From contig OZ029917.1 of NCBI GenBank assembly GCA_964023275.1, forward strand, positions 32,316,005 to 32,380,004: DNA of 64,000 nucleotides, written 5' to 3'. The translations under genes and the position numbers were made by a program. Positions 1 to 64,000 of this stretch are shown here, piece by piece. Numbering within the stretch: the first letter of the stretch is position 1; every line of letters begins with the position of its first letter. The notes under the pieces are model-generated. The model saw only the letters and a list, made by a program, of their open reading frames with translations. It was not told the origin of the DNA and did no database searches. The DNA is from Norana najaformis (lineage: Eukaryota; Annelida; Clitellata; Crassiclitellata; Hormogastridae).

Positions 1-62
1 GTGAAAGAACTGTGCAGAGATTGCAAGGTTGATTGCAAGTGTTTGTGGGTTCGTAAGATGGG
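1..62 (-). repeat. Possible 3' UTR fragment of a CR1-like LINE
   Basis: The wording around 15-60 (AGAGATTGCAAGG followed by GTTCGTAAGATGG) recurs near 14190-14230 and, more weakly, at 62495-62540. In those places it sits at the same relative position in the 3' UTR of a minus-strand CR1-like LINE. Only a short stretch is visible, so this may be the window-edge end of a longer copy. Confidence 0.35.
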
Positions 63-199
63 TAATCCATGTACGCTTGTCTGACCGTAATACTTGCTTA
101 CTTATTCAGATTTGACTACTTGACTGCGCTGTAACTCAGTTCTTGTTGGTATCACAAAGTCACACATGCAGAAACTTCAATGAGTTCCAAACTCCTTGG

Positions 200-678
200 C
201 TAGAGCCATAACAAATACTCCAAAATTTGACCATATAATCCGCATTGGTTTCCTGTTCAACAAAGGATTTGTTTTAAATTGGGACTTGCAGTTTATAAAC
301 ATTGAACTCTGGCCAACCACAATACTTAAAATCTGTCATTAATTCCCAGACTTACCATTATTCTGCAAGGTCATCTGATTGTCTTTCTCATATCTTGGAC
401 TAGAACCGTTCTCGGAAAACGTGCTTTCTTGGCTGCTGGACCAAAACTTTGGCGCTCTGCCTGTGTCTGTTCGTTCTGCTCTGTCGCTTCTGTCATTTCC
501 TTCTCAACTTAAAACTTACCTTTTACACATTGCTTATCAACCGCAAGCTGCCTAAGTCTTGTGGACTGACCTTCTGGATATCGACCTGATTGTGGCTTGG
601 CTTGATGCCTTGTGCATCAGACACCAGCGCATTAGAAGTTACTAATTATTATTATTATTAGTATTAGTATTATTATTT
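200..678 (+). mobile_element. CR1-like LINE, 5'-truncated 3' end with (ATT)n tail
   Basis: Conceptual translation around 400-530 gives LGKRAFLAAGPKLW and, one frame over, ALPVSVRSALSLLSF then SQLKTYLL. This is the conserved extreme C-terminus of CR1/L2-type reverse transcriptases (RT: AGP-LWN-LP, then F-S-LKT-LF). The frame change shows decay. It is followed by an ATT-rich tract at 641-678 that resembles the 3' tail of such elements. There is no RT core, so this is a dead 5'-truncated insertion. The exact CR1/L2/Rex clade is not resolved. Confidence 0.6.
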
Positions 679-1080
679 GTTTTTGAACTGTATGTGCACC
701 ACTTTTTCGTAAAATGTAGATGTAAAATGTAAAGTTACATGTTTTTCTATAACGACCCTGCTTTTTATGAATTTATTTATATGTACGTCCGATCAGTTAA
801 AAGGAACCAAAACTATAGAAACTACAGTAATCTGATCAAGTAGAATTCGTCGCAATGACTTTAAACATGAGAACGCGACTAAGATATTCTGTAAGAAATC
901 AAATAAGTATTAGGACTACCGAAATCAAACTATTCCGATCGATTGTGATAAACGGGTAAAAAGAGGGTGAATGTTAGACACGAACATGAAGTTTTAAATA
1001 GCGGAGGCAAAGTGTTAGTCTAAACTTAAACATGAACATCACAATATACATATATAACATAAATCATACATTTTTAGGGT
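679..1080. other. AT-rich stretch, nothing recognised
   Basis: No open frame with family resemblance, no tandem structure and no splice-bounded coding segment was recognised here. Confidence 0.5.
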
Positions 1081-1600
1081 GTGCAGCTAAGCAAAGTGGG
1101 GTGTAATGAGAAAGCACTAGTCACTCCAGGCCGTTGCCCGGCGCTTTTTGAATTTCTTCACTTTGATATTAGGCTAGCTATGGGCAAAACCTCCTCCCTT
1201 TCGGGAGTGGCCCGCAGGCGGACTCGTGCACAAGGCACTCATCCATCAAGTGTATCGATACAGTTTCCGTCACCGGTTCAAAGTCTGCTGTAGTGCCCGC
1301 GCCCTTCGCCCCCGGGTCGGGGGTTCCGGGTTTTCACTCTGCACCAACAGGACGACACACTTCGAACCCACCACTTGGTTTACAGACGGCCGCTCAGTCA
1401 CTCTCCAGTTCGAGCAGGACCACAGGCACCCATCACCAGACAGGCACCACTGCGCGACCCACCGACCATGATGTGTGACAGTCCTCCCTTCCGGATTACA
1501 TACTCTGTCCCGATAACGACCAGTGAGAAAGGTGAAATCACTACTGCACCGATCGGTTGGCACTCGACCCGACTGTAGTGAACCCCATTTATTGCGCATT
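1081..1600. other. GC-richer block with overlapping short ORFs, unassigned
   Basis: This segment is clearly richer in G and C than its flanks. Several short overlapping frames are open on both strands, the longest at 1270-1599 on the minus strand (109 codons). None shows a motif I recognise. The composition change and sharp edges would fit the 5' part of a transposable element or a promoter/CpG-type segment. Open frames on both strands are what GC-rich sequence gives by chance, so I do not call a gene. Confidence 0.4.
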
Positions 1601-2384
1601 TAGTTAGAGTTATAATACGTTGGATTTACATACTTACTCTTGTTGAATCTAGTGTATAGTCTAGCTAGAGTAGCTAAATAAGATTTAGATTTAAGATTAG
1701 CCGGCCAGCTATAGAATAGGTAGGGTTTTATTATTAAGAAATTGGCCAGCATAAGTAGATAGTTAGATTTCAGTCAGTTTAGCGGGACACATGGGTGGTT
1801 TTGACTGAGCGCTACGGAGCAAGTCAGTCGTTCAATTGGAATAATGCAGACGGTGAATTAGCAAAATTGAAAGACACCGTTGAAATTCAAACAGCTGTTC
1901 ACCGTGGAAACGAGATCGAGTGACCGAGCGTTTGCCACGTATGCAGATTACGTCACCTCGAAGCAGACGAACTATGGCGGCGATTTAGTCGGCAGAACGT
2001 TGAAAATAGTCAGTCTTGTGTCGAGCTACGGTGGAGTACAGACCAATGATATATACTCTATAGATGGAGCGCAGCCGGCAAATAACGCTGCGCGTTGTGA
2101 AGCCACCGTCGCTACGCGACCTTGACCCACGGTTTAGACCTAGCCCACGTGTGTACAATGGGATGCCGCGTTAAACTAATGAAATGCTTTTGATTTATTC
2201 TGTTTCTTTGTCCGTATTTTTTCAAGTACAGAAAAGTAACAAATTTTCTTTGAAAGCGAGAAGAAAAAAATGCAAATTTTACTGTTTTATTTACGTTAGA
2301 AAATATTACTAGCCTACGAAGCCCTATGTATAAATGGCATTCGTAACCATTACATTTAGCAAGTGATGTGATGTACGTTTATGA
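1601..2384. other. No recognised gene
   Basis: An 81-codon open frame at 1880-2125 (+) has no recognisable motif. The rest is AT-rich, with no repeat structure that I can support. Confidence 0.4.
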
Positions 2385-2470
2385 ATAAATACTGTATTGC
2401 TTTGGCATTGTGGCTAGACAAAATGACTGTTTGCCTGAAAATAGATATATGCTTCATTCTACCTTCACCA
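2385..2470 (+). repeat. Direct repeat, left copy (pair with 3482-3567)
   Basis: Text around TACTGTATTGCTTTGG, then AGACAAAATGACTGTTTGCC and the following TTCTACC, recurs about 1.1 kb downstream with scattered substitutions. The two copies bracket the minisatellite at 3210-3440. Confidence 0.7.
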
Positions 2471-3209
2471 AACTCGTATATAACAGAGACATATCATTAC
2501 TTGTCTTTAGGTAATCTTTATCAGAGCTGTAAATTGTACCATACAATACAACTAAAATTTGTTAATGCCCCCCTTACATAGTTCATAAGTGCACTTGAAG
2601 CAGGGTTATATAAGAACAACACCGTTGCAACAAATGTCCTTTTGAATTAAGTTTTCAGGTTTGCCAAATATTTCCAGCCCAGAAATAAAAGTGTAATTTC
2701 TTTAAGCCAACAAAAGAAATGCTGAAGAAAACAAAATCAGACAGTAGTAATCACGTCTCTGTTATTCATATAGCAGGCAGTTCTCAGCAGTTGTAAGTGC
2801 AAATATTTTTATAGCACCTCTTTAAGAATTGTCAGAAGTGCTCCTGACCTGACAAGGCAGAACCAGAGAATTGACAAGCAGCTCAGTAGCATAAATTTTT
2901 CATCTGAATCAAAACTCCACACATGAAACTGCATTTGGGTTGCAGGATGCAAGAAAGCAAGTTCAGGTATGCAGCCACGGAGAAATATTTGCGAACCAAG
3001 GTGTTGATTATATACATATAACAAATCAATTTCACAAACTCTGATGAGCAATATTTATTTAAAATTCCACAAACTCAAATCATCAGTTTTTTCTAACTAT
3101 AATTAAAATTTTGATATCAAACTCAGTTTGTTCATTAAGAAATTGTTCACACATGCAAAAATGAAAAAATAACAAAATGAGACCATTACTGAATGTGATT
3201 TATCACAAC
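2471..3209. other. No recognised gene
   Basis: An 80-codon minus-strand frame (2809-3051) carries no motif that I recognise. The sequence is AT-rich and unstructured by eye. Confidence 0.4.
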
Positions 3210-3440
3210 ACAAACGCTAATCGGCTGTAACATGGATGCTAAACAACTGTAATATAAATGCTAATTAATTGCAACATAGATGCTAAATAAACTGTAACAT
3301 ACTGCTAACCAGCTGTCACATTAACGTTAATTTGCTGCAACGTAAACTTTAATCAAGAGTAACATAAATGTTAATCTGCTGTACAATAGGTGCTAATCAA
3401 CTGGAATATAAATGTTAATCTGCTGTAACATCAGATAGTC
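3210..3440. repeat. Minisatellite, degenerate unit of about 23-25 bases
   Basis: About nine imperfect tandem units follow the pattern ATGCTAAT, then a short variable spacer, then CTGTAACAT. The ATGCTAAT/ATGTTAAT core and CTG-AACAT alternate through the whole interval. Units differ by substitutions and small indels, so the array is old or diverging. Confidence 0.8.
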
Positions 3441-3481
3441 AAATGAAGCTACAGACACAAGTAATAAAAGAAAACCAAACT

Positions 3482-3567
3482 CAGTACTGTATTCCTTTGG
3501 CACTGGGGTAGACAAAATGACTATCTGCCTGGAAATAGAAGCATGCTGCATTCTACCCTCATTCTAG
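3482..3567 (+). repeat. Direct repeat, right copy (pair with 2385-2470)
   Basis: This matches the left copy through TACTGTATTCCTTTGG, AGACAAAATGACTATCTGCC and the following CATTCTACCC. It may be an ancient direct duplication that included the minisatellite ancestor, or an interspersed repeat inserted twice. Confidence 0.7.
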
Positions 3568-3719
3568 ATGTATACAGTTCACATATCAAATTGAATCCAA
3601 AATGAAATTTGTAGTAAAACTGACAATTATGCAAGCAAAATAACTGGATCAAACAGTAACATTGTCACCAAATATTCATATCTTAAGTACTAAGTAACAG
3701 ATCAGTGTATATACCTGAC

Positions 3720-4240
3720 ACTCTACCGGCCACTAAAAATCACAGCTTTATTTAATTTGGACCGCTTGGTTTGTTCATGAATGTGTCTTGTGAAGCACTT
3801 GCCCTGGTGGTGCAGACGACAGCAAAGATATTCTTCAACAACTGTCTTCATCAGCAGAACTCGGTGATCCCTAATTGGCTCAGTCCCAGATGAATGGTCC
3901 ATTAGTGCAGAAAAATGTTGCTCCCAATGAAGGATCGAAGTACACATGTCGTTAGAACAGTTTTCAGACTTGCAGCAATTACTGGTTTGTCTTGTGGACC
4001 CATCTTACTTCTGAAGTGTGACTCGCTAGCTTTGCAGAGCATTACATCATTTGAAGGTCGCAGGAGACCTCCACGGTCTTTGGTTTCCAGAAGTCCAAAA
4101 CCACTAGGAAATGGCTCATCACCACTTTTGTTCCAAAACAGGGCATCTCTACAATCGTTGCAAGCTAGACGTTTTCTTAACTTGCGAACAACGAAACCAG
4201 CAATATACACTACCACATTTTCTACAAAGTTGGACAAAGT
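3720..4240 (-). pseudogene. P-element/THAP9-like transposase, C-terminal part
   Basis: Two adjacent minus-strand frames (4237-3902 and 3947-3723) read together as the C-terminal end of a P-element-type transposase. Motifs are VVVYIAGFVVRKL, CNDC, then RGGLLRPSNDV, then in the next frame DHR-LLMKTVVEEYL, RLHHQGKCFTRHIHEQ and a basic tail. In the THAP9/P-element family, YIAGFVVRKL and RGGLL-PS-DV lie just downstream of the RNase H-like catalytic core. That core (about 400-600 residues) is not present: only about 500 bases separate this segment from the THAP finger at 4777-4925. The frame change near 3920 could be a frameshift or an unrecognised short intron. I infer an internally deleted, non-catalytic element or relic. 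Confidence 0.7.
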
Positions 4241-4776
4241 GCCAATTTCAATCTTTGGTCCCTAAGCAACACGGTGTTTCGCAATGGGTGATGTGCGTAC
4301 CCATCGGACTGTATGTTTTTTTGGCTGCAAATGAGCTGGAAAGTTGAACAGCGTTGGTTCAGCCCCTTAAAAGAAGAACAAGAATATTGTGCAGGGTCAA
4401 CCAAAAAATACTTTTAGCATTTATCTGTTACAGGTATAGATATCTGACTTATTATATCAAACCATGTCACAACGTCGCAAACTTTGTCTCCTAGATTGAC
4501 TTATTAAATGGATACACCTCCAGAATTACAACCGGACCATTAATGCAAGATTTCACAAGATCTCACAGCCATCACATTGAGCTATATCGGGATGTTGTTG
4601 TAGTATTTTGGTGCAGTGTTGCGGTAGTTTATCTGAATTTTGACACTGCATAATTATTGATCGCAAGCTGGGCTGACATAATCTTAGTGCTAAAGCTTTA
4701 ATGGGATTAAGTGAAAAAGCCACAAATTTCATATAGGATATTCACATATTATTAAAGTCATAGTAGACAGGCAAAC
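4241..4776 (-). other. Interval between THAP exon 2 and transposase C-terminus
   Basis: No catalytic-core motif was recognised on the minus strand. A 60-codon frame at 4222-4404 overlaps the C-terminal segment in another frame. It is presumably an intron or the scar of the internal deletion. Confidence 0.4.
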
Positions 4777-4925
4777 CTGGTAATAGCCTCTTGCGTATGC
4801 CACTGTTGTAGAAACATCCATCTTCGAAATGAACGGAACAGATACGTGAGTAATCAGTTGGTTCCCAGTTGTCGCGGTGCACACGGACTGCCCATTTCTT
4901 TCTCGTTTTAAGATCCTTTGGAAAC
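4777..4925 (-). CDS. THAP zinc finger, exon 2 (P-element/THAP9-like)
   Basis: A good acceptor (CTGTTATAG, exon from 4925) joins in phase 2 to exon 1 at 5429-5520. The combined reading is FHRFPKDLKTRKKWAVRV, RDNWEPTDYSRICSVHF, EDGCF. This contains the invariant THAP residues: the FP following the first Cys pair, the W of KKW, and the C-x2-H of CSVHF. THAP domains are C2CH DNA-binding fingers found in P-element transposases and their domesticated derivatives. The donor at 4777/4776 (TTACCAG before GTTTGC) is a guess; without it the frame stays open to a stop near 4742. Neighbours are the transposase C-terminus (3720-4240) and a LINE fragment within intron 1. Confidence 0.8.
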
Positions 4926-4964
4926 CTATAACAGATTGTGAAAATGTTATTCCCTTGCACCATG

Positions 4965-5120
4965 ATTTGTTTGCTAGTAATAAATAGTCAGGCCCATGTT
5001 TGTTCCAAAATCGTAATCGTAATCCCCAGATTTCTACAGCGCCCAACGAAAGCCATGTCACGGGGACCAGCTCATTCACAGGCGCTCAGTCAAAACAAAA
5101 TCGATAGGCAAAAGGGTTCG
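4965..5120 (-). mobile_element. CR1-like LINE 3' end in intron 1 of the THAP gene
   Basis: The reverse complement matches the 3' end of the plus-strand LINE at 39820-39920. Shared blocks are the CCTATCGATTTTG stretch, GACTGAGCGCCTGTGAAT, GCGCTGTAGAAATCT and the terminal ATTACGATTACGAT. About 155 bases are present, so it is a very short 5'-truncated copy. It lies wholly between THAP exons 1 and 2 and probably arrived after that intron existed. Confidence 0.8.
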
Positions 5121-5204
5121 GTTTAAACAAAACATTGAAACACAAATATGGAACAAAAACACTTTCTAGAATTATTGTTTTATTTGTTCCAATAGAAAAC
5201 ATGA

Positions 5205-5425
5205 CAGACGTTGCATAAACGAGACTGGATTCCATTTCGAGGCTTATATATTAAACAAAAGTACTAAAACACACAAATAAAATTTAAAATATATATCGCG
5301 GACGATAAAACGATAAATTTGCCAACATGCGACCGAACGACACACAGGCTTAAACGACTGTTTGCATTTCATTTCGAAGGTTACGCATTAAACAAAAGTA
5401 CAAAAACACAAAAAAATAAACAACT
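5205..5425. repeat. Imperfect direct duplication in the THAP intron
   Basis: CATTTCGAGG followed by ATTAAACAAAAGTAC (about 5232-5270) recurs as CATTTCGAAGG followed by ATTAAACAAAAGTAC (about 5370-5405), roughly 135 bases apart. Both copies are followed by AAAACACA. Confidence 0.7.
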
Positions 5426-5428
5426 TAC

Positions 5429-5520
5429 CGATGAAATGATATTCCGGCGACCTTGGTTTCGGGCATGAATAAATTGTTACATCCATATGCCACACAATTT
5501 AAAGTCGATCGTTTCGACAT
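5429..5520 (-). CDS. THAP zinc finger, exon 1 with start codon
   Basis: The ATG at 5520 opens a 92-base exon ending at a strong donor (CATCG, then GTAAGTTG). It encodes MSKRSTLNCVAYGCNN, MPETKVAGISFHR and splices to exon 2. The C-x4-C pair (CVAYGC) and the following FH are the N-terminal half of a C2CH THAP finger, and exon 2 supplies the rest with matching phase. I chose this start because it is the only ATG in frame before the Cys pair and it puts the finger at the very N-terminus, as is usual in this family. A reading frame this clean over two exons suggests selection on, or recent activity of, the DNA-binding domain. Confidence 0.8.
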
Positions 5521-5587
5521 TTTCACACAGCTATTCAGTCGTCTAAACGATCGGTCAAGGCCGTTTCATACGGCGGCTTCAAGCAAA

Positions 5588-5595
5588 TGACGTCA
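5588..5595. promoter_or_regulatory. CRE-like palindrome upstream of the THAP gene
   Basis: A perfect TGACGTCA palindrome lies about 70 bases upstream of the THAP start codon, in an otherwise plain 5' flank. It matches the cAMP-response/ATF consensus. Function is inferred only from position. Confidence 0.4.
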
Positions 5596-5599
5596 TACT

Positions 5600-7010
5600 C
5601 CCTCTAGAGTAAGTAGTATAACCTCTTTGGTACAGACCGATAAAAATGGCTGCACATTACTCGGAAGTAAAATCGAGTAGCAGCAATTTGAAGGGAATTA
5701 AATGCTGCGTTAGTCGTGGTTGATGAGTCGTTGTGGCGATAGTAATATAATAAGTCCATAGATTCACCGATCGAAGTTGGTGTCGAATTGGACGAAATAA
5801 TCGAACGCTGGATGTAGTCAGCTATCAACATCGTGGCCTAGTAAACTGTGAAATCTTCAACGTAGCGATAGTCGATTGAACTAAATGTGTATAGATAATC
5901 GAACGTTGTGAGCCATTAGTGAACTGTCTTCGTACGAAACAGTATAGAGAGTGGACTAATCGTTAACAACCGGTTAAGGAGGATTATACGCCAATCTTTG
6001 AGGTTGTTTCGTTCGGAAGAAGAAAGGCCGTCTGCAAACCGCCATCTTCGTATACACAGAGAAAACCAAAAGGAAATATGCACGGTTCAACTGCCGTTTT
6101 TAAACCGTGAGCTGGTATCCAAGGGACTAAAGAAACTGGACTCCAGAAAGAGCTACGCGCGGGGAAGGGAAGTAAACTAAACCGTATATATAGTTAGAAT
6201 AGCTGACCATAGGTAGTTAACTAAGTATTCTAGCTGCATAACTGTTGAAAAATTTTCAGAAGAATAATTTGACAATATATATACATCATCAAAACTAGAT
6301 CTGTGACTGTCTGTTAACGAACCAGGATATTTAGATTTGTCACAAGTAAAGAACAGATGCTTGAGTAATATGCGCTCAATGTGTGATCTATATTGTAGCA
6401 TGGCGCTTCTTAGGCATCTGTGCATATAGCATCTTTGTACCGTCAAAGGGTCCAAAAAGAAAGGAAGCGCCACATCGACTCCTTAATATTTCCGCAATAA
6501 GTGGGCAGCGGTGGGCCCACAATGTTAAGATGGCTATTAGCATAACTATGAGACAAACTTTCCATAATATAACACAAAATCAGTTACTGTCAGAAAATAA
6601 GATAAAAAGACAAATAATAATTAATTTCAACTAAACTGAATTGCCTTAGTAACTGAGGTAATATAAAAAAGAGCTATCAAATGCACAGTCATAAGAAACT
6701 TTTAACTGTTGCGTCTGCTTCTTAAATAGTTGAAAATTGAGCACTGAATTACTCATAAACACAAGCATATAAACCCACATGCAAACATGCATTCTGACAA
6801 TGACGACCACAATGACGAGCCAGCACATTTAATCGCAAATAGTCTTGTGTTTGCAAAGGCACAGGTAGACTACTATTGGGAGCTGGTAAAATGGGAGCGG
6901 CAGTCAGTGCAGTTCTTATAGTACAGTCGGTACTGCCGTAGTAAAAAAGCTAGAAGCTTATATCTACAAGATGTGGCCTTATTTCTAGTTAATAGTAATT
7001 CATTACTTAT
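5600..7010. other. No recognised gene
   Basis: Only short open frames without family resemblance are seen (for example 6177-6473 minus, 98 codons). No repeat pair was found. Confidence 0.4.
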
Positions 7011-7011
7011 T

Positions 7012-7132
7012 ATTATCATTGTCGTTATAATTATTATTATTATTACTATTATTATCATTATAATTAATTTATTTTAATGAAACTGTCACTTTTTTACATT
7101 ATAATAATAATAATAATCATCATCATCATCCT
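7012..7132. repeat. ATT/AAT and ATC tracts at the LINE 3' boundary
   Basis: Interrupted (ATT)n is followed by (AAT)n and then (CAT)n immediately next to the 3' end of the minus-strand LINE at 7133-9885. Read on the minus strand, the element ends with (ATG)n then (ATT)n, a typical simple-repeat tail or target. Confidence 0.7.
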
Positions 7133-7138
7133 ATATGT

Positions 7139-7819
7139 TCATTGTAGAGTTTCGGAGAAGCAGATGGCGTTCCCACGCTGGACAGCCACTGAGAGTCTTT
7201 GGAGCAGGTAGCTGGTCTCCAGTGGATCGTGGGTTGCCATTGACATCCTTCGTCCTAACTCCCACACAAAATCCAATCCTTCCGTACTCCATGCGCCGCT
7301 GGTCTCCAGTGCGACCGCCACAAAAGAGTGGGTTTGGGCTATAGTGGCGTATTTTAGCCTTTTGGCTGAGACTGCCCGGTTTGCAGCTTCACTTGGTCCG
7401 GTTGAAGTAAAACCTAGATGTGATGCTGCAAATGTATCAGAAACTGTCACATCCCATGTAAGATACCTTCCGCGAGACCACGGGATAAGAGTCACGCCAT
7501 CCGGTCGTTTGCCATCTTCCCTGGTGAGTCCCAACGGTTCTTTCTGAGCAGGGATGTTCGCTCTGGTAAGCGCTCTCCATATAATGTCGTTGAGCATGTT
7601 ATGGCGTTGTTGTCTGCCAGTACTCTTTCTGCAGACCAGACCGTGAAGTCCTCTGGCGTCGACTCTTTCGCCACAGTGACACAGATGTGGCTCGCACAGT
7701 GTGGTTCTCAGTCGCATACCAACCGCGGTCCGTATCACCTCATCCGAAAGACGGAGTCCCAATGCGGTTACTGGAGGAGCCAGCATCCAATCTCCAGAGT
7801 GTGGTGCTTGAGAGGCCAA
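7139..7819 (-). pseudogene. Endonuclease C-terminus of the R2-type LINE
   Basis: About 226 codons are open on the minus strand. In order they hold a Cys-Cys-His-Cys knuckle (EPHLCHCG, then HGLVCRKS; around residues 44-65), a linker (SGRQQRHN-like, LNDIIWRAL), the nuclease core KRPDGV...LTWDVTVSD (around residues 106-130), and the conserved tail RRMSMATHDPLETSYLLQRL followed by SVAVQRGNA. The frame is continuous with the RT frame upstream apart from a break around 7820-7890. The product would nick target DNA for target-primed reverse transcription. This copy lacks an intact upstream RT, so it is not expected to act. Confidence 0.8.
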
Positions 7820-7882
7820 GAGACGAGCGCGGTCTAGTGGGTTGTTCGCAGACTCATATAAGCTCTCCGACGCCTTGCTTGT

Positions 7883-8980
7883 TCAGCGACTGTCCCATTC
7901 CCTCTGTCGATGAGCTGCTGATGCAGCTGGTGGTTCTGCACCCGTGAAGACCATCCATGCATTCAGTGCGGTATTCACTAGCTCCTCTGAGGTATCGGCT
8001 GATTCTGGTGGCAGTATGTGTGTTTGGAGTTCGCTTGTGCTTGCAGCAGAGGCCAAGAAGGCAGAAAGTGCTAGCATAGAAGCACAGCGAATCTCAAGAC
8101 CGCCATCCCTAACCGGAAGGGACGCCTGGAGCCATTTCTCATCCGACAGCTCAGCATTTAAGATGGTCGATAATCCATCTCTTAAAAGAGAGTAAAATCT
8201 GGTTAGACTGGAGCATTCGGTGCAAACGGCTGTGCGCAGTGTGTAGAGCAGCTTCGGAACGCTCAAACCGTTTCGCAACAGCACTAGGACGTCATGTGCG
8301 TGAAGCATTGAGAGCCTACTAACTGCTCGTTCCAGATCATTTGCCTTCTCATTCACCACCTTTTCAACGGCTGGCCCCGGCATCAGTGGTGTGCCCAATA
8401 GTGTTGCCTCTCTTAATGGTGTATGGTTGAAGCCGTAGAACGCGAGACTGTCGACTTGATTTTTGTCATTCTGGGAAACAACCTCGCACTTGGCGCGGTT
8501 AAGTCGAAGTCCGAGCTTGGCGGATTCCTGGGCGATCAGCTGAACATCCAGGGCCACCACATCCACACTGCCTCCCAGTGTTAAGTCATCGAGGAACGCT
8601 ATTTTCAACTCGGACTTCAGCTGTTGCAGGATTGGCTGTATTGTGATGCAGAATTCCATGGGGCCCATCGGGTCACCTTGCTGGGTACCCTCTTCTGATC
8701 GAAGAATATTTGATCCATGTTTTAAGAGCGGGCTGCAAGAATATGCGGCGTGAGCGAAGCGGTAAAGCTCAGGAATATCTCTTGCAACCGCTTCTAATAG
8801 AGAGTCTCTGCGAAGGGTGTTGAAGGCATTGGCGAAATCCAGTTTGACTAGAACGGCATCAGTCGGCATCGAAGTGGCCCAGCGGGTACTGCTGCTTCGG
8901 CGCCTCCTGGTACGCCAACGCCCAGCTGGATCGGGGCGAGCAGTGGAGATAATTTGGTCACAGCGTGTGCGTTCGCACAT
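7883..8980 (-). pseudogene. Reverse transcriptase domain of the R2-type LINE
   Basis: The 365-codon minus-strand frame contains RT block A (KLDFANAFNTLRR), block B (EEGTQQGDPMGP) and block C (AFLDDLTLGG), then a thumb region with LGLRLNRAKCEVV. The first ~45 codons (Arg/Ser-rich) are out of frame with the family. The true RT upstream of about 8890 continues in the 9423-8848 frame (LGVGVPGGAEAAV), so a frameshift sits near 8880-8930. Confidence 0.8.
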
Positions 8981-9885
8981 TTTGGCCTGATTCCTCCGTC
9001 TTTTTTCTTCAAAGCCATCAGATTCGCCCCATATATAACTTCGTTGACCTCGACCGGTAGGCTCCCTTCTAACATCAGATTTACCAGGTCACTGATGTGG
9101 TGGATGAGGTTTAAATCGACACCCGCCGAAGTCAAGTCTTTGAGGTGTTGTGTGGTTATACCGTCTGGACCAGCTGCCGAACCTGCAGGAAACGAAGAAA
9201 TAGCTTCGACAATGGCTCGTTCAGATGTACTCAGTGTAGCAAAGCGATCAGAGTGCTTTGGATCACAGAACGGTCTCCTGTCTGACGAGGCTGGCGAGTG
9301 CTTCATCCTTAGTCCAGCTAATGTCTCGGGGGAATCTGGTGCTGGTGTGTCATCGCCACAAATGAGGCGAATAGCAGCCTTGTAATTGCCATCCTCCAAT
9401 TTGCAGGCAACTGCCGATGCCAAGTGTTTTGTCGTGTCACGTTTTTTCAGGCCTGTACCTCGGGACGCTGCTGGTTTGTGTTCGACTTCATATGTACAGC
9501 CTGCAGGCCCTTTTGGACGCCATTTCGCTATTCTAGAGAGAATTGCCCGCGTTAGGTTGCGTTTGACTCCTCTTTTTGGTTTAACCAGAATACATCCTCC
9601 AAAGACTAAGAGGTTCTACCATTTCCCAGTGTCATCTGGTTCGCTAACGACAGCCTCTATAAGTTCACCCAAAAGGGTGGCGCATGATGTTCTTGCTGTT
9701 CGAGGTATTCGTTTAACCAGCGCACCTCTTAAAACGGGGTGTAAAGGTTTTAACTCTGTCTAAGACGGCACTGTCTGTCCGAATCTGGCTGCATTTGAAT
9801 GGAATCTTGATTAGCAGGGCTGGCTGCAGAGGAAAGTGACACAACCGCATTGGGCGATAGTATCTCTGCTGGAGGCTGGCCAGAA

Positions 9886-10121
9886 TTATTATTATGTCGA
9901 ACTTATTATTATTTTTTTTTGTTTTTTTTTGCGCCGAGGTATTTTTGATCCCTCAGGAGGCTAAAAAAATTATCCGGATGAAAAATTGCATTGTGGGATG
10001 GCTAATCTTCGTTGATGTCGGGCTCCTCAAAAGTGCCCTGGAAGGCAATCAAATTAAAACGTTGAATTGTGCAGGCAACACATTGGAAAAGGAAATCGGT
10101 CTCCCTTGGATCTCCGGAAAT
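9886..10121. other. Short flank between LINE and microsatellite
   Basis: T-rich sequence with no recognised gene. The long open frame running through 9894-10934 is produced by the in-frame ATT and AGT repeats that follow and is not a gene. Confidence 0.5.
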
Positions 10122-10125
10122 CCTG

Positions 10126-10167
<42 letters not shown>

Positions 10168-10278
10168 GTGGTAGTGGTAGCGGTGGTAGTTGTGGTAGTG
10201 GTAGTGGTAGTAATAGTATTAGTATTAGTATATGTATTAGTATATTTATTATTATATGTATTATTGTATTTCTTCCTG

Positions 10279-10317
<39 letters not shown>

Positions 10318-10419
10318 GTGGTAGTGGTAGCGGTGGTAGTAGTGGTAGTGGTAGTGGTAGTAATAGTATTAGTATTAGTATATGTATTAGTATATTTATT
10401 ATTATATGTATTATTATAT

Positions 10420-10475
<56 letters not shown>
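10122..10475. repeat. Compound microsatellite with 153-base duplicated unit
   Basis: Two copies of a block start at 10121 and 10274. Each has TCCTGGT, (ATT)n, then GGTAGTGGTAGCGGTGGTAG and related GGTAGT units, then TAGTATTAGTATATG and ATTATATGTATT. The second copy ends in a longer ATT run (10415-10472). Both copies are almost identical, so the duplication is recent relative to microsatellite turnover. Confidence 0.9.
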
Positions 10476-10489
10476 TATAAAGACACATC

Positions 10490-10870
10490 TGCTTACAGAT
10501 GGCCAGTCAGCGACGTGGCTTGTGACAGCCGGTGGCCTGTCAGCGGAGAGTTAAAACCAGTCCTTCCTTCTACCACTATTATATCCTTGTCTCTGTTAAC
10601 TATGGTTATCTTTATCAATTTCCAGGTTGGTTTATCCTTTCTGCTGCTTCACGTTTGTACTATTATGCATAATTACATACAAATCCCTTTCATCCTCACG
10701 CTCTATATCTTACTCCAGATTTCATATGAGAACTCTTCTGGGACCATATTGTCCACGCTTCTTAGATCCTCACGCAGTAACTCCGCTTCTTCTCCTTACA
10801 TTCAAAATTTTATTGTATTTCTTCAGGCTGCTCTTCCTCCTACGGTATCCAACAAACTGAACTGTGGAAG
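10490..10870 (+). repeat. Interspersed repeat, copy 1 (pair with 12650-13110)
   Basis: Blocks shared in order with 12650-13110 are CCTTCCTTCTAC, TATATC-TTGTCTCTG-TAACTAT, TTATGCATAATT, TGGGACCAT-TTGTCCA, CTTCTTAG/CTTCGTAGGTCCT, AGTAACTCCGCTTCTTCT and CAAAATT-TATTGTATT-CTTCA. No protein motif was recognised, so this could be the 3' UTR of an unrecognised LINE or a non-autonomous element. Confidence 0.7.
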
Positions 10871-11179
10871 GAGTTATACATCATTGCCATCTAACATCAC
10901 CGACAGAAAGCAATCGGCGCGCAAAATAGGGTGACCACCATCGTACAAGTACGAGTGCAGTGGCATCGTTAGAGGTCGTGGAGCTGCCTACATGCATTAC
11001 AGGCGTCAGTAGCAACCCATGTCACTCATAACCCAGCTAGGCATTACTCTGCGGCCACGACTCACCAGGAACAGACTAATGGACTCACAAAAGAGAGTCC
11101 CAGTAACTCCCGCCGTTTATCCTAACGATCCAAACAAAACCAACAGGACGTACTCCATAATAGAGAGGGACACGGTAAT

Positions 11180-11290
11180 GGGGAATGCGGTAATACCGCG
11201 GTTACCGCGGATTTTACCGCGGTAATGGTAATGCCGTTGGGATGGAAACACGAGCACGGTAAATCCCGCGGTAACGGTTGTGGCATTACC
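11180..11290. repeat. CCGCGG/GGTAA palindromic cluster
   Basis: Five or more occurrences of CCGCGGTAA, its complement TTACCGCGG, or close variants lie in about 110 bases. They alternate in orientation and are bounded by GCGGTAATACCGCGG and GGCATTACC. Composition is sharply different from the AT-rich surroundings. The cluster can fold into nested hairpins. This resembles the subterminal repeats of some DNA transposons, but no transposase or paired end was seen. Confidence 0.6.
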
Positions 11291-11549
11291 AATAATCTCG
11301 ACTGCATCAGATAATACTTTTTTGCTCTAAATTGTTCTGCCTAGTCAATGTCACTAATAAAGCGCTATATTGAAATTCTTGAATATTCACGAATTCTTGA
11401 ATAGTCATTATGAGTTGAAAGTACATAAGAACACCGTTTATTGCATTGATATTTAACCTAAGAAATAAGACCAGCTAGACCACTCTTTTTTGCAGTGATA
11501 TTTGACTACAAACCAAATGTAACGACCAAATAAATGATGAACAGTTTTG

Positions 11550-11870
11550 AAGCCATCATCATCATCATGATCCATGGGCCAAGAGCCCGTAGGTGTCCAC
11601 TGCATGCATTGTCACTTGTCTCCACAGTTCCCGATCTTGTGCTGTTCTTATCAAGGCGTGCAAGTCTTGCTTACACCAATCCCTTATATCATCTGTCCAC
11701 TCCTATTACGTCTTCCTCGTCTCCCATTTCCGTCCATAATTCCCGTCATCACGCTTGTTATTTTTCTACTGTCATCCATCCTGCATATTTGTCCAAACAA
11801 GCGTAATTTCCTTCTCATTATTACTTGTATTAGATCTTCTTTTATGCTCAGTCTTGAAGTATTCATGTTA
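11550..11870 (-). mobile_element. RTE-type LINE, 5'-truncated 3' end
   Basis: The minus-strand translation includes LGLFGHICRM-like RLFGQICRMDDSRK, then ITSVMTGIMDG and GRRGR. These align with FGHICRMKDDRNIKTLMFG and GTNKRGRPHREW at the C-terminus of the full-length RTE ORF at 20648-23659. The 3' ends also match: CCGTAGGTGTC preceded by GGGC and the (CAT)n tail at 11555-11570. About 310 bases are present. Confidence 0.8.
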
Positions 11871-12649
11871 TATTCATCTGTTATAGTTATGACCTATTAA
11901 GAGGAAATTGTTGTCCCCGTTTCACTCTCTACTCTAGAAGCCGATAGTTTCCGGTCTCAACTGTTTCGTTCCGAACTCAGCAACGTGGATCTTCCGGAAG
12001 TTGTTCAGTCAAGAGAAAAACAACGAAACTGCCTTCGACGAATAACAATTCGTATTGGTTGAAATAATAAAGGTATGCGCGCGCATTGTTATCTAACATT
12101 AGAAGACGGCAAGTCTTATAGCGCAAGTATTTATACGGTGGAAATAGACCGGACATTTTACAAGAATTGAATAGTGTTGATGTATTTACAGTTTCAGGTG
12201 AAAGACAATTTATAGTGTTTCGAGCAAGTGTCAAATGTTTCATGTCTCATTTCCTGTACTTATGTAAGTTCAGTAATCTCAGCGCAAGGCAAGTGTGCGC
12301 GAATAACTTGTCCAGGATCGTTGCACGAAGTCCGCCCAGCAGGACCGAATCCGCAATCGTTGAATTTCAGACCAGGACGCTTTGTCGTGCCCCACTGTTG
12401 GTGATTTTATACTGTTGATTAAATGTTGATGAATTCTTCATTATTCAAGTGATCGGTTGAAGTCTAACACCTCCCGCCTGATTTCACCAAATTCGCCCTT
12501 CCTCCACTCCTTCTGTTGTTCAACCATCACCTGCCCCAAATCCCTCGATGTGTGCAGACACATACTATAGCGATTTTTGAGTACCTTAGAAAAGCGCTGC
12601 TCACGCTAACCAAACTGATGTTAAAGTCAATAAGCGAACAGATAACTGG
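11871..12649. other. No recognised gene
   Basis: Small open frames only. A stretch around 12285-12345 (GTGTGCGCGAATAACTTGTCC) has a weaker relative around 53850-53900, hinting at an unclassified dispersed repeat. Confidence 0.35.
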
Positions 12650-13110
12650 AAGAGTCAACACTGGCGGGTTTCCACAGACACACAGAGCCCCATCGACGCA
12701 TTCCCATCCAGCGCAGACAGCTCATACCTACTTCCTTCCTTCTACTAATATTATATCATTGTCTCTGCTAACTATTGTTCTCTTTATCATCTCCGAGGTT
12801 GGGTTGGTCTTTTGCTGCTTCAACACATTGCTCTGAAGGTTTTGCATTATTATGCATAATTGCAACGAAGTCCCTTTCTTCCTTGCTAACTCTCTTTTAG
12901 CCTGCCTTAATCCTCATTTCACCTGACAATTCTTTGTTTCTCTTCCCCAAATGATTCACCGAGCATTTGCAGAATTATAACTCATCTGCCAGTTTGGGAC
13001 CATTTGTCCATTCTTCGTAGGTCCTCTCGCAGTATCTCCGCTTCTTCTTTTCCTCCTCCTTCTCCTTCTGTTTCTTCTTCTTACATCCAAAATTGTATTG
13101 TATTCTTCAT
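12650..13110 (+). repeat. Interspersed repeat, copy 2 (pair with 10490-10870)
   Basis: Same ordered blocks as copy 1 with about 90 extra bases in the middle (12860-12970) and a pyrimidine-rich run near 13040-13080. Both copies are in the same orientation. Confidence 0.7.
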
Positions 13111-13984
13111 GTTGTAAACTTATGTTTTGGACTGTATTGCATTTTAGTGTATTGTATCGCATTTTATTGTACGGGTTTAATGACTATAAGGCCTATAGTT
13201 TGATTGTTGTGCAGTTCAATCTCCCACAGAAACAACAGTACAAGAAGTAATCTTTGCAAATTTATTCTTCACTTCTTCATCTGCTCTTAGGTTTTACACG
13301 ACAAAGCAGCTTGAACAAAAATAATCTGAGAAAATATAGGCGATGGAATACATTAGCGATTACAATTGAAAGATTTGCGTTTCACTCAATGGACAACGAC
13401 GACCAATGAACAAAGACGCAGAAGAAAGAAGCTTCTAATTAGTGTTCAGTGTTTAGCGAGAAAGCAGAAGAGCGAATTCGAAGTGCTTTGGTTGAGTGGA
13501 ATTACGCCGCTACTGGAGCAACACCGGGATCCCGTCACATATGCAGTTCGACGGCGTGAAGAATATATCTATGTAGACCCCGCCGAACGTACAGGTACCA
13601 ACCTAAGAAACAACACAGAAATCGACATCATATAACTAAGATAAAGTATAGCATGCATATCTTAGAATCTAATCTGATCTGATCTAATAATTTCCATATC
13701 AGTGATATCATAATTCACAATGGTCGATTCAAGCGAAACAGTAGTCAATATCGTAATCTGCTTCTTCCTCGTACTTAATGATTTACTTTGATTTGACGAA
13801 ACCATTCATATCAGATCAAAATAGACAGACCGGACATGTTGGTGAATATTGGTCGAAAAAGGCAGGTAAATGAAAAATGGTTTACCTTGTTAATTTTCTT
13901 ATCTAGATAGCGCTGAATCGTGTGCGTAATGACACCGACTCACGGCTGCTGGTGTAGTCGTTATTTCATGCTACTAGTCGACCA
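13111..13984. other. No recognised gene
   Basis: An 89-codon frame at 13366-13635 (+), rich in Arg, Lys and Glu, has no recognised motif. Confidence 0.35.
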
Positions 13985-15000
13985 TTTGCTTAGTCACAAC
14001 ACAATCGATAGGCAAGGTGGGTTCAGTTCAGGTCAAGATCAAAGAGTTAGGCAGGCAGGCAGGCAGTCAGACGGCTTAGGTGGGTGATGTTTGGAATTGG
14101 ATCTGCAAGAGAGATAAGGGGAAGAAGAGGAATCAAGATAGGATCTACAAAATACGAGTGTTTTCAATTTTGAGTGGAAGACGTGCGTAGAGATTGCAAG
14201 GGGTGAAGTGATGGTGAGTTCGTAAGATGGATCGAATAATTGTCGTAATTCAGGCGAAAGTTTATTACATAAGGGTGGAGCAGCTATGGCTATGGAGCGA
14301 TTTCCAAATTTTAAGGATGAGATGACGGGAAGGCGGAGAAGTGTTATAGTAGAAGAGGAGAGGGTTGAAAGGAGAGGTTGGATTGTAAAGAAGTGGCGAA
14401 TATAGAGAGAACATTGGGAGGAGTGACATGTCTTATAGGTAAGTGATAGGACTTTGTACTCTATTCGTTCAGCTATTTTAAGCCAGTGAAGCGATTTGAG
14501 AACAGAAGAGATTTGAGGTACTTGGGAGATTTGATGACTGCAAGAGCGAGAGCACTCTGTATCGCTTGAAGGCGATTTATCTGGGTTGTGTCTATATTCA
14601 GGAAAAGTGAATTACAGTAATCAAGTTTTGCATGGACTATGAAAGCGGCAATGGTAGATGCAGTTTTGAAGTCAAGTGCAGGGCGGATTCTGCGGAGGTC
14701 ACCGATATGCATGAAGCAAGAGCGGGAAAGATGGGTGATATGATGTGAAAAGGAAAAGTTTCGGTCGAATATTACACCTAAATTGCGGACAGCAGGGTTA
14801 GTATTAAATGTGTTGGTGGAGGCGAAGTCCAGGTTGAGGGAGATACAGGGGTCAGGAATTTTCTTCAGCTCGTCACGTAGTCCAATAAGTATGAATTCGG
14901 TGTTAGATCATCCAGGAGAAGATTTGTTTAACCACACGAAGAAGATGATTTATCGATTCGTTGAAACAATTCGGAGAGAAAGAGATGAATAGTTGGGTGT
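13985..15000 (-). mobile_element. CR1-like LINE, RT C-terminus and 3' UTR
   Basis: Minus-strand translation at 14712-14473 gives IGDLRRIRPALDFKTASTIA, then AKLDYCNSLFLNI, then QINRLQAIQSALA and LKSL. This is the hallmark RT C-terminal region of CR1-type LINEs (LDYCNSL, then LQ-IQNALAR). Downstream (14400-13990) the 3' UTR matches that of the copy at 62232-62550: the (GGCA)n run, GTCAGACGGCTT, GAGTGTTTTCA-TTTTGAGTG and GAGATTGCAAG. Several stops and frame breaks are present. It is oriented opposite to the flanking plus-strand LINE at 39.3 kb but belongs to the same family. Confidence 0.8.
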
Positions 15001-15454
15001 AGTTACTACATAATGCACTGCACTTCTTTCGGGGTCTTAGGCCTAAATAATGATACATAGAAATCCGATTTACCTCCAAACTGAGAAGCCCCTTGTGCGT
15101 AATCTTGGCTTTTATTGTCACCCAGTGAGTCTGACAAACAAAAAGAAAAACACAATCGCAGTCATATCCATAGCAGTTTATCCGTGCTAATCGTGGCTAT
15201 GAGGAGTCAAGTCTTGATGATCTATATCTTCGTAATCGTAATGATCGTTATCGAAATCTGGAGAATTTGTAAAAGCTACTGGGTCAAGTCATAGGGATTG
15301 TCCAAAAATGCCATAGTAAGAACAGAGTCCGGATTCCAGAAGACCAGAGAGAAGGGAACAGAGGAACTGTTACGGTGGTTTGTGTTTCAGATGAGATTGC
15401 AGATTGGATGGATCAGGGTAAGATTTCTTGGCATTACTCTTAATTGTAATTGAT
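15001..15454. other. No recognised gene
   Basis: Nothing beyond the 5' remains of the LINE to the left (short frame 14903-15121 minus) was recognised. Confidence 0.35.
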
Positions 15455-15575
15455 GAATTATATAACGCCGCTTCAAAACCAACTAGTCAGAGGCGCTCTC
15501 CACGCCAGTCCAGAAGAGATTTCGAATGCCGTTAAGAACAGAAAATCAATCAGTTAGCAACCAGTGTTCAGACAA
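15455..15575 (+). repeat. Interspersed repeat X, copy 1 (pair with 50085-50205)
   Basis: Shared blocks with 50085-50205 in order: TATA-CG-C-CTTCAA, CTA-TCAGAGGCGCTCTC, GC-TTAAGA-C, and AGT-ACCA-TGTT. CAGAGGCGCT also occurs in the 3' part of the LINE at 24590-25260, so this is probably a LINE 3' UTR piece. Confidence 0.6.
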
Positions 15576-15649
15576 CTAGAAATCTCGTTGGTAATATTGT
15601 TAGTGAGACTAGAAGTGCGCATAATGATTACTAATTTCAATCGCTAAAG

Positions 15650-16060
15650 TTTAGCCTAACTAATACATACATTCACGTCGATATCAGCACTCAGAATTTC
15701 TTCGAGTCTAATTTTCAAGCTCAAAGCACAGTAGACGCGTCCGACGAAGATATAGACGCACTTTTCAGCGACTAAAGTGGGCAACGGTTCTGTACTAGCC
15801 CGTACGCGAAGGGCCTGGTTGAGGAGTGCCGCTGCACGATGAAATAGACGGCCTTCATGATGACGACGAAGAGACTTGACTTTGGTGAGATCACTGCGCC
15901 TCAGAATCTGGTTCGGATGACTTCCAACGGCTGTCGAATGACGAGAAGCCTTGCAGAATTTATAGGGACAAGGCTGACCCATCAAAACTATTAAAACGAA
16001 ATCAAGACGTCCATAAGATGTTGTTTTTAAAACATCTGCTGCACTGGGTATAAACAATCC
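15650..16060 (-). other. 133-codon open frame, unassigned
   Basis: An open minus-strand frame of 133 codons is present. A segment reading LRRHHEGRLFHRAAALLNQA faintly recalls the C-terminal region of some LINE ORFs, but not enough for assignment. It ends a few hundred bases from the linker inverted repeat. Confidence 0.3.
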
Positions 16061-16284
16061 AGAAGTTTCTAAACGAAACGTGTTATCCTGGTCGAGCGAT
16101 CTTCCACGAGAATATGTTCATCGGTTGTTCAGCTCGTGTGATTTGATATTGCATTTAGGCTAAGTGAATGCAATGTTTATTCCTTAGCTATTTTTCAAAT
16201 TAATTCTCTGCGCAGTTGGGAGCCAATATGAACGTTCTAAGCAGATGTGTGGCTACTCGGTTCATGGTTGGAAGAATTGGTGAC

Positions 16285-17613
16285 GATTATAAGTCTGATA
16301 TGATGTAATACAACTTATCATGACGCAATATACCATTATGGCTTGGTGTAAGAAACGTAGCTTAACCAACTTCGAAACTTCGCCATTCGTAGCACCTACA
16401 TTATGAGTCTAATCTAGATCACATTAGATTAGTCTGGATTAGAACAGATCGTATCGGATTACATTATGTGAGATTACATTACGTGTAATCTTGTCATCCT
16501 AAGCACATAATTCATCAGTCTATTTTTAAACTAGAGCAAATGAGATTAGATTAGTGTGCATTAATTTGGACTAGATCGGATCAGATTAGATCGGATAAGA
16601 TGATACGAGCTTTACATTAGATGATATTGAGTAAGATTGTATGACATTATATTACGTCAGACATAAGCGTAATTTGGTCCGAAATCTAGCAGTGTGTCTG
16701 TTCGATTGTCTAGAATCTGGTAATATACAGCGTCAATTAAATCTTTACATTACTTGAAAAGACTTGCCTGGTGTAATGAACTATAACAGAGATCTAGTTA
16801 TGTGGTATCTTTCGCCAGTGATTGAAAACCAGTCTACTGAAGAGGTGCAATACAAATGTGTAGTTGCATTTAAAATTATGATTTATTGTAAAATTTATAT
16901 AGCACCTCAATGTAAATAACACATATGTGTCATTAGGTATCATGCTGTAAATAATATTGTACATCAAGTTGAATTAACAAATAACTTTGATTAATTTGCA
17001 ATTTACCGGCTTAACATATAACTAAGATTATGGCTTCGCCATTGCCGTTACGAAATGGCGAATACAGGGAAATTGATCATTCTCTTTAAATCCGGAGCAG
17101 TGCATCTGGTTGAAGTTGTCCTCCGGGAAAACATATTTTCGCCAGAAATTCGTCCCATCCGGTGTGTACCCTACAACTCTCCTTGTTCCTCTCTGGAACT
17201 CTCCATGCTCTACAAAGTGCAATATCTGCTTTTCGTCGAGGTAGGAACGCACTTCAAACGTGAACTTCAGACGAGGTGGGTAGATCTTACTGCGACGAAC
17301 AGTCAAAAGTTGGTCTCGGATGAAGTAACTTTTTCTTCCTACACCAAGACACTCGTGCAGCGACAGTGTAGTTGTGTATGCGGTTGCAGCCTTGAAAGCG
17401 GACACTGTGTTTTGTTGACAGAAAATAATTGTAAGCACTGGTTTTCAAGAAACACCTTTATTTTAAAGGTCAGTAATATTAGTAGGCAGACAATCGGAAT
17501 GGTGTCATTTAGCAGAGTGTAAATCAACTTGCCTTTCACTCATCGGGTTTGGGGTTCGAGTTTCTAGATGCTGTATCAAATCGACAATTAGTTGTCAAGT
17601 ATGGTAATCGGGT
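16285..17613 (-). repeat. Inverted repeat arm A (linker exon 3 plus 3' flank)
   Basis: This arm is the reverse complement of 36355-37684 over about 1.33 kb, with only scattered differences. It includes linker exon 3, its polyadenylation region and AGATTAGA-rich downstream DNA. Homology to arm B stops abruptly near 16285 and becomes patchy beyond 17613, where arm B has about 160 extra bases that are also present in copy C. Confidence 0.9.
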
Positions 17614-17704
17614 ATGAAAAAAGTTTCGCCTTCTCTTACGATATTGACTACATTTAAGATATTCTAATCTTGAGCTCACACGATCGGAACACGAAGTCCT
17701 GAAG

Positions 17705-18047
17705 TAAGGCAGGGAATACGAACGGTTTCAATGTCTGCGTGATGCTGATGCTTTTAGATATGGAGCTTCGATAAAAGATTGTACAAGTGGGTCTTTTATT
17801 CTGACCGTGAAACATAAACATTAGTCTGTGCTTATAATTTAAGTCCCAAGTTCAGGCATGACCTCACAAAGGTCAAGACTAACGTTAAAGTCCTGCGCGC
17901 GTGCATTGGTACTGTATTTCTGACTTGCAAGTATTAAATTATCTGGTTTGTATACAACTGGAAACAATGTGTGAAAACCACTTACATTTTACTATAATGT
18001 ACCCCGAACGCTAGGAGGCACATATTGTCTGGCAATATGACGCCGTC
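17705..18047 (-). repeat. Displaced linker promoter plus exon 1 start, inside intron 2 of copy A
   Basis: About 340 bases match 19112-19445, the 5' flank and first ~24 coding bases of copy A exon 1. Shared are the conserved promoter block (CATAAACATTAGTCTGTGCT, CACAAAGGTCAAGACTAA, TTCTGACTTGCAAGTATTA) and the start region. In this extra copy the ATG has become ATT and the TATA box has become AATAAAA. It joins intron 2 sequence abruptly at both ends, so it marks a rearrangement breakpoint. Confidence 0.85.
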
Positions 18048-18059
18048 ATGTGTCCAGAT

Positions 18060-18310
18060 GCATAAACACATATGAAGATTCATAGAAAGGTAAATGCTTA
18101 CAAAGATGCATACATGCAAAGATGCAGATATACAAACATACAAAAATACATAGTTAGAAAAATATATTGATACACACATAAACATGCATTTAATTATATT
18201 TGCATACAACCACAAAGGCAATACATACTTACGCCCATACATCCATTCGTACATACACAAACATGTTTGCAAGCATGCATGTATACGTGCATACGTACAG
18301 ACATAAATAA
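18060..18310. repeat. Degenerate (CATA)n/ATGCAT intronic microsatellite, copy A
   Basis: Tetranucleotide ACATACAT-type repeats, interrupted by GATGCAT and TTCATAG, fill most of intron 2 next to exon 2. Related arrays sit at the same intron position in copies B (35000-35420) and C (29220-29560). Confidence 0.8.
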
Positions 18311-19196
18311 ATTAAGACGAGCATGAGTTGATACTTACTGTCGCAGAATGCTGGGTCTTCGTCTTTTCCATTCTTGCAGTCCTTGATTCCGTCACAGGCA
18401 AGCATCTCGGAGACACACTGGCGCATGTTTCCACCGCATTGAAACTCATTCTCATTGCATCCTGTAACTGTTAGTAAAACACAATAAAAGTAATGAAAAT
18501 AAGTAAGTAAGAATTTGGTAACACACCATGTATCAACCAGCTCAGCGGGAAGTAGTAATTAATTAATTAATTGCCAGTGAAGACACTAAGCTGAAGTAAG
18601 TTTTGAATGGAATCACATTAAAATGATTAGATTGGTATTGCTATATTTGCGTGTTATTGCTGTTTTTAGTTATTGGGTAGGCCCTATTACATCCTTGAAG
18701 ATGAACCTACTGTTTCATGCATTTATATCTGTAGGCATATGTTTATCTCTTTTCTGCAAATAAATGTATTTATATCCTATAAACTGGACGAGTCGTTAAA
18801 TGTCGACGAATGACTGCAGCATTTAACAAAGAAGATTTTCACCTTAATGAAGGAATCATTCAACTAAGATCGACCTTCAAGCTTTTTAACTCGTAGTGTG
18901 ATATCGTCGTAGATTTTTCCGATGGATGGAGCTGACGACAAGCTGTCCAGTTTCACCCTCAACTTCTATATGCGATCCTCGAGGTCGGCTATGATGTACG
19001 CATTCTGCCTCAGTTGGGGATAACTGCTTATTTCATCATCGGAAGAACTCGATTGTCCGGTACATGTCTTACTCGATCTGACTTCGTTTCTAAGCAGACA
19101 GACGGCAGATAAGGCAAGGATTACAAAGTGCTTCATTGTCTCCGTGATGCTGATGCCGTAAGAGATGGAGCTTCGATGTAAGATTGGATAAGTGAG

Positions 19197-19204
19197 CTTT
19201 TATA
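19197..19204 (-). promoter_or_regulatory. TATA box of linker copy A
   Basis: The minus strand reads CAGTATAAAAG about 60 bases upstream of the ATG at 19136. The same motif and spacing precede copy B, and about 230 bases upstream are conserved between them. Confidence 0.7.
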
Positions 19205-19565
19205 CTGATCGTGGAACATAAACATTAGTCTGTGCTTATGGTTTAAGTCCAAATTTCAGACCTGACTTCACAAAGGTCAAGACTAAAGTCTTGCGCGCAC
19301 GTGGTGATACTGTGTTTCTGACTTGCAAGTATTAGATCATCTGGTATGTTTAAAACTGGAAACAATGTGTGAAAACAACTTACATTGTACTATAATGTAG
19401 CCCGAACGGTAGGAGACACAAATTGTCTGGCAATATGACGCCGTCAGAGTGGCGTTAAACCCGATTGCAATAATGTGGCCTTTTAAGACATCTGTATCTT
19501 ATTCCGTACCACCCTACGACTACCACTAGCGTTGACATCAGTACGTAGTTAAATGTATCTTAAAT

Positions 19566-19626
19566 GTACGCATTCTGCCTCAGTTGAGGATAAATGCTTA
19601 TTTCATCGTCGGAACCACTCGATTGT
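19566..19626 (-). pseudogene. Isolated fragment of linker exon 1
   Basis: The minus strand reads CAA TCG AGT, then Asp-Asp-Glu-Ile-Ser, then CAACTGAGGCAGAATGCGTA, in frame QSS-SDDEIS-YPQLRQNAYI. It then stops at TAA where the intact exon continues with ATAGCC. About 60 bases of the coiled-coil exon lie upstream of copy A, with no start or splice context. This is a relic of a further linker copy or of the rearrangement that built copy A. Confidence 0.75.
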
Positions 19627-19629
19627 CTT

Positions 19630-20615
19630 TATTCCTTTGCAAGACACTGTCTCCTCCAGACCAATCATCTGAATTCTGACCTGCACCGACCTAACAATTT
19701 GGATCTGAAGGACTTGATTTATTTGCATTTCCTCATTCATTAAGCGCGATTATCGAACGAATAAGCATTCAAGCCCTTGTGAGAAAAGAAATTGCTCAAG
19801 ATTTATGCACAGAAAACGTTTAAAATGAATCGCACAAGTCTGTGCGTTAGACGCCGAGCCCTCAATTCAGTCAACTGCCGGCTCCCAACGGGTATATCTC
19901 GCCGGTAAATAAGTTGCTCTTCCAGACGCAGCTTTTGTGTTGCGTCGAGAAATTTCTGAGATTTACATTTATAACTTTCTTCGAAACCGGACAAAATTGA
20001 CTGGAAGCATATCAAGTAAATGTTTTTTTTGACACCGAACAGTGAATATTTGTGGCCACAACCAAGCCTGCTCTTAATAGACAATATGTGTAGGAGTGCA
20101 TTTCATTTTGGAGGTCGATGTCAACGGCCACTGATATTTTGCGTCTGTTTTGTAACTCATTTAGTTTATATCCTTTCGACTCGAATTCAGTCTTGACCTC
20201 AGCTTCTGTCGATCGACGTCGTGTTGACGCTGACCGTGTGTTAAGATCTTTAGACCACTCCCTTCTTTTTATCACCATTGTCTGATTCTATTTTCCGCAG
20301 ATCCAAATATATCTTTCAGACTTTGAACCCAAATGACACCGCATGCCCTTTCTCCGTGTCCGACCTTCTGTCTCTCTCTCCTTGTCTGTGGCGGCCTGTC
20401 TGTTTTTATGGTAGTCTGAACTCCTTTTCTACAAACTGTCCTGCTATGTAACTAAGCAGTTTTTTTGCTGTGCTTGTCGATTGTACGCAGTGTCCAGAAA
20501 AAGAAACTCCAGATAAATTACAATGATGTTAACGTTGATTTGATCCGGTTGTGTCAGTTCATTGATTAATTAGTTAATTCACTAATTCGTGTAGTCTATT
20601 CATTCGATCAGGCGA
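19630..20615. other. No recognised gene
   Basis: Two minus-strand frames (20084-19803, 93 codons; 20278-20012, 88 codons) are charged and lack recognisable motifs. Confidence 0.35.
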
Positions 20616-20619
20616 TTTC

Positions 20620-23600
20620 ATCATCATCATCATCAACAACCGTGGGCTCAATGCCCGTAGGTGTCTGATGCCCGTTTCACAATGTGTCTCCACTCGATTC
20701 TATTTTGAGCCGCATGTCCCAGTCTCTGCAAGTCCGCGCCACACCACTCCTCAATGTCATCCACCCACTCTCGATGTGGTCTGCCTCTCTTGTTCGTACC
20801 TTCCATAATTCCAAACATCAGAGTCTTAATATTTCTGTCATCCTTCATTCTACAGATATGTCCAAACAATCCAAGTTTTCGCTGAATAACCTTCTGCAGT
20901 AGATTCTCGGTTATAGCCACTCTTTCGTAAACCTCTTCATTCCTAATCTTCTGAGTCCATCCGATCCTTAGGATTTTTCTGTAACATTTTCTCTCAAATG
21001 CCAAGACTCTCCGTCGTGAGTCTTTTGTCAGGACCCATGTCTCACATCCATACATCATGGTGCTAAATACACATGTCTTTAATACCTCCAGTTTTGTTTT
21101 CATGCTGATTGCTCTGCTCTTCCAAGTTTTATCCATTGCTTTCAACACTGCTATTCCCCTCGCTATTCGTATCTTTATTTCACTTTTGCAATCTAGGTCA
21201 TATGTCATATTACTTCCAAGATAAGTGAACCTCTCTACATTCTCCAGCTGCATTCTTTCAACCACTATCTGCTGGGTGATGTTTTTGTCGCCAAATACCA
21301 TTGTTTTTGTCTTATCAAAGTTCATGTACAGTCCATATTTCTTTGCTTCTTCATTCAGCATTCGTGTTGTGCATTCCAGCTCTGTAGGTCCCTCCTCCAA
21401 TATGTCCACATCATCTGCAAAACGTAAATTGTTTATGCATATTCCCTGAACTGATATTCCTTTGCTCTTGACCCTGTCCATTGCTCTTTCCAAATCTGTT
21501 ATAAACACCATGGGCGATATTGGATCGCCCTGTCTCATACCCCTGTTGGTTCTAAACCACGGTCCCAACTTGCCACATGTCCTGACCGCCGCTTGTGAAG
21601 TACCATTTATGTCTCGTAACAACTGAATCAGTTTGTTGTCAACCCCATACGATTGTAGAACGGCCCATGTCACGTTCTGGTCTACACTGTCAAATGCCTT
21701 CTTAAAGTCTACAAAACAGTTGTATACCTTTTTATTCTTTCGCCTTGCTTTTTCTGCTATTAGTCTTAAAGCCAAGATTTGTTGTATCGTGCTTCTATCC
21801 TTCCGAAATCCCGCCTGCTCATCCGTCAAGTATTCCTCCATCTGGCTCCTTAATCTTTCCGCCAATACCATCATCAGCACCTTGCCCAGGTGGCTTATCA
21901 GCGCAATGGTGCGGTAGTTGTTACATTCCAATGGACTTCCCTTTTTGTAGATTGTTACCAATATCGACTTCTTCCACTCTTCCGGTGCTTGTCCTTGCTC
22001 CCATGCCATGTTACATAACCTGTGGATTTCACCCAACAGAAGATCTCCTCCATGCTTGATCATTTCTCCCATGATGTTGTCTCTACCAGGGCTTTTATTG
22101 TTTTTTAACCTTGTTATCGCTTTTTGAACTTCCTCTAACAATATGTCTGTGTTTGTTTCCGTCGTCGGAGGGGAGATAGCCTTTAGTTCTTTTATTACCT
22201 CTCTAGTAAGATCTTGATTTGGCTGTTCGCTATATAATTCACTGCAATATTCCGTCCATCGCTGTATTATATCTTCCTTTGTTGTTAGCATTTTAGCCTT
22301 CTCGTCTTTTATTGCTGTGAGTCTCGGTTGCCAGTTTCTGTTTACATTTCTTATCATTTTGTAGACTTCTCTGCTTTTGCCTTCTCCAAAGTTCTTTTCA
22401 ATTTCCCTGCACTGCTGTTCCAACCATTGTGCTTTATCCTCTCTTGCTGCCTTCCTCACCCTGTTGCAACTCTCCTTGTATTTCCGTTCTGCTATCTGTG
22501 ATGTGTCTCTTTTGAGTTTTAGCTCCCTCTTTTCCTGTATCAGCCGCAATGTCTCCTGTGTTATCCACTTTTGCTTGATCTTTTCTTCTTCTGGAACCGC
22601 CTCCTCTATCGCATTGTTTATTGCTGCAGTTAGTTTTTCTGTTCTGCTTTCCAAGTCCTGCTCTTCCTCAAGTTCTTTTAAATTCCTTCCTAACGCCTGT
22701 TGGTACTTGATCCTGGTAGACTCCTCCTTCAGTCTTTCAATGTTCCTTCGCTCCACAAAGCATGGCTCATGCTTTTTCTTTAGCTTCAGTTTGATGTTTG
22801 CCATGACCAAGCTGTGGTCCGAGTCTATGTCAGCACCTTGAAAAGTACGGCATAGTTGAACTGCTGTGTTCCACTTTCGTCTTATTAAGATCATATCAAT
22901 CATGTTTCTTGTTTGTCCATCACTGGAGCGCCATGTCCACTTTCGACATTGTTTTTGTTGGAATCTTGTATTGCAGATGGTCAGGTCATTGTCTACCGCA
23001 AACTCCAGTAGTCTTTCACCCCTTTCATTCCGGTCTCCAAAACCATATTTGCCCATAACTCCTTCCCATCCCGTTCTATCAGTACCGATTTTAGCGTTCC
23101 AGTCTCCTCCAATTATGAGTGTATCCTTCTTCTGTACCTCTCCGATCAGCTCTGTCAACTTTGAGTAGAAGTCTTCAATCTCCTCTTCACTGCTTTCAGC
23201 CGTTGGTGCGTAAACCTGAATTGTTGTTATGTTGAATGGTTGTGCACTGAACTGTGCCAGCATCATCCTTTTGTTCACGGGTCTGTAGCGGATGAGTGCA
23301 TTTCTGGCTCTGTTGCTGAGCAGAAATCCCACTCCTGCCTCATGTCTGCTGGGATCTCCAGACCATATTATTCCTCCATTCCTCATCTCGCCTGATTGTG
23401 TCCAACGCATCTCTGATATTCCAAGTATGTCGCATCTGTATCTTGACATTTCCTCTTCCAGCATCTCCAGCTTCCCTGCCGCCCATAGGGTGCGGACATT
23501 CCATGTGCCCACCGATATCATTTCTCTTGCGGGCTTCAGACTTTTTCTTTCGGTAGCTAATTTGTCGATCCAACCCCGATCGCTCGATTGGTTTCGCGGA

Positions 23601-23820
23601 CCTTGTTTTACCGGGGGACGTCCGAGCCGGCATGTACTTGCATCCTTTTTGTTTGGCATCAGATTTCAATCGTCTTGGTTTTTACTGCCAGAGTATCGAC
23701 ACCCATCTGGCAAACCTTCCTCCTTTATCCGGGCTTAGGACCGGCGCAAGGGACTGCTGGCTTGCAGTCCCCTGTGGCGGAGTTTCAGGCGATTTACATA
23801 ACGTCAAAAGGAGCATGTTA
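20620..23820 (-). mobile_element. RTE-type LINE, near full length
   Basis: A minus-strand non-LTR element with one long intact ORF (20648-23659). It has a 5' region to about 23820 that includes GCCGGTCCTAAGCCCGGAT and AAAGGAGGAAGG, seen again as a relic at 30775-30870. The very short 3' UTR ends in (TGA)n at 20620-20632. Short 3' UTR, simple-repeat tail and single EN-RT ORF fit the RTE clade. I could not fix the 5' boundary or target-site duplication. Confidence 0.85.
20648..23659 (-). CDS. RTE endonuclease-reverse transcriptase polyprotein
   Basis: The 1003-residue ORF is uninterrupted. APE-like endonuclease residues are visible at 52-58 (TWNVRTL), 83-85 (EMR), 183-190 (IGGDWNAK) and 280-282 (SDH). 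Next comes a basic, Glu-rich coiled linker (about 300-440). The reverse transcriptase has LKNNKSPGRDN near 518-528, CNNYRTIALIS near 580-589, FVDFKKAFDSVD at 649-660, RGMRQGDPISP at 706-716 and FADD at 747-750. The C-terminus carries MMYGCETW, then FGHICRMKDDRN and GRPHREWVDDIEEW, typical of RTE/BovB-like elements, which lack RNase H. Such proteins nick DNA and copy their RNA into it. The absence of stops suggests a recent insertion or continuing competence. The ATG at 23659 is the first in frame; an upstream start cannot be excluded. Confidence 0.9.
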   Translation of the reverse strand: MPNKKDASTCRLGRPPVKQGPRNQSSDRGWIDKLATERKSLKPAREMISVGTWNVRTLWAAGKLEMLEEEMSRYRCDILGISEMRWTQSGEMRNGGIIWSGDPSRHEAGVGFLLSNRARNALIRYRPVNKRMMLAQFSAQPFNITTIQVYAPTAESSEEEIEDFYSKLTELIGEVQKKDTLIIGGDWNAKIGTDRTGWEGVMGKYGFGDRNERGERLLEFAVDNDLTICNTRFQQKQCRKWTWRSSDGQTRNMIDMILIRRKWNTAVQLCRTFQGADIDSDHSLVMANIKLKLKKKHEPCFVERRNIERLKEESTRIKYQQALGRNLKELEEEQDLESRTEKLTAAINNAIEEAVPEEEKIKQKWITQETLRLIQEKRELKLKRDTSQIAERKYKESCNRVRKAAREDKAQWLEQQCREIEKNFGEGKSREVYKMIRNVNRNWQPRLTAIKDEKAKMLTTKEDIIQRWTEYCSELYSEQPNQDLTREVIKELKAISPPTTETNTDILLEEVQKAITRLKNNKSPGRDNIMGEMIKHGGDLLLGEIHRLCNMAWEQGQAPEEWKKSILVTIYKKGSPLECNNYRTIALISHLGKVLMMVLAERLRSQMEEYLTDEQAGFRKDRSTIQQILALRLIAEKARRKNKKVYNCFVDFKKAFDSVDQNVTWAVLQSYGVDNKLIQLLRDINGTSQAAVRTCGKLGPWFRTNRGMRQGDPISPMVFITDLERAMDRVKSKGISVQGICINNLRFADDVDILEEGPTELECTTRMLNEEAKKYGLYMNFDKTKTMVFGDKNITQQIVVERMQLENVERFTYLGSNMTYDLDCKSEIKIRIARGIAVLKAMDKTWKSRAISMKTKLEVLKTCVFSTMMYGCETWVLTKDSRRRVLAFERKCYRKILRIGWTQKIRNEEVYERVAITENLLQKVIQRKLGLFGHICRMKDDRNIKTLMFGIMEGTNKRGRPHREWVDDIEEWCGADLQRLGHAAQNRIEWRHIVKRASDTYGH

Positions 23821-24589
23821 AGCGGCTTCCCAGATATACCAAACCAGATGGATAATTGCAGAATAAAAAATGTTGTGATCGACGGTGTCAAATGGTGCAC
23901 TGGCATCAAACATGGCAAAATCATAAACTCAACCCTCCCCGTGGCGCAACATACTGTATATCTGAAAGAAAACGAACCGAGAGGCACTCAGTCGAATTGG
24001 TTTTTCATAAAACCAGATTGCTTGACTGTGGTAAAATTGTTAGAATTTAGATACAGTGTTATTTGAGAATCAACAATTTTTTCACTGACAAGAATTCCCC
24101 GTTAGACGTAGGTCGTTAGTTGGCCATCTCACCTTGATCGAGTCTTCTGCAAAAGTTTCTTAAGCCCGTCCACCTCTTAATCTCGTTCTATAGCATAATT
24201 CTTATTTTAACATTAATATTCATTAACAATTGTTTCTTTTTAATTGAATGCAACTAAGGATTTTTTAAGTAATACACCTAATAAGCATAAATTCTGAATA
24301 ATAAATAAGGGAAAATTCTTTGTTCATTTTAAATTTAAAACTGTTTTGCTCATATTAATCGAGTATGCCAAATTATTTCTCTTAACACAATGTAAATTAA
24401 GGTCAAGAAACGGTGTTTCAATCGCATCAGAGCGACAATTATGTTTTTAAATTTAAAAGATGGATATCTGTGTTTTTCATATCTTTATCCAGTGTTACGA
24501 TCACGGAATGTCTGCTGAAGAATGACATCGTTCACATACCTATTGCATTGTATTGTATTGATTGTATTTGATAACTTACATGTATATAC
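23821..24589. other. No recognised gene
   Basis: AT-rich with scattered short frames. No repeat or motif was recognised. Confidence 0.4.
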
Positions 24590-25260
24590 CGCTTCGTACA
24601 GATCAAACAACTCAGAGGCGCTTCCAGCATGAGGACCCCGGGGAAATAAGAACATCTTTAAACAACAAGCTGACTGAGCTCTATCACCAACAGTGACCCT
24701 TGCACGAAACGATAGCGAAAGTTCATTCTATGGAGATGGGCCAACAACAGCAAAAGCCCTCTGCTGAGCAAGCGAGGACTTGACACGAGAAACAAATAGA
24801 TCCAGACGGTCTAGAGAACGTATAGAACGGGATGAGTACTGGAGGCCGAATAAGATCAGAAAGATATTTTGGAACCTGGCCCATGAGAGCTCTAATTTTT
24901 GAACTCAATACGAGATTGGATAGGGAGCCAATGAAATTGCTGAATGATATAATCTGAAATACGAGAGAAACGCGGAAGATTTGATATTAACTTGGCCGCA
25001 GAATTTAGTATTGATTGAAAGGAGGACAGCCGATACTTAGGCAAACCAGCAAGCACATAGTTGCAGTAATCAATGCGACAACATATCATGGAATGAATTA
25101 TAGTAGTAAAGACAGAGGAAGAAACAGAACTACCCACAAATCTTAAACGCCTTAATTGGTAGTAGCAAGACCGAGTCAAACTAGAAACATGGTTTGCGAA
25201 GGTAAGGTTACAGTCAAGTATAACTCCCAGATTACGAACACTAGACGAAACTATAAAAGA
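24590..25260 (-). mobile_element. CR1/L2-like LINE, truncated 3' end
   Basis: Minus-strand frame 25179-24892 reads RSCYYQLRRLRFVG, then CCRIDYCNYVLAGLPKY, LSSFQSILNSAAKLI, then FHWLPIQSRIEFK. The next frame (24908-24723) reads GQVPKYLSDLIRP and then FSRPSG. Adjacent-frame text gives RVKSSLAQQRAFAVVGPSP. All are standard C-terminal blocks of CR1/L2-type RT. At least two frame breaks are present. The 3' end lies at about 24560-24600 with an ATACA-rich tail. Confidence 0.8.
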
Positions 25261-26780
25261 GAAGAAAGCTTCGGATAAGCACGAATGGTGTCTGAGGGAT
25301 GTCGGGGCGCACCATTTTCTACCATCGGCTACGGGATTCTTGGCATCGCCTTTCTTCGCTCCGCATCTTCAGCGCTACGTGGTCCATGAACGCTGAGCAT
25401 CGTGTCCACTATCAAATCTTGATTAGAGTCCGTCCTTTGAGCTTTGCATGTCGAATGGAGCCCGCCTTTGTTGACACTTCTAGCTATCTCAACGCTGTTC
25501 GCTGAATGTTAACTCATTGCTCTTAATGAGTTTATCATTGCTAATGTTGCCTTAGACAATGCTTTCTGAGGTACTAAAAAGACGTTATATGAAGTGTTTA
25601 GATGCATACATGCACTACAAGAACGTCGTAGTGTAGAAAGTACAATAGTTCCTCCATTTCCCGATAGATAATTACATCCAATATTTGGTACATATCGAAA
25701 GTTCACATTTTCTCAAACATAAATTTCTCGTTACACTTATTGTAGATGTTGTGAAGGTCATCAGTGTGATTTCTCACATCATCCAGTGACCTTCAGAAGT
25801 TCTGTGTTACTAGTGGCCAATTCTAACACACTAGACAGTTCAACTTAATAATTGTATGATTCGCGGCAGATGGAGTTGTTGTAATCGATCGGTTTCAAGT
25901 GTTGAAAATTCTAAAAAAATCATTATGTACTGAGTATCACTGTAACTTCTGAATTGCTTAGTTTCAGGATTCTGAAATTCTTTGCTTTGCAGGGCTATAT
26001 TTATTTGTGTGATTCGTGAAGGCATAAATATGAAGCGGTCTTTGCAATTATTCAGATTTTCTGGAAGTTGTGAATGGTCGCATCTTCCTTTCCAGACTCT
26101 GATCTGCCCCCCTCTTTGCAGTGACCTCTATAGTCTTGATCTAAGTTCCGTTAGCTCCAAGTCTTCTCAACTGCAAAAAGCTGCTTTACGGACTTCACAT
26201 CAAGTATTACATTTCAATGAGTTTATGGGTGTGCATTGGATTGTAGAGGTTAGGTTTCAAATCCCTGCCAGAGCAGGAAGATATTTTGAAATCTCATCTC
26301 TACTTGCGCCCATTTGCGAACTCAGCCATAAAATGAGTGCACTGACTACAATTCAGGTTGCGGTGAAAATGACCAGCTGAAAAATGTCGGCCGCCTTGGT
26401 TGTGCCCGACTTTCAAACACAGCTGGTTAACAACGGACAAGGTAGAGAAAACTCCGTTGAAGCATGAGGTTAGGGATGAACGATGTCAACTGCGGAAACC
26501 ATAACAAAGAACTATACAGCTGGTAGCACGAAGGAAGACTGTCACTTAACGCTGAGTAAACGTGTTCATTGTTGATATATTTACCGCTTAGAGAATATTA
26601 CATACTCGAGCTGGCAGCATTCAACTTTAAGCCCTGGAATAAATAATGAAATAGGTCTCTGAATTTCTACGTGTGGAAATATAATAGTAAACAGCTCAAT
26701 GAATACGACAATGAGAACAGAGGAGCTTCTTTCGTTGGCTCATCATGCAGGAACAGAGCGCCATGCAATCTTTGAAATGA
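25261..26780. other. No recognised gene
   Basis: A short GC-richer patch (25290-25510) and a 132-codon frame at 25982-26380 (+) without recognisable motif. The sequence from about 26780 onward resembles the 3' flank of the linker copies. Confidence 0.35.
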
Positions 26781-29330
26781 GCTTAGATCGGATTGGATCA
26801 GATAAGATTAAGTATATGAGATTTCATTACATGACATTAATCAAGATCGAATTACATCATATTTCATGAGATATAAACGTAGTTTGGCCCGTAGACTGTC
26901 GGCGAGTCTGCTCGATTGTCAAGATTTCTGGATATGTACTGCGTCAATTAGATTTTTATATTCATTTATAGGGACACTGTATTGAATTTAGGTCTGACTC
27001 TAAACAGCTTAGTGATGTCATAATTCGATTAGAACAACTGGTTCTAGTGCAGATATTTAATCGTCGACTTGAACTATTTAGGTTGTATTAAAATGTAATA
27101 TGATGTAATATAACTTCTCATTATGCAATACAGCATAATGGTTTGGTGTAATCAACTGTACCAGAGGCATAGTTATGCAGTATACTTTGCCAGTGAATGA
27201 AGACCAATCTATTGAAGAGGGGCAATACAAATGTTTAGTTACGGTAAAGATTACGAATAACTGTAAAATTTATATGGCGCCTCAATGTAAATAACAGAGA
27301 CGTGTCATTAGGAATCATGCTGTAAAGGATAGTGCAGATAAAGTTGCTAAAAAGATTTAACAAATCGTTTTGACCAATTTGTAATTTACCGACTTAACTT
27401 GTAACTAAGAGTATGGCTTCGAAATTGTCATTACGAAATGGCGAGCACAAGGAAATTGATCATTCTCTTTAAATCCGGAGCAGTGCATCTGGTTGAAGTT
27501 GTCCTCCGGGAAAACACATTTTCGCCAGAAATTCGTCCCATCCGGTGTGTATGCTACAACTCTCCTGGTTCCTCTCTGGAACGCTGTACAAAATGCGTTA
27601 TCTGCTTCTCCTCGAGATAGCTACGGGCTTCATCCATGAACTTCAAACGAGGTGGGTAGATCTTGCTGCGATGAACAGTCAAGAGATTGCCTCGGAAGAA
27701 GTAACTTTTTCTTCCTCCACCAAGACACTCGTGCAGCGGTATAGTTGTGTATGCGGTTGCAGCTTTGAAAGCGGACACTGTGTTTTATTGACAGAAAATA
27801 ATTGTAAGCATGCACTCTCTCGATTAAAAATCAGCTTTAGGTTAAAGGTTAATAATAATAGTACGCAGACTATCGGAATGGTGTCATTTAGCAGAGTGTA
27901 AATATACCTGCCTTTCACTCATCGGGGTTTGGGATTCGGGTCTCGATATGCTATATCAAATCAACAATTAGCTGTCAAGTATAGTAATCGGGTATGAAAA
28001 AATTTCGGTTGCCAAATGCTGTTGTCGTGTTTGCCGAATGATCTTAAAACCCCAGAACCACCTTCCACAAGACAAGTGTTAATACAAGCGTGTGGTAAAA
28101 GAACGGTACGACACATGAATTAAAAAGTAAGCTCACGTTTCCCCTATTACATTCGCCTTCTCTTTTGATATTGGTCATATTTAAGATATTCTAAGCTTGA
28201 GGTCGCACGATCGGTTACGGGGGCCTGAAATAAAGTGTCGATCATTCAGATAAATTCATTGAAAAATGAGCAGGGTCGCGGCCTTAATGTCTTGACCGAA
28301 ACGTCAAGTTCACGATCCCAACACACTGAAACTCCACCGAAAGGTACCTTGTGCAGGAAATATTCGCTTACTGAGAGTGAAGCCGTGAAGTACTAAATCA
28401 TTGCGAGAAGACAGGAAGAATGTTCGCCACTTAGAAGGACTGCTAATTGGTGAAAAACTTGTTAGCTGAAACAGAATGCTATTCTAAACAATATTACCAA
28501 CACGTCAGCGGCATATAAGCTCTTTTGTTGGTGTGTCGTCAATTTCAAACCTCCCACAGAGTTGGAAGTCTATAGCTTACCCAGACTTTTCGCCATATTC
28601 TGACTATATGCTAATGCACAATTGCATTCAGTAATCAGCAGGACATAAACGTCGTCGAATAAATAAGAGAACTGTTTCGTGAGATTACCCCGAGAGGCGT
28701 CAATGAAAATCAAGGACTTCATTTTTCTAAGCCTCAGCCTATGAGGAGGCTTCGTAAGTGCTATCTCTCGCCGCTAATTACTCATATGCTTATAGTGCAT
28801 GTGCAGTGCAGCCCTACCCGAGTGATAGAAATTGATAGAAATTGATAGAAATTACACTTTTAAATTACACTTTTAAATTAGTCGCACGCTTATGGTCTCA
28901 AAAAAGAATCTGAATTGCATTTAGAGATACATTAAAATCGAAAACGAACGCTATTCCCTTCGAGTCTAACGACAGTTATAAAACGTGATATATGTAGATA
29001 TCACACTACAGGCCTGGATTTCGGACCCGGGTCACTGGACGTGAAAATGAAGGGCATAGTTGTATGTCTATCTCAATCTTAAGAAACACTTTTGCACACA
29101 AAACCAGAACTTCAGAAATATTCCAAAAAGATTTCCAACTTATATTGAGACGCACCTTTTTAGGTTTCTCAGAAGGTCAAGTTTCAGAGCCTTTAAGAGG
29201 GTCATAAAATAAACCACATAAGAGTCCAGCCGCATATACACATATGAAGATTCATACAAAGAGGCATAAATACCGAAATATATAAACGAATACAAAGATA
29301 AATGCTGACAAAGATGCATATATACAAACA
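26780..29330 (-). repeat. Linker copy C duplication block (3' flank, exon 3, intron 2)
   Basis: This block is homologous, in the order expected of the minus strand, to the copy B 3' flank (AGATTAGATCGGAT-type repeats, TGATGTAATATAACTT), exon 3, and intron 2. Intron matches include TTGGTGGAAAA-like CACCTTCC near 28055, GAGGTCGCACGATCGG, the AGTCTGGATAAGC block, and CAGAAGGTCAAGTTTCAGAG near 29170. It diverges from copies A and B more than they diverge from each other. Exons 1 and 2 were not found to the right of it. Confidence 0.8.
27410..27777 (-). pseudogene. Linker chain exon 3, copy C (frameshifted)
   Basis: The acceptor AAAACACAG is kept and the exon reads SAFKAATAYTTIPLHECLGG, then RKSYFFRGNLLTVHRSKIYP and PRLKF. 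One codon is missing relative to A and B (in ...PLHEC). A 7-base deletion near 27582 then shifts the frame and leads to a stop after REEPGEL. The terminal TAA of A and B is TAC here. No LDL-A exon or signal exon lies upstream in the expected place, where unrelated sequence and microsatellite are found. It is therefore a dead last exon. Confidence 0.85.
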
Positions 29331-29560
29331 TACAAAACTACAGAGTTAGAAATATACACGAAAACATACGTTCATGCATACATACATGCGTACGAACTTG
29401 CATACAAAGACAAGATGCATACATTAAAATGCATACATATGAAATGCATACATACATTCAAGCAAACATACATACATGCATACGTACATACATGCATGCA
29501 TAAAAAATACATACATACATAAATGAATGCATGCATAAAACATACATACATACAACAAGA
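29220..29560. repeat. (CATA)n/ATGCAT microsatellite in the copy C intron
   Basis: Long interrupted ACATACATAC and CATGCATGC tracts fill this interval. It corresponds to the intron 2 array of copies A and B and is the longest of the three. It accounts for the Cys/Tyr/Met-rich open frames on the minus strand here. Confidence 0.85.
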
Positions 29561-29851
29561 CAACAAGAAAAAACCAGACAAAACAGACAGACGAGACAGA
29601 TGATAAAAGTTAGATCTCGAAGCTTCATTAATTCTGTTGCCATGGTAATTCAAACGGACACTATTTTCAAGAGCAAACGATTGCTCAACTACCGTTGCAG
29701 GCTCTGAGGAGAGACAAACGAACTTAATTTTGGCTATTAGTAACCATGACGACCGTTGCTGTAACGTCGGAAGGGTCTTCTCTGGCGGGACTTTCATCGG
29801 CTTACTTATGCAGTGAGAGGTCACCTGCATATTTTACGAAAGCTCTTATTA

Positions 29852-29918
29852 ATAGTAATAATAATAATAATAATAATTATTATTATTATTATTAGTAGTA
29901 GTAGTAGTAGTAGTAGTA
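29852..29918. repeat. (AAT)n-(ATT)n-(AGT)n palindromic tract
   Basis: About nine AAT units are followed directly by about eight ATT units and then seven AGT units. The AAT/ATT part is a perfect inverted repeat able to form a hairpin. Confidence 0.9.
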
Positions 29919-30774
29919 ATGATGGGCTTGGTTGTTTTCATGGCAACTTTGACAGACTTATTAATTACTGATCAAAATTTAGTGCACAGGATTCAAATGA
30001 TTATTTCTGCTGTTTGATGTGTTAGTATTGTAAACTTGTATAACGCATTTTAGAACCTCACGAAAGTGCTGCCAACATGGCTTTCTGAAAGAAAAAGACC
30101 TAAACAGGTGCACTGTAAGATAACCAGAAAGTGTAACATGAGTTGAGTTAGATATTACTGTCTAAAGTCTTTTAAAGGTCTGTCTAGATTAATTTACAAT
30201 TATTATAATATCGATATCTACTCAGTGAACGTGTTTTGAGAGTGGATTCCCATATACATGTCTCTTTAGGACGAGATCATAATAGAATTTGTGTATGTGA
30301 CATGAATTAATAAATTTCTGTGTGACAATCAGTTTCATTTCTTAAAATTATGGCACAATGCATGTACACTTAGACTGCTGATGTGCACATGAATGCTTCA
30401 CATCAATATGGATAATGGAAAGCGTAGAGTCTGGATACCCTTCAACCACCAGGTCTGTGAAGAACAATATACTTTAGCAGATATTTATTGTTCGTTAACT
30501 TGGTTAAAGAACACTTTTAAATGAAAAAACTAAATGTCGCTTTCTTATGCTTGTAAGACGTTCGACCTGAATGTACATTGTGCCCAGAAAAAAACAATTA
30601 GGCAAATTGGATTAATTGGATCAAATATTGATTAGAATTCAATATTAGCAAAGAATTTTTCCTCACTCATAAAGGCCTAATATTAAGTACTTATGGTTTA
30701 TTAAACGTATTTCTAGATAAAATCCTTTCAAATCCCTTTTGTCCTTCAAAATTATGGTGCAAAACGCTTGCTTA
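29919..30774. other. No recognised gene
   Basis: AT-rich sequence without recognisable coding or repeat structure. Confidence 0.4.
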
Positions 30775-30870
30775 AAAATAAATCCACCACTGCCTTGTTT
30801 GGAGGTAGTGCCAGTCCCAAGCCTGGATAAAGGAGGAGGGCGACGGCAAACGCCTTTGCATAAGCTGTCG
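30775..30870 (+). mobile_element. Relic of RTE LINE 5' region
   Basis: CAGTCCCAAGCCTGGATAAA, then GGAGGAGGG and GGCAAACGCC, parallels the 5' region of the minus-strand RTE element (CCGGTCCTAAGCCCGGAT, AAAGGAGGAAGG). Only about 95 bases are recognisable and no ORF follows. Confidence 0.55.
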
Positions 30871-30970
30871 TTAAACTGAGGAGCTACTATTTGCTTAAAA
30901 ATTTCCGGAGAAAGGATGGCCATTTGGCGGTCTTAACCAACTTCTGCAAATGACTCGATCCAGTCGATAT

Positions 30971-31310
30971 TGTGAATTACCAACCTATATCTAACCTATG
31001 TCTAAAATTACTGAAAAAATTCTTGCTTCTCGAATAAAACAGCAGGTAGAGCCTAAAAGTTGTCTCCCGGTAAATCAGTCTGGTTTTAGGAAAACCATTT
31101 CACCGAGTCCCTCCTGGTTCGCCTGCTTTAGAATATATACGGCGCAATGCATATGGCCAAGATTACACTTCTGGCCTGTTTTGATGTCAGCCAAACTTTG
31201 ACAAGTTCGATCATGACATTCTTATTTGCCAATTATCCATCTCATTTAGTGTGTTTGGTAAGCCGCTCGACAGGCTTTGCACCTTTTTGCTCCTGTTTGG
31301 CCTTATATAA
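30971..31310 (+). mobile_element. LINE reverse transcriptase fragment
   Basis: Translation across two frames gives NYQPISNL, then SKITEKILASRIKQQVEP, then PVNQSGFRK. This is the RT finger region (NYRPISNL-SKI-E, then Q-GFR) of CR1-like LINEs. A further frame gives CLF-CQPNFDKFDHDILI, resembling the DFSKAFD-VDH block. It is broken by frameshifts and ends in the ATGA-type microsatellite at 31318. Confidence 0.65.
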
Positions 31311-31317
31311 CTGCTCT

Positions 31318-31376
31318 AAATGAATGAATGAATGAATGAATGAATGATGGAATGAATGATGGAATGAATCAATGAA
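31318..31376. repeat. (AATG)n microsatellite
   Basis: AATGAATG units run for about 60 bases, interrupted twice by ATGG. Confidence 0.9.
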
Positions 31377-32110
31377 TGTACTTACAAAAAAGCAGATCCG
31401 ATCAGCGTCAACATTGTTGTAATTCATGTCGGGTCTTCTTTTTCCGGACATTGCATACAATAGGCAAGTAGAGCAGAAGGTGCTTTGTTATATTGCGAAA
31501 GAGTTTGTAAAAAGAAAGAGTTCAGCAAAGCATACAGGCAGACAGATCGACACAGACAGATAGACAGAAGGACGGATATGGAGAGAGGGCATACAGATTC
31601 ATTTGGGTTCAAAGTCTCAAACATTTATTTGGATGAGCAGACAATAGAATAAGACTATAGTGTTGACAAGAAAAGAGAGGGACTAAAAGATACAGGGTGA
31701 AGATATAGGTCAACAGGAAAATAGGAAAGAAGACATCATGGCTGAGTGGGAAGGAGCTAAGAGATATGCGAGGGAATGAAGGAAAGACAAGAAGGGAAAG
31801 ATTTTGTTACATTTAGCTGTCGCTCGCAATGGTACTGTCTGAATGTTAGTATAAAACTGAGTTACGCAGTAACAAAGGCTCATTGCAGTTGTGATTTGTC
31901 ACTGGCGAAAACCTATTTAGGCTATGCATCAGTAGGAAAGTTTGAATATGTTTTTTGTGCAAAGCGCCCTCGTTCATGACACATTGCAGGAATCGCCCGT
32001 AAGTAGTGACTTTCCCACATCGTGGGACGGCAGTTTTGGGATCCAGAAAACGCAAAAAATTGGAGAAATCTGTAGATTTGTTTCCTTTATAGCACATGGT
32101 ATAGAATAGT
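31377..32110. other. No recognised gene
   Basis: Purine-rich patches (31500-31800) with short frames and no recognisable motif. Confidence 0.4.
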
Positions 32111-32305
32111 GTGACACGATATCCGTTCGCCTTCTAACGCTGAGTGTAGGGGTCCAAACCTCCTCTGCGACGGTTAACGGTTACTATAAAGGGACCTCGA
32201 GCAACTCCTTGACTCACAATCGCTCGTCGACATCGATTCATGCTTAGTCGTTGCATAGTGTTGCTTAATAAGCGAGGAAATAATAATGAGAATTAAAGTC
32301 CTCAA
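32111..32305 (+). mobile_element. tRNA-derived SINE, copy 1
   Basis: From about 32180 this aligns with the SINE at 42245-42435: ACGGTTACT, GGACCT-GAGCAA-TCCTT, GACTCACAAT, CATCGATTCATGCTTAGTC, GCTTAATAA and an AATAATAA-rich tail. The 5' third is a degenerate tRNA-like head in which the B box is recognisable as GGTCCAAACC. It sits about 600 bases upstream of the linker copy B start. Confidence 0.7.
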
Positions 32306-32469
32306 GAGCCAGACTATTGCGTCAGCTTTGGTACCAAATCAGAATCCTGTCTGTCGGGAAAGGTGGAAAGCTTTTCTGATGGCGACGGTGGTCGTAGGAT
32401 AATCCAGAATCGGGTGCACTATAGGTATGTTCAAAAAGTTAACATTACTGTTAGTAGGCCCTAGGCCAC

Positions 32470-32782
32470 AGTAACGGCGTCATATTGCCACACAATTTGT
32501 GCCTACTAGCGTTCAGGCCACATTATTGTAAAGTGTATGTTGATTTCAGACAATGTTTCTATTCCTATGCAAACCAGAAAAATTCATACTGGCATGCCAG
32601 ATATACGGTGCAAGCTCGCATAACTTCAAGGTTAGTCTTGACCTTTGTGGGGTCATGCCTGCAACTTGGACTTAAACCATAAGCACAGACTAATGTTTAT
32701 GTTCCACGATCAGTATAAAAGGCCCACATGCCTAACATTCCCTCCAAGCTCCATCTCTTCAGGCATCAACATCACGAAGACA
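32470..32782 (+). promoter_or_regulatory. Conserved linker promoter, copy B, with TATA box at 32714-32721
   Basis: GGCGTCATATTGCC opens a block of about 250 bases. The block includes AGGTTAGTCTTGACCTTTGT and CATAAGCACAGACTAATGTT, then CAGTATAAAAG at 32711-32721. All recur in the same order upstream of copy A exon 1 and in the displaced fragment in copy A intron 2. The TATA motif is 62-69 bases before the ATG, giving a short 5' UTR. Confidence 0.75.
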
Positions 32783-33044
32783 ATGAAACTCTTTGTATTC
32801 CTTGCCTTGTCTGCCGTTTGTCTGCTCTGCAGCGAAGTCATTTCGAATGAGACTCGTAGCGAACAATCTACTGCTTCCGATGATGAAATAAGCAAATATT
32901 CCCAACTGAGGCAGAATGCATACATCATAGCCGACATCGAGGATAGCATACAGAAGTTGAGAGTGAAACTGGACAGCTTGTCGTCAGCTCCGTCCATCAG
33001 AAAAATCTACGACGATATCACACTGCGAGTGAAACGGCTTGAAG
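32783..33044 (+). CDS. Hemoglobin linker chain copy B, exon 1: signal peptide and coiled coil
   Basis: The ATG at 32783 begins MKLFVFLALSAVCLLCSEV, a hydrophobic signal peptide, followed by an acidic stretch (SDDEISKYSQ). A heptad-like helix follows: LRQNAYIIADIEDSIQKLRV, KLDSLSS, then DDITLRVKRLEG. Linkers of annelid hexagonal-bilayer hemoglobin are secreted and have this N-terminal coiled coil, which trimerises and reaches the hemoglobin dodecamers. The exon is 262 bases and ends at GAAG/GTTGGT in phase 1. I chose this start because the longer in-frame reading upstream crosses the TATA box and lacks a signal sequence. With exons 2 and 3 it gives about 255 residues, normal for linkers. Confidence 0.87.
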
Positions 33045-33096
33045 GTTGGTGTTAGTTGAATGATCGCTTCATTAGAATAAAACTCTTCTTTCTTAT

Positions 33097-33788
33097 ATTA
33101 CTCCTTAACATATCCATATATCTCGTATTGCAACATTGCTTGGGCTACCACATATCATACTCGCCTGTGTAATTTTAGAACACTACAGAATCGCATCATC
33201 AGAATTATATTTAATCTATCCTTCAGAGCCAGCACTCGACTGTCCTTTCATAGTCACGGAATATTGCCTTTTGATTGTATTAACAAGTTGCAAATAGGTC
33301 TATTTATGTTTAAACTAAAAATTAATCTATTGCCTGTGGCCTTCTACCAATACTTTTATATGAATACAGATGTGCATGGTCATTATACGCGCTCATTTCA
33401 TATGTATCATAAACATTCTGTTCGCACTACTAATAGACAGTTTAGTATTAGAATTTGTGGACCGTGATTCTGGATATCTCTGCCAACTGTTCTTACTAGA
33501 TTGCCAACTTTACACCAATTCAAAACAAGTCTAAAATCTCATATACACAATGCACTTAGTTAAGTTTTTTGTTTGAGTTTATGCACTGACACTGATTATA
33601 TTATTTACCTTATATTTTAGATTATTGATTGTTTTACTCAGTATTATACTGTCACCTATTTGTAACCCATGATGTAAATAGGCGACCTTCGTAGCGGAAC
33701 TGTTTGTTCCTTTCAGGTCAGCCCATTGGGACCAATTTATATTACAGACTATGATTGTATTTGTTAATTATTAAATCTCTCTCTCACT
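33097..33788 (+). mobile_element. LINE 3' end inserted in intron 1 of linker copy B
   Basis: Translation gives YCNIAWATTYHT, LQNRIIRIIFN, FRASTR, then LPFDCINKLQIGLFMFKL, RQFSIRICGP and FWISLPT. This is the C-terminal RT region of a LINE of the type with LQKR-IRII and QFSIR-GP-FWNSLP. The flanking intron sequence (TTCTTT on the left, TTGTTAAATGCT on the right) is contiguous in copy A intron 1 (CTTCTTTGTTAAATGCTG), so the insertion limits are clear to within a few bases. There is at least one in-frame stop. Confidence 0.8.
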
Positions 33789-34254
33789 TTGTTAAATGCT
33801 CTGCTCAGTCTTCGACATTTAGCGATTGATCCGGTATGTACTGTTTTAATACATTTATTTTTAGAAAAATATAAACACATCCTACTCTGAAACTAAAAAA
33901 TAGCAAGAGCCATCACGTAGAGCCCTACCAATCTAATCATTTCAAGGTGATTTCATTCAAAATTTAAATAAAATTGAGTTCCCATATGATTAGAGCCATA
34001 AGCCTAGAATATCACACCTTAAAGTCAAATGTTAATCAGCATTTCTCGAGGTCTTGAGAGACTTTTAAGTACACTTCCGGTAAATAATCTCAGACTTAAT
34101 GGAGGACGATATCAGCTAAAAGTTGGCATTTAATGTGGCGATAGAAGTCCACGTTATCAATGTCTTTGAAATCGAATATACTTTCGTTCTTAATAATTAT
34201 TTGTTTTTTATATTATTTTGACTTCCTGTGAAGCAGATAGACAATATTTCAAAA

Positions 34255-34630
34255 TTGATATAATTTCCTACAAGATAATGCTTGATGTTCAAACGCCCCA
34301 TCTCCCAAAATCCACCAAGTCCTTTGATTTTCTTTATCTTCTACGTTGCCTCGAGTAACTAAAACTCGTTGTGAGAGGGCTTTCCTGATGCTAGGCCATG
34401 ATTCTGGAACACACTTCCTCAATCTGTTTGCACTGTTGAGTCCTTAGTATCTTTCCGTTCTCGCCTTCAGAAGTTTTTTTTCTGTTTGCTCATTCTCCTT
34501 ACGCTGACCTTTACTTCATCGGATTGACTCTCGGAAATGACTGGATTGAATTATGTTTTGAAGATCCATCGATTAATAACAAGTGCAGCATTAAAATGGT
34601 GCCATAGAAGTACTTAGATTAGATTAGAAT
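34255..34630 (+). mobile_element. Second LINE 3' end in intron 1 of linker copy B
   Basis: Broken frames give GTCGTTGTGAGAGGGC-type RT tail text: RCERAFLMLG, then GTHFLNLFALLSP and LSVLAFRSFF. These parallel the GERAFS-AGP-FWNSLP-S-RS terminal block of CR1-like RT. It is absent from copy A intron 1. The surrounding interval 33990-34715 has no counterpart in copy A and may be entirely inserted material. Confidence 0.55.
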
Positions 34631-34844
34631 TGAAAGTAGATAAATTAATTGAAGTCGACTTGTACTATAAATTTATCACTCAATTTTCTATCGGTGCCAC
34701 AGCTGCAGTAGAGCATAGTTTATACCCTTGCAATTAATTAATTAATTAACTAATTAATTAATTTCTATTTCTCGCTGGTTTACATACGGCGTGTTACGAA
34801 ACGCTTACAAACTTGATTACTTTACTTATTTTTTATACTAACAG

Positions 34845-34973
34845 GTACAGGGTGCAGGGAGGGTGAGTTTCAATGTGGTGGAAACATGCGTCAGTGTGTC
34901 TCCGAGATGCTTGCCTGTGACGGAATTAAGGACTGCAAGAATGGAAAAGACGAGGACCCAGCATTCTGCGACG
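34845..34973 (+). CDS. Linker chain copy B, exon 2: LDL receptor class A module
   Basis: The acceptor CTAACAG and donor GACG/GTAAGC bound a 129-base exon that is phase 1 at both ends. It encodes TGCREGEFQCGGNMRQCV, then SEMLACDGIKDCKNGKDEDP and AFCD. The six Cys and the acidic DCKNGKDED-type calcium site are those of an LDL-A repeat. In linkers this module follows the coiled coil and helps build the central assembly; a cassette with symmetric phase-1 introns is the usual form. Compared with copy A, differences are confined mainly to the first residues. Confidence 0.9.
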
Positions 34974-34999
34974 GTAAGCAGCTACAGACGTAGTTTTAC

Positions 35000-35420
35000 G
35001 CACATATTTATGTGCGTAATCACTCATGTTTGAATGCATGCTGGCATGCATACGTTCACACGTACGTATGTATATGCGAATGCATGTATAGGCGTAAGCA
35101 TGCATTGCTTTTGTGGATGTATGCATGCATAATTATATGCATGTATATGTGTGTATTTTTGTATGTATTTATTTTATGTGTATGCATATTGTATATATGC
35201 ATCTTGTCTTTTTACGCAAGTACTTACCTAGACATGTATATATATATGTATGTATTCATGTATGTCTCTATCTATATATTTATGTATGCTTGTATGTATG
35301 TGTTTTTGGATGTATTATGTATTTATCATGTAAGCATTTATCTTTCTATTATTTTTTTGTGTTTCTTGGTATTTAAACGGCTTTTAATTTATCTTTATAT
35401 ACTGTATATATATAAATCTG
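35000..35420. repeat. (TATG)n/ATGCAT microsatellite in intron 2, copy B
   Basis: GTATGTAT, CATGCATG and TATATATG tracts fill the interval, the complement of the arrays in copies A and C as expected from the opposite orientation. The long Tyr/Cys/Met-rich open frames across it are artefacts of the repeat. Confidence 0.85.
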
Positions 35421-35454
35421 TGCGCGTCTGGAAACGTATATGGTTTATTTTATG

Positions 35455-36354
35455 AACCTCTTCAAGGCTCTGAAACTTGACCTTCTGAGAAACCTACAAA
35501 GGTGCGTCTTAATATAAGCTGGAAATCTTTTTTGAATATTTCTGAAGTTCTGGTTTTAAGTGCAAGGCTGCTATGAAACCTCTCCCTACGCTAAAATTTA
35601 GAAAAATGAAGTCCTTAATTGTCATAGCCGCCTTTTCGAGGTAACCTCACGAAGCAGCTCTCTTATCTGTTACACAATTTTTATGTTCTGCTAAAAATTT
35701 AGTGAATTGTGCATTAGAGATAGACTCAGAATGTGGCGAAGAGTCTGGATAAGCTACAGCCTCGCCCACAAGAAAGCTTATGGGCCGCTGACCTTTTGGC
35801 AAATTGTTTAGAATAGCATTATATTTTAGCTATCAAGTTTTTCAGCCACCAATTAGCAGTCCTTCTAAGTGGCGAACTTTGTTCTTCATTTCTCGCAATG
35901 AATTACTACATTATAGCTCTACCATCTGAGAGCGAGGTTTTCTAAGAAGCTTTAATTCTCGATGAAGTTTTAGTTAGTCGGGAACTGGACCTTGACGTTT
36001 TGGTCTAGAAATGTAAATGTACGTTTTTATATAGCGGCACTAAGGCCTTGACCCTGCAATTTTTCAGTGAATTTATCTGATGAAATCCTTCATCACTGCT
36101 GCCCATTTGAATGGGCGACACATGAGGACTTCGTGTTCCGATAGTGCGAGCTCAAGTTTACAATCTCTGAAATATAACCAATATCTTAAGAGGAGAAGAA
36201 TTAAAACGGAAAACATTAACTTACGTTTTAGGTCATGTGTGGTTACTGTTATTTTACCCACACACTTGTATTTACACTTGTCCTTTGGAAGGTGGTTCTG
36301 GGTTTTAAGATCATTTGGCAAACACAACAACAGCATTTGGCAAACGAAATATTT
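35455..36354 (+). other. Intron 2 of linker copy B, homologous to copy C intron
   Basis: This is intronic sequence matching copy C (28030-29190) in reverse complement, including AAACTTGACCTTCTGAGAAA and the GAGTCTGGATAAGCTA block. A short piece (36120-36150) also matches copy A just beyond its displaced promoter fragment. No coding features. Confidence 0.7.
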
Positions 36355-36567
36355 TCATACCCGATTACCATACTTGACAACTAATTGTCGATTTGATACA
36401 GCATCTAGAAACTCGAACCCCAAACCCGATGAGTGAAAGGCAAGTTGATTTACACTCTGCTAAATGACACCATTCCGATTGTCTGCCTACTATTATTACT
36501 GACCTTAAAAATAAAGGTGTTTCTTGAAAACCAGTGCTTACAATTATTTTCTGTCAACAAAACACAG

Positions 36568-36944
36568 TGTCCGCTTTCAAGGCTGCAACCGCATACACAA
36601 CTACACTGTCGCTGCACGAGTGTCTTGGTGTAGGAAGAAAAAGTTACTTCATCCGAGACCAACTTTTGACTGTTCGTCGCAGTAAGATCTACCCACCTCG
36701 TCTCAAGTTCACGTTTGAAGTGCGTTCCTACCTCGACGAAAAGCAGATATTGCACTTTGTAGAGCATGGAGAGTTCCAGAGAGGAACAAGGAGAGTTGTA
36801 GGGTACACACCGGATGGGACGAATTTCTGGCGAAAATATGTTTTCCCGGAGGACAACTTCAACCAGATGCACTGCTCCGGATTTAAAGAGAATGATCAAT
36901 TTCCCTGTATTCGCCATTTCGTAACGGCAATGGCGAAGCCATAA
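36568..36944 (+). CDS. Linker chain copy B, exon 3: C-terminal globular domain
   Basis: The acceptor AAAACACAG joins in phase 1 to the LDL-A exon, giving CD-V-SAFKAATAYTTTLS. The domain continues with LHECLGVGRKSYFIRD, then KIYPPRLKFTFEVRSYLDEK, VVGYTPDGTNFW, MHCSGFKENDQFPCIRHF and ends at TAA 36942-36944. Its Cys pattern (HEC, then HC and PC) and position after LDL-A fit the beta-barrel domain of linkers. The exon encodes 124 residues after the junction codon. Its product is identical to that of copy A exon 3 although exon 1 differs, which points to gene conversion or a recent duplication of the 3' half. All splice sites and the frame are intact, so copy B is the one likely functional gene here. 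Confidence 0.87.
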
Positions 36945-37084
36945 TCTTAGTTATATGTTAAGCCGGTAAATTGCAAATTAATCAAAGTTATTTGTTAATT
37001 CAACTTGATGTACAATATTATTTACAGCATGATACCTAATGACACATATGTGTTATTTACATTGAGGTGCTATATAAATTTTAC

Positions 37085-37090
37085 AATAAA
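37085..37090 (+). terminator. Polyadenylation signal of linker copy B
   Basis: An AATAAA hexamer lies 141 bases beyond the stop codon, in a conserved AT-rich 3' UTR shared with copy A. Confidence 0.55.
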
Positions 37091-37757
37091 TCATAATTTT
37101 AAATGCAACTACACATTTGTATTGCACCTCTTCAGTAGACTGGTTTTCAATCACTGGCGAAAGATACCACATAACTAGATCTCTGTTATAGTTCATTACA
37201 CCAGGCAAGTCTTTTCAAGTAATGTAAAGATTTAATTGACGCTGTATATTACCAGATTCTAGACAATCGAACAGACACACTGCTAGATTTCGGACCAAAT
37301 TACGCTTATGTCTGACGTAATATAATGTCATACAATCTTACTCAATATCATCTAATGTAAAGCTCGTATCATCTTATCCGATCTAATCTGATCCGATCTA
37401 GTCCAAATTAATCCACACTAATCTAATCTCATTTGCTCTAGTTTAAAAATAGACTGATGAATTATGTGCTTAGGATGACAAGATTACACGTAAATGTAAT
37501 CTCACATAATGTAATCCGATACGATCTGTTCTAATCCAAACTAATCTAATGTGATCTAGATTAGACTCATAATATAGGTGCTACGAATGGCGAAGTTTCG
37601 AAGTTGGTCAAGCTATGTTTCTTACACCAAGCCATTATGGTATATTGCGTCATGACAAGTTGTATTAAATCATATCAGACTTATTACAAATAGCTCAAGA
37701 TTGCGATTAAATTTCAGCATTAGAACCATTTGTTTTTATGGAATTGTGACATCACTC

Positions 37758-37955
37758 AGCTGTTTAGAATCCGACCTGAATTCAGTTAGGCATCCTCTCA
37801 AGGAATGTGACAATTTAATTGACACAATATATAACCAGAAATCTAGACAATCAAGAAGCTGTTTAGAATCCGACCTGAATTCAGTAAGGCGTCCTCTCAA
37901 GGAATGTGACAATTTAATTGACACAATATATAACCAGAAATCTAGACAATCAAGA
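37758..37955. repeat. 99-base tandem duplication, two copies
   Basis: The unit beginning AGCTGTTTAGAATCCGACCT starts at 37758 and again at 37857; a third start (AGCTGACTGACC) at 37956 diverges at once. The two units differ at only a few positions. The period of 99 is a multiple of three, which explains the repeated peptide in open frames on both strands. Confidence 0.95.
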
Positions 37956-37989
37956 AGCTGACTGACCGACTGACTACGGAACAAAGTAC

Positions 37990-39299
37990 GCTATTTTCTC
38001 ATGAAATATGATGTAACTCGATCTTACTTAATGTCGTCTAATGAAAAACTTACCAGCCTCAATTTGTACACTGTTTTTATGAAGATTATAAAGAATGTAT
38101 GTATATTTTGTAGTTATACATTACGAAACCAGGTTATTTGACTCAGTGACAGTGTGAATTAGGCACTTACATTCTAAATGTAAACATATAATGAGCTTCT
38201 TTATTTTAAACAGTCTAAATTGTACACTTATATCGACAAATATTTCCGCTATCCATAGTATAATTCCATAGAAATAATAGTTTCAGCTTTGGGTTCCGCA
38301 CAGAATATGCCTTGCTTGTCTTTCTGCATGTTGGCAAATAAAAGAGGACTGATGCTGGTGAGATAAACCAAGTGAAGAGAATTAAAGGCACTTGGAAGAC
38401 TGGCGTTACTGTAGTCTGTGAAAACGAACGTGAAGCTCACCGGTTACATCACGGCAACCATAGGTATAGGTAGATAGATCACGGTCCAAGGTGGTGGAAG
38501 AGATTTGGAAACGTCTCCTGGGAATGGCAATGTAGCTTCTGCGTGTTGTATTCTAATCTGAAACGTCTTTGCCAGAGCCATCATCATCGCGGCCATCTTT
38601 GCCGAAGAACTTGATCAAAGCATCTAGAAGATCATTAGTGGTATATCTAGACCAAAAGAGTTAGGAGTTGAGATTTTTTGCAAAATCAGTACTTTGGGCC
38701 TCTATATTGATCACGTTTTAAGTGATTGTAATTTTTTGCAGTTCTCGACGCTGATTTGGGTGTAAAAAGATAGCGAGAAAAAAATAGTATTACACTATGT
38801 TCTGCATCCACTTCCAATTTTGTCTGTATTTGCCTATTTTATGCTCGTATTAACATGTACACAGACACGTTATTATTGCAGAGCCAAGAGATACACCATT
38901 TAGGAGTTACTGGAAAAGGTATCTTAAGTAGGTTCCCTTTAGTTAGTCAAATCTTAATATTGTTCATGCCTGTCCAAAGTAGGGGCCAAACACCATAGCT
39001 TTACACAAAACAAATGTGATATAGTAATTATTTCCTTGCAACTTACAAAGCATTCCTTCAATTAGTTAACATAAACCACTAAAACTATGCTGTATTCATA
39101 AGTATACAAGCAAGACTTTATAACGAATTTTAGTTTTAGTCCAAACAGTAAATCAGCAAATGTGAAAATCAAATTTTTATCAAACTTGATATATCAACTA
39201 TTGAAAGTTTGTTCTGTGCTTGTGCAAAATACATACTTCAAAAAAGAGGGGAGGTAACATAAAAATGCAGAGCTTAAGCTGAGCTCCACTTATGATATC
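37990..39299. other. No recognised gene
   Basis: AT-rich, with only short frames and no recognised repeat. Confidence 0.4.
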
Positions 39300-39925
39300 T
39301 TTTCTTAGTTATCAAAAGTTCTTGAAATCCTTATTTCACAGCAATTCATTGTGCTACAAGGTCATACTCGAACGAATAGAGTACACAGTCCTATCACTTA
39401 CCTATAACACACTTCAATCCTCCCAACCCTCCTATCTTCGTCATTTATTTACAATCCAACCACTCCGTTCAACTGGCTCCTCTTCTGCCCTAACCCTTCT
39501 TCGCTCTCCGTCTCCTCATCCTTAAAATTTGGAAATCGCTCCATAACCATACCTGCTCCACCCCTCTGGAATAAACTCCCGCCAATATTACGACAATGAT
39601 CTGATCCATCTTACGAACTCACCTGCACTTCACCTCTTTCAGTTTCTGCGCTAGTCTTTCACTCAGACTGAAAAATTACTATTTCAAAAATCTTATCCTG
39701 ATTCTTCTCCTTCCTTTAATCTCTCTTTCTCGCTTCAATTTCAAGAGCCATTCACCGTAGCCGACCAACTTTCTGCCTGCCTGACTTCTGAACCTTTACC
39801 TGGAACTAAACCCTTTTGCCTATCGATTTTGTTTTGACTGAGCGCCTGTGAATAAGCTGGTTCCCGCGACTTAGCTTTGGTTGGGCGCTGTAGAAATCTC
39901 TAGTTTACAATTACGATTATGATAA
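39300..39925 (+). mobile_element. CR1-like LINE, RT C-terminus and complete 3' end
   Basis: Translation from 39361 gives RIEYTVLSLTYNTLQSSQPS, then YLRHLFTIQPLRSTGSSSAL, then LTLLRSPSP, and in the next frame PPLWNKLPP. This is the RT terminus of a CR1-like LINE (YKTLQ-SQPSYL, then R-S-R-P-S). The 3' UTR (GACTGAGCGCCTGTGAATAA, GGTTGGGCGCTGTAGAAATC, ATTACGATTATGAT) ends in (AAT)n at 39928. It is the reference copy for fragments at 4965-5120, 13985-15000, 62232-62550 and 62915-62985. Confidence 0.85.
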
Positions 39926-39926
39926 G

Positions 39927-39957
<31 letters not shown>

Positions 39958-40143
39958 TGTTATTATTATTATTAGTAGTAGTATTGGTGTTAGTATTAGT
40001 ATTTTTTGCCCCTCATGATTTAAATAAATGTCCAGAGAAATGAGATTATTATTGTAAACATTCATTTATTTAATTTAATTAATTAATTTTTATTATTATT
40101 ATTATTATCATTATCACCATCGTCATCATCATCATCATCATCG

Positions 40144-40177
<34 letters not shown>

Positions 40178-40180
40178 TAT
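39926..40180. repeat. AAT/ATT palindrome and (ATC)n/(ATT)n tracts
   Basis: AATAATAATAATATTATTATT forms a hairpin-capable tract at the LINE end. A second tract of ATT units at 40090 turns into CATCGTCATCATCATC runs to 40180. Confidence 0.9.
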
Positions 40181-40244
40181 CAATAATCTCAGAAGGATGA
40201 AACTTAAAGATATTTTTATTTCTTACGATATACAAAATGTTTAC

Positions 40245-40465
40245 CTTTACTGCAAATGTACCTTTTTGTGGTACGACAATCTTTGAATGCAGTTGAATTC
40301 AATCCATTCCGATGGTCGACATGCAGCGAAAAGCATATACCGAAGATCTTGGAATTGCACTGGTCAACATAGGACAGACTCCAGGTGGAGTCCCCCTCCA
40401 TAATCGGTCCTATTGGACAGATCCAGAACTCAGAGCTTCGCTTGGAGTTTGAGGCCAATACATTT
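40245..40465 (-). CDS. C-type lectin-like domain exon (isolated)
   Basis: Between an acceptor (ATTGTCAG, exon from 40465) and a donor (AGTAAAG/GTAAAC at 40245/40244) the minus strand encodes SSEFWICPIGPIMEGDSTWS, then LSYVDQCNSKIFGICFSLHV, then FKDCRTTKRYICSKG. The ending C-x7-YICSK is the signature end of a C-type lectin-like domain. Entry phase 2 and exit phase 1, with the donor right after YIC-K-G, are the same as in exon 3 of the lectin gene at 48886-49145. The WIGL motif and usual EPN/WND sugar site are not seen. No partner exons were found nearby, so it may be a stranded relic or part of a gene whose other exons I missed. Confidence 0.6.
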
Positions 40466-40499
40466 CTGACAATAAACCATTACATGTTTCACATCATTT

Positions 40500-40964
40500 A
40501 ATTTTTATAAAACGTAAGGCTACACTTTGTTTATTTTTTGTATTAAGGTTCTCCCAAATGACTTTAGCGTCTTACATAGTCACAGCTGCTGCCTTAAAAT
40601 TCACGAACCTTCATCGTCTAAACTTTATAGATTTCGTGTTGCGATGATATCTTATGCTTCTGCCGTTGTTTCTGAAGCAGTCATCGTGGGTTTTTCGCTA
40701 CTCTTATCCTCTTTACAAACTACTGGTAATCAGTGCGTGAATGTTTTTGATCGGGTTTTCAGACATTATTAGCAATTGTTTGTTTTTGTGACCTCACTGA
40801 TTGTTAATATGCTAATGCAGCCTAGCTACGTACGCCTAATGTACCAAGGAATGAAAAGCAATAACTATGGAAAAATGAAAATTTGGATTGTTTATTTTTT
40901 AGTTTTATTACGTTAGCCCCAGCAAGAAACAATACAGCCTGCTACATTAACTATAAGAATATAA
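40500..40964. other. No recognised gene
   Basis: An 81-codon frame (40527-40772, +) has no recognised motif. Confidence 0.4.
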
Positions 40965-41165
40965 TCTAATGCATTCTAATCTAATCTAATCAAGTCTAGT
41001 CTGTTCTTTTATAGTCGTTTAGTCTAGAATAGAATTTACTTAGCATAGCCCACGTTAACCCTATAACCTATGCTAACCGTATCATATAAAGTAAAAGTTA
41101 ATACTATCTAATTGTACTTTAATCTAAGATACTATGATCAATATTTTAGTCAAGTCTAGCTCAAC
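40965..41165. repeat. Degenerate CTAATCTAAT-rich tract
   Basis: Pentamer-like CTAAT/TCTAA/TCTAG words recur irregularly. Similar AGATTAGA-type DNA lies in the linker 3' flanks (16400-16640, 37330-37560, 26780-26870). Confidence 0.6.
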
Positions 41166-41189
41166 GCTATATAATTAGTTACACACGTG

Positions 41190-41730
41190 GTCTCTAGCCG
41201 CCTCGACTTCTGTAACTCGTTTTTATTGGCATTTCAAAAGTTAGCTTGATGAAGCTTCAAAGGGTCCAAAACACAAAAACTCCAACTTATCAGCATATAT
41301 CTCCAGTTCTAAAATTGTTACACTGGCTACCCATAGAAAAAGAATAATTGTTTAGACCGGACTGCATTTCAGCCAACCTCACTATCCGCGTCTCATGCTG
41401 ACTCCCAAGACTTGCAACTACTCAACAAGTTCATCTGACTGTCTCACTTTGACTACACCAAGGACAAGAACAGCTCTTGGTAGATGTCCAATTTTCGCTG
41501 CTGGCCCCAGACTCTGGAACGCTCTTCCGGCAAGCGTTCGCTCTTAAGCATCTGTGTTGGCTTTTAGATCTCGACTAAGAACTCATCTTTTTTCCTGAAC
41601 TCATTGTTCCTTGGGATGTTTCTGTGTCTTCTCAAATTTCTCTCTTGGCTTTGACCGGACTCAAATTCTTAGGCACCTCGATATAGTTTAGCAGCGATCA
41701 TCGACTGATGCATTTAGCAATATAATAAAG
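41190..41730 (+). mobile_element. CR1-like LINE, truncated 3' end
   Basis: Broken frames read SRLDFCNSFLLAF, later HSDYTKD-type text, then in neighbouring frames GPRLWNALP-like sequence from GCTGGCCCCAGACTCTGGAA and AFRSRLRTHLF-like sequence from TTTTAGATCTCGACTAAGAA. The LDFCNSL and AGP-LWN-LP blocks identify the RT C-terminus of a CR1-type element. Multiple stops show decay. Its wording resembles the element at 200-678. Confidence 0.7.
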
Positions 41731-42244
41731 TGTCGCCACAGATGTTCTTAAATTATTGAATTATTGATTATTATATTCAAACCCTTGAAACAGTGAAGCA
41801 GTCCACTGAGAAAAGTCTGCTCTAGGAGAGACTTCAGACATTTCTTAGGTTATCATTGACTCTTTTCGACATGGGTTTTATATATCCTGATCAAATAAAA
41901 TACCTAGAAAACTTAAGATTTGATTAGTTCAGCCTACCGTTCTTGAGCGTCGATTAAGGCTGCAAGAAGCTCGAACTCCTCAATCGACTGGAATGACGCG
42001 ATAGTTGAGGATTGCGACTTGCACCTTTCGGCAGCAAGATCGAAAGCCACACTTTCTTCGCCAAAATAGAAACATGAAGTAAATGGAGGAACGGAGTACC
42101 ATCCCACTGGGCAGGGAAGTCCTGTGCGTTAAAACAACACTCCTCGTTAAAAACAACACTCTTCATTAATAGTTTTGACACGAATTTAAGGTCTTTAGAT
42201 ATCAGTAAGTCAATTCAGTCGTGGGTTACACCGAGCTTCATTTG
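41731..42244. other. No recognised gene
   Basis: A 75-codon minus-strand frame (42181-41954) has no recognised motif. Confidence 0.4.
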
Positions 42245-42435
42245 TGGGGCATGGTAGATGACTGATTAGAGCGCTCGGTTTGTAACGCGAAGAGTACCGG
42301 TTCGAGACGGTTACTGTGTAAGGACCTTGAGCAAGTCCTTCACTCACTCACAATTGTTCAGCGCTATCGATTGATACTTAGTCATTAGACAGTGGCGCTT
42401 AATAAATGCAAAGATAATAATAAAAATAAAAGTCT
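42245..42435 (+). mobile_element. tRNA-derived SINE, copy 2
   Basis: The head resembles a tRNA: an A-box-like TGGTAGATGACTGATTAGAG, an anticodon-arm-like CTCGGTTTGTAACGCGAAG (TGT, threonine type) and a B box GGTTCGAGAC at 42299-42308. A tRNA-unrelated body shared with 32180-32305 follows (GACCTTGAGCAAGTCCTT, ATCGATTGATACTTAGTC, GGCGCTTAATAAATGC), ending in AATAATAA. The head lacks a proper acceptor stem, so this is a SINE and not a tRNA gene. Confidence 0.75.
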
Positions 42436-42599
42436 CTGGCATCTGGCCTCTTTAAGTAGCAAAAGCAGGTAGTTCAAATAAAACAAACGTTAGTTTTACA
42501 ACATCGGAATAAAATTAAACTACGCTAATTAAAAGTCAATAAACAGAGCAAACTGGCGATTCAATGTCCTAAGAAAGTGCGCAAGGATGGAAATTCGGA

Positions 42600-42845
42600 A
42601 GTGTCGACAAAGCCACCTGAAAGGCGAAAAGGCGGTAATTCAAAGAGCTCGGAGCTTGTAATTCAAAAAGCTTCGAAGCTGTAAATCAAAAAGCTTAAAG
42701 GCGGCAATTGAAAAGGCTTACTAGCGGTCATATGAAAGGCTTGATGGCGGTAATTCAAAAGACTTAGAGGGGTAATTCAAAAGGATTGACCTACGCAACT
42801 TAAAAGGCTCTAAAGCTGTAATTCGAAGGCTTAGAAACTATAATT
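42600..42845. repeat. Minisatellite, degenerate 22-28 base unit
   Basis: About nine units follow the pattern GGCGGTAATTCAAAAGGCTT with AGA or similar spacers. Variants include GCTGTAAATCAAAAAGCTT and GGCGGCAATTGAAAAGGCTT. It is unrelated in sequence to the 3210-3440 array. Confidence 0.8.
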
Positions 42846-45481
42846 CCAATTGGTCTCTTACCACCTTCGAGGTGGTTCTATAGTAACTCGGATTCCCTCG
42901 GCTTCCTTAAGAATTGCGAGTCTCAGGTTCAAACTGGGATGATCACACAACAGGAAGTTCATTCTGGCCAACAGCATTATTTTGATTCTGTGCTCACTCC
43001 GAAGGCTAATTCGACTAGATGCTTTGATTGTCTGACTCTGATTATTCCGAAGACAAGGACACTCTTATTTGAAACATCGTCGGACCTTACAATATTGACT
43101 CCATATGAGTTTTTATACTAGAGTTTTGTCTTTATTGATTGTTCAAAATGAAATTGTAGATTCACCCAAACTACCTGCAGTTGATGATTTCACACGCAAG
43201 TCTGTGATGAGAAGCATTATCGCCATAGTTTGCATCAGGAACATATTGGCGTCTTGTTGCTAAAACGTTTTTGGAGCAAACATAGCTTATACGCCATCCA
43301 CTCTAAACTACAATCACAGATGGAGATACACATATCCTAGATGTTGAAAAAGGGTAGGCGTCTTTGCATTGCTTTCACAGCATTTAGACGTGAGGAACCA
43401 TGTCAATCTGTTGATCACGACTTGAGTGGAGCTATGCGGGGAGGGTGCACAGACAGATGGCATTACTCTTATTACCATTACAGAATATGACACGGTATGC
43501 AACTGTAAGTGTAAATCCACAAAATTTCTCAGCTTCACACAAAAAGCCATGTCAGGGACCCCAGCTTATTTACACTTGAAAAGTACAAGAGCCAGGTGTT
43601 TGGTCGATTTCGGTGCCAGGTCCGAATGGGGTGGGGTCCGATCCGGTGAGACATCATGGTGCTGCAGTAGAAATCGTTGGCGAAGGTATCCGTGGGTGGT
43701 GCAGGAAAGGAAGCCCGATAGGATCACTTGAAACGTACAACTTTAGTCTTGAATGAGATGCTGCAACAGAGAGGGCAGGCGTAGGAGTGCTCAAATTTAC
43801 AGGCAAGAAAGGGAAACGATTATCTTAACTATTGACCCGCTGGGCCACCAGGGAATCCGAACCCGAATTTGGAAACTAGTGGATCCCCTCATAGTCTGAT
43901 AAACAGGCCCAATATGGTCCATTTGAGTAATCTACACCGAGGCCTAAAATTTGAAGTTACGCCACTGTCTGCACAGCAAGTAATCATACTGGAGGAATGA
44001 CCAGGAGAAATTGAAAGAAGGAAACGTAAGTAGGGCTTTCAATGAAAAATGTCCTACACTCAAAAACTAAAGTCTACAAACAGTTGCCATCTGTGGGCGA
44101 TTGTGATATAAATGTCAACATGGGCGATAAAAAAATCCGGTCGTGCCAGAAATTTTGCTGGAAAACCCAAAAAGTTGTCAGCAAGGCCAAAGGTTTCAAT
44201 ATACCCACTAAAAGAGTGATTATTACTCTTTTCACCATATCAAAATTTTATCTTTTCTTAAACACTTTTCTTAGACATTAAAAGAGTTACTATTTCTCTA
44301 TCCACTATTTCAACATTTTATCAAAGCAGTTAGGGTTTTCTTAGACACTTCAAGTACTTTTTCTGAAAGGTTCCAGAAATGTCAAACTTTATTTTTGAGC
44401 AAATAAAACGCGCTGAAATCCTTGTAAGATCTTGTAAGATGTTTTTGCCAGTAGTTTGCCTTTTACAACACTGAAATGCGCAACTAATTAGAAAAATATT
44501 GTAAAATAAATTAGTTGAAGCCACCCCATATTATGTTCATTAAAAATGAACATACCTGTTTTCTGGTAATTCGGAAAGGTGCAGGTTTATCGTAGCATAC
44601 GAACAGTATAAACAATATAAGATCGGATTGAATTTATAGTCAATTTTAAACGTATAGATGCAAATGTGAATACTGTGATCTTTAAACGCACTCGATGTAT
44701 ATCATAATTCAACAACAACAGATTTTTCATCTGGGCATAATTATTATGCATAAATGATATTCAATACAATACAAGCATTATTTCTGAGCACATAACATCA
44801 TTAAAAATTTCTAACTGACTTTAGTGAATCATGTATTTAGATATGTATATATAGGCCTACATATAATCTATGCACGGATCGTGGAAAAAGGGGAGCTAGG
44901 CATTAAATATATACTTTCGGTGATTCGAGATGATGTCCGAACCCAAACAATAGGCATTCACTTCATATTATAAATACATTAACCCCAAAACAATACAATC
45001 GTGGCTAATGCCACGAACCGAAAATATTACATCTCTATAAAGATCACCGTTAAGTCTAGACCTAAGTACCAGTCAAAGGTCGTTCCGTTCAGTCAAATCT
45101 TTCAACGAAATCGCAGAGCCGATGAGAGAGACGAGCCAGTGTCCAGGAAGAAGGAAAAGACGAAAACGTCGCCCAAAGTATGTAGGTCTTCTTTATCCTC
45201 CTCTAACTGTATCTGATCAGATAACTCTGGGCCAAAAGCTGGCCACCAGTTGCACTTGTGGCACTGCGCAGCCCCACCATGGCCCAACGAATGTGGCTGT
45301 CTGGGATTGAGTTAATTCATTTATCTCATCAGGAAAACCGCTGCCTGTCATTATTGATTTATTCTTCAGCTGTTAAGCATACGATGAGACAGGAAGATGA
45401 ACGGAATTCCATGTACAGAAACTTATTTTGCTTCAACAGATGAGTGAACAACTGAGCATCTGTTAAAAGTTCCATTGGTAG
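42846..45481. other. No recognised gene; one local duplication
   Basis: Within 44209-44365 an imperfect ~75-base duplication is visible (TAAAAGAGT, CATTTTATC, TTTTCTTAGACA twice). Open frames are short. Around 43540-43580 (AAAGCCATGTCAGGGACC) there is a faint match to the CR1-like LINE 3' end on the minus strand. Confidence 0.4.
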
Positions 45482-45562
45482 ATTATTATTCTTATTATTA
45501 TTCTTATTCTTATTATTATTATTATTATTATTATTTATTATTATTATTATTTTTATTATTTG
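45482..45562. repeat. (ATT)n tract
   Basis: ATT units are interrupted by CTT and TTT for about 80 bases. Confidence 0.9.
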
Positions 45563-46769
45563 TGGGTGAGCTAGTGTTCGTTAATGTCATGCTTGGTGGC
45601 AAAGGGGCTGTCACTTGCATTAAAGCGGTGTATGATCATAGATGAACGCTGACAGAGGAATACTGTTTCCCCTTTGTCTCCAGTTATCTGGGTAAGGCGA
45701 TGTCCAAGGCTGTTGACAAAACCTAGGTCTTGATTATTAATATTTAGTAATACGTACACGAAAGTCATATGCAGGAGCTGACTTGTGACTCGTTGGTTGG
45801 GGACAGAATTTGCAACTAAGCTTGTTTTAGCTCCTTAGCTGGCTCATAATGAAAGTCATTCACGACTGCCACTTGCAAATATTATTTGAAGGTAAAATTT
45901 TGTTCGTTACCTCTGAGAACAAGAGAGGTTTGTGTTGTACTGACCGTCAGTAGTACTAATCATTCTTTAACGAAATCTTCTGGTTGCCAAGATCCCTGGC
46001 GTCGACCTTAATTGTCTAATTAGAAAATATGATGGGAAAAATAGAAGCAGACGCTTAAGCGTAGAACTTAACGAATTTCAATCGTCGGTCGAAAGTTTAA
46101 TAACGTTGTCTAAAGCGAGTACTGTATTATGCAACGTTTAACGCCATCTTCTGACTGGCAGGACCTTTGACGTTGAACTTACCTTTCACACGTTGCAATA
46201 CCTATATCAGATTCGAACAATTTGTCATTCGCTTACAGTTCAGTAACACCACGACCCGCGTGCATCAGGCCTGATTATGGCAGTTCTAGTTATGCAGGCC
46301 TGTCTCTCTTTGGAATTAATTAAATTAACTGTTAAACGCTACAGCCCGGTGGACTGAAGGTTGGCCTATCCCTAGGTTTGGTCATTGTCAAAAAAATGCT
46401 GTGTGCAGGCGTTGTGGGAACAGACGGTGACTGGATAGAGGGATTGACTATAGAAACAAATAGAACACGGACAATACAGAAGAAAAAGCTGACAGAGGAG
46501 AGATGCAAGATAGTTGGATTTCTGAGAAGATAGAAGAACGATATAGAGTCGGATTGGTATGAATTTAAAACAAAAATGTTTTTACAGGGTACCGTAACAG
46601 ATATTATTGAATAAATGTTTGAACTGAAAAACTCGTCGGACTTAACAGGCATAATATATTCTGCTTAATGCGAATGATTACCGACGCAGAAACGCATTGG
46701 GTATAAAACAATTTAACGCTCTTTTTTTATTGCATTGCACTCCATTTTATGGAGCGATATGTCTCGGTC
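45563..46769. other. No recognised gene; small dispersed repeat at 46065-46100
   Basis: ACTTAACGAATTTCAATCGT followed by CGGTCGAAAGT recurs at 51465-51500 with one or two changes. The 106-codon minus frame at 46332-46652 has no recognised motif. Confidence 0.45.
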
Positions 46770-47065
46770 TCTTCCGTCCTGGTCGCAGATCTCTTCTTTC
46801 TGCCGCGCAAGGTGACGTGGTTGTCCCATTGGCCCGAACTTCCACGATGAAGCATAAAAGCTTCACTGTGGTTGGTCCAACTTTAGGGAATGTTACCAGC
46901 AACATTTAACATTGAATCTTGGGTCTTTCTTTTCCTGTATTCCATAAGCGCTTGAAAACCATTATGATCGATTGTAGTTTTGTGTTGTCAGCTCGTCGCG
47001 CCTCTAATGCGTCTCCCTTGACGAGGCGCTACATAAATCTGTGATTACATTTACAAGTACCTTAT
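46770..47065 (+). mobile_element. CR1-like LINE, short 3' end
   Basis: Translation gives RPGRRSLLSAAQGDVVVPLA, then RTSTMKHKSFTVVGPTLGNV. This matches the RT terminal pattern RSLRSA-QG-L-VP-ART-T-G-RSF-V-GPTLWN. A 3' UTR ending GACGAGGCGCTACATAAATC follows. The remainder of the element is missing. Confidence 0.7.
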
Positions 47066-47403
47066 CTCAACCGCTATTTATAGCTACGAACAACTTACGG
47101 GTACCTAAAGAGAGCTTCGCAAATGAATGTATGCAGCAGGGTTTAAGCAGAGCTTACATACTTCAAGCGCCTTAAAGTGCTGACATAATGCAGACGATTA
47201 AAGAATGTTTGACATACTGTGTTCACTTGCTCAGTGAAGGTAAATTCCTGGTAAATTCCTGGTCTAGAGTCATACCCTCAGGTCGTGGGCAGATACGTAG
47301 AACCAGACATTTGAGAAGCGAACCTGTAATTCTCTCAGTGCCGTAATTTTTTCCGCTGATATGTTTGCATGCCAGAAGCGCGCGTTTGTAGCGAAGGTTT
47401 ACA

Positions 47404-47626
47404 TGACGTCACGTGGATGTGTCATCGGGTTGTTGACTTGTTTGTGGTTGGCTGGTGGGCATCTTGCACTTAGACGGACAGATTCCAGCAGTGATTCCTG
47501 CCGGGCACGTTTTAAATAGACGATTCTGATTGATAGGCCTTCGCGCGCATTGAGTGACGTCATCGATGAATCATGGGGAGTGTATGAGTGTTCTCTGCTA
47601 GCGTGGTGGGAAAATTATGTATAAAG
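47404..47626 (+). promoter_or_regulatory. Promoter-like segment: two CRE palindromes and a TATA motif
   Basis: Perfect TGACGTCA palindromes occur at 47404-47411 and 47555-47562, with a TATAAAG motif at 47620-47626, in a locally GC-richer stretch that has CpG-containing words (GCGCGCG). An 84-codon frame opens downstream at 47853, but it has no recognised motif, so no gene can be named. It may be the upstream end of a non-coding or multi-exon gene, or chance. Confidence 0.4.
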
Positions 47627-48109
47627 AGTTCGCAAATGCACTGTTAGAAATAGAACAAAAAATGCTGCAGAGAGTTCGTCGTGTACTCAGTTGATTGTGG
47701 TAGAAATGTCTTTGAGTATTGCTGGCGATACCGATTTATAGACTCATACGTTTGAAGATTTTGTCGACGATTAAAACATTGTTGCGATTGAACTTTTCAT
47801 CTGTGATTTAACTGTTCATTACTTATATGTTATTTTCTCTCAAATCAACGATATGCTACAAGCAGAACGAGTCTACGGTTCGAAACCCGATCGGTGGACA
47901 ACTTCGAAAGGTCGCCGGCACCGTCTTTTGCATATGACGACGCTTACCGCACTAGGTCAGTTGGACTTTCCGGGATTTAGGCTGAGGCAGTTGGACGGCA
48001 GACAAGCGCAAAGTGCCTCCGATGTTCTAAAGATTTCTCAGCTAAGGAGATCGCCGGTGCACTTCGGCTGTGGAAATATACCAATTATTATCAGCATAGC
48101 CTACTGATG

Positions 48110-48885
48110 AGCAGCAACTCCAAGTAAGAAAGCTTAGTTCTGCGCTGTGGAAAATATGCTGCGGATAAAATAAAGGACCTAGAATTTAACACTCCGAGTT
48201 ACACTGCAATGGCGCATGCCAATCAGTTTTCGTGTCATACTTTGAAAGTAGGTCAAAGCAGAATACGGACTGGAACAAAACTATAGTTTTAATGCGCCAT
48301 TTTATTAGGAACAATTAAAGTGTTGCATAAGATTTGAAACGCGTATTACTACTGATAAAATAAGTCGTTCAAAGCTTGCAAATTTGTCTTTAATTGTTAT
48401 AACTTTTCGCAACATTCTAATTGACTATCACACTTGGATTGTTCTTCTAAACATCTAAGGTAATCTTCATTCAATTGGTTTCTCTGCTTTGGAGACCGTT
48501 TTTGGCTCTACTTAAGACCTACAAATAAATTGTAATTTGAAGCGTCAAATAACTTCTTAAAATATATAAAAAACGTCTTAATCACAATTTGTTTCCATTG
48601 GACGACCACCAAATGAGGTAACCAATTAATTTATATCAAATTTGTTAACGTTGTGCGTAATTATAAACAAATAGCGCAAAATTGATTTCGCCGCCAAAGA
48701 AAATGAGTTTTGCTAAAATGAAGCGTTGCCCTCCAATACTTATCACTGAGGCAGGTAACATATAAAATAGTCGCAAAAGTATTGGCGTTTAAACTTTCTG
48801 CTGTATCATTTACATTCTGAGCCATTTATGTTGATCATTTTGTTAATTTTATTAAATAATATACAATTTTGAATCATTTCATTAC
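48110..48885. other. Probable 3' part of the lectin gene; last exon not identified
   Basis: The donor at 48886/48885 implies at least one further minus-strand exon here or further left, starting in phase 1. I could not recognise it in this AT-rich DNA. Confidence 0.4.
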
Positions 48886-49145
48886 CTTTTTTGCAGATGT
48901 ACCTCAAGGACGTTTTACAATATTCGTCTTTCCAGTAACCATACATTTCTAGTGGATCTTCCAGAAGGCTTAAAGAGCCACAGCGATGCTTTCCAGTGGG
49001 AAATTCTGCACCCCAAAAACTCGTTTTGTTGGACATTGAGGATCCATCGATCCATATCCAGTTCTGCACTGCATTGCAAATGGAGTTAGTATTGCGCAAA
49101 CCGATCCAGTAGTTTAAGCAATTGTCAAAGGTTGTACACTTCTGC
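48886..49145 (-). CDS. C-type lectin-like protein, exon 3 (C-terminal half of the domain)
   Basis: The acceptor CTATTTTAG (exon from 49145) completes the codon split at the end of exon 2, giving LERQKCTTFDNCLNYWIGL. The exon continues with QNWIWIDGSSMSNKTSFW, HRCGSLSLLEDP, YGYWKDEYCKTSLRYICKKG and ends at AAAAAAG/GTAATG. WIGL, W-WIDGS, the CG in the core strand, W-D-YC and YICKK are the canonical C-type lectin fold markers. The QPD/EPN sugar-binding triplet is absent, so calcium-dependent sugar binding is doubtful. If the donor is not used, the frame runs another 26 codons to a stop at 48806. Confidence 0.85.
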
Positions 49146-49734
49146 CTAAAATAGAGCATTCACGTGTAATGGCGTTGAACGGTTGAGATTAGAATATCTT
49201 CTATTACATCTACACTAAACGAGAGGCCAGTAAGCTAACAAGAGTTTCTTCTAACTGTAACAGCATTTCTTATTTTGTTTTGGCATCTTGTAAATTCCAT
49301 GAGATGGATGACTAAGTACCGTAACGTAACGCATGCCTGCATGGATAAAACAAAGTAATTAGGATGAGCGAACTTCACAAAAGACATGACAATCATCGTC
49401 AACGGTGAAAGCTGAAAAAAGTGAAAATTGCTTAGGCATGTGGTTCCAAGTTTGTCATAAAGGGCACTAAAACAAGCTGTACTCTATAATTAACTTTGAA
49501 TAGCAGGATATGATGCAGTGTGACTCCGAACACACAAGAAAAGAACAACACAAAATTAACAAACGTATGTGTCCTAATACAAAATTATAGAAGATGACTG
49601 TTATCACTAAGGTGAACAACATTAATTATATCAGCGTCATGGTAAATAAAGAAAAATAATTGTAGTTTGATGACAAAAACGCATGGAAATAATTCGACTG
49701 CTAGAACAATAATTATTAAGATGACGATTCATAC

Positions 49735-49915
49735 CTTTCTAGATAAATTACTGGCAAAATGAAGATGTGTTCATCAAATGAAAGAAAAGACGCAAGAGTC
49801 GAAGACATGTCCTTGCATGCCTTGACTGCAACATCGAATTTAGCATATTGGTCGCTGATGTAGTAGCATTGACCATTCTCGGGATTCAGCGTCCAATCTT
49901 CAGGACAATGGGAAT
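49735..49915 (-). CDS. C-type lectin-like protein, exon 2 (N-terminal half of the domain)
   Basis: Between acceptor TTTAATGCAG and donor GAAAG/GTATGA the minus strand encodes HCPEDWTLNPENGQCYYISD, then AKFDVAVKACKDMSSTLASF and LSFDEHIFILPVIYLE. CP--W------CYY, F--A---C-DM---LASF-S--E--F is the standard first half of a C-type lectin-like domain. Entry is phase 1 from the signal exon and exit is phase 2 into exon 3. I found it from the splice sites; it is too short to stand out as an open frame. Confidence 0.85.
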
Positions 49916-50084
49916 CTGCATTAAAACATAATGATACAGCGCAAGAAACAGTAAACAGAGTTTAAGTAAAGCAATTTCTTGGTCATTGCGGGTGAATAAT
50001 GACGAATTATGGGCAGTTTGGCTTTGAATGCCGGTGCCCGTATGATGTAGTCAATCTTTATTGCAATTGTGTTTGAGAATTTCT

Positions 50085-50205
50085 ATAGCGTCTCTTCAAG
50101 AGAACCTACTCAGAGGCGCTCTCTGCGCTGGCCTTGACGATGTTAAATGGCATTAAGAGCGGAACATTAATCCATTAGTAACCAATGTTGCACTCCGTTA
50201 AAATG
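50085..50205 (+). repeat. Interspersed repeat X, copy 2 (pair with 15455-15575)
   Basis: TCTATAGCGTCTCTTCAA, CTACTCAGAGGCGCTCTCTG, GGCATTAAGAGCG and AGTAACCAATGTT align in order with copy 1. It lies in intron 1 of the lectin gene, antisense to it. Confidence 0.6.
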
Positions 50206-51207
50206 GCAGCTTTCACTCCCGAATTAAATGTTATAGACTTATCTTGGTTAAATACCAAGATAAGGCATTTCATCGATGGCACCGATGGAATTAAAGCGTC
50301 CTAAAATCTTAGAATCAGGAACAAAACAAACGAATTTACTGAGTAGGACTTTCATGGATTAAACTGCAGTGACATAACCAAGGACATATTCATGCATAAT
50401 ACTATTTTTCAGTCCGACGGTGGACGCAATAAACGGCTAAAACTCGTCAGAATAGACTCTCCTTCGAACAAGCAGAAGACAAATAGCGATCTTATGTGGC
50501 AAGCAACGTCACGGTGCAAAATAAATATATTTAAGGAGGCATTGAAAGCTGGGGGTGATAAAACACTACCCTGCATGAAAACAGAAGAGCAAAACTGAAC
50601 AGCAGATGTCGGTGGGATTAATTGCGCTCCAAGAACTGAATAAGTTCAGTTACTAGGAAGGAATGGATGCAAGCGATATGGTCAACGGACAACTCATATG
50701 ATTAAGCAAGTCTTAACCATAGACAGTCGAGTGGACACGACTGAAGGGTCGGCGCCCAATTGAAACTACTAGGAATTTCGTCAATCATCTACCACCTGTT
50801 TTATTACTATTTTATTTTTGCTGTTTTCATTCATTCATTTATTTTAATATTGTTTTATTACTGTTTTATTGTTGTATTAGTAGGTGTCATCCTAGATACT
50901 ATCCTACCAAGTAGCTATCGCCTGTTTTGTATCTGTTGTTAAAGGCGGTAAGTATTTTAGACCAGACGTCTCCAGTGAGAAAGATAAGTAGTTCTTAAGT
51001 TCAAGACGCTTCTGTGGATTAAAATATGCAAGACTCCTGGACAGTTCGATCCTTGGCTAAGAACTGTTTTCGTAATTTTATCTTTCTCGATTTAGTTTAT
51101 TAGAGACCGTCGCCGATTCTCATTTCTACAACACTTAGCCGCATCACTACAGCATTGTGGTATTTAAACCTATTTAAATACATGAATCGTAGCATAATGA
51201 AAAATAC

Positions 51208-51280
51208 CTTCATTTTTGACTGCCGCTGATTCTATCAAATGGACAACCATCAGAAAAGTGAAAAGAAGTGTTATCTTCAT
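51208..51280 (-). CDS. C-type lectin-like protein, exon 1: signal peptide
   Basis: The ATG at 51280 starts MKITLLFTFLMVVHLIESAA followed by VKNE, a compact secretory signal with cleavage likely after the SAA region. The 73-base exon ends at GAAG/GTATTT in phase 1, matching the entry phase of exon 2. The product is therefore a secreted single-domain C-type lectin-like protein, plausibly an innate-immune or mucus/coelomic effector; that role is inferred from the family only. A homologous 73-base exon sits on the opposite strand at 55090. Confidence 0.75.
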
Positions 51281-51299
51281 TTTTCATTCCTTTTAAAAA

Positions 51300-54200
51300 C
51301 CGACAGATAAGGCTTTAGCAGAGCACCTTAATTGCATTTCAAGACAACGTGTTTAGTTTAGTGTAAATGTACAATATTCATGATAAATAATGTAAATCCT
51401 AAAAGCTAAAAATGAGCGTTAACGGCAGCACAATCAGAAATCATAAGTGCAACAGCAAATTTGAACACTTAACGAATTTAAATCGTCGGTCGAAAGTGTC
51501 GTAACTTTTGAAATCTTTTGAACCTGACTGCTGGCGCATGTGATCATGCAGTAGTAAGGTTTGAAAGGTTTGCTGTTTTGCATGCATCATAACAGATGTT
51601 TGTCAAACAGATAATGTCTGTAAGATCACTAGAAAATGTCTACCTTTAGAAAAAGCCAGAGTGCCTTTCTATTCTGTATCATCGACAAATACTCTCCAAT
51701 ATAAGTTGAGCTGTACTAGAAAGCGTATTGATCCAGTTTGAAAACCCGCCTTGTTTATCAAAAGGCTTGCTTATTTTGTGTACATATACGCGTAGCTCAT
51801 AGAATTTAAAATATAAGCGGTAGCAAAAACCTAATAAAAATTCAATAACAACACCTGCCTTGCTTTTAAAAAACTATTAAGTAAATGCAATCGAAAAATA
51901 CACGCGCTCGGTCATAATAGCTACTAGACAGCTATACTCTGCTTCAGATTTCCTCCTATAGAGTGTGCGAAATACTGAAAAGCAAAAGGCAGACAAGAAA
52001 AGTAATTTAGTTATTTCAAATGCGCACTTTGTTGTAGAAGATTCAACGTGTACGTCTCATGGTTGAATCCTGAAGTGTCGTGTGAAACTGGAAGTTGAGG
52101 CAGATATCGAATATGCAAATACAGTACATTGCCTGGTTCTTACAGTGTTTTCTTTAGCGATATGATAATGTACTCTTCAAATATTTCCATCATTTCAACC
52201 GACAAAGTTATAGAAAATATTATACAAATGACTGAAATTAAGAAAATCTTAGTAAAATTGTGTTAGAACAATAGGCATAGTGTATGAATTAAGAAATGTT
52301 GTTCAATTGGCAGACTTTAGAAAATCGATCATTGGGTCTAATATTAGACGTATTTCTTTCAACAATGTGCTTTGCATTTACTTATGTTTAAAGTTTGGAA
52401 CCCATTATAATTAAGTGTAGAGATACTAATGTTTCACGCGCACAGCTGCATAATAGCTGAAGGCTTTCTGAGACTTCATGCTGATTGTCCCAAAATGCTT
52501 TCATGCTAAATTTTTTACCTAGTGAGCCTTATCTTGTTGACGGGAATTAATGTCTGTCATTTATTTTTAAACGAATTCGCGACATTGGTTGACTAAACTT
52601 TAAGTTTAACATGAGCTGAAATATTTCAGTATATCAGGTATTGTGTACTTAGATTGCTGATAAATTAAATGAAAATGCATATATTTCGTGCCTTTGGTAA
52701 ACCACGAAGTAAGCATTAGATGAAAATAAAACATGTTAGTTTAATGGAAATCATTCAAGTTATGAATAATTTGGTAAAATACGCGGAAACTGTGCTCAAG
52801 AAGATTGGTTGCGGATGCTTAAACGAACATTTAGCCTCAAATTTGTGTGAATTACTCTGGTCGTGTATGCGCCTCAGCCAAATGATCCTCCGTCCTCGGA
52901 ACCGTGCTTCTGAGGAGTTTCTATAGCTGTTATTTTTACCATTTCACTTTAAAGACAGTTTGATGATATACGGTTCCGAATGGAATGAGAGACGCTAGCT
53001 AGACCCAAGAACAGAAATGTGCCTGAAACGAAGACTATTAGCTAACGCTGAAAATAAACTTCGTAAGCCAACTGGAAAGGAGGACCTGAACTGGAGACAA
53101 AAACTGGCGAAAAGTTGTGACTTTGTTGTCTATGGTTAGTTTTGTAACAAAACCGATAAAAGATGATCCAAGACGCGGAGACATAGTAGCATACTCCGGA
53201 ATAGCAGAGTAGCAAAACTGTCGACGATATTTCGTAGTTGTATACAATCGGGCTTCGACTCGCCGTTTCATAGCGTAGCGTTAATTCAAGTAAAGACATA
53301 CAGTCTTTGATTTTCGAAAGTATAAATAAACGAATAGTTCGATCACAGCAGTACTTGAATCGTCACAGCTTCTAAACGCACGAAAATATGAACGACATTT
53401 GTAACTCGAACTTTCAGCTTAGCATACGAGAGACCAGTGCGACAAATCTTGAAGTTCTCTTAACAATTCTTTTGCTTCCACTCATATAAGCCCTTTCCCG
53501 CCAAGACAGCAGACCTCCCTGTATTGCGCAATCGTGGTTTTTTTAAAACACCCACTGGCTCATCACATCATAGGCAGCGAGACGTTAGCCAGCCTGCCTG
53601 GAGGGCGCACCCAGCCAATCACATTGCCCTTACCACGCGTCTGAAGCGTGACAGCCATAAGCACATGATCAGAGCGAGCAAAAACAAATCAATAACCAGA
53701 ATATTCATGGCAATTTTCTATGCAAACGAGCCCTCAAAACTTGCTGACTAAGCAGTGCAATATAACGCTCACAAAAACCAAATTAAGATTTTATTTTATT
53801 TGCACTCATTACTTGTCCAAGGTCAGTAAAACGGAATATGTGGCGCGAGAGAAGTGCGCGCAAACAACTTTTCCATGATCGTACACGGAATCCGGTCCGC
53901 AGACTCAAACCCGCAATAACTGCATATTTATTACTTGCCTCTGTTCTCAACTCATGTGGCGCATAGAGATTAACACAGTAGATTACAGGTGCAAATTTAC
54001 GTGTCTAAAAGAATGTGTATATTTAGAAAAAATTTCGATATTTTAGGAATACACCATTCTAAGCCTGCTACTTAAACTTAAACTTATTACTTATTACTGC
54101 CGCTAAATAAATGAATCTTTTTGGTATTTGAACTAAACTCGTTTAAAATCTGAACGCCATTTTACCTCTTGTGCATTTAACTTTGAAAACACTATAAAAG

Positions 54201-55089
54201 AGCCATCTGTGCATCCATTGAACGTAAACAGGCCCATTATATAATTATGCACACATTTAACGTGTCTGGTGGTTGTAATTGAACATTATTTTCTTTGACG
54301 TTGACTGAATGCCTTGTATTTGTGGTAAAATAGGAAATATGCCATTATTAATTAAAATATCCTATTTAATGGTAGAAAGCCTAAATGTATTTAGTAGTTA
54401 TTGTTGAATTTTATTAGTTTAGCCATCACTCAATTTTTGAAGTCTGGGTGCATCTGGTACAAGCATACGAAAACAAACGGCAACATTGATAAACACGTGG
54501 ATCTGCATACAGGAATAGTTGCGCATTGCAGTGCAGCACAATTTAAATTTCACGGATTCCCAGCTATGCTATTAGTTTTATTGACAATTGGGCTATTCTT
54601 GGAAGCAGTTATGTCCTGAGGAAACCCATTAATATAATACGGTAGGATACATGTGAAACAGCCTAGATTTAAAGTCAAGACTTTTATGTATGTATGTATG
54701 ACTCCAAAAAACCTATGTAGCGCATTTTAAAAATCTCAAAAAGGCGCTGCGGCATGACTATCTAGTAGTTCGACAAGGGTGCGTCTTAAGATGGGTCGAT
54801 AGTGTTTCTTGAGCCTTTAGAGGAGAAAGACTTCGAATTTCCAGAGAAGACTTATCCAGAAGGACGGTTCAACACACCCTATCTATACTAGCTTAGTTAA
54901 TTTCTGTTTCAGTTGTGCCATTTCTATCGCGTAGCCGCTAACATTAAGTCCTAAACTTGAAAATTTTTATGGATCAATAAAACATGCACACATATATAAA
55001 TTTAGACTAATATCCTTGTATGCTGATCACATTCCTTGACTCGCATCGGAAATAGTAAAGCTTTCGTTGTCCTTTTAACAGGAATAACA
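51300..55089. other. Intergenic, no recognised gene
   Basis: Apart from a small dispersed repeat (51465-51500, pair of 46065-46100) and a stretch around 53850-53900 faintly similar to 12285-12345, I see no genes or repeats. Open frames (for example 52720-52926 plus, 53524-53751 plus, 54401-54619 plus) carry no recognisable motif. 54700-54830 has CGCATTTTAAAAATCTCAAA followed by GGCGCTG, which resembles LINE 3' UTR wording. Confidence 0.4.
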
Positions 55090-55162
55090 ATGAAGATATC
55101 TACTCTTTTTGAGCTTTTGAAACTTGTACATCTGATGGGAACAACTGCAGACAAAAACTACG
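55090..55162 (+). pseudogene. Signal-peptide exon of a second C-type lectin-like gene
   Basis: The ATG at 55090 starts MKISTLFELLKLVHLMGTTA, then DKNYG, with donor CTACG/GTAATA. It has exactly the length (73 bases) and exit phase of exon 1 at 51208-51280, and the nucleotide match is clear (ATGAAGATA, TTGT-CATCTGATGGGAAC-versus-CATTTGATAGAATC, CAAAAA). Charged and basic substitutions (Glu, Lys) in the hydrophobic core weaken it as a signal peptide. No lectin exon 2 was found within the next kilobases on the plus strand, where a GA microsatellite and LINE lie. I regard it as a likely relic; it could still be live if exons lie further away. Confidence 0.55.
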
Positions 55163-55478
55163 GTAATACATCAGCATGTTAAGAATTATTCACATATTTT
55201 TAATTATAAAAATCTGCATTGATGCAAATTACTAAATCGTTGTAATGATGAAATTAAGTGTTTAAGGCGACAGACATCTTCTTTAAAAATCGGACCATTA
55301 GTTGCGGTATCAAATGAAATGTTATTATTTAGATCTTCCATCTAACATTTATCTCGTAATAAATAATAGCATAATTGAATTCATTGTATACCTGCGTGAA
55401 CGTTTTCCCGCAAGAAACAGTTTTATCATTCCTCTGCATCAAAGTTACGGTGGAAAGGAAATGTATATATGTGTAGTG

Positions 55479-55479
55479 T

Positions 55480-55568
<89 letters not shown>

Positions 55569-55685
55569 AGAGAGAGCGAGCGAGAGAGAGAGAAAGAGAG
55601 AAAGAGAGAGAGAAACAGACACAGACAGACAGAGACAGACAGACAGAGACATAGATAGGAGAGACAGACAGACAGATACAGAGAG
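55479..55685. repeat. (GA)n/(GACA)n microsatellite
   Basis: About 70 AG units with CGAG and AAAG interruptions pass into CAGACAGA and GACAGATA tetranucleotides. The Arg/Glu-rich and Ser/Leu-rich open frames over it are artefacts. Confidence 0.95.
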
Positions 55686-56159
55686 ACGAACAACAGTGGT
55701 AACTTGATATATAATTATGTGCAGAGGCCAGCTCGGTGGCCTAAGTTCCCTAGCAAGTCATGTCTAAAGTCTAAAGTCATGTCTTACCAAAAGTGGAACG
55801 ATGGGTACACAAGAAATGTTGTGAGCTCTTTCAAAACAAGGTCATGTTTATTGTGCCACCCTTAGTCAGTAGCTAGGCCTGCGGCCGTCACCAGTAGCAC
55901 TACGAAGCTTGTTTCTTTATGTATTACTCCGCGTTTCTCAAATGAACGTCTTAACAACTACCAATCGTTGTCTTCAGTCTATCGGGACGCCCCCTATCGA
56001 GGGCCGGCCGACCTGCTGTCAACTGTCTTGACGTGCAACAACATCCGTATCGCAGGAAACAACCTTCGTTGCATATGTATGTATGCGTGTGTATCTTGTG
56101 TATCTATATATTATGTGTAAGTTATTACATACGGCGTATAGGATAGGAACAAGTGGGTT
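55686..56159. other. No recognised gene
   Basis: Nothing recognised. 55730-55770 (GGCCAGCTCGGTGGCCTAAG) looks like a SINE head but has no matching body. Confidence 0.4.
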
Positions 56160-57025
56160 AAGTTGATCGTACGCCGTACGCCTTTTGTACATTTGATGGG
56201 AAAGCTGACAGTATTTAACGGCGTTGTATTTAATTTTGACTCAGACTGGATTCGGTTGCTGGTTCTGCATAACCTGTTTAATTGCCAGTCTTTCGACTTG
56301 TCGTGCTTAGTCTCCTTTCATGGATGACTTGTTTGATTCTTCTGAGCCGTTTTGATTCTTGCTTTGGCGTTTACTGCCATGAGGAAAAAACAAAGAATTT
56401 AGTCTTGTTTACTATCAAACTCACTGAAAACTCGGCTGCATATTCTTCAGAAATACGCAGCAATTTTCTAAATACGTCTTTGGTTGGTAATGTATATATG
56501 TAGTGGTAAAGTGATATCATCAGCATTGGCAAGTGCATCCACAAACGAAACACCAATGTAACGACCAAGCCGAGCCTTTTAAAGCCTGCATAATGATCCA
56601 TTAACACAAACGCAAACTAGGACAGGACTCAAAATTCCGCTCTGTTTAAAAAAGAGCTGGATAATTCACCGTTCCAAAAAACATGCGTTAACTGCCCTAT
56701 GCATAGGCCTACATTACAAACAACCATTTAATCACTACAACATTACTGGTATTCTTTTCTCTACCATCATTTTACGTAACCGATAATAATTGATCCAATC
56801 AAAAGCCTTAGTGGCATCCAACAGGACACACTATAGCGACGCTGTCTCATTTGCCTAGTAATAAACAATAGTTTCGTGGACCACCATTGTACACAAACGC
56901 ATACAGCTACCCTTCATTAAACCAACCGGATGGCCAGATATATGTAAGTAACCCGCCAACCGTCTCAAAATAGCAATGCCAAGTACTTTACCAATAACCG
57001 AGCTCAGTGTAATACCTTGATAGTT
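56160..57025 (-). mobile_element. Decayed LINE reverse transcriptase
   Basis: From the right, the minus strand reads NYQGITLSSVIGKVLGIAIL, RRLAGYLHISGHPVGLMKGS, then LLDATKAFDWINYYRL. It then passes through a broken catalytic region and reads LPTKDVFRKLLRISEEYAAE, FSVS and NKTKFFVFS. NYRGI-L-S--GKV, LDA-KAFDRV and KLL-ICE-FA-EF---FN--KTKF are RT fingers, palm block A and the block after ADD. No intact ADD motif survives and at least three frame breaks are present. Confidence 0.75.
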
Positions 57026-57084
57026 AGATGGGTGTTAGATTATTACTAGACTTGGGATTGCCTCAGTAGTCGACAAAGTAAATT

Positions 57085-57770
57085 TGTGTGGTAGAAAGAA
57101 TAGATGTTCGTGAGTTGTTAAGTCACTTAAATCCGAAGCGTCACTTGAATAAATCACCACCAGAACTGTTGGTTAAGAAAGTATATAAACTCAATTTTCG
57201 ATATGAAGTTGGCAATCATGGAAAACGTTGGGCAGCTCATTTTTGTTGTACATCTTGTGCAGTTAATGTTGGAGCATTGATCAAAAGGTCTCGGCCGTCT
57301 ATGCCAAATGCTGTTCCAGTGATATGACAAGAGCAGAAGATCATCTTACACACCTATACTTTTGCTTGACATATTTATCTGGATCTTCCTCTACAATCAA
57401 GAAATCAACTTTGTATACAAATCAGCCATCAGCAATGAGACCAGCGCCACATGATGACAGTATTCCAGCAGAGCTAAAGCCGCCTGCTGTGTTGACCTTC
57501 AACAATAATGATGCGAATGCGATAGGCGAGGCAATGTCCTTCAAAAGTGACAGCAATCCAAAATTTCACTAATTGAGTTTCTATGAGTTCCACCTCCTCA
57601 CTCATCCTGAGTTAATTGACCCAATGAGGAACTTATCAAACAACAAGCATACTTACTATACTGTTGTCTTTAAGTATTGAATGTTCTGGCACAAAGATTT
57701 CTGTTTCTCAGCCCTCAGAAAAAGCCGAGTAGGTTTTTTATGCAACTGAGTTATCTCAGCCAAAAGCTAA
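57085..57770 (+). pseudogene. Degenerate frame of a repeat-associated invertebrate protein family (tentative)
   Basis: Two successive frames, 57088-57327 and 57324-57572, read HFCCTSCAVN, then DHLTHLYFCLTYLSGSSS, then SAMRPAPHDDSIPAELKPPA, and later ELIDPMRNLSNNKH. The order HCYFC, then PSAMRP-PH-D--P-P, then LNDL-RDLNLSK resembles an uncharacterised multi-copy protein family common in invertebrate genomes and probably carried by mobile elements. I recall this family only by pattern. Stops and frame changes make the copy non-functional. Confidence 0.4.
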
Positions 57771-58439
57771 CACCATCATTCGCTAATTCAGTTAGAGAGG
57801 TTTCCGACAATTAAAAAGTTTTGCTGAGTCAGATAAGCAGGATGCTATGGTTTGCAGTATCACAGGTTGCAATACGTCAAACAGAGCAATAGCATCACGT
57901 GTCTTGGGTCGACAGCGTCACAGAAATCCTATATGATATTCGAACGCTGCGAAATTTACCACCAATGAACTGCGTTGTTGTTATCCCTTTTCTCAAGCCT
58001 GGCTGTGTACTTGCGGCTTTAGGTTGCACGATTCTTTGAGAGGGAAACCATCTGGTGTTTCTCTCTTACACTTTTAGTAACGATTATTCATGAACTTTAA
58101 AGATTATTTTAAGAATCACGGAATAAGTTATATTCACTTTCATTGACACGTCCAAAAGTTTTCTAGGTAATTCCGTTTGTCGCACTTTTAAACAGAGGTG
58201 CTTAGAAACTACGTACCCTTTGTTTGAAAAACCCCCTAGCGACAAAACACCGGCATGAATTTCACAAACTTGGGTAATGGTCAACCGAATTACTACTATG
58301 GATGTGAAAAATGTATCCATGTAAGACCATATTATTCTTTCATATGGATGATTTTCCCTGCGAGGAACTGACAAGTGCACTTTGCCAGCAAATTTTGTGA
58401 CGCTCACTTGGTTTTTCTTCTGATTGTTTGAGTTTAAAC
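57771..58439. other. No recognised gene
   Basis: A 107-codon minus-strand frame (58407-58084) has no recognised motif. Confidence 0.4.
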
Positions 58440-59310
58440 TTTATCGGAACTGCCCCCAAATACCTACCTGCACCTCACCGTGGTGGGGGGGGGGGGGTGA
58501 AACAGCTAAGTAAGGGAATGCTCGGTGAGGCTATGCCATCAGTGGTGAAGGCTTTGGCTGAAGGACCACCTAGGGCGATACGCGAGGTGGACAGGCTCAC
58601 CGGGAACCCCGAAAACGGCTGGCTAACGCAGGAGGCAGGTGTTGGAAGGACACCCGAGGGCGAAAGAAGTCTGCAAAATGACCCACCGGCCTCCTTACCC
58701 TGCCAGGAGAGGAGTGGTCACCACCTGGCATAGGACCAAGAAACCTCAACATGAATACGTACTCAGACGAAAATGTGGGCAACGACGTTAACGGGACTTC
58801 TCGTTCAGTGAGGGGAAGTTCCCCGTCCGGCAGGAATGGAGCTATTAGCGGGGCCGTTCCGGTCGTCAGCAAGCGAAATCCCCGCACGAAGGATCATCTT
58901 TTCAACTGCAAAGAGCAGATGAATATTGGTACATGGAATGTAAGAACCTTGTATGCAGCGGGACAACTGGATATTCTCCTGCACCAGCTGGAAAAGGTCA
59001 GATGGAGTATCATGGGACTGTCGGAGGTAAGATGGACGGGAGCCGGAGAGATCAATAAGGATGGATATAATGGACGACAGGAGGCTTCCGGCTATGGCGA
59101 TGTATGGTTATGTGGAAGGTACAAGAAGCCGTGGAAGACAACCAAAAACTTGGATGGACAATATAAGGGAAGATCTGAAGGCGTGGAACATGGATATGAG
59201 AGAAGCGGTGGACAAAACCAGAGACAGAGGTGCCTGGAGACGACAGGTTGAGGCCTCATCGTTGGCCCGTTGGCCTGACTGAGGAGAATAAAAGAAGAAG
59301 AAAGAAGAAA
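58440..59310 (+). mobile_element. RTE-type LINE with internal deletion (both ends kept)
   Basis: The 5' region has a 13-base G run at 58486-58498. At 58919 begins MNIGTWNVRTLYAAGQLDIL, then QLEKVRWSIMGLSEVRWTGA, the start of an APE-type endonuclease (TWNVRTL, SEVRW). Near 59055-59062 this passes directly to the C-terminal end of the ORF in another frame: PAMAMYGYVEG, then RGRQPKTWMDNIREDLKA and DRGAWRRQVEASSLARWPD, stop, and a short 3' tail of GAATAAAAGAAGAAGAAAG. The rest of the endonuclease and the whole reverse transcriptase, about 2.5 kb of a normal RTE, are gone. It is related to, but a different subfamily from, the element at 20620-23820. Confidence 0.85.
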
Positions 59311-62231
59311 GGAACTGCCGTAAAAATTGAAAATAACGTTAGATGTGATAGAAATGAAAAGAAACAAACATATAATACATATGAATTAAGTCTTCTATTA
59401 TATGCTTTTAAAATGTTGTCATTATAAAGCGCCGAACATTCATGAAGTAACTGATTCGTGGTAATTGTTACCATGCAGAGCGCTTCATATGATAAATTCT
59501 CAGCTCCTAACTCTGAACATGTCGCCAACTGTTACTTCTGAGTGAGACTTCGTTCACTGTGCTCTACGTGTGTACGAGAGCCGTCAGTAGTGAGTTTTCC
59601 AGATTTCGAGCATCATTTGCCGTCAGACGGACGTGTTCATAAGGAACGCTAACATCATTTAGGCTAGCTAGAAGCGCCGTCGAGAGAATCTTAGAAGTGC
59701 TTAGAAGGAGCTACAAAATTTTCCAGTTACATGCAAGTGCCAACATCTCAGCATTATACAATGCCTTTAAAGAATCACTCAAAGGCGTGACTTAAAAGCC
59801 TATGTAACAGTAGAGTTTGTGAAGCAAAGTTCGTTGTAAGTAATCCCAAGTAAGTTATCCTTCATGCTGTAGTTGATAGGCGCAGGCTAGGCCTATCGAT
59901 TCAAGGTTAGCTGACTAATACAGCAGCAAACGCATATACACAAAAGCTGTGGCTGGATAAGGGTCGTACAGCTGCAGTTCGAAAGCACTTATTTAAAGAC
60001 TCTGTAAACAGAACCGGCAAAGAGAAAGCTGTTAACGATTAACATTTCATTACACTTTCATGCTTGCGCTGATCAAATGGCCATCAAAGGTTGACAGCTG
60101 AGAACAAGCTGAATTTGGAGGAAGTCCCTCTTCCAGGAAGTCTGTGTTCTTTGGAACAGATACTTAACGAAACGGACACTACATCGGCCTCCATTTTCCT
60201 CCAAGTGTATCGCACCCTCGTTTTTAAGGTCAGATACTGGCTTCTGTATCTGTATGAAATGCAAGACACTGCCTTTAAATGAAGCAGTTGGACTGATGGG
60301 TAGGGACCGCGGTAGCACCACCGCCCAGCACTCCTTCATTGGTCGTAAATGTTGCAGCGTCCGAATATCCCTCTAACTGCGGGGTATAAGTAGAACAGAT
60401 ATTAGTCATCTGCCGGTTGGCGGGTCGAATGGCCACCCGTGATTGACCGTCGACGTTAATCCAATGACGCTCTTGGCTCCTTCTCTGCAGAGACCACAGC
60501 CCAGCTGAAGACGGTGTACGGTGTACATGAGTCCGCATATTTGAGGTTCGACCTCCACCAGGAAGCCCATCTCTCCTCATCCATTGGCACGTGCGCCAAG
60601 ATGATTTGCGTACAAAACACCATCCGAAATGTTGGAAATCTGCGGTGGAAACGAAGAATATTCCGACACGTAACAACAAACGCCCAAACATGTTAGAAAT
60701 TATCGAGCAAGTTCTCGATTAGGAAAAATCCGCAAATATGACATAAAAGGCGAGTCAAGTTGCTTATAGAATAGGCGATATGCTGGGTTAAAGTTCTCAA
60801 AATTGAGATAGTTTTTACAAATGCTTTTATGACTTGTACCAGACCGGAAGCCACAGAGAATTTCCCCCAAAATAGACATTTTACGAAACTCAGATGCCTT
60901 GCTCTGGAGAAGCTATTTTAAATTACACTTACCTTTGCGTTTGCAATTTAAATCGCTCAATCATTATTAAACGCACTGAATTATGTCAGCTATAAATGAA
61001 CAATTTTTATTTGTCTTTTAGGAATTTAAAGAAATTTAGACGCAGGCTGCACCTCTCTTCCTGCTACTTGAAAACTCGTTATTGTGTGTTTGCTTTTGAT
61101 ACTCGTACAGGCGCATGCCTATATTAGTCTACTTTCTATAGATATGTATACATGATCAATGCAATGTAATAGCATACATATTTAGGGCCTTAGTATATAT
61201 GTAATTGTTTCCTTTGGTATGCAGTAGCCCCACCAAATATGTTCATTTGAGCAGTCTATATAATATAGGTATTTATATCGGCCTACTCGTGTTACATGTT
61301 GGGCTTATGTTGAACACCGGTGCTTGCAGTGAAATATATATTTAGATACACATCTATACATATATATGTAATCATCCTATATATGCACGTGCAATATATA
61401 CATATATTTATATAGGCCTAAATACGCATGCCTGCTGCTGAGGCATCTAAAAGTCATACTGAACGCCGAGGCGCCCACAGTCCAGTAGGACAGCCACGGC
61501 TGACTGAAGCCTGTGCGCACCTGTACCATGGATTACAGGCCAACATATGCTGTGAGTGAAGACCTACATAGCAGCCGGGCCCTCTAAACCCACGGCTGCT
61601 TATAATACCCAGATGAATGTAAATGCTCACACAGGACAAATGGACATATCTCTGGTTGTATTGGACACTTTGTGAAGCAGTAACGATCTATATTGCATTG
61701 TTGACAGTTTCGCGGTTTCACTCGGCGGACGTTGTTTGTGTTCAGCTGTAGGTCACATAATTTAAGGTAAGTAAAGGGCAGCGCTGTTTACTTGTTAGAG
61801 ATAATTTACATAATATAAGCTTCGTTTCAGTCGCTCATTCCTTGATTTTGTCGGGTTCAGTTTAGGATCAGTGCATAGGTACTTAGATAATATGTTTCCC
61901 AGAGAACGTAATTCGTTTTTGCTTTGACGGTCGATCCCTTCTTTGAGAAATTCAAAGCTCAGAAAGTTATTCGTTGTCTCAAATTGCTTGACGGAATATA
62001 CTACAGACTATTTCAGGAATGGTTGGCGAATTGATTGATTTGTCTGGTCATCGATCTGCGATTTCATGACTGAATGGTCTGCTTTGTGAATGGCCAGGTG
62101 GAGGTTGATACCAACGCATTCAAACGGATAATTATTTGAGAATTGGTGTGGACGGTATGCAAATGCTGACTGTGGGCCGATCTGTCGCATCTGTATTACG
62201 TGCACATCATTCGCAAACTGTACAGGTATGA
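59311..62231. other. No recognised gene
   Basis: Several frames of 60-138 codons are present. The longest, 60275-60691 minus, has Trp- and Cys-containing segments but no family that I recognise. 61130-61430 is rich in TATATATG. No repeats could be paired with other parts of the window. Confidence 0.35.
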
Positions 62232-62550
62232 TCATAATAGGAATCGTAAGCTCGAGATTCCTGCAGCACCCAAAGAAAGCTAAGTCGTGGGAACCAGCTT
62301 ATTCACAGGCGCTCAGTCAAACAAAATCGAAAGATAGGAAGGGCTCGAATCCAAGTCGAGAATCAGGCAGGCAGACAGTCAGACGGCTTTGGTGGATGGT
62401 GCTTGGAAATAACCGGAAAGTGAGATAAAAGAAAGAGGAAGAATCAGGATAGGATCAGTGGAAGAAGAGTGTTTTCAGTTTTGAGTGAAGACCCGCATAG
62501 AAATTGCAAGACATGAGGTGTTGGTGAGCTCGTATGATGACTCAGATAAT
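62232..62550 (-). mobile_element. CR1-like LINE 3' UTR fragment
   Basis: The reverse complement matches the 39300-39925 LINE 3' end (GACTGAGCGCCTGTGAATAA, AGCTGGTTCCCACGACTTAG) and, further out, the 13985-14400 UTR (GGCAGGCAGAC, GTCAGACGGCTTTGG, GAGTGTTTTCAGTTTTGAGTG). Only the UTR is present. Confidence 0.8.
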
Positions 62551-62914
62551 TGATCAATCGGTTAGGATGCTCCCAAGCCATACAGCATGAAAGACGATTT
62601 CATTAGGTGCTGCAAAACTCGAAAGCGAGATGTCAGCTTCATATGCAAGATGCTGTACTATGCGGATCATAGACTCGGCTAGACCTTTCAAAGCAAAGCT
62701 TCCTCAGCTTATGCTTAGATCCTCTGTTGACATGTTTTCTGCTGGCCTACAGGAACCAAGAAACCAATTTCTTCTCACCTTTCTCTACTCCATAATCTCA
62801 ATGCCAATCACCTGGCCTTCCATTTGGCGTTTGATCTGCCAAAGTGGCCAAAACTCGAAGGCAAACACAACATAAACTTTGCTTAAACGTTTCTATCTTG
62901 ATGAAATCTATCTA
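62551..62914. other. No recognised gene
   Basis: A short frame (62630-62875) without a recognised motif lies between two LINE tail fragments and may be part of the same decayed element. Confidence 0.35.
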
Positions 62915-62985
62915 AATAAGCTGGTTTCTCAGACTTTCGTTTTAATTAGTGAAGAAATCCCCGATTTACAATTACGATTACAAAT
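62915..62985 (+). mobile_element. CR1-like LINE terminal fragment
   Basis: AATAAGCTGGTTTCTCAGAC, then GAAATCCCCGATTTACAATT and ACGATTAC, match the last ~80 bases of the 39.9 kb LINE. Confidence 0.65.
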
Positions 62986-63655
62986 ATCGATGGGTAGATC
63001 CAACAGGGTCTAAATATAATTTTATTATTAAACTGCGGTATTCAACAGGATCCTTTATGTGACATTATAGGCCCTACCGTATCTTAGCAAGACCTAACTG
63101 AATTGGTCAACCAGCCAGATTGGACCAGGCAAGGGAGATAACTGGCTCTAATCGATCATAGAATGATCTCCGTCGTCCGATTTGATAAGACACAATGTTT
63201 CACTGTCGTGTGCTGTATTCTGTTCGGTTCAGTTCAGCTGAGATATGTTATATCCATGTTATGTTGAATACGGATAATATGCTTTATTGTTGCGACTGTG
63301 CTTTAAACGAAGGCTTTAAGGTCTACGATTGATTGCTTTGGTTGTTTTGTGTCATCTGAACTAAGTAAGTAAGTAAGTAAGTAAGTAAGTATATTCTTTA
63401 TTAACCAATAGCTAATCGCACATCGGTTTACAAGTATTTAAGAATACAAGAAAACTTAATATTTGTACAACATCCTAATAATAAAACATTTACGCGTTAA
63501 ATTGTCAGCAGGAGGAATAATACGATCATGGGTGTGGGGCCGTAGGGAATAACTGAGGGTTTTAACTGGGAGGAGTACCTGACGTAAGACTAACTGACGT
63601 AATGAACTAATGTTTTGTAGCAAAGCCCCACTGACAACATCTTCTTGCCCTAAGA
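62986..63655. other. 5' flank of the calpain-like exon; (TAAG)n at 63364-63392
   Basis: A seven-unit TAAG run is the only clear repeat. No TATA box or splice-bounded upstream exon was recognised. Confidence 0.4.
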
Positions 63656-63934
63656 ATGTCGAGGTACAGGAGCGGTTGGTCGTCTCATTCCGGTGGCTGG
63701 ATGATCTACAATTCAAGTACGATCAGAGAAACCGGAATAGGGTCAGGCGTCGAACTCTTGGCCGGAAGGCTGAGGAAAGGCGTCCCGACGTCCAAGACCT
63801 TCGAAGAAATTCGAGACGAATGTCTGGCCCAAGGTCGGCTCTGGGAAGATCCGGACTTTCCAGCGGCGGATTCGTCCATCTATTTTAAGAATCCACCTTC
63901 TGCTTGGCCGGGACTCAAGTGGTTGAGACCAAAG
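63656..63934 (+). CDS. Calpain-like cysteine protease, N-terminal exon (partial gene)
   Basis: The frame from ATG 63656 reads MSRYRSGWSSHSGGWMIYN, a Gly/Arg-containing leader, then SKTFEEIRDECLAQGRLWED, PDFPAADSSIYFKNPPSAWP and LKWLRPK, followed by donor CCAAAG/GTATAC in phase 0. The pattern FE-IR-ECL--G-LWEDP-FPA-DSS followed by a W-RP at the end is the conserved entry to the calpain protease core (subdomain PC1). The catalytic Cys, His and Asn lie further into the core and would be in exons beyond the window. An in-frame TGA lies eight codons upstream of the ATG, which supports this start, although an upstream acceptor cannot be excluded. Calpains are cytosolic calcium-activated modulatory proteases. 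The frame is clean, so this is probably a live gene cut by the window end. Confidence 0.82.
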
Positions 63935-64000
63935 GTATACACTAGTTCCATGAAAATGACAACGAAACAGTATGTCTAATCTCTGTCTCTGTCTCTCTCT

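Follow-up and report, generated by a model that had tools for sequence, protein, structure and literature searches.

How can two genes be almost identical over their last exon and clearly different over their first? The question is raised by two inverted arms about 19 kb apart in a window of 64,000 nucleotides from the annelid Norana najaformis (contig OZ029917.1, written C5 in the coordinates below). A first-pass annotation of this window described a near-identical inverted repeat of about 1.33 kb carrying the last exon of two linker genes whose first exons and promoters had diverged. It proposed gene conversion between the arms, a very recent duplication of the 3' half alone or, less interestingly, an assembly artefact, and suggested that such arms could mediate inversion of the RTE-containing segment that they enclose.

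The repeat itself is as described. Self-BLAST pairs 16289-17628 with 37684-36345 in an alignment of 1341 columns that is 98.96% identical and contains 12 mismatches and 2 gap openings; the inverted pair with the second-highest score (27144-28756 with 37203-35572) reaches only 77%. The aligned arms are:

16289..17620, minus strand: arm of the inverted repeat in A, with C-type sequence; it differs from the C arm by 11 substitutions and 1 indel
36352..37684, plus strand: C arm of the inverted repeat, aligned to 16289-17620 (minus)

Every 50-base window within the arms matches at 47-50 of 50 positions. At the inner end identity falls to 26/50 and then 17/50, and at the outer end to 27/50, the steps that the annotation had set as a check. 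The single difference between the two third exons is a silent G/C at 17268/36704, so the encoded protein is unchanged. Further 5', where the genes are still homologous, identity is only 76-81%: promoter plus exon 1 agree at 81.4%, and exon 1 alone carries 12 synonymous and 21 nonsynonymous changes. Differences between the arms are unevenly distributed: 4 substitutions and the indel fall within the inner 1,141 bp (16480-17620), and the outer 191 bp hold another 7 substitutions.

What are these genes? Judged by sequence, they belong to the annelid-type haemoglobin-linker family, with a predicted coiled coil, LDL-A domain and beta-barrel in that order and a putative signal peptide, read by eye, at the N-terminus. 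A five-member profile finds Lumbricus L2 (5m3l_N, 2gtl_N) as its best match, with E 1.4e-28 across all three domains; a model of the barrel matches the fold of 2gtl_N, and the LDL-A scores lie over the cut-off. Against PF16915 (curated cut-off 27 bits) gene C scores 21.7, below the threshold, and g34389 scores 28.3, above it, as do several array copies. Exon 3 has 68 matches in the genome. The plus-strand gene, C, has an open reading frame, and a sister copy, D, is located in an array elsewhere on the contig. A third copy, B, is broken.

32783..33044, plus strand: exon 1 of gene C
34851..34973, plus strand: exon 2 (LDL-A) of gene C
36568..36944, plus strand: exon 3 of gene C
26822..29456, minus strand: copy B, with exon 3 in two frames and one TAA; its exons 1-2 were not found

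The minus-strand gene is another matter. The annotation's picture of two linker genes holds for C; 'gene A' is not its simple diverged partner and is a fusion of two gene remnants, its exons 1-2 and its exon 3 differing in source.

18047..20387, minus strand: remnant A1 (promoter, exons 1-2), 96.8% identical to a gene at C5:35.826 Mb
18875..19136, minus strand: exon 1 of remnant A1, with an in-frame TAG at 18966-18968
18339..18461, minus strand: exon 2 (LDL-A) of remnant A1
17702..18052, minus strand: remnant A2, a second promoter and exon-1 start with TTG as start codon, 93% identical to C5:36813076-36813425
17621..17705, minus strand: piece of intron 2 of the g36783 type, with the same deletion of about 150 bp as g36783
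17028..17404, minus strand: exon 3 of composite A (beta-barrel domain), encoding the same protein as that of C

We considered the gap of about 150 bp in A as the inner edge of a copied tract and rejected it: g36783 has the same gap, which must therefore be older than any recent tract.

The surroundings of the arms explain part of the arrangement. The same contig also carries, 4.4 Mb away, a linker-gene array of which the block at 16.3-38.05 kb is a rearranged copy, as a genome search shows; the block is composed of two array pieces that are mutually inverted.

29290..37960, plus strand: block X, 94.0% identical to C5:36755136-36763824 (gene D)
18119..29456, minus strand: block Y, split by an RTE-type element, collinear with C5:36767979-36776148 at 92.1-94.9%
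20619..23784, minus strand: RTE-type element with an 11-bp target duplication (read by eye); the array copy has an empty site
16289..16290, no strand: structural junction between the block and unrelated flanking DNA, where the flank's match to C5:32033849-32034550 ends at 16290

An old palindrome of which only the 3' part had been homogenised was dropped as an explanation, since the genome search shows two array pieces, one of them inverted. Matches to the left flank include one at C5:32033849-32034550, 94.6% identical, and others elsewhere; the right flank gives scattered matches of 64-80%, and a search with both flanks found no pre-insertion site of the whole block. The outer arm end at 16289 is the boundary between the duplicated block and DNA unrelated to it, and not the edge of a recent tract.

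Where, then, are the edges of the tract? Comparison of A and C with D divides the A arm into two parts of different history.

16480..17620, minus strand: tract in A, probably recently converted, placed by A/C/D site patterns and the switch point
36352..37492, plus strand: putative donor tract in C, with C and D continuous over both edges
16289..16479, minus strand: outer stretch of this arm, of greater age, with A, C and D about equidistant

Apart from the indel, 4 sites separate A from C over the inner 1.14 kb, whereas 58 set D apart from both. Sites at which A and C agree against D number 58, against 1 that groups A with D and 5 that group C with D; two of those five, 17621 and 17623, fall just beyond the switch point. 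The corresponding counts in the outer part are 3, 4 and 3. The contrast between A-C sharing and the other patterns (58 to 6 inner, 3 to 7 outer) has a Fisher p of 9e-5, and the longest run of A-C sites is 37 (permutation p 0.00045). With exon 3 excluded, 26 informative sites in the inner tract and 10 in the outer part still give 23 to 3 against 3 to 7 (p 0.0013). Non-coding differences between A and C likewise number 3/762 in the inner part and 7/193 in the outer (p 0.0009). C and D diverge at 32/1338 positions directly upstream of the tract and at 9/276 directly downstream.

The inner edge can be placed closely. A passes from the g36783 type to the C type within a shared 16-mer at 17605-17620, where C and D are unchanged; the outer edge may lie anywhere in 16434-16559, inside sequence aligned among A, C and D. 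C tracks this single sister copy unbroken over both tract edges while A changes type. When 36200-38100 was searched against the genome, D came closest over the tract, at 95%, apart from the two arms themselves, among the 40 of 76 candidates that were scored. A second tract, of D type and about 1.9 kb long, lies elsewhere in the array, in gene g36777, flanked by the other type.

We infer that the near identity of the arms is due to recent interlocus gene conversion within a duplicated, rearranged linker array, with C as donor and the pseudogene A as recipient, and assign this reading a probability of roughly 0.83. Repair would have drawn on the inverted copy some 19 kb distant, using gene C as template, and would have overwritten about 1.1 kb of composite A: the end of intron 2, exon 3 and the 3' flank. 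A's loss of function would have permitted homogenisation of exon 3 there. Observed directly are the identity in two steps, the surplus of sites at which A and C agree and D differs, the homologous switch, the unbroken course of C and the stop in A; the conversion itself is deduced from one assembly, and its direction from one sister copy. The switch at the inner edge may predate the recent event, because the outer part indicates that the end of A was of C/D type beforehand. It is also possible that the true donor was an unseen allele or an unscored copy.

Three other explanations have to be weighed. The best of them, though improbable, is that the 3' end of C was duplicated once, recently and in inverted orientation, by fold-back or template switch, and was joined to the remnants now called A. 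Such an event would run in the same direction, from C to A, and a junction with unrelated DNA at the outer end is its expected product. A single duplication should have a single age, however, and the outer 0.19 kb is several-fold more diverged, as the non-coding counts show, with D as close to A there as C is. Nor does it account for an inner switch that is homologous and lies within 16 shared bases. Read as one event, the annotation's duplication of the 3' half alone does not fit the more diverged outer part either. An assembly artefact, one arm having been copied or misjoined, is unlikely: near-identical repeats about 19 kb apart in one assembly are a classic trap, but the arms differ at 12 unevenly placed positions (11 bases and 1 indel) and have different contexts, A's switch sits in sequence common to a third gene, and a similar chimera occurs in g36777. 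Strong purifying selection on exon 3 in two old copies would fit their identical proteins but is rejected: the non-coding inner tract is just as alike, exon 1 of A contains a stop, and exon 3 differs strongly in other close pairs (for example, by 20 nonsynonymous to 2 synonymous changes).

Indeed, exon 3 is frequently more diverged than its flanks. Site models favour M2a over M1a for this exon by 33.2 and 28.6, and by 39.7 for 8 intact genes; the control values are 3.1 for exon 1 and 0 for exon 2. Mean omega in exon 3 is 1.17, indistinguishable from 1. A pair test with sites chosen from the other group gives 2.65 (1.64-3.40, 3 pairs) and 1.33 (0.32-2.36, 10 pairs), and a stricter site cut gives 2.60 (0.94-12.55) and 1.77 (0.35-4.61). 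Positive selection on exon 3 is thus supported by the site models, and less so by the recombination-tolerant test. A broader and doubtful proposal is that the array is a germline repertoire of variable cassettes, in which conversion would even out flanks and introns, selection and copied tracts would diversify the barrel exon, and the broken copies A and B would serve as a sequence reservoir. If so, the barrel would have a binding or recognition role and not a scaffold role. Linkers are not known to have a recognition function, in contrast to NBS-LRR and MHC proteins.

How does the locus compare with known systems? The domain order is that of the Lumbricus-type linker chains of hexagonal bilayer haemoglobin (erythrocruorin). 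Known linkers differ in number: here the copies run to tens, most of them on a single contig, with a fast-evolving exon 3. In the reports consulted, between 1 and 11 linkers are transcribed in a species (PMC6400237), and there are 4 linker genes in Alvinella (PMC12403961) and 6 in Riftia (PMC8789280), counts that this family far exceeds; passages on Lamellibrachia yielded no such count, and literature searches of open-licence papers found no expanded linker array. It can now be asked of a respiratory scaffold family with a barrel exon unlike its flanks whether haemoglobin assembly has been retained or a new binding role acquired.

The clustered copies, chimeric members and pseudogenes resemble those of multigene families that combine conversion with diversifying selection, among them plant NBS-LRR resistance clusters and the MHC, as does the nonsynonymous excess in one domain in some close pairs, so far as the portions available of PMC3113787 and PMC12674619 describe them. 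The tract is a candidate for directional gene conversion with a clean sister copy, and its sharp-edged patch of high identity and apparent one-way copying are those of interlocus conversion as outlined in the accessible part of a review (PMC3924818). That text places such conversion mainly above 80% identity, and g36783, a stand-in for A's earlier type, is near this value, at 79-90% to C over 36325-36850. Yeast conversion tracts average 200-500 bp in the same account; the tract described here is longer, at about 1.1 kb, and its recipient is an inverted composite pseudogene.

The two arms of the inverted repeat, 16289-17628 (-) and 36345-37684 (+), are 98.96% identical over 1341 columns in a self-comparison of the window and are by far its top-scoring inverted pair, in agreement with the near-identical arms of ~1.33 kb described in the first-pass annotation. 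In windows of 50 bases, identity is 47-50/50 inside the arms and drops in steps at both ends: the inner end falls to 26/50 and 17/50, the outer one to 27/50. The annotation had also held that the genes in the two arms, gene A and gene C, encode the same exon 3 protein with only silent change and differ in exon 1 and promoter. Both statements stand. A single base, leaving the protein unchanged, separates the third exons, whereas promoter plus exon 1 are 81.4% identical, with 12 synonymous and 21 nonsynonymous changes in exon 1; identity in the exon-2 region is 76.0%. A 104 bp tandem duplication, 98% identical, lies just beyond the C arm at 37758-37960, and overlapping matches suggest another repeat number in gene D, the sister of C in a linker-gene array 4.4 Mb away on contig C5.

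Judged by its matches, gene A is a fusion of gene pieces:

20387-18047 (-): promoter, exon 1 and exon 2, 96.8% to a gene at C5 35.826 Mb
18052-17702 (-): another promoter with the start of a second exon 1, 93.2% identical to C5:36813076-36813425
17705-17621 (-): intron 2 of the type of linker copy g36783, sharing its ~150 bp deletion
17620-16289 (-): C type, the switch lying within 17605-17620

The second exon-1 start has TTG where ATG is expected, and exon 1 carries an in-frame TAG. Two further copies, g36769 and g36783, likewise carry a stop in exon 1; the remaining 11 of the 14 translated copies are free of stops up to the C-terminal end.

Which arm was the recipient? Because D is a close sister of C across the whole block, it can be used to polarise the arms. 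At 58 sites of the inner part (A 16480-17620), A and C agree against D; the two remaining patterns occur at 1 and 5 sites, and two of these five fall just beyond the switch point. Over the outer 0.19 kb, the counts for the three patterns among A, C and D are 3, 4 and 3 (Fisher p 9e-5; the longest run, 37, has a permutation p of 0.00045). D has an unusually diverged third exon, which supplies 35 of the 58 sites, so the count was redone without exon 3: A and C agree against D, relative to other patterns, 23 to 3 in the inner part and 3 to 7 in the outer (p 0.0013), and A differs from C at 3/762 inner and 7/193 outer positions (p 0.0009). C and D diverge at 32/1338 positions upstream of the tract and 9/276 downstream. 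A changes type inside 16 shared bases, where C and D keep theirs; we infer from this that A was the recipient. D, at 95%, is the best match to the tract elsewhere in the genome among the 40 scored out of 76 candidates. As the outer part implies, the end of A was of C/D type already when the recent event took place; the inner switch may therefore predate that event. The recipient is a mosaic with a sharp switch, the donor is unbroken, and the arm contains two ages.

A similar pattern is found in one array gene:

C5:36775794-36777887: g36777, apparent conversion tract of ~1.9 kb

This gene is of D type between ~36775.9 kb (in or just past exon 2) and ~36777.8 kb (late exon 3), and of A type on either side. 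Its downstream edge is gradual.

The window corresponds to C5:32316005-32380004. Compared with the array, the surroundings of its two arms consist of:

29290-37960: block X, with gene C; matches C5:36755136-36763824, the locus of D, at 94.0% over 8774 columns
29456-18119 (-): block Y, containing the broken copy B; collinear with C5:36767979-36776148 in pieces of 94.9% and 92.1%
20608-23795: RTE-type element, open frame of 1005 codons

From these matches, the 16.3-38 kb block is read as array sequence with X inverted relative to Y. The RTE-type element interrupts the collinearity of Y; reading by eye gives it a target duplication of 11 bp, AAATCGCCTGA, and the corresponding site in the array copy is unoccupied. 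X and Y join near 29290-29456, inside the second intron of B's counterpart, and no exon 1 or exon 2 of B was found. The left flank (15583-16290) is 94.6% identical to C5:32033849-32034550 and this match ends at the block, which marks the outer end of the inverted repeat as a structural junction. Flank sequence at 14652-16290 is duplicated near C5 32.03, 32.04 and 31.36 Mb (92-97%). Elsewhere in the window, the open frame at 48806-49159 matches a C-type lectin domain (E 1.5e-7).

Gene C, read from the window, has three exons and is open for 253 residues. Its product comprises a probable coiled coil, an LDL-A domain (32.3 bits against a cut-off of 24.1) and a C-terminal domain scoring 21.7 bits against PF16915, the annelid erythrocruorin linker C-terminus, under the cut-off of 27; the paralog g34389 reaches 28.3. 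Searched as a single sequence, C's exon 3 had no match at E 0.001. A five-member profile matches the Lumbricus linker L2 chains 5m3l_N and 2gtl_N (E 1.4e-28) across coiled coil, LDL-A and barrel. With the predicted model of exon 3 (mean pLDDT 84.4), the eight best of 518 fold matches (E up to 10) are Lumbricus or Glossoscolex linker chains, 2gtl_N first with a TM of 0.78 by query length. Given the profile and fold matches, the name 'linker' is sound as homology; a role in haemoglobin assembly is putative. A (17028-17404) and C (36568-36944) both have Tyr at a position that is nearly always Cys in the family (WRKC) and aligns with a Cys of Lumbricus L2.

How large is this family? Exon 3 of C has 68 matches across the 608 Mb (17 contigs) of its genome, a count that takes in the copies inside the window, and 63 are on C5. 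By the match table, 49 of the 68 are near full length at at least 45% identity, 47 of them without a stop; exons 1 and 2 were read for 14 copies only. PF16915 has 29 genomic matches, and the C5 copies score lower than the seven strongest, apparently the genome's ordinary linkers (C16:5184930, C9:15200985, C1 at 14.71 and 32.20-32.22 Mb, C3 at 48.07 Mb). Twelve matches of 30-36% identity at C5:36884424-37059700 are scattered among the main copies, a layout that would fit a second, interspersed subfamily. Passages in published accounts give 1-11 transcribed linkers per species (PMC6400237), four in Alvinella (PMC12403961) and six in Riftia (PMC8789280).

In the array (C5:36.69-37.15 Mb), many close pairs are more diverged in exon 3 than in intron and 3' flanks. 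Exon 3 differs by 20 nonsynonymous to 2 synonymous changes between g36743 and g36750, whose first exons are identical, and by 25.8 to 6.2 between g36982 and g36970, with flanks differing at 1/120 and 1/57. The close pair g36726-g36702 has no such excess (2 to 6), and g36709-g36735 no changes. Ka exceeds Ks in 67 of 741 exon 3 pairs (39 copies, A left out), 66 of them with Ks below 0.3, and in 56 of the 111 pairs with Ks below 0.2. Site models, weakened as tests by recombination, give 2dlnL of 33.2 and 28.6 in two groups in favour of a class with omega above 1. For eight intact genes 2dlnL is 39.7 in exon 3, and an unsupported 3.1 in exon 1 and 0 in exon 2; mean omega in exon 3 is 1.17, indistinguishable from 1. 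A recombination-tolerant test on 13 disjoint pairs gave a whole-exon ratio of 1.12 and, at sites picked from the other group, 2.65 in group 1 (1.64-3.40, 3 pairs) and 1.33 in group 2 (0.32-2.36, 10 pairs); both intervals span 1 once the site cut is made stricter. We regard diversifying selection on exon 3 as likely in one subfamily and as a possibility in the rest. Part of the excess may have been imported by conversion, because g36982 and g36930 have near-identical flanks (1/120 and 0/57) yet an exon 3 Ks of 0.146.

For the arms themselves, a break in A would have been repaired from C, ~19 kb away in inverted orientation. As A is broken, selection for differing barrels would perhaps not oppose its homogenisation. 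Gene conversion, the probable process here, is well known; the gene family is what is unusual. What sets the locus apart is less the inverted repeat by itself than how large the array is and how similar flanks contrast with a fast exon. In the passages of a review that bear on this (PMC3924818), conversion occurs mainly at identities above 80%; g36783, a proxy for A's earlier type, is 79-90% identical to C over the tract region. The same passages give averages of 200-500 bp for yeast tracts, by comparison with which the A/C tract is long.
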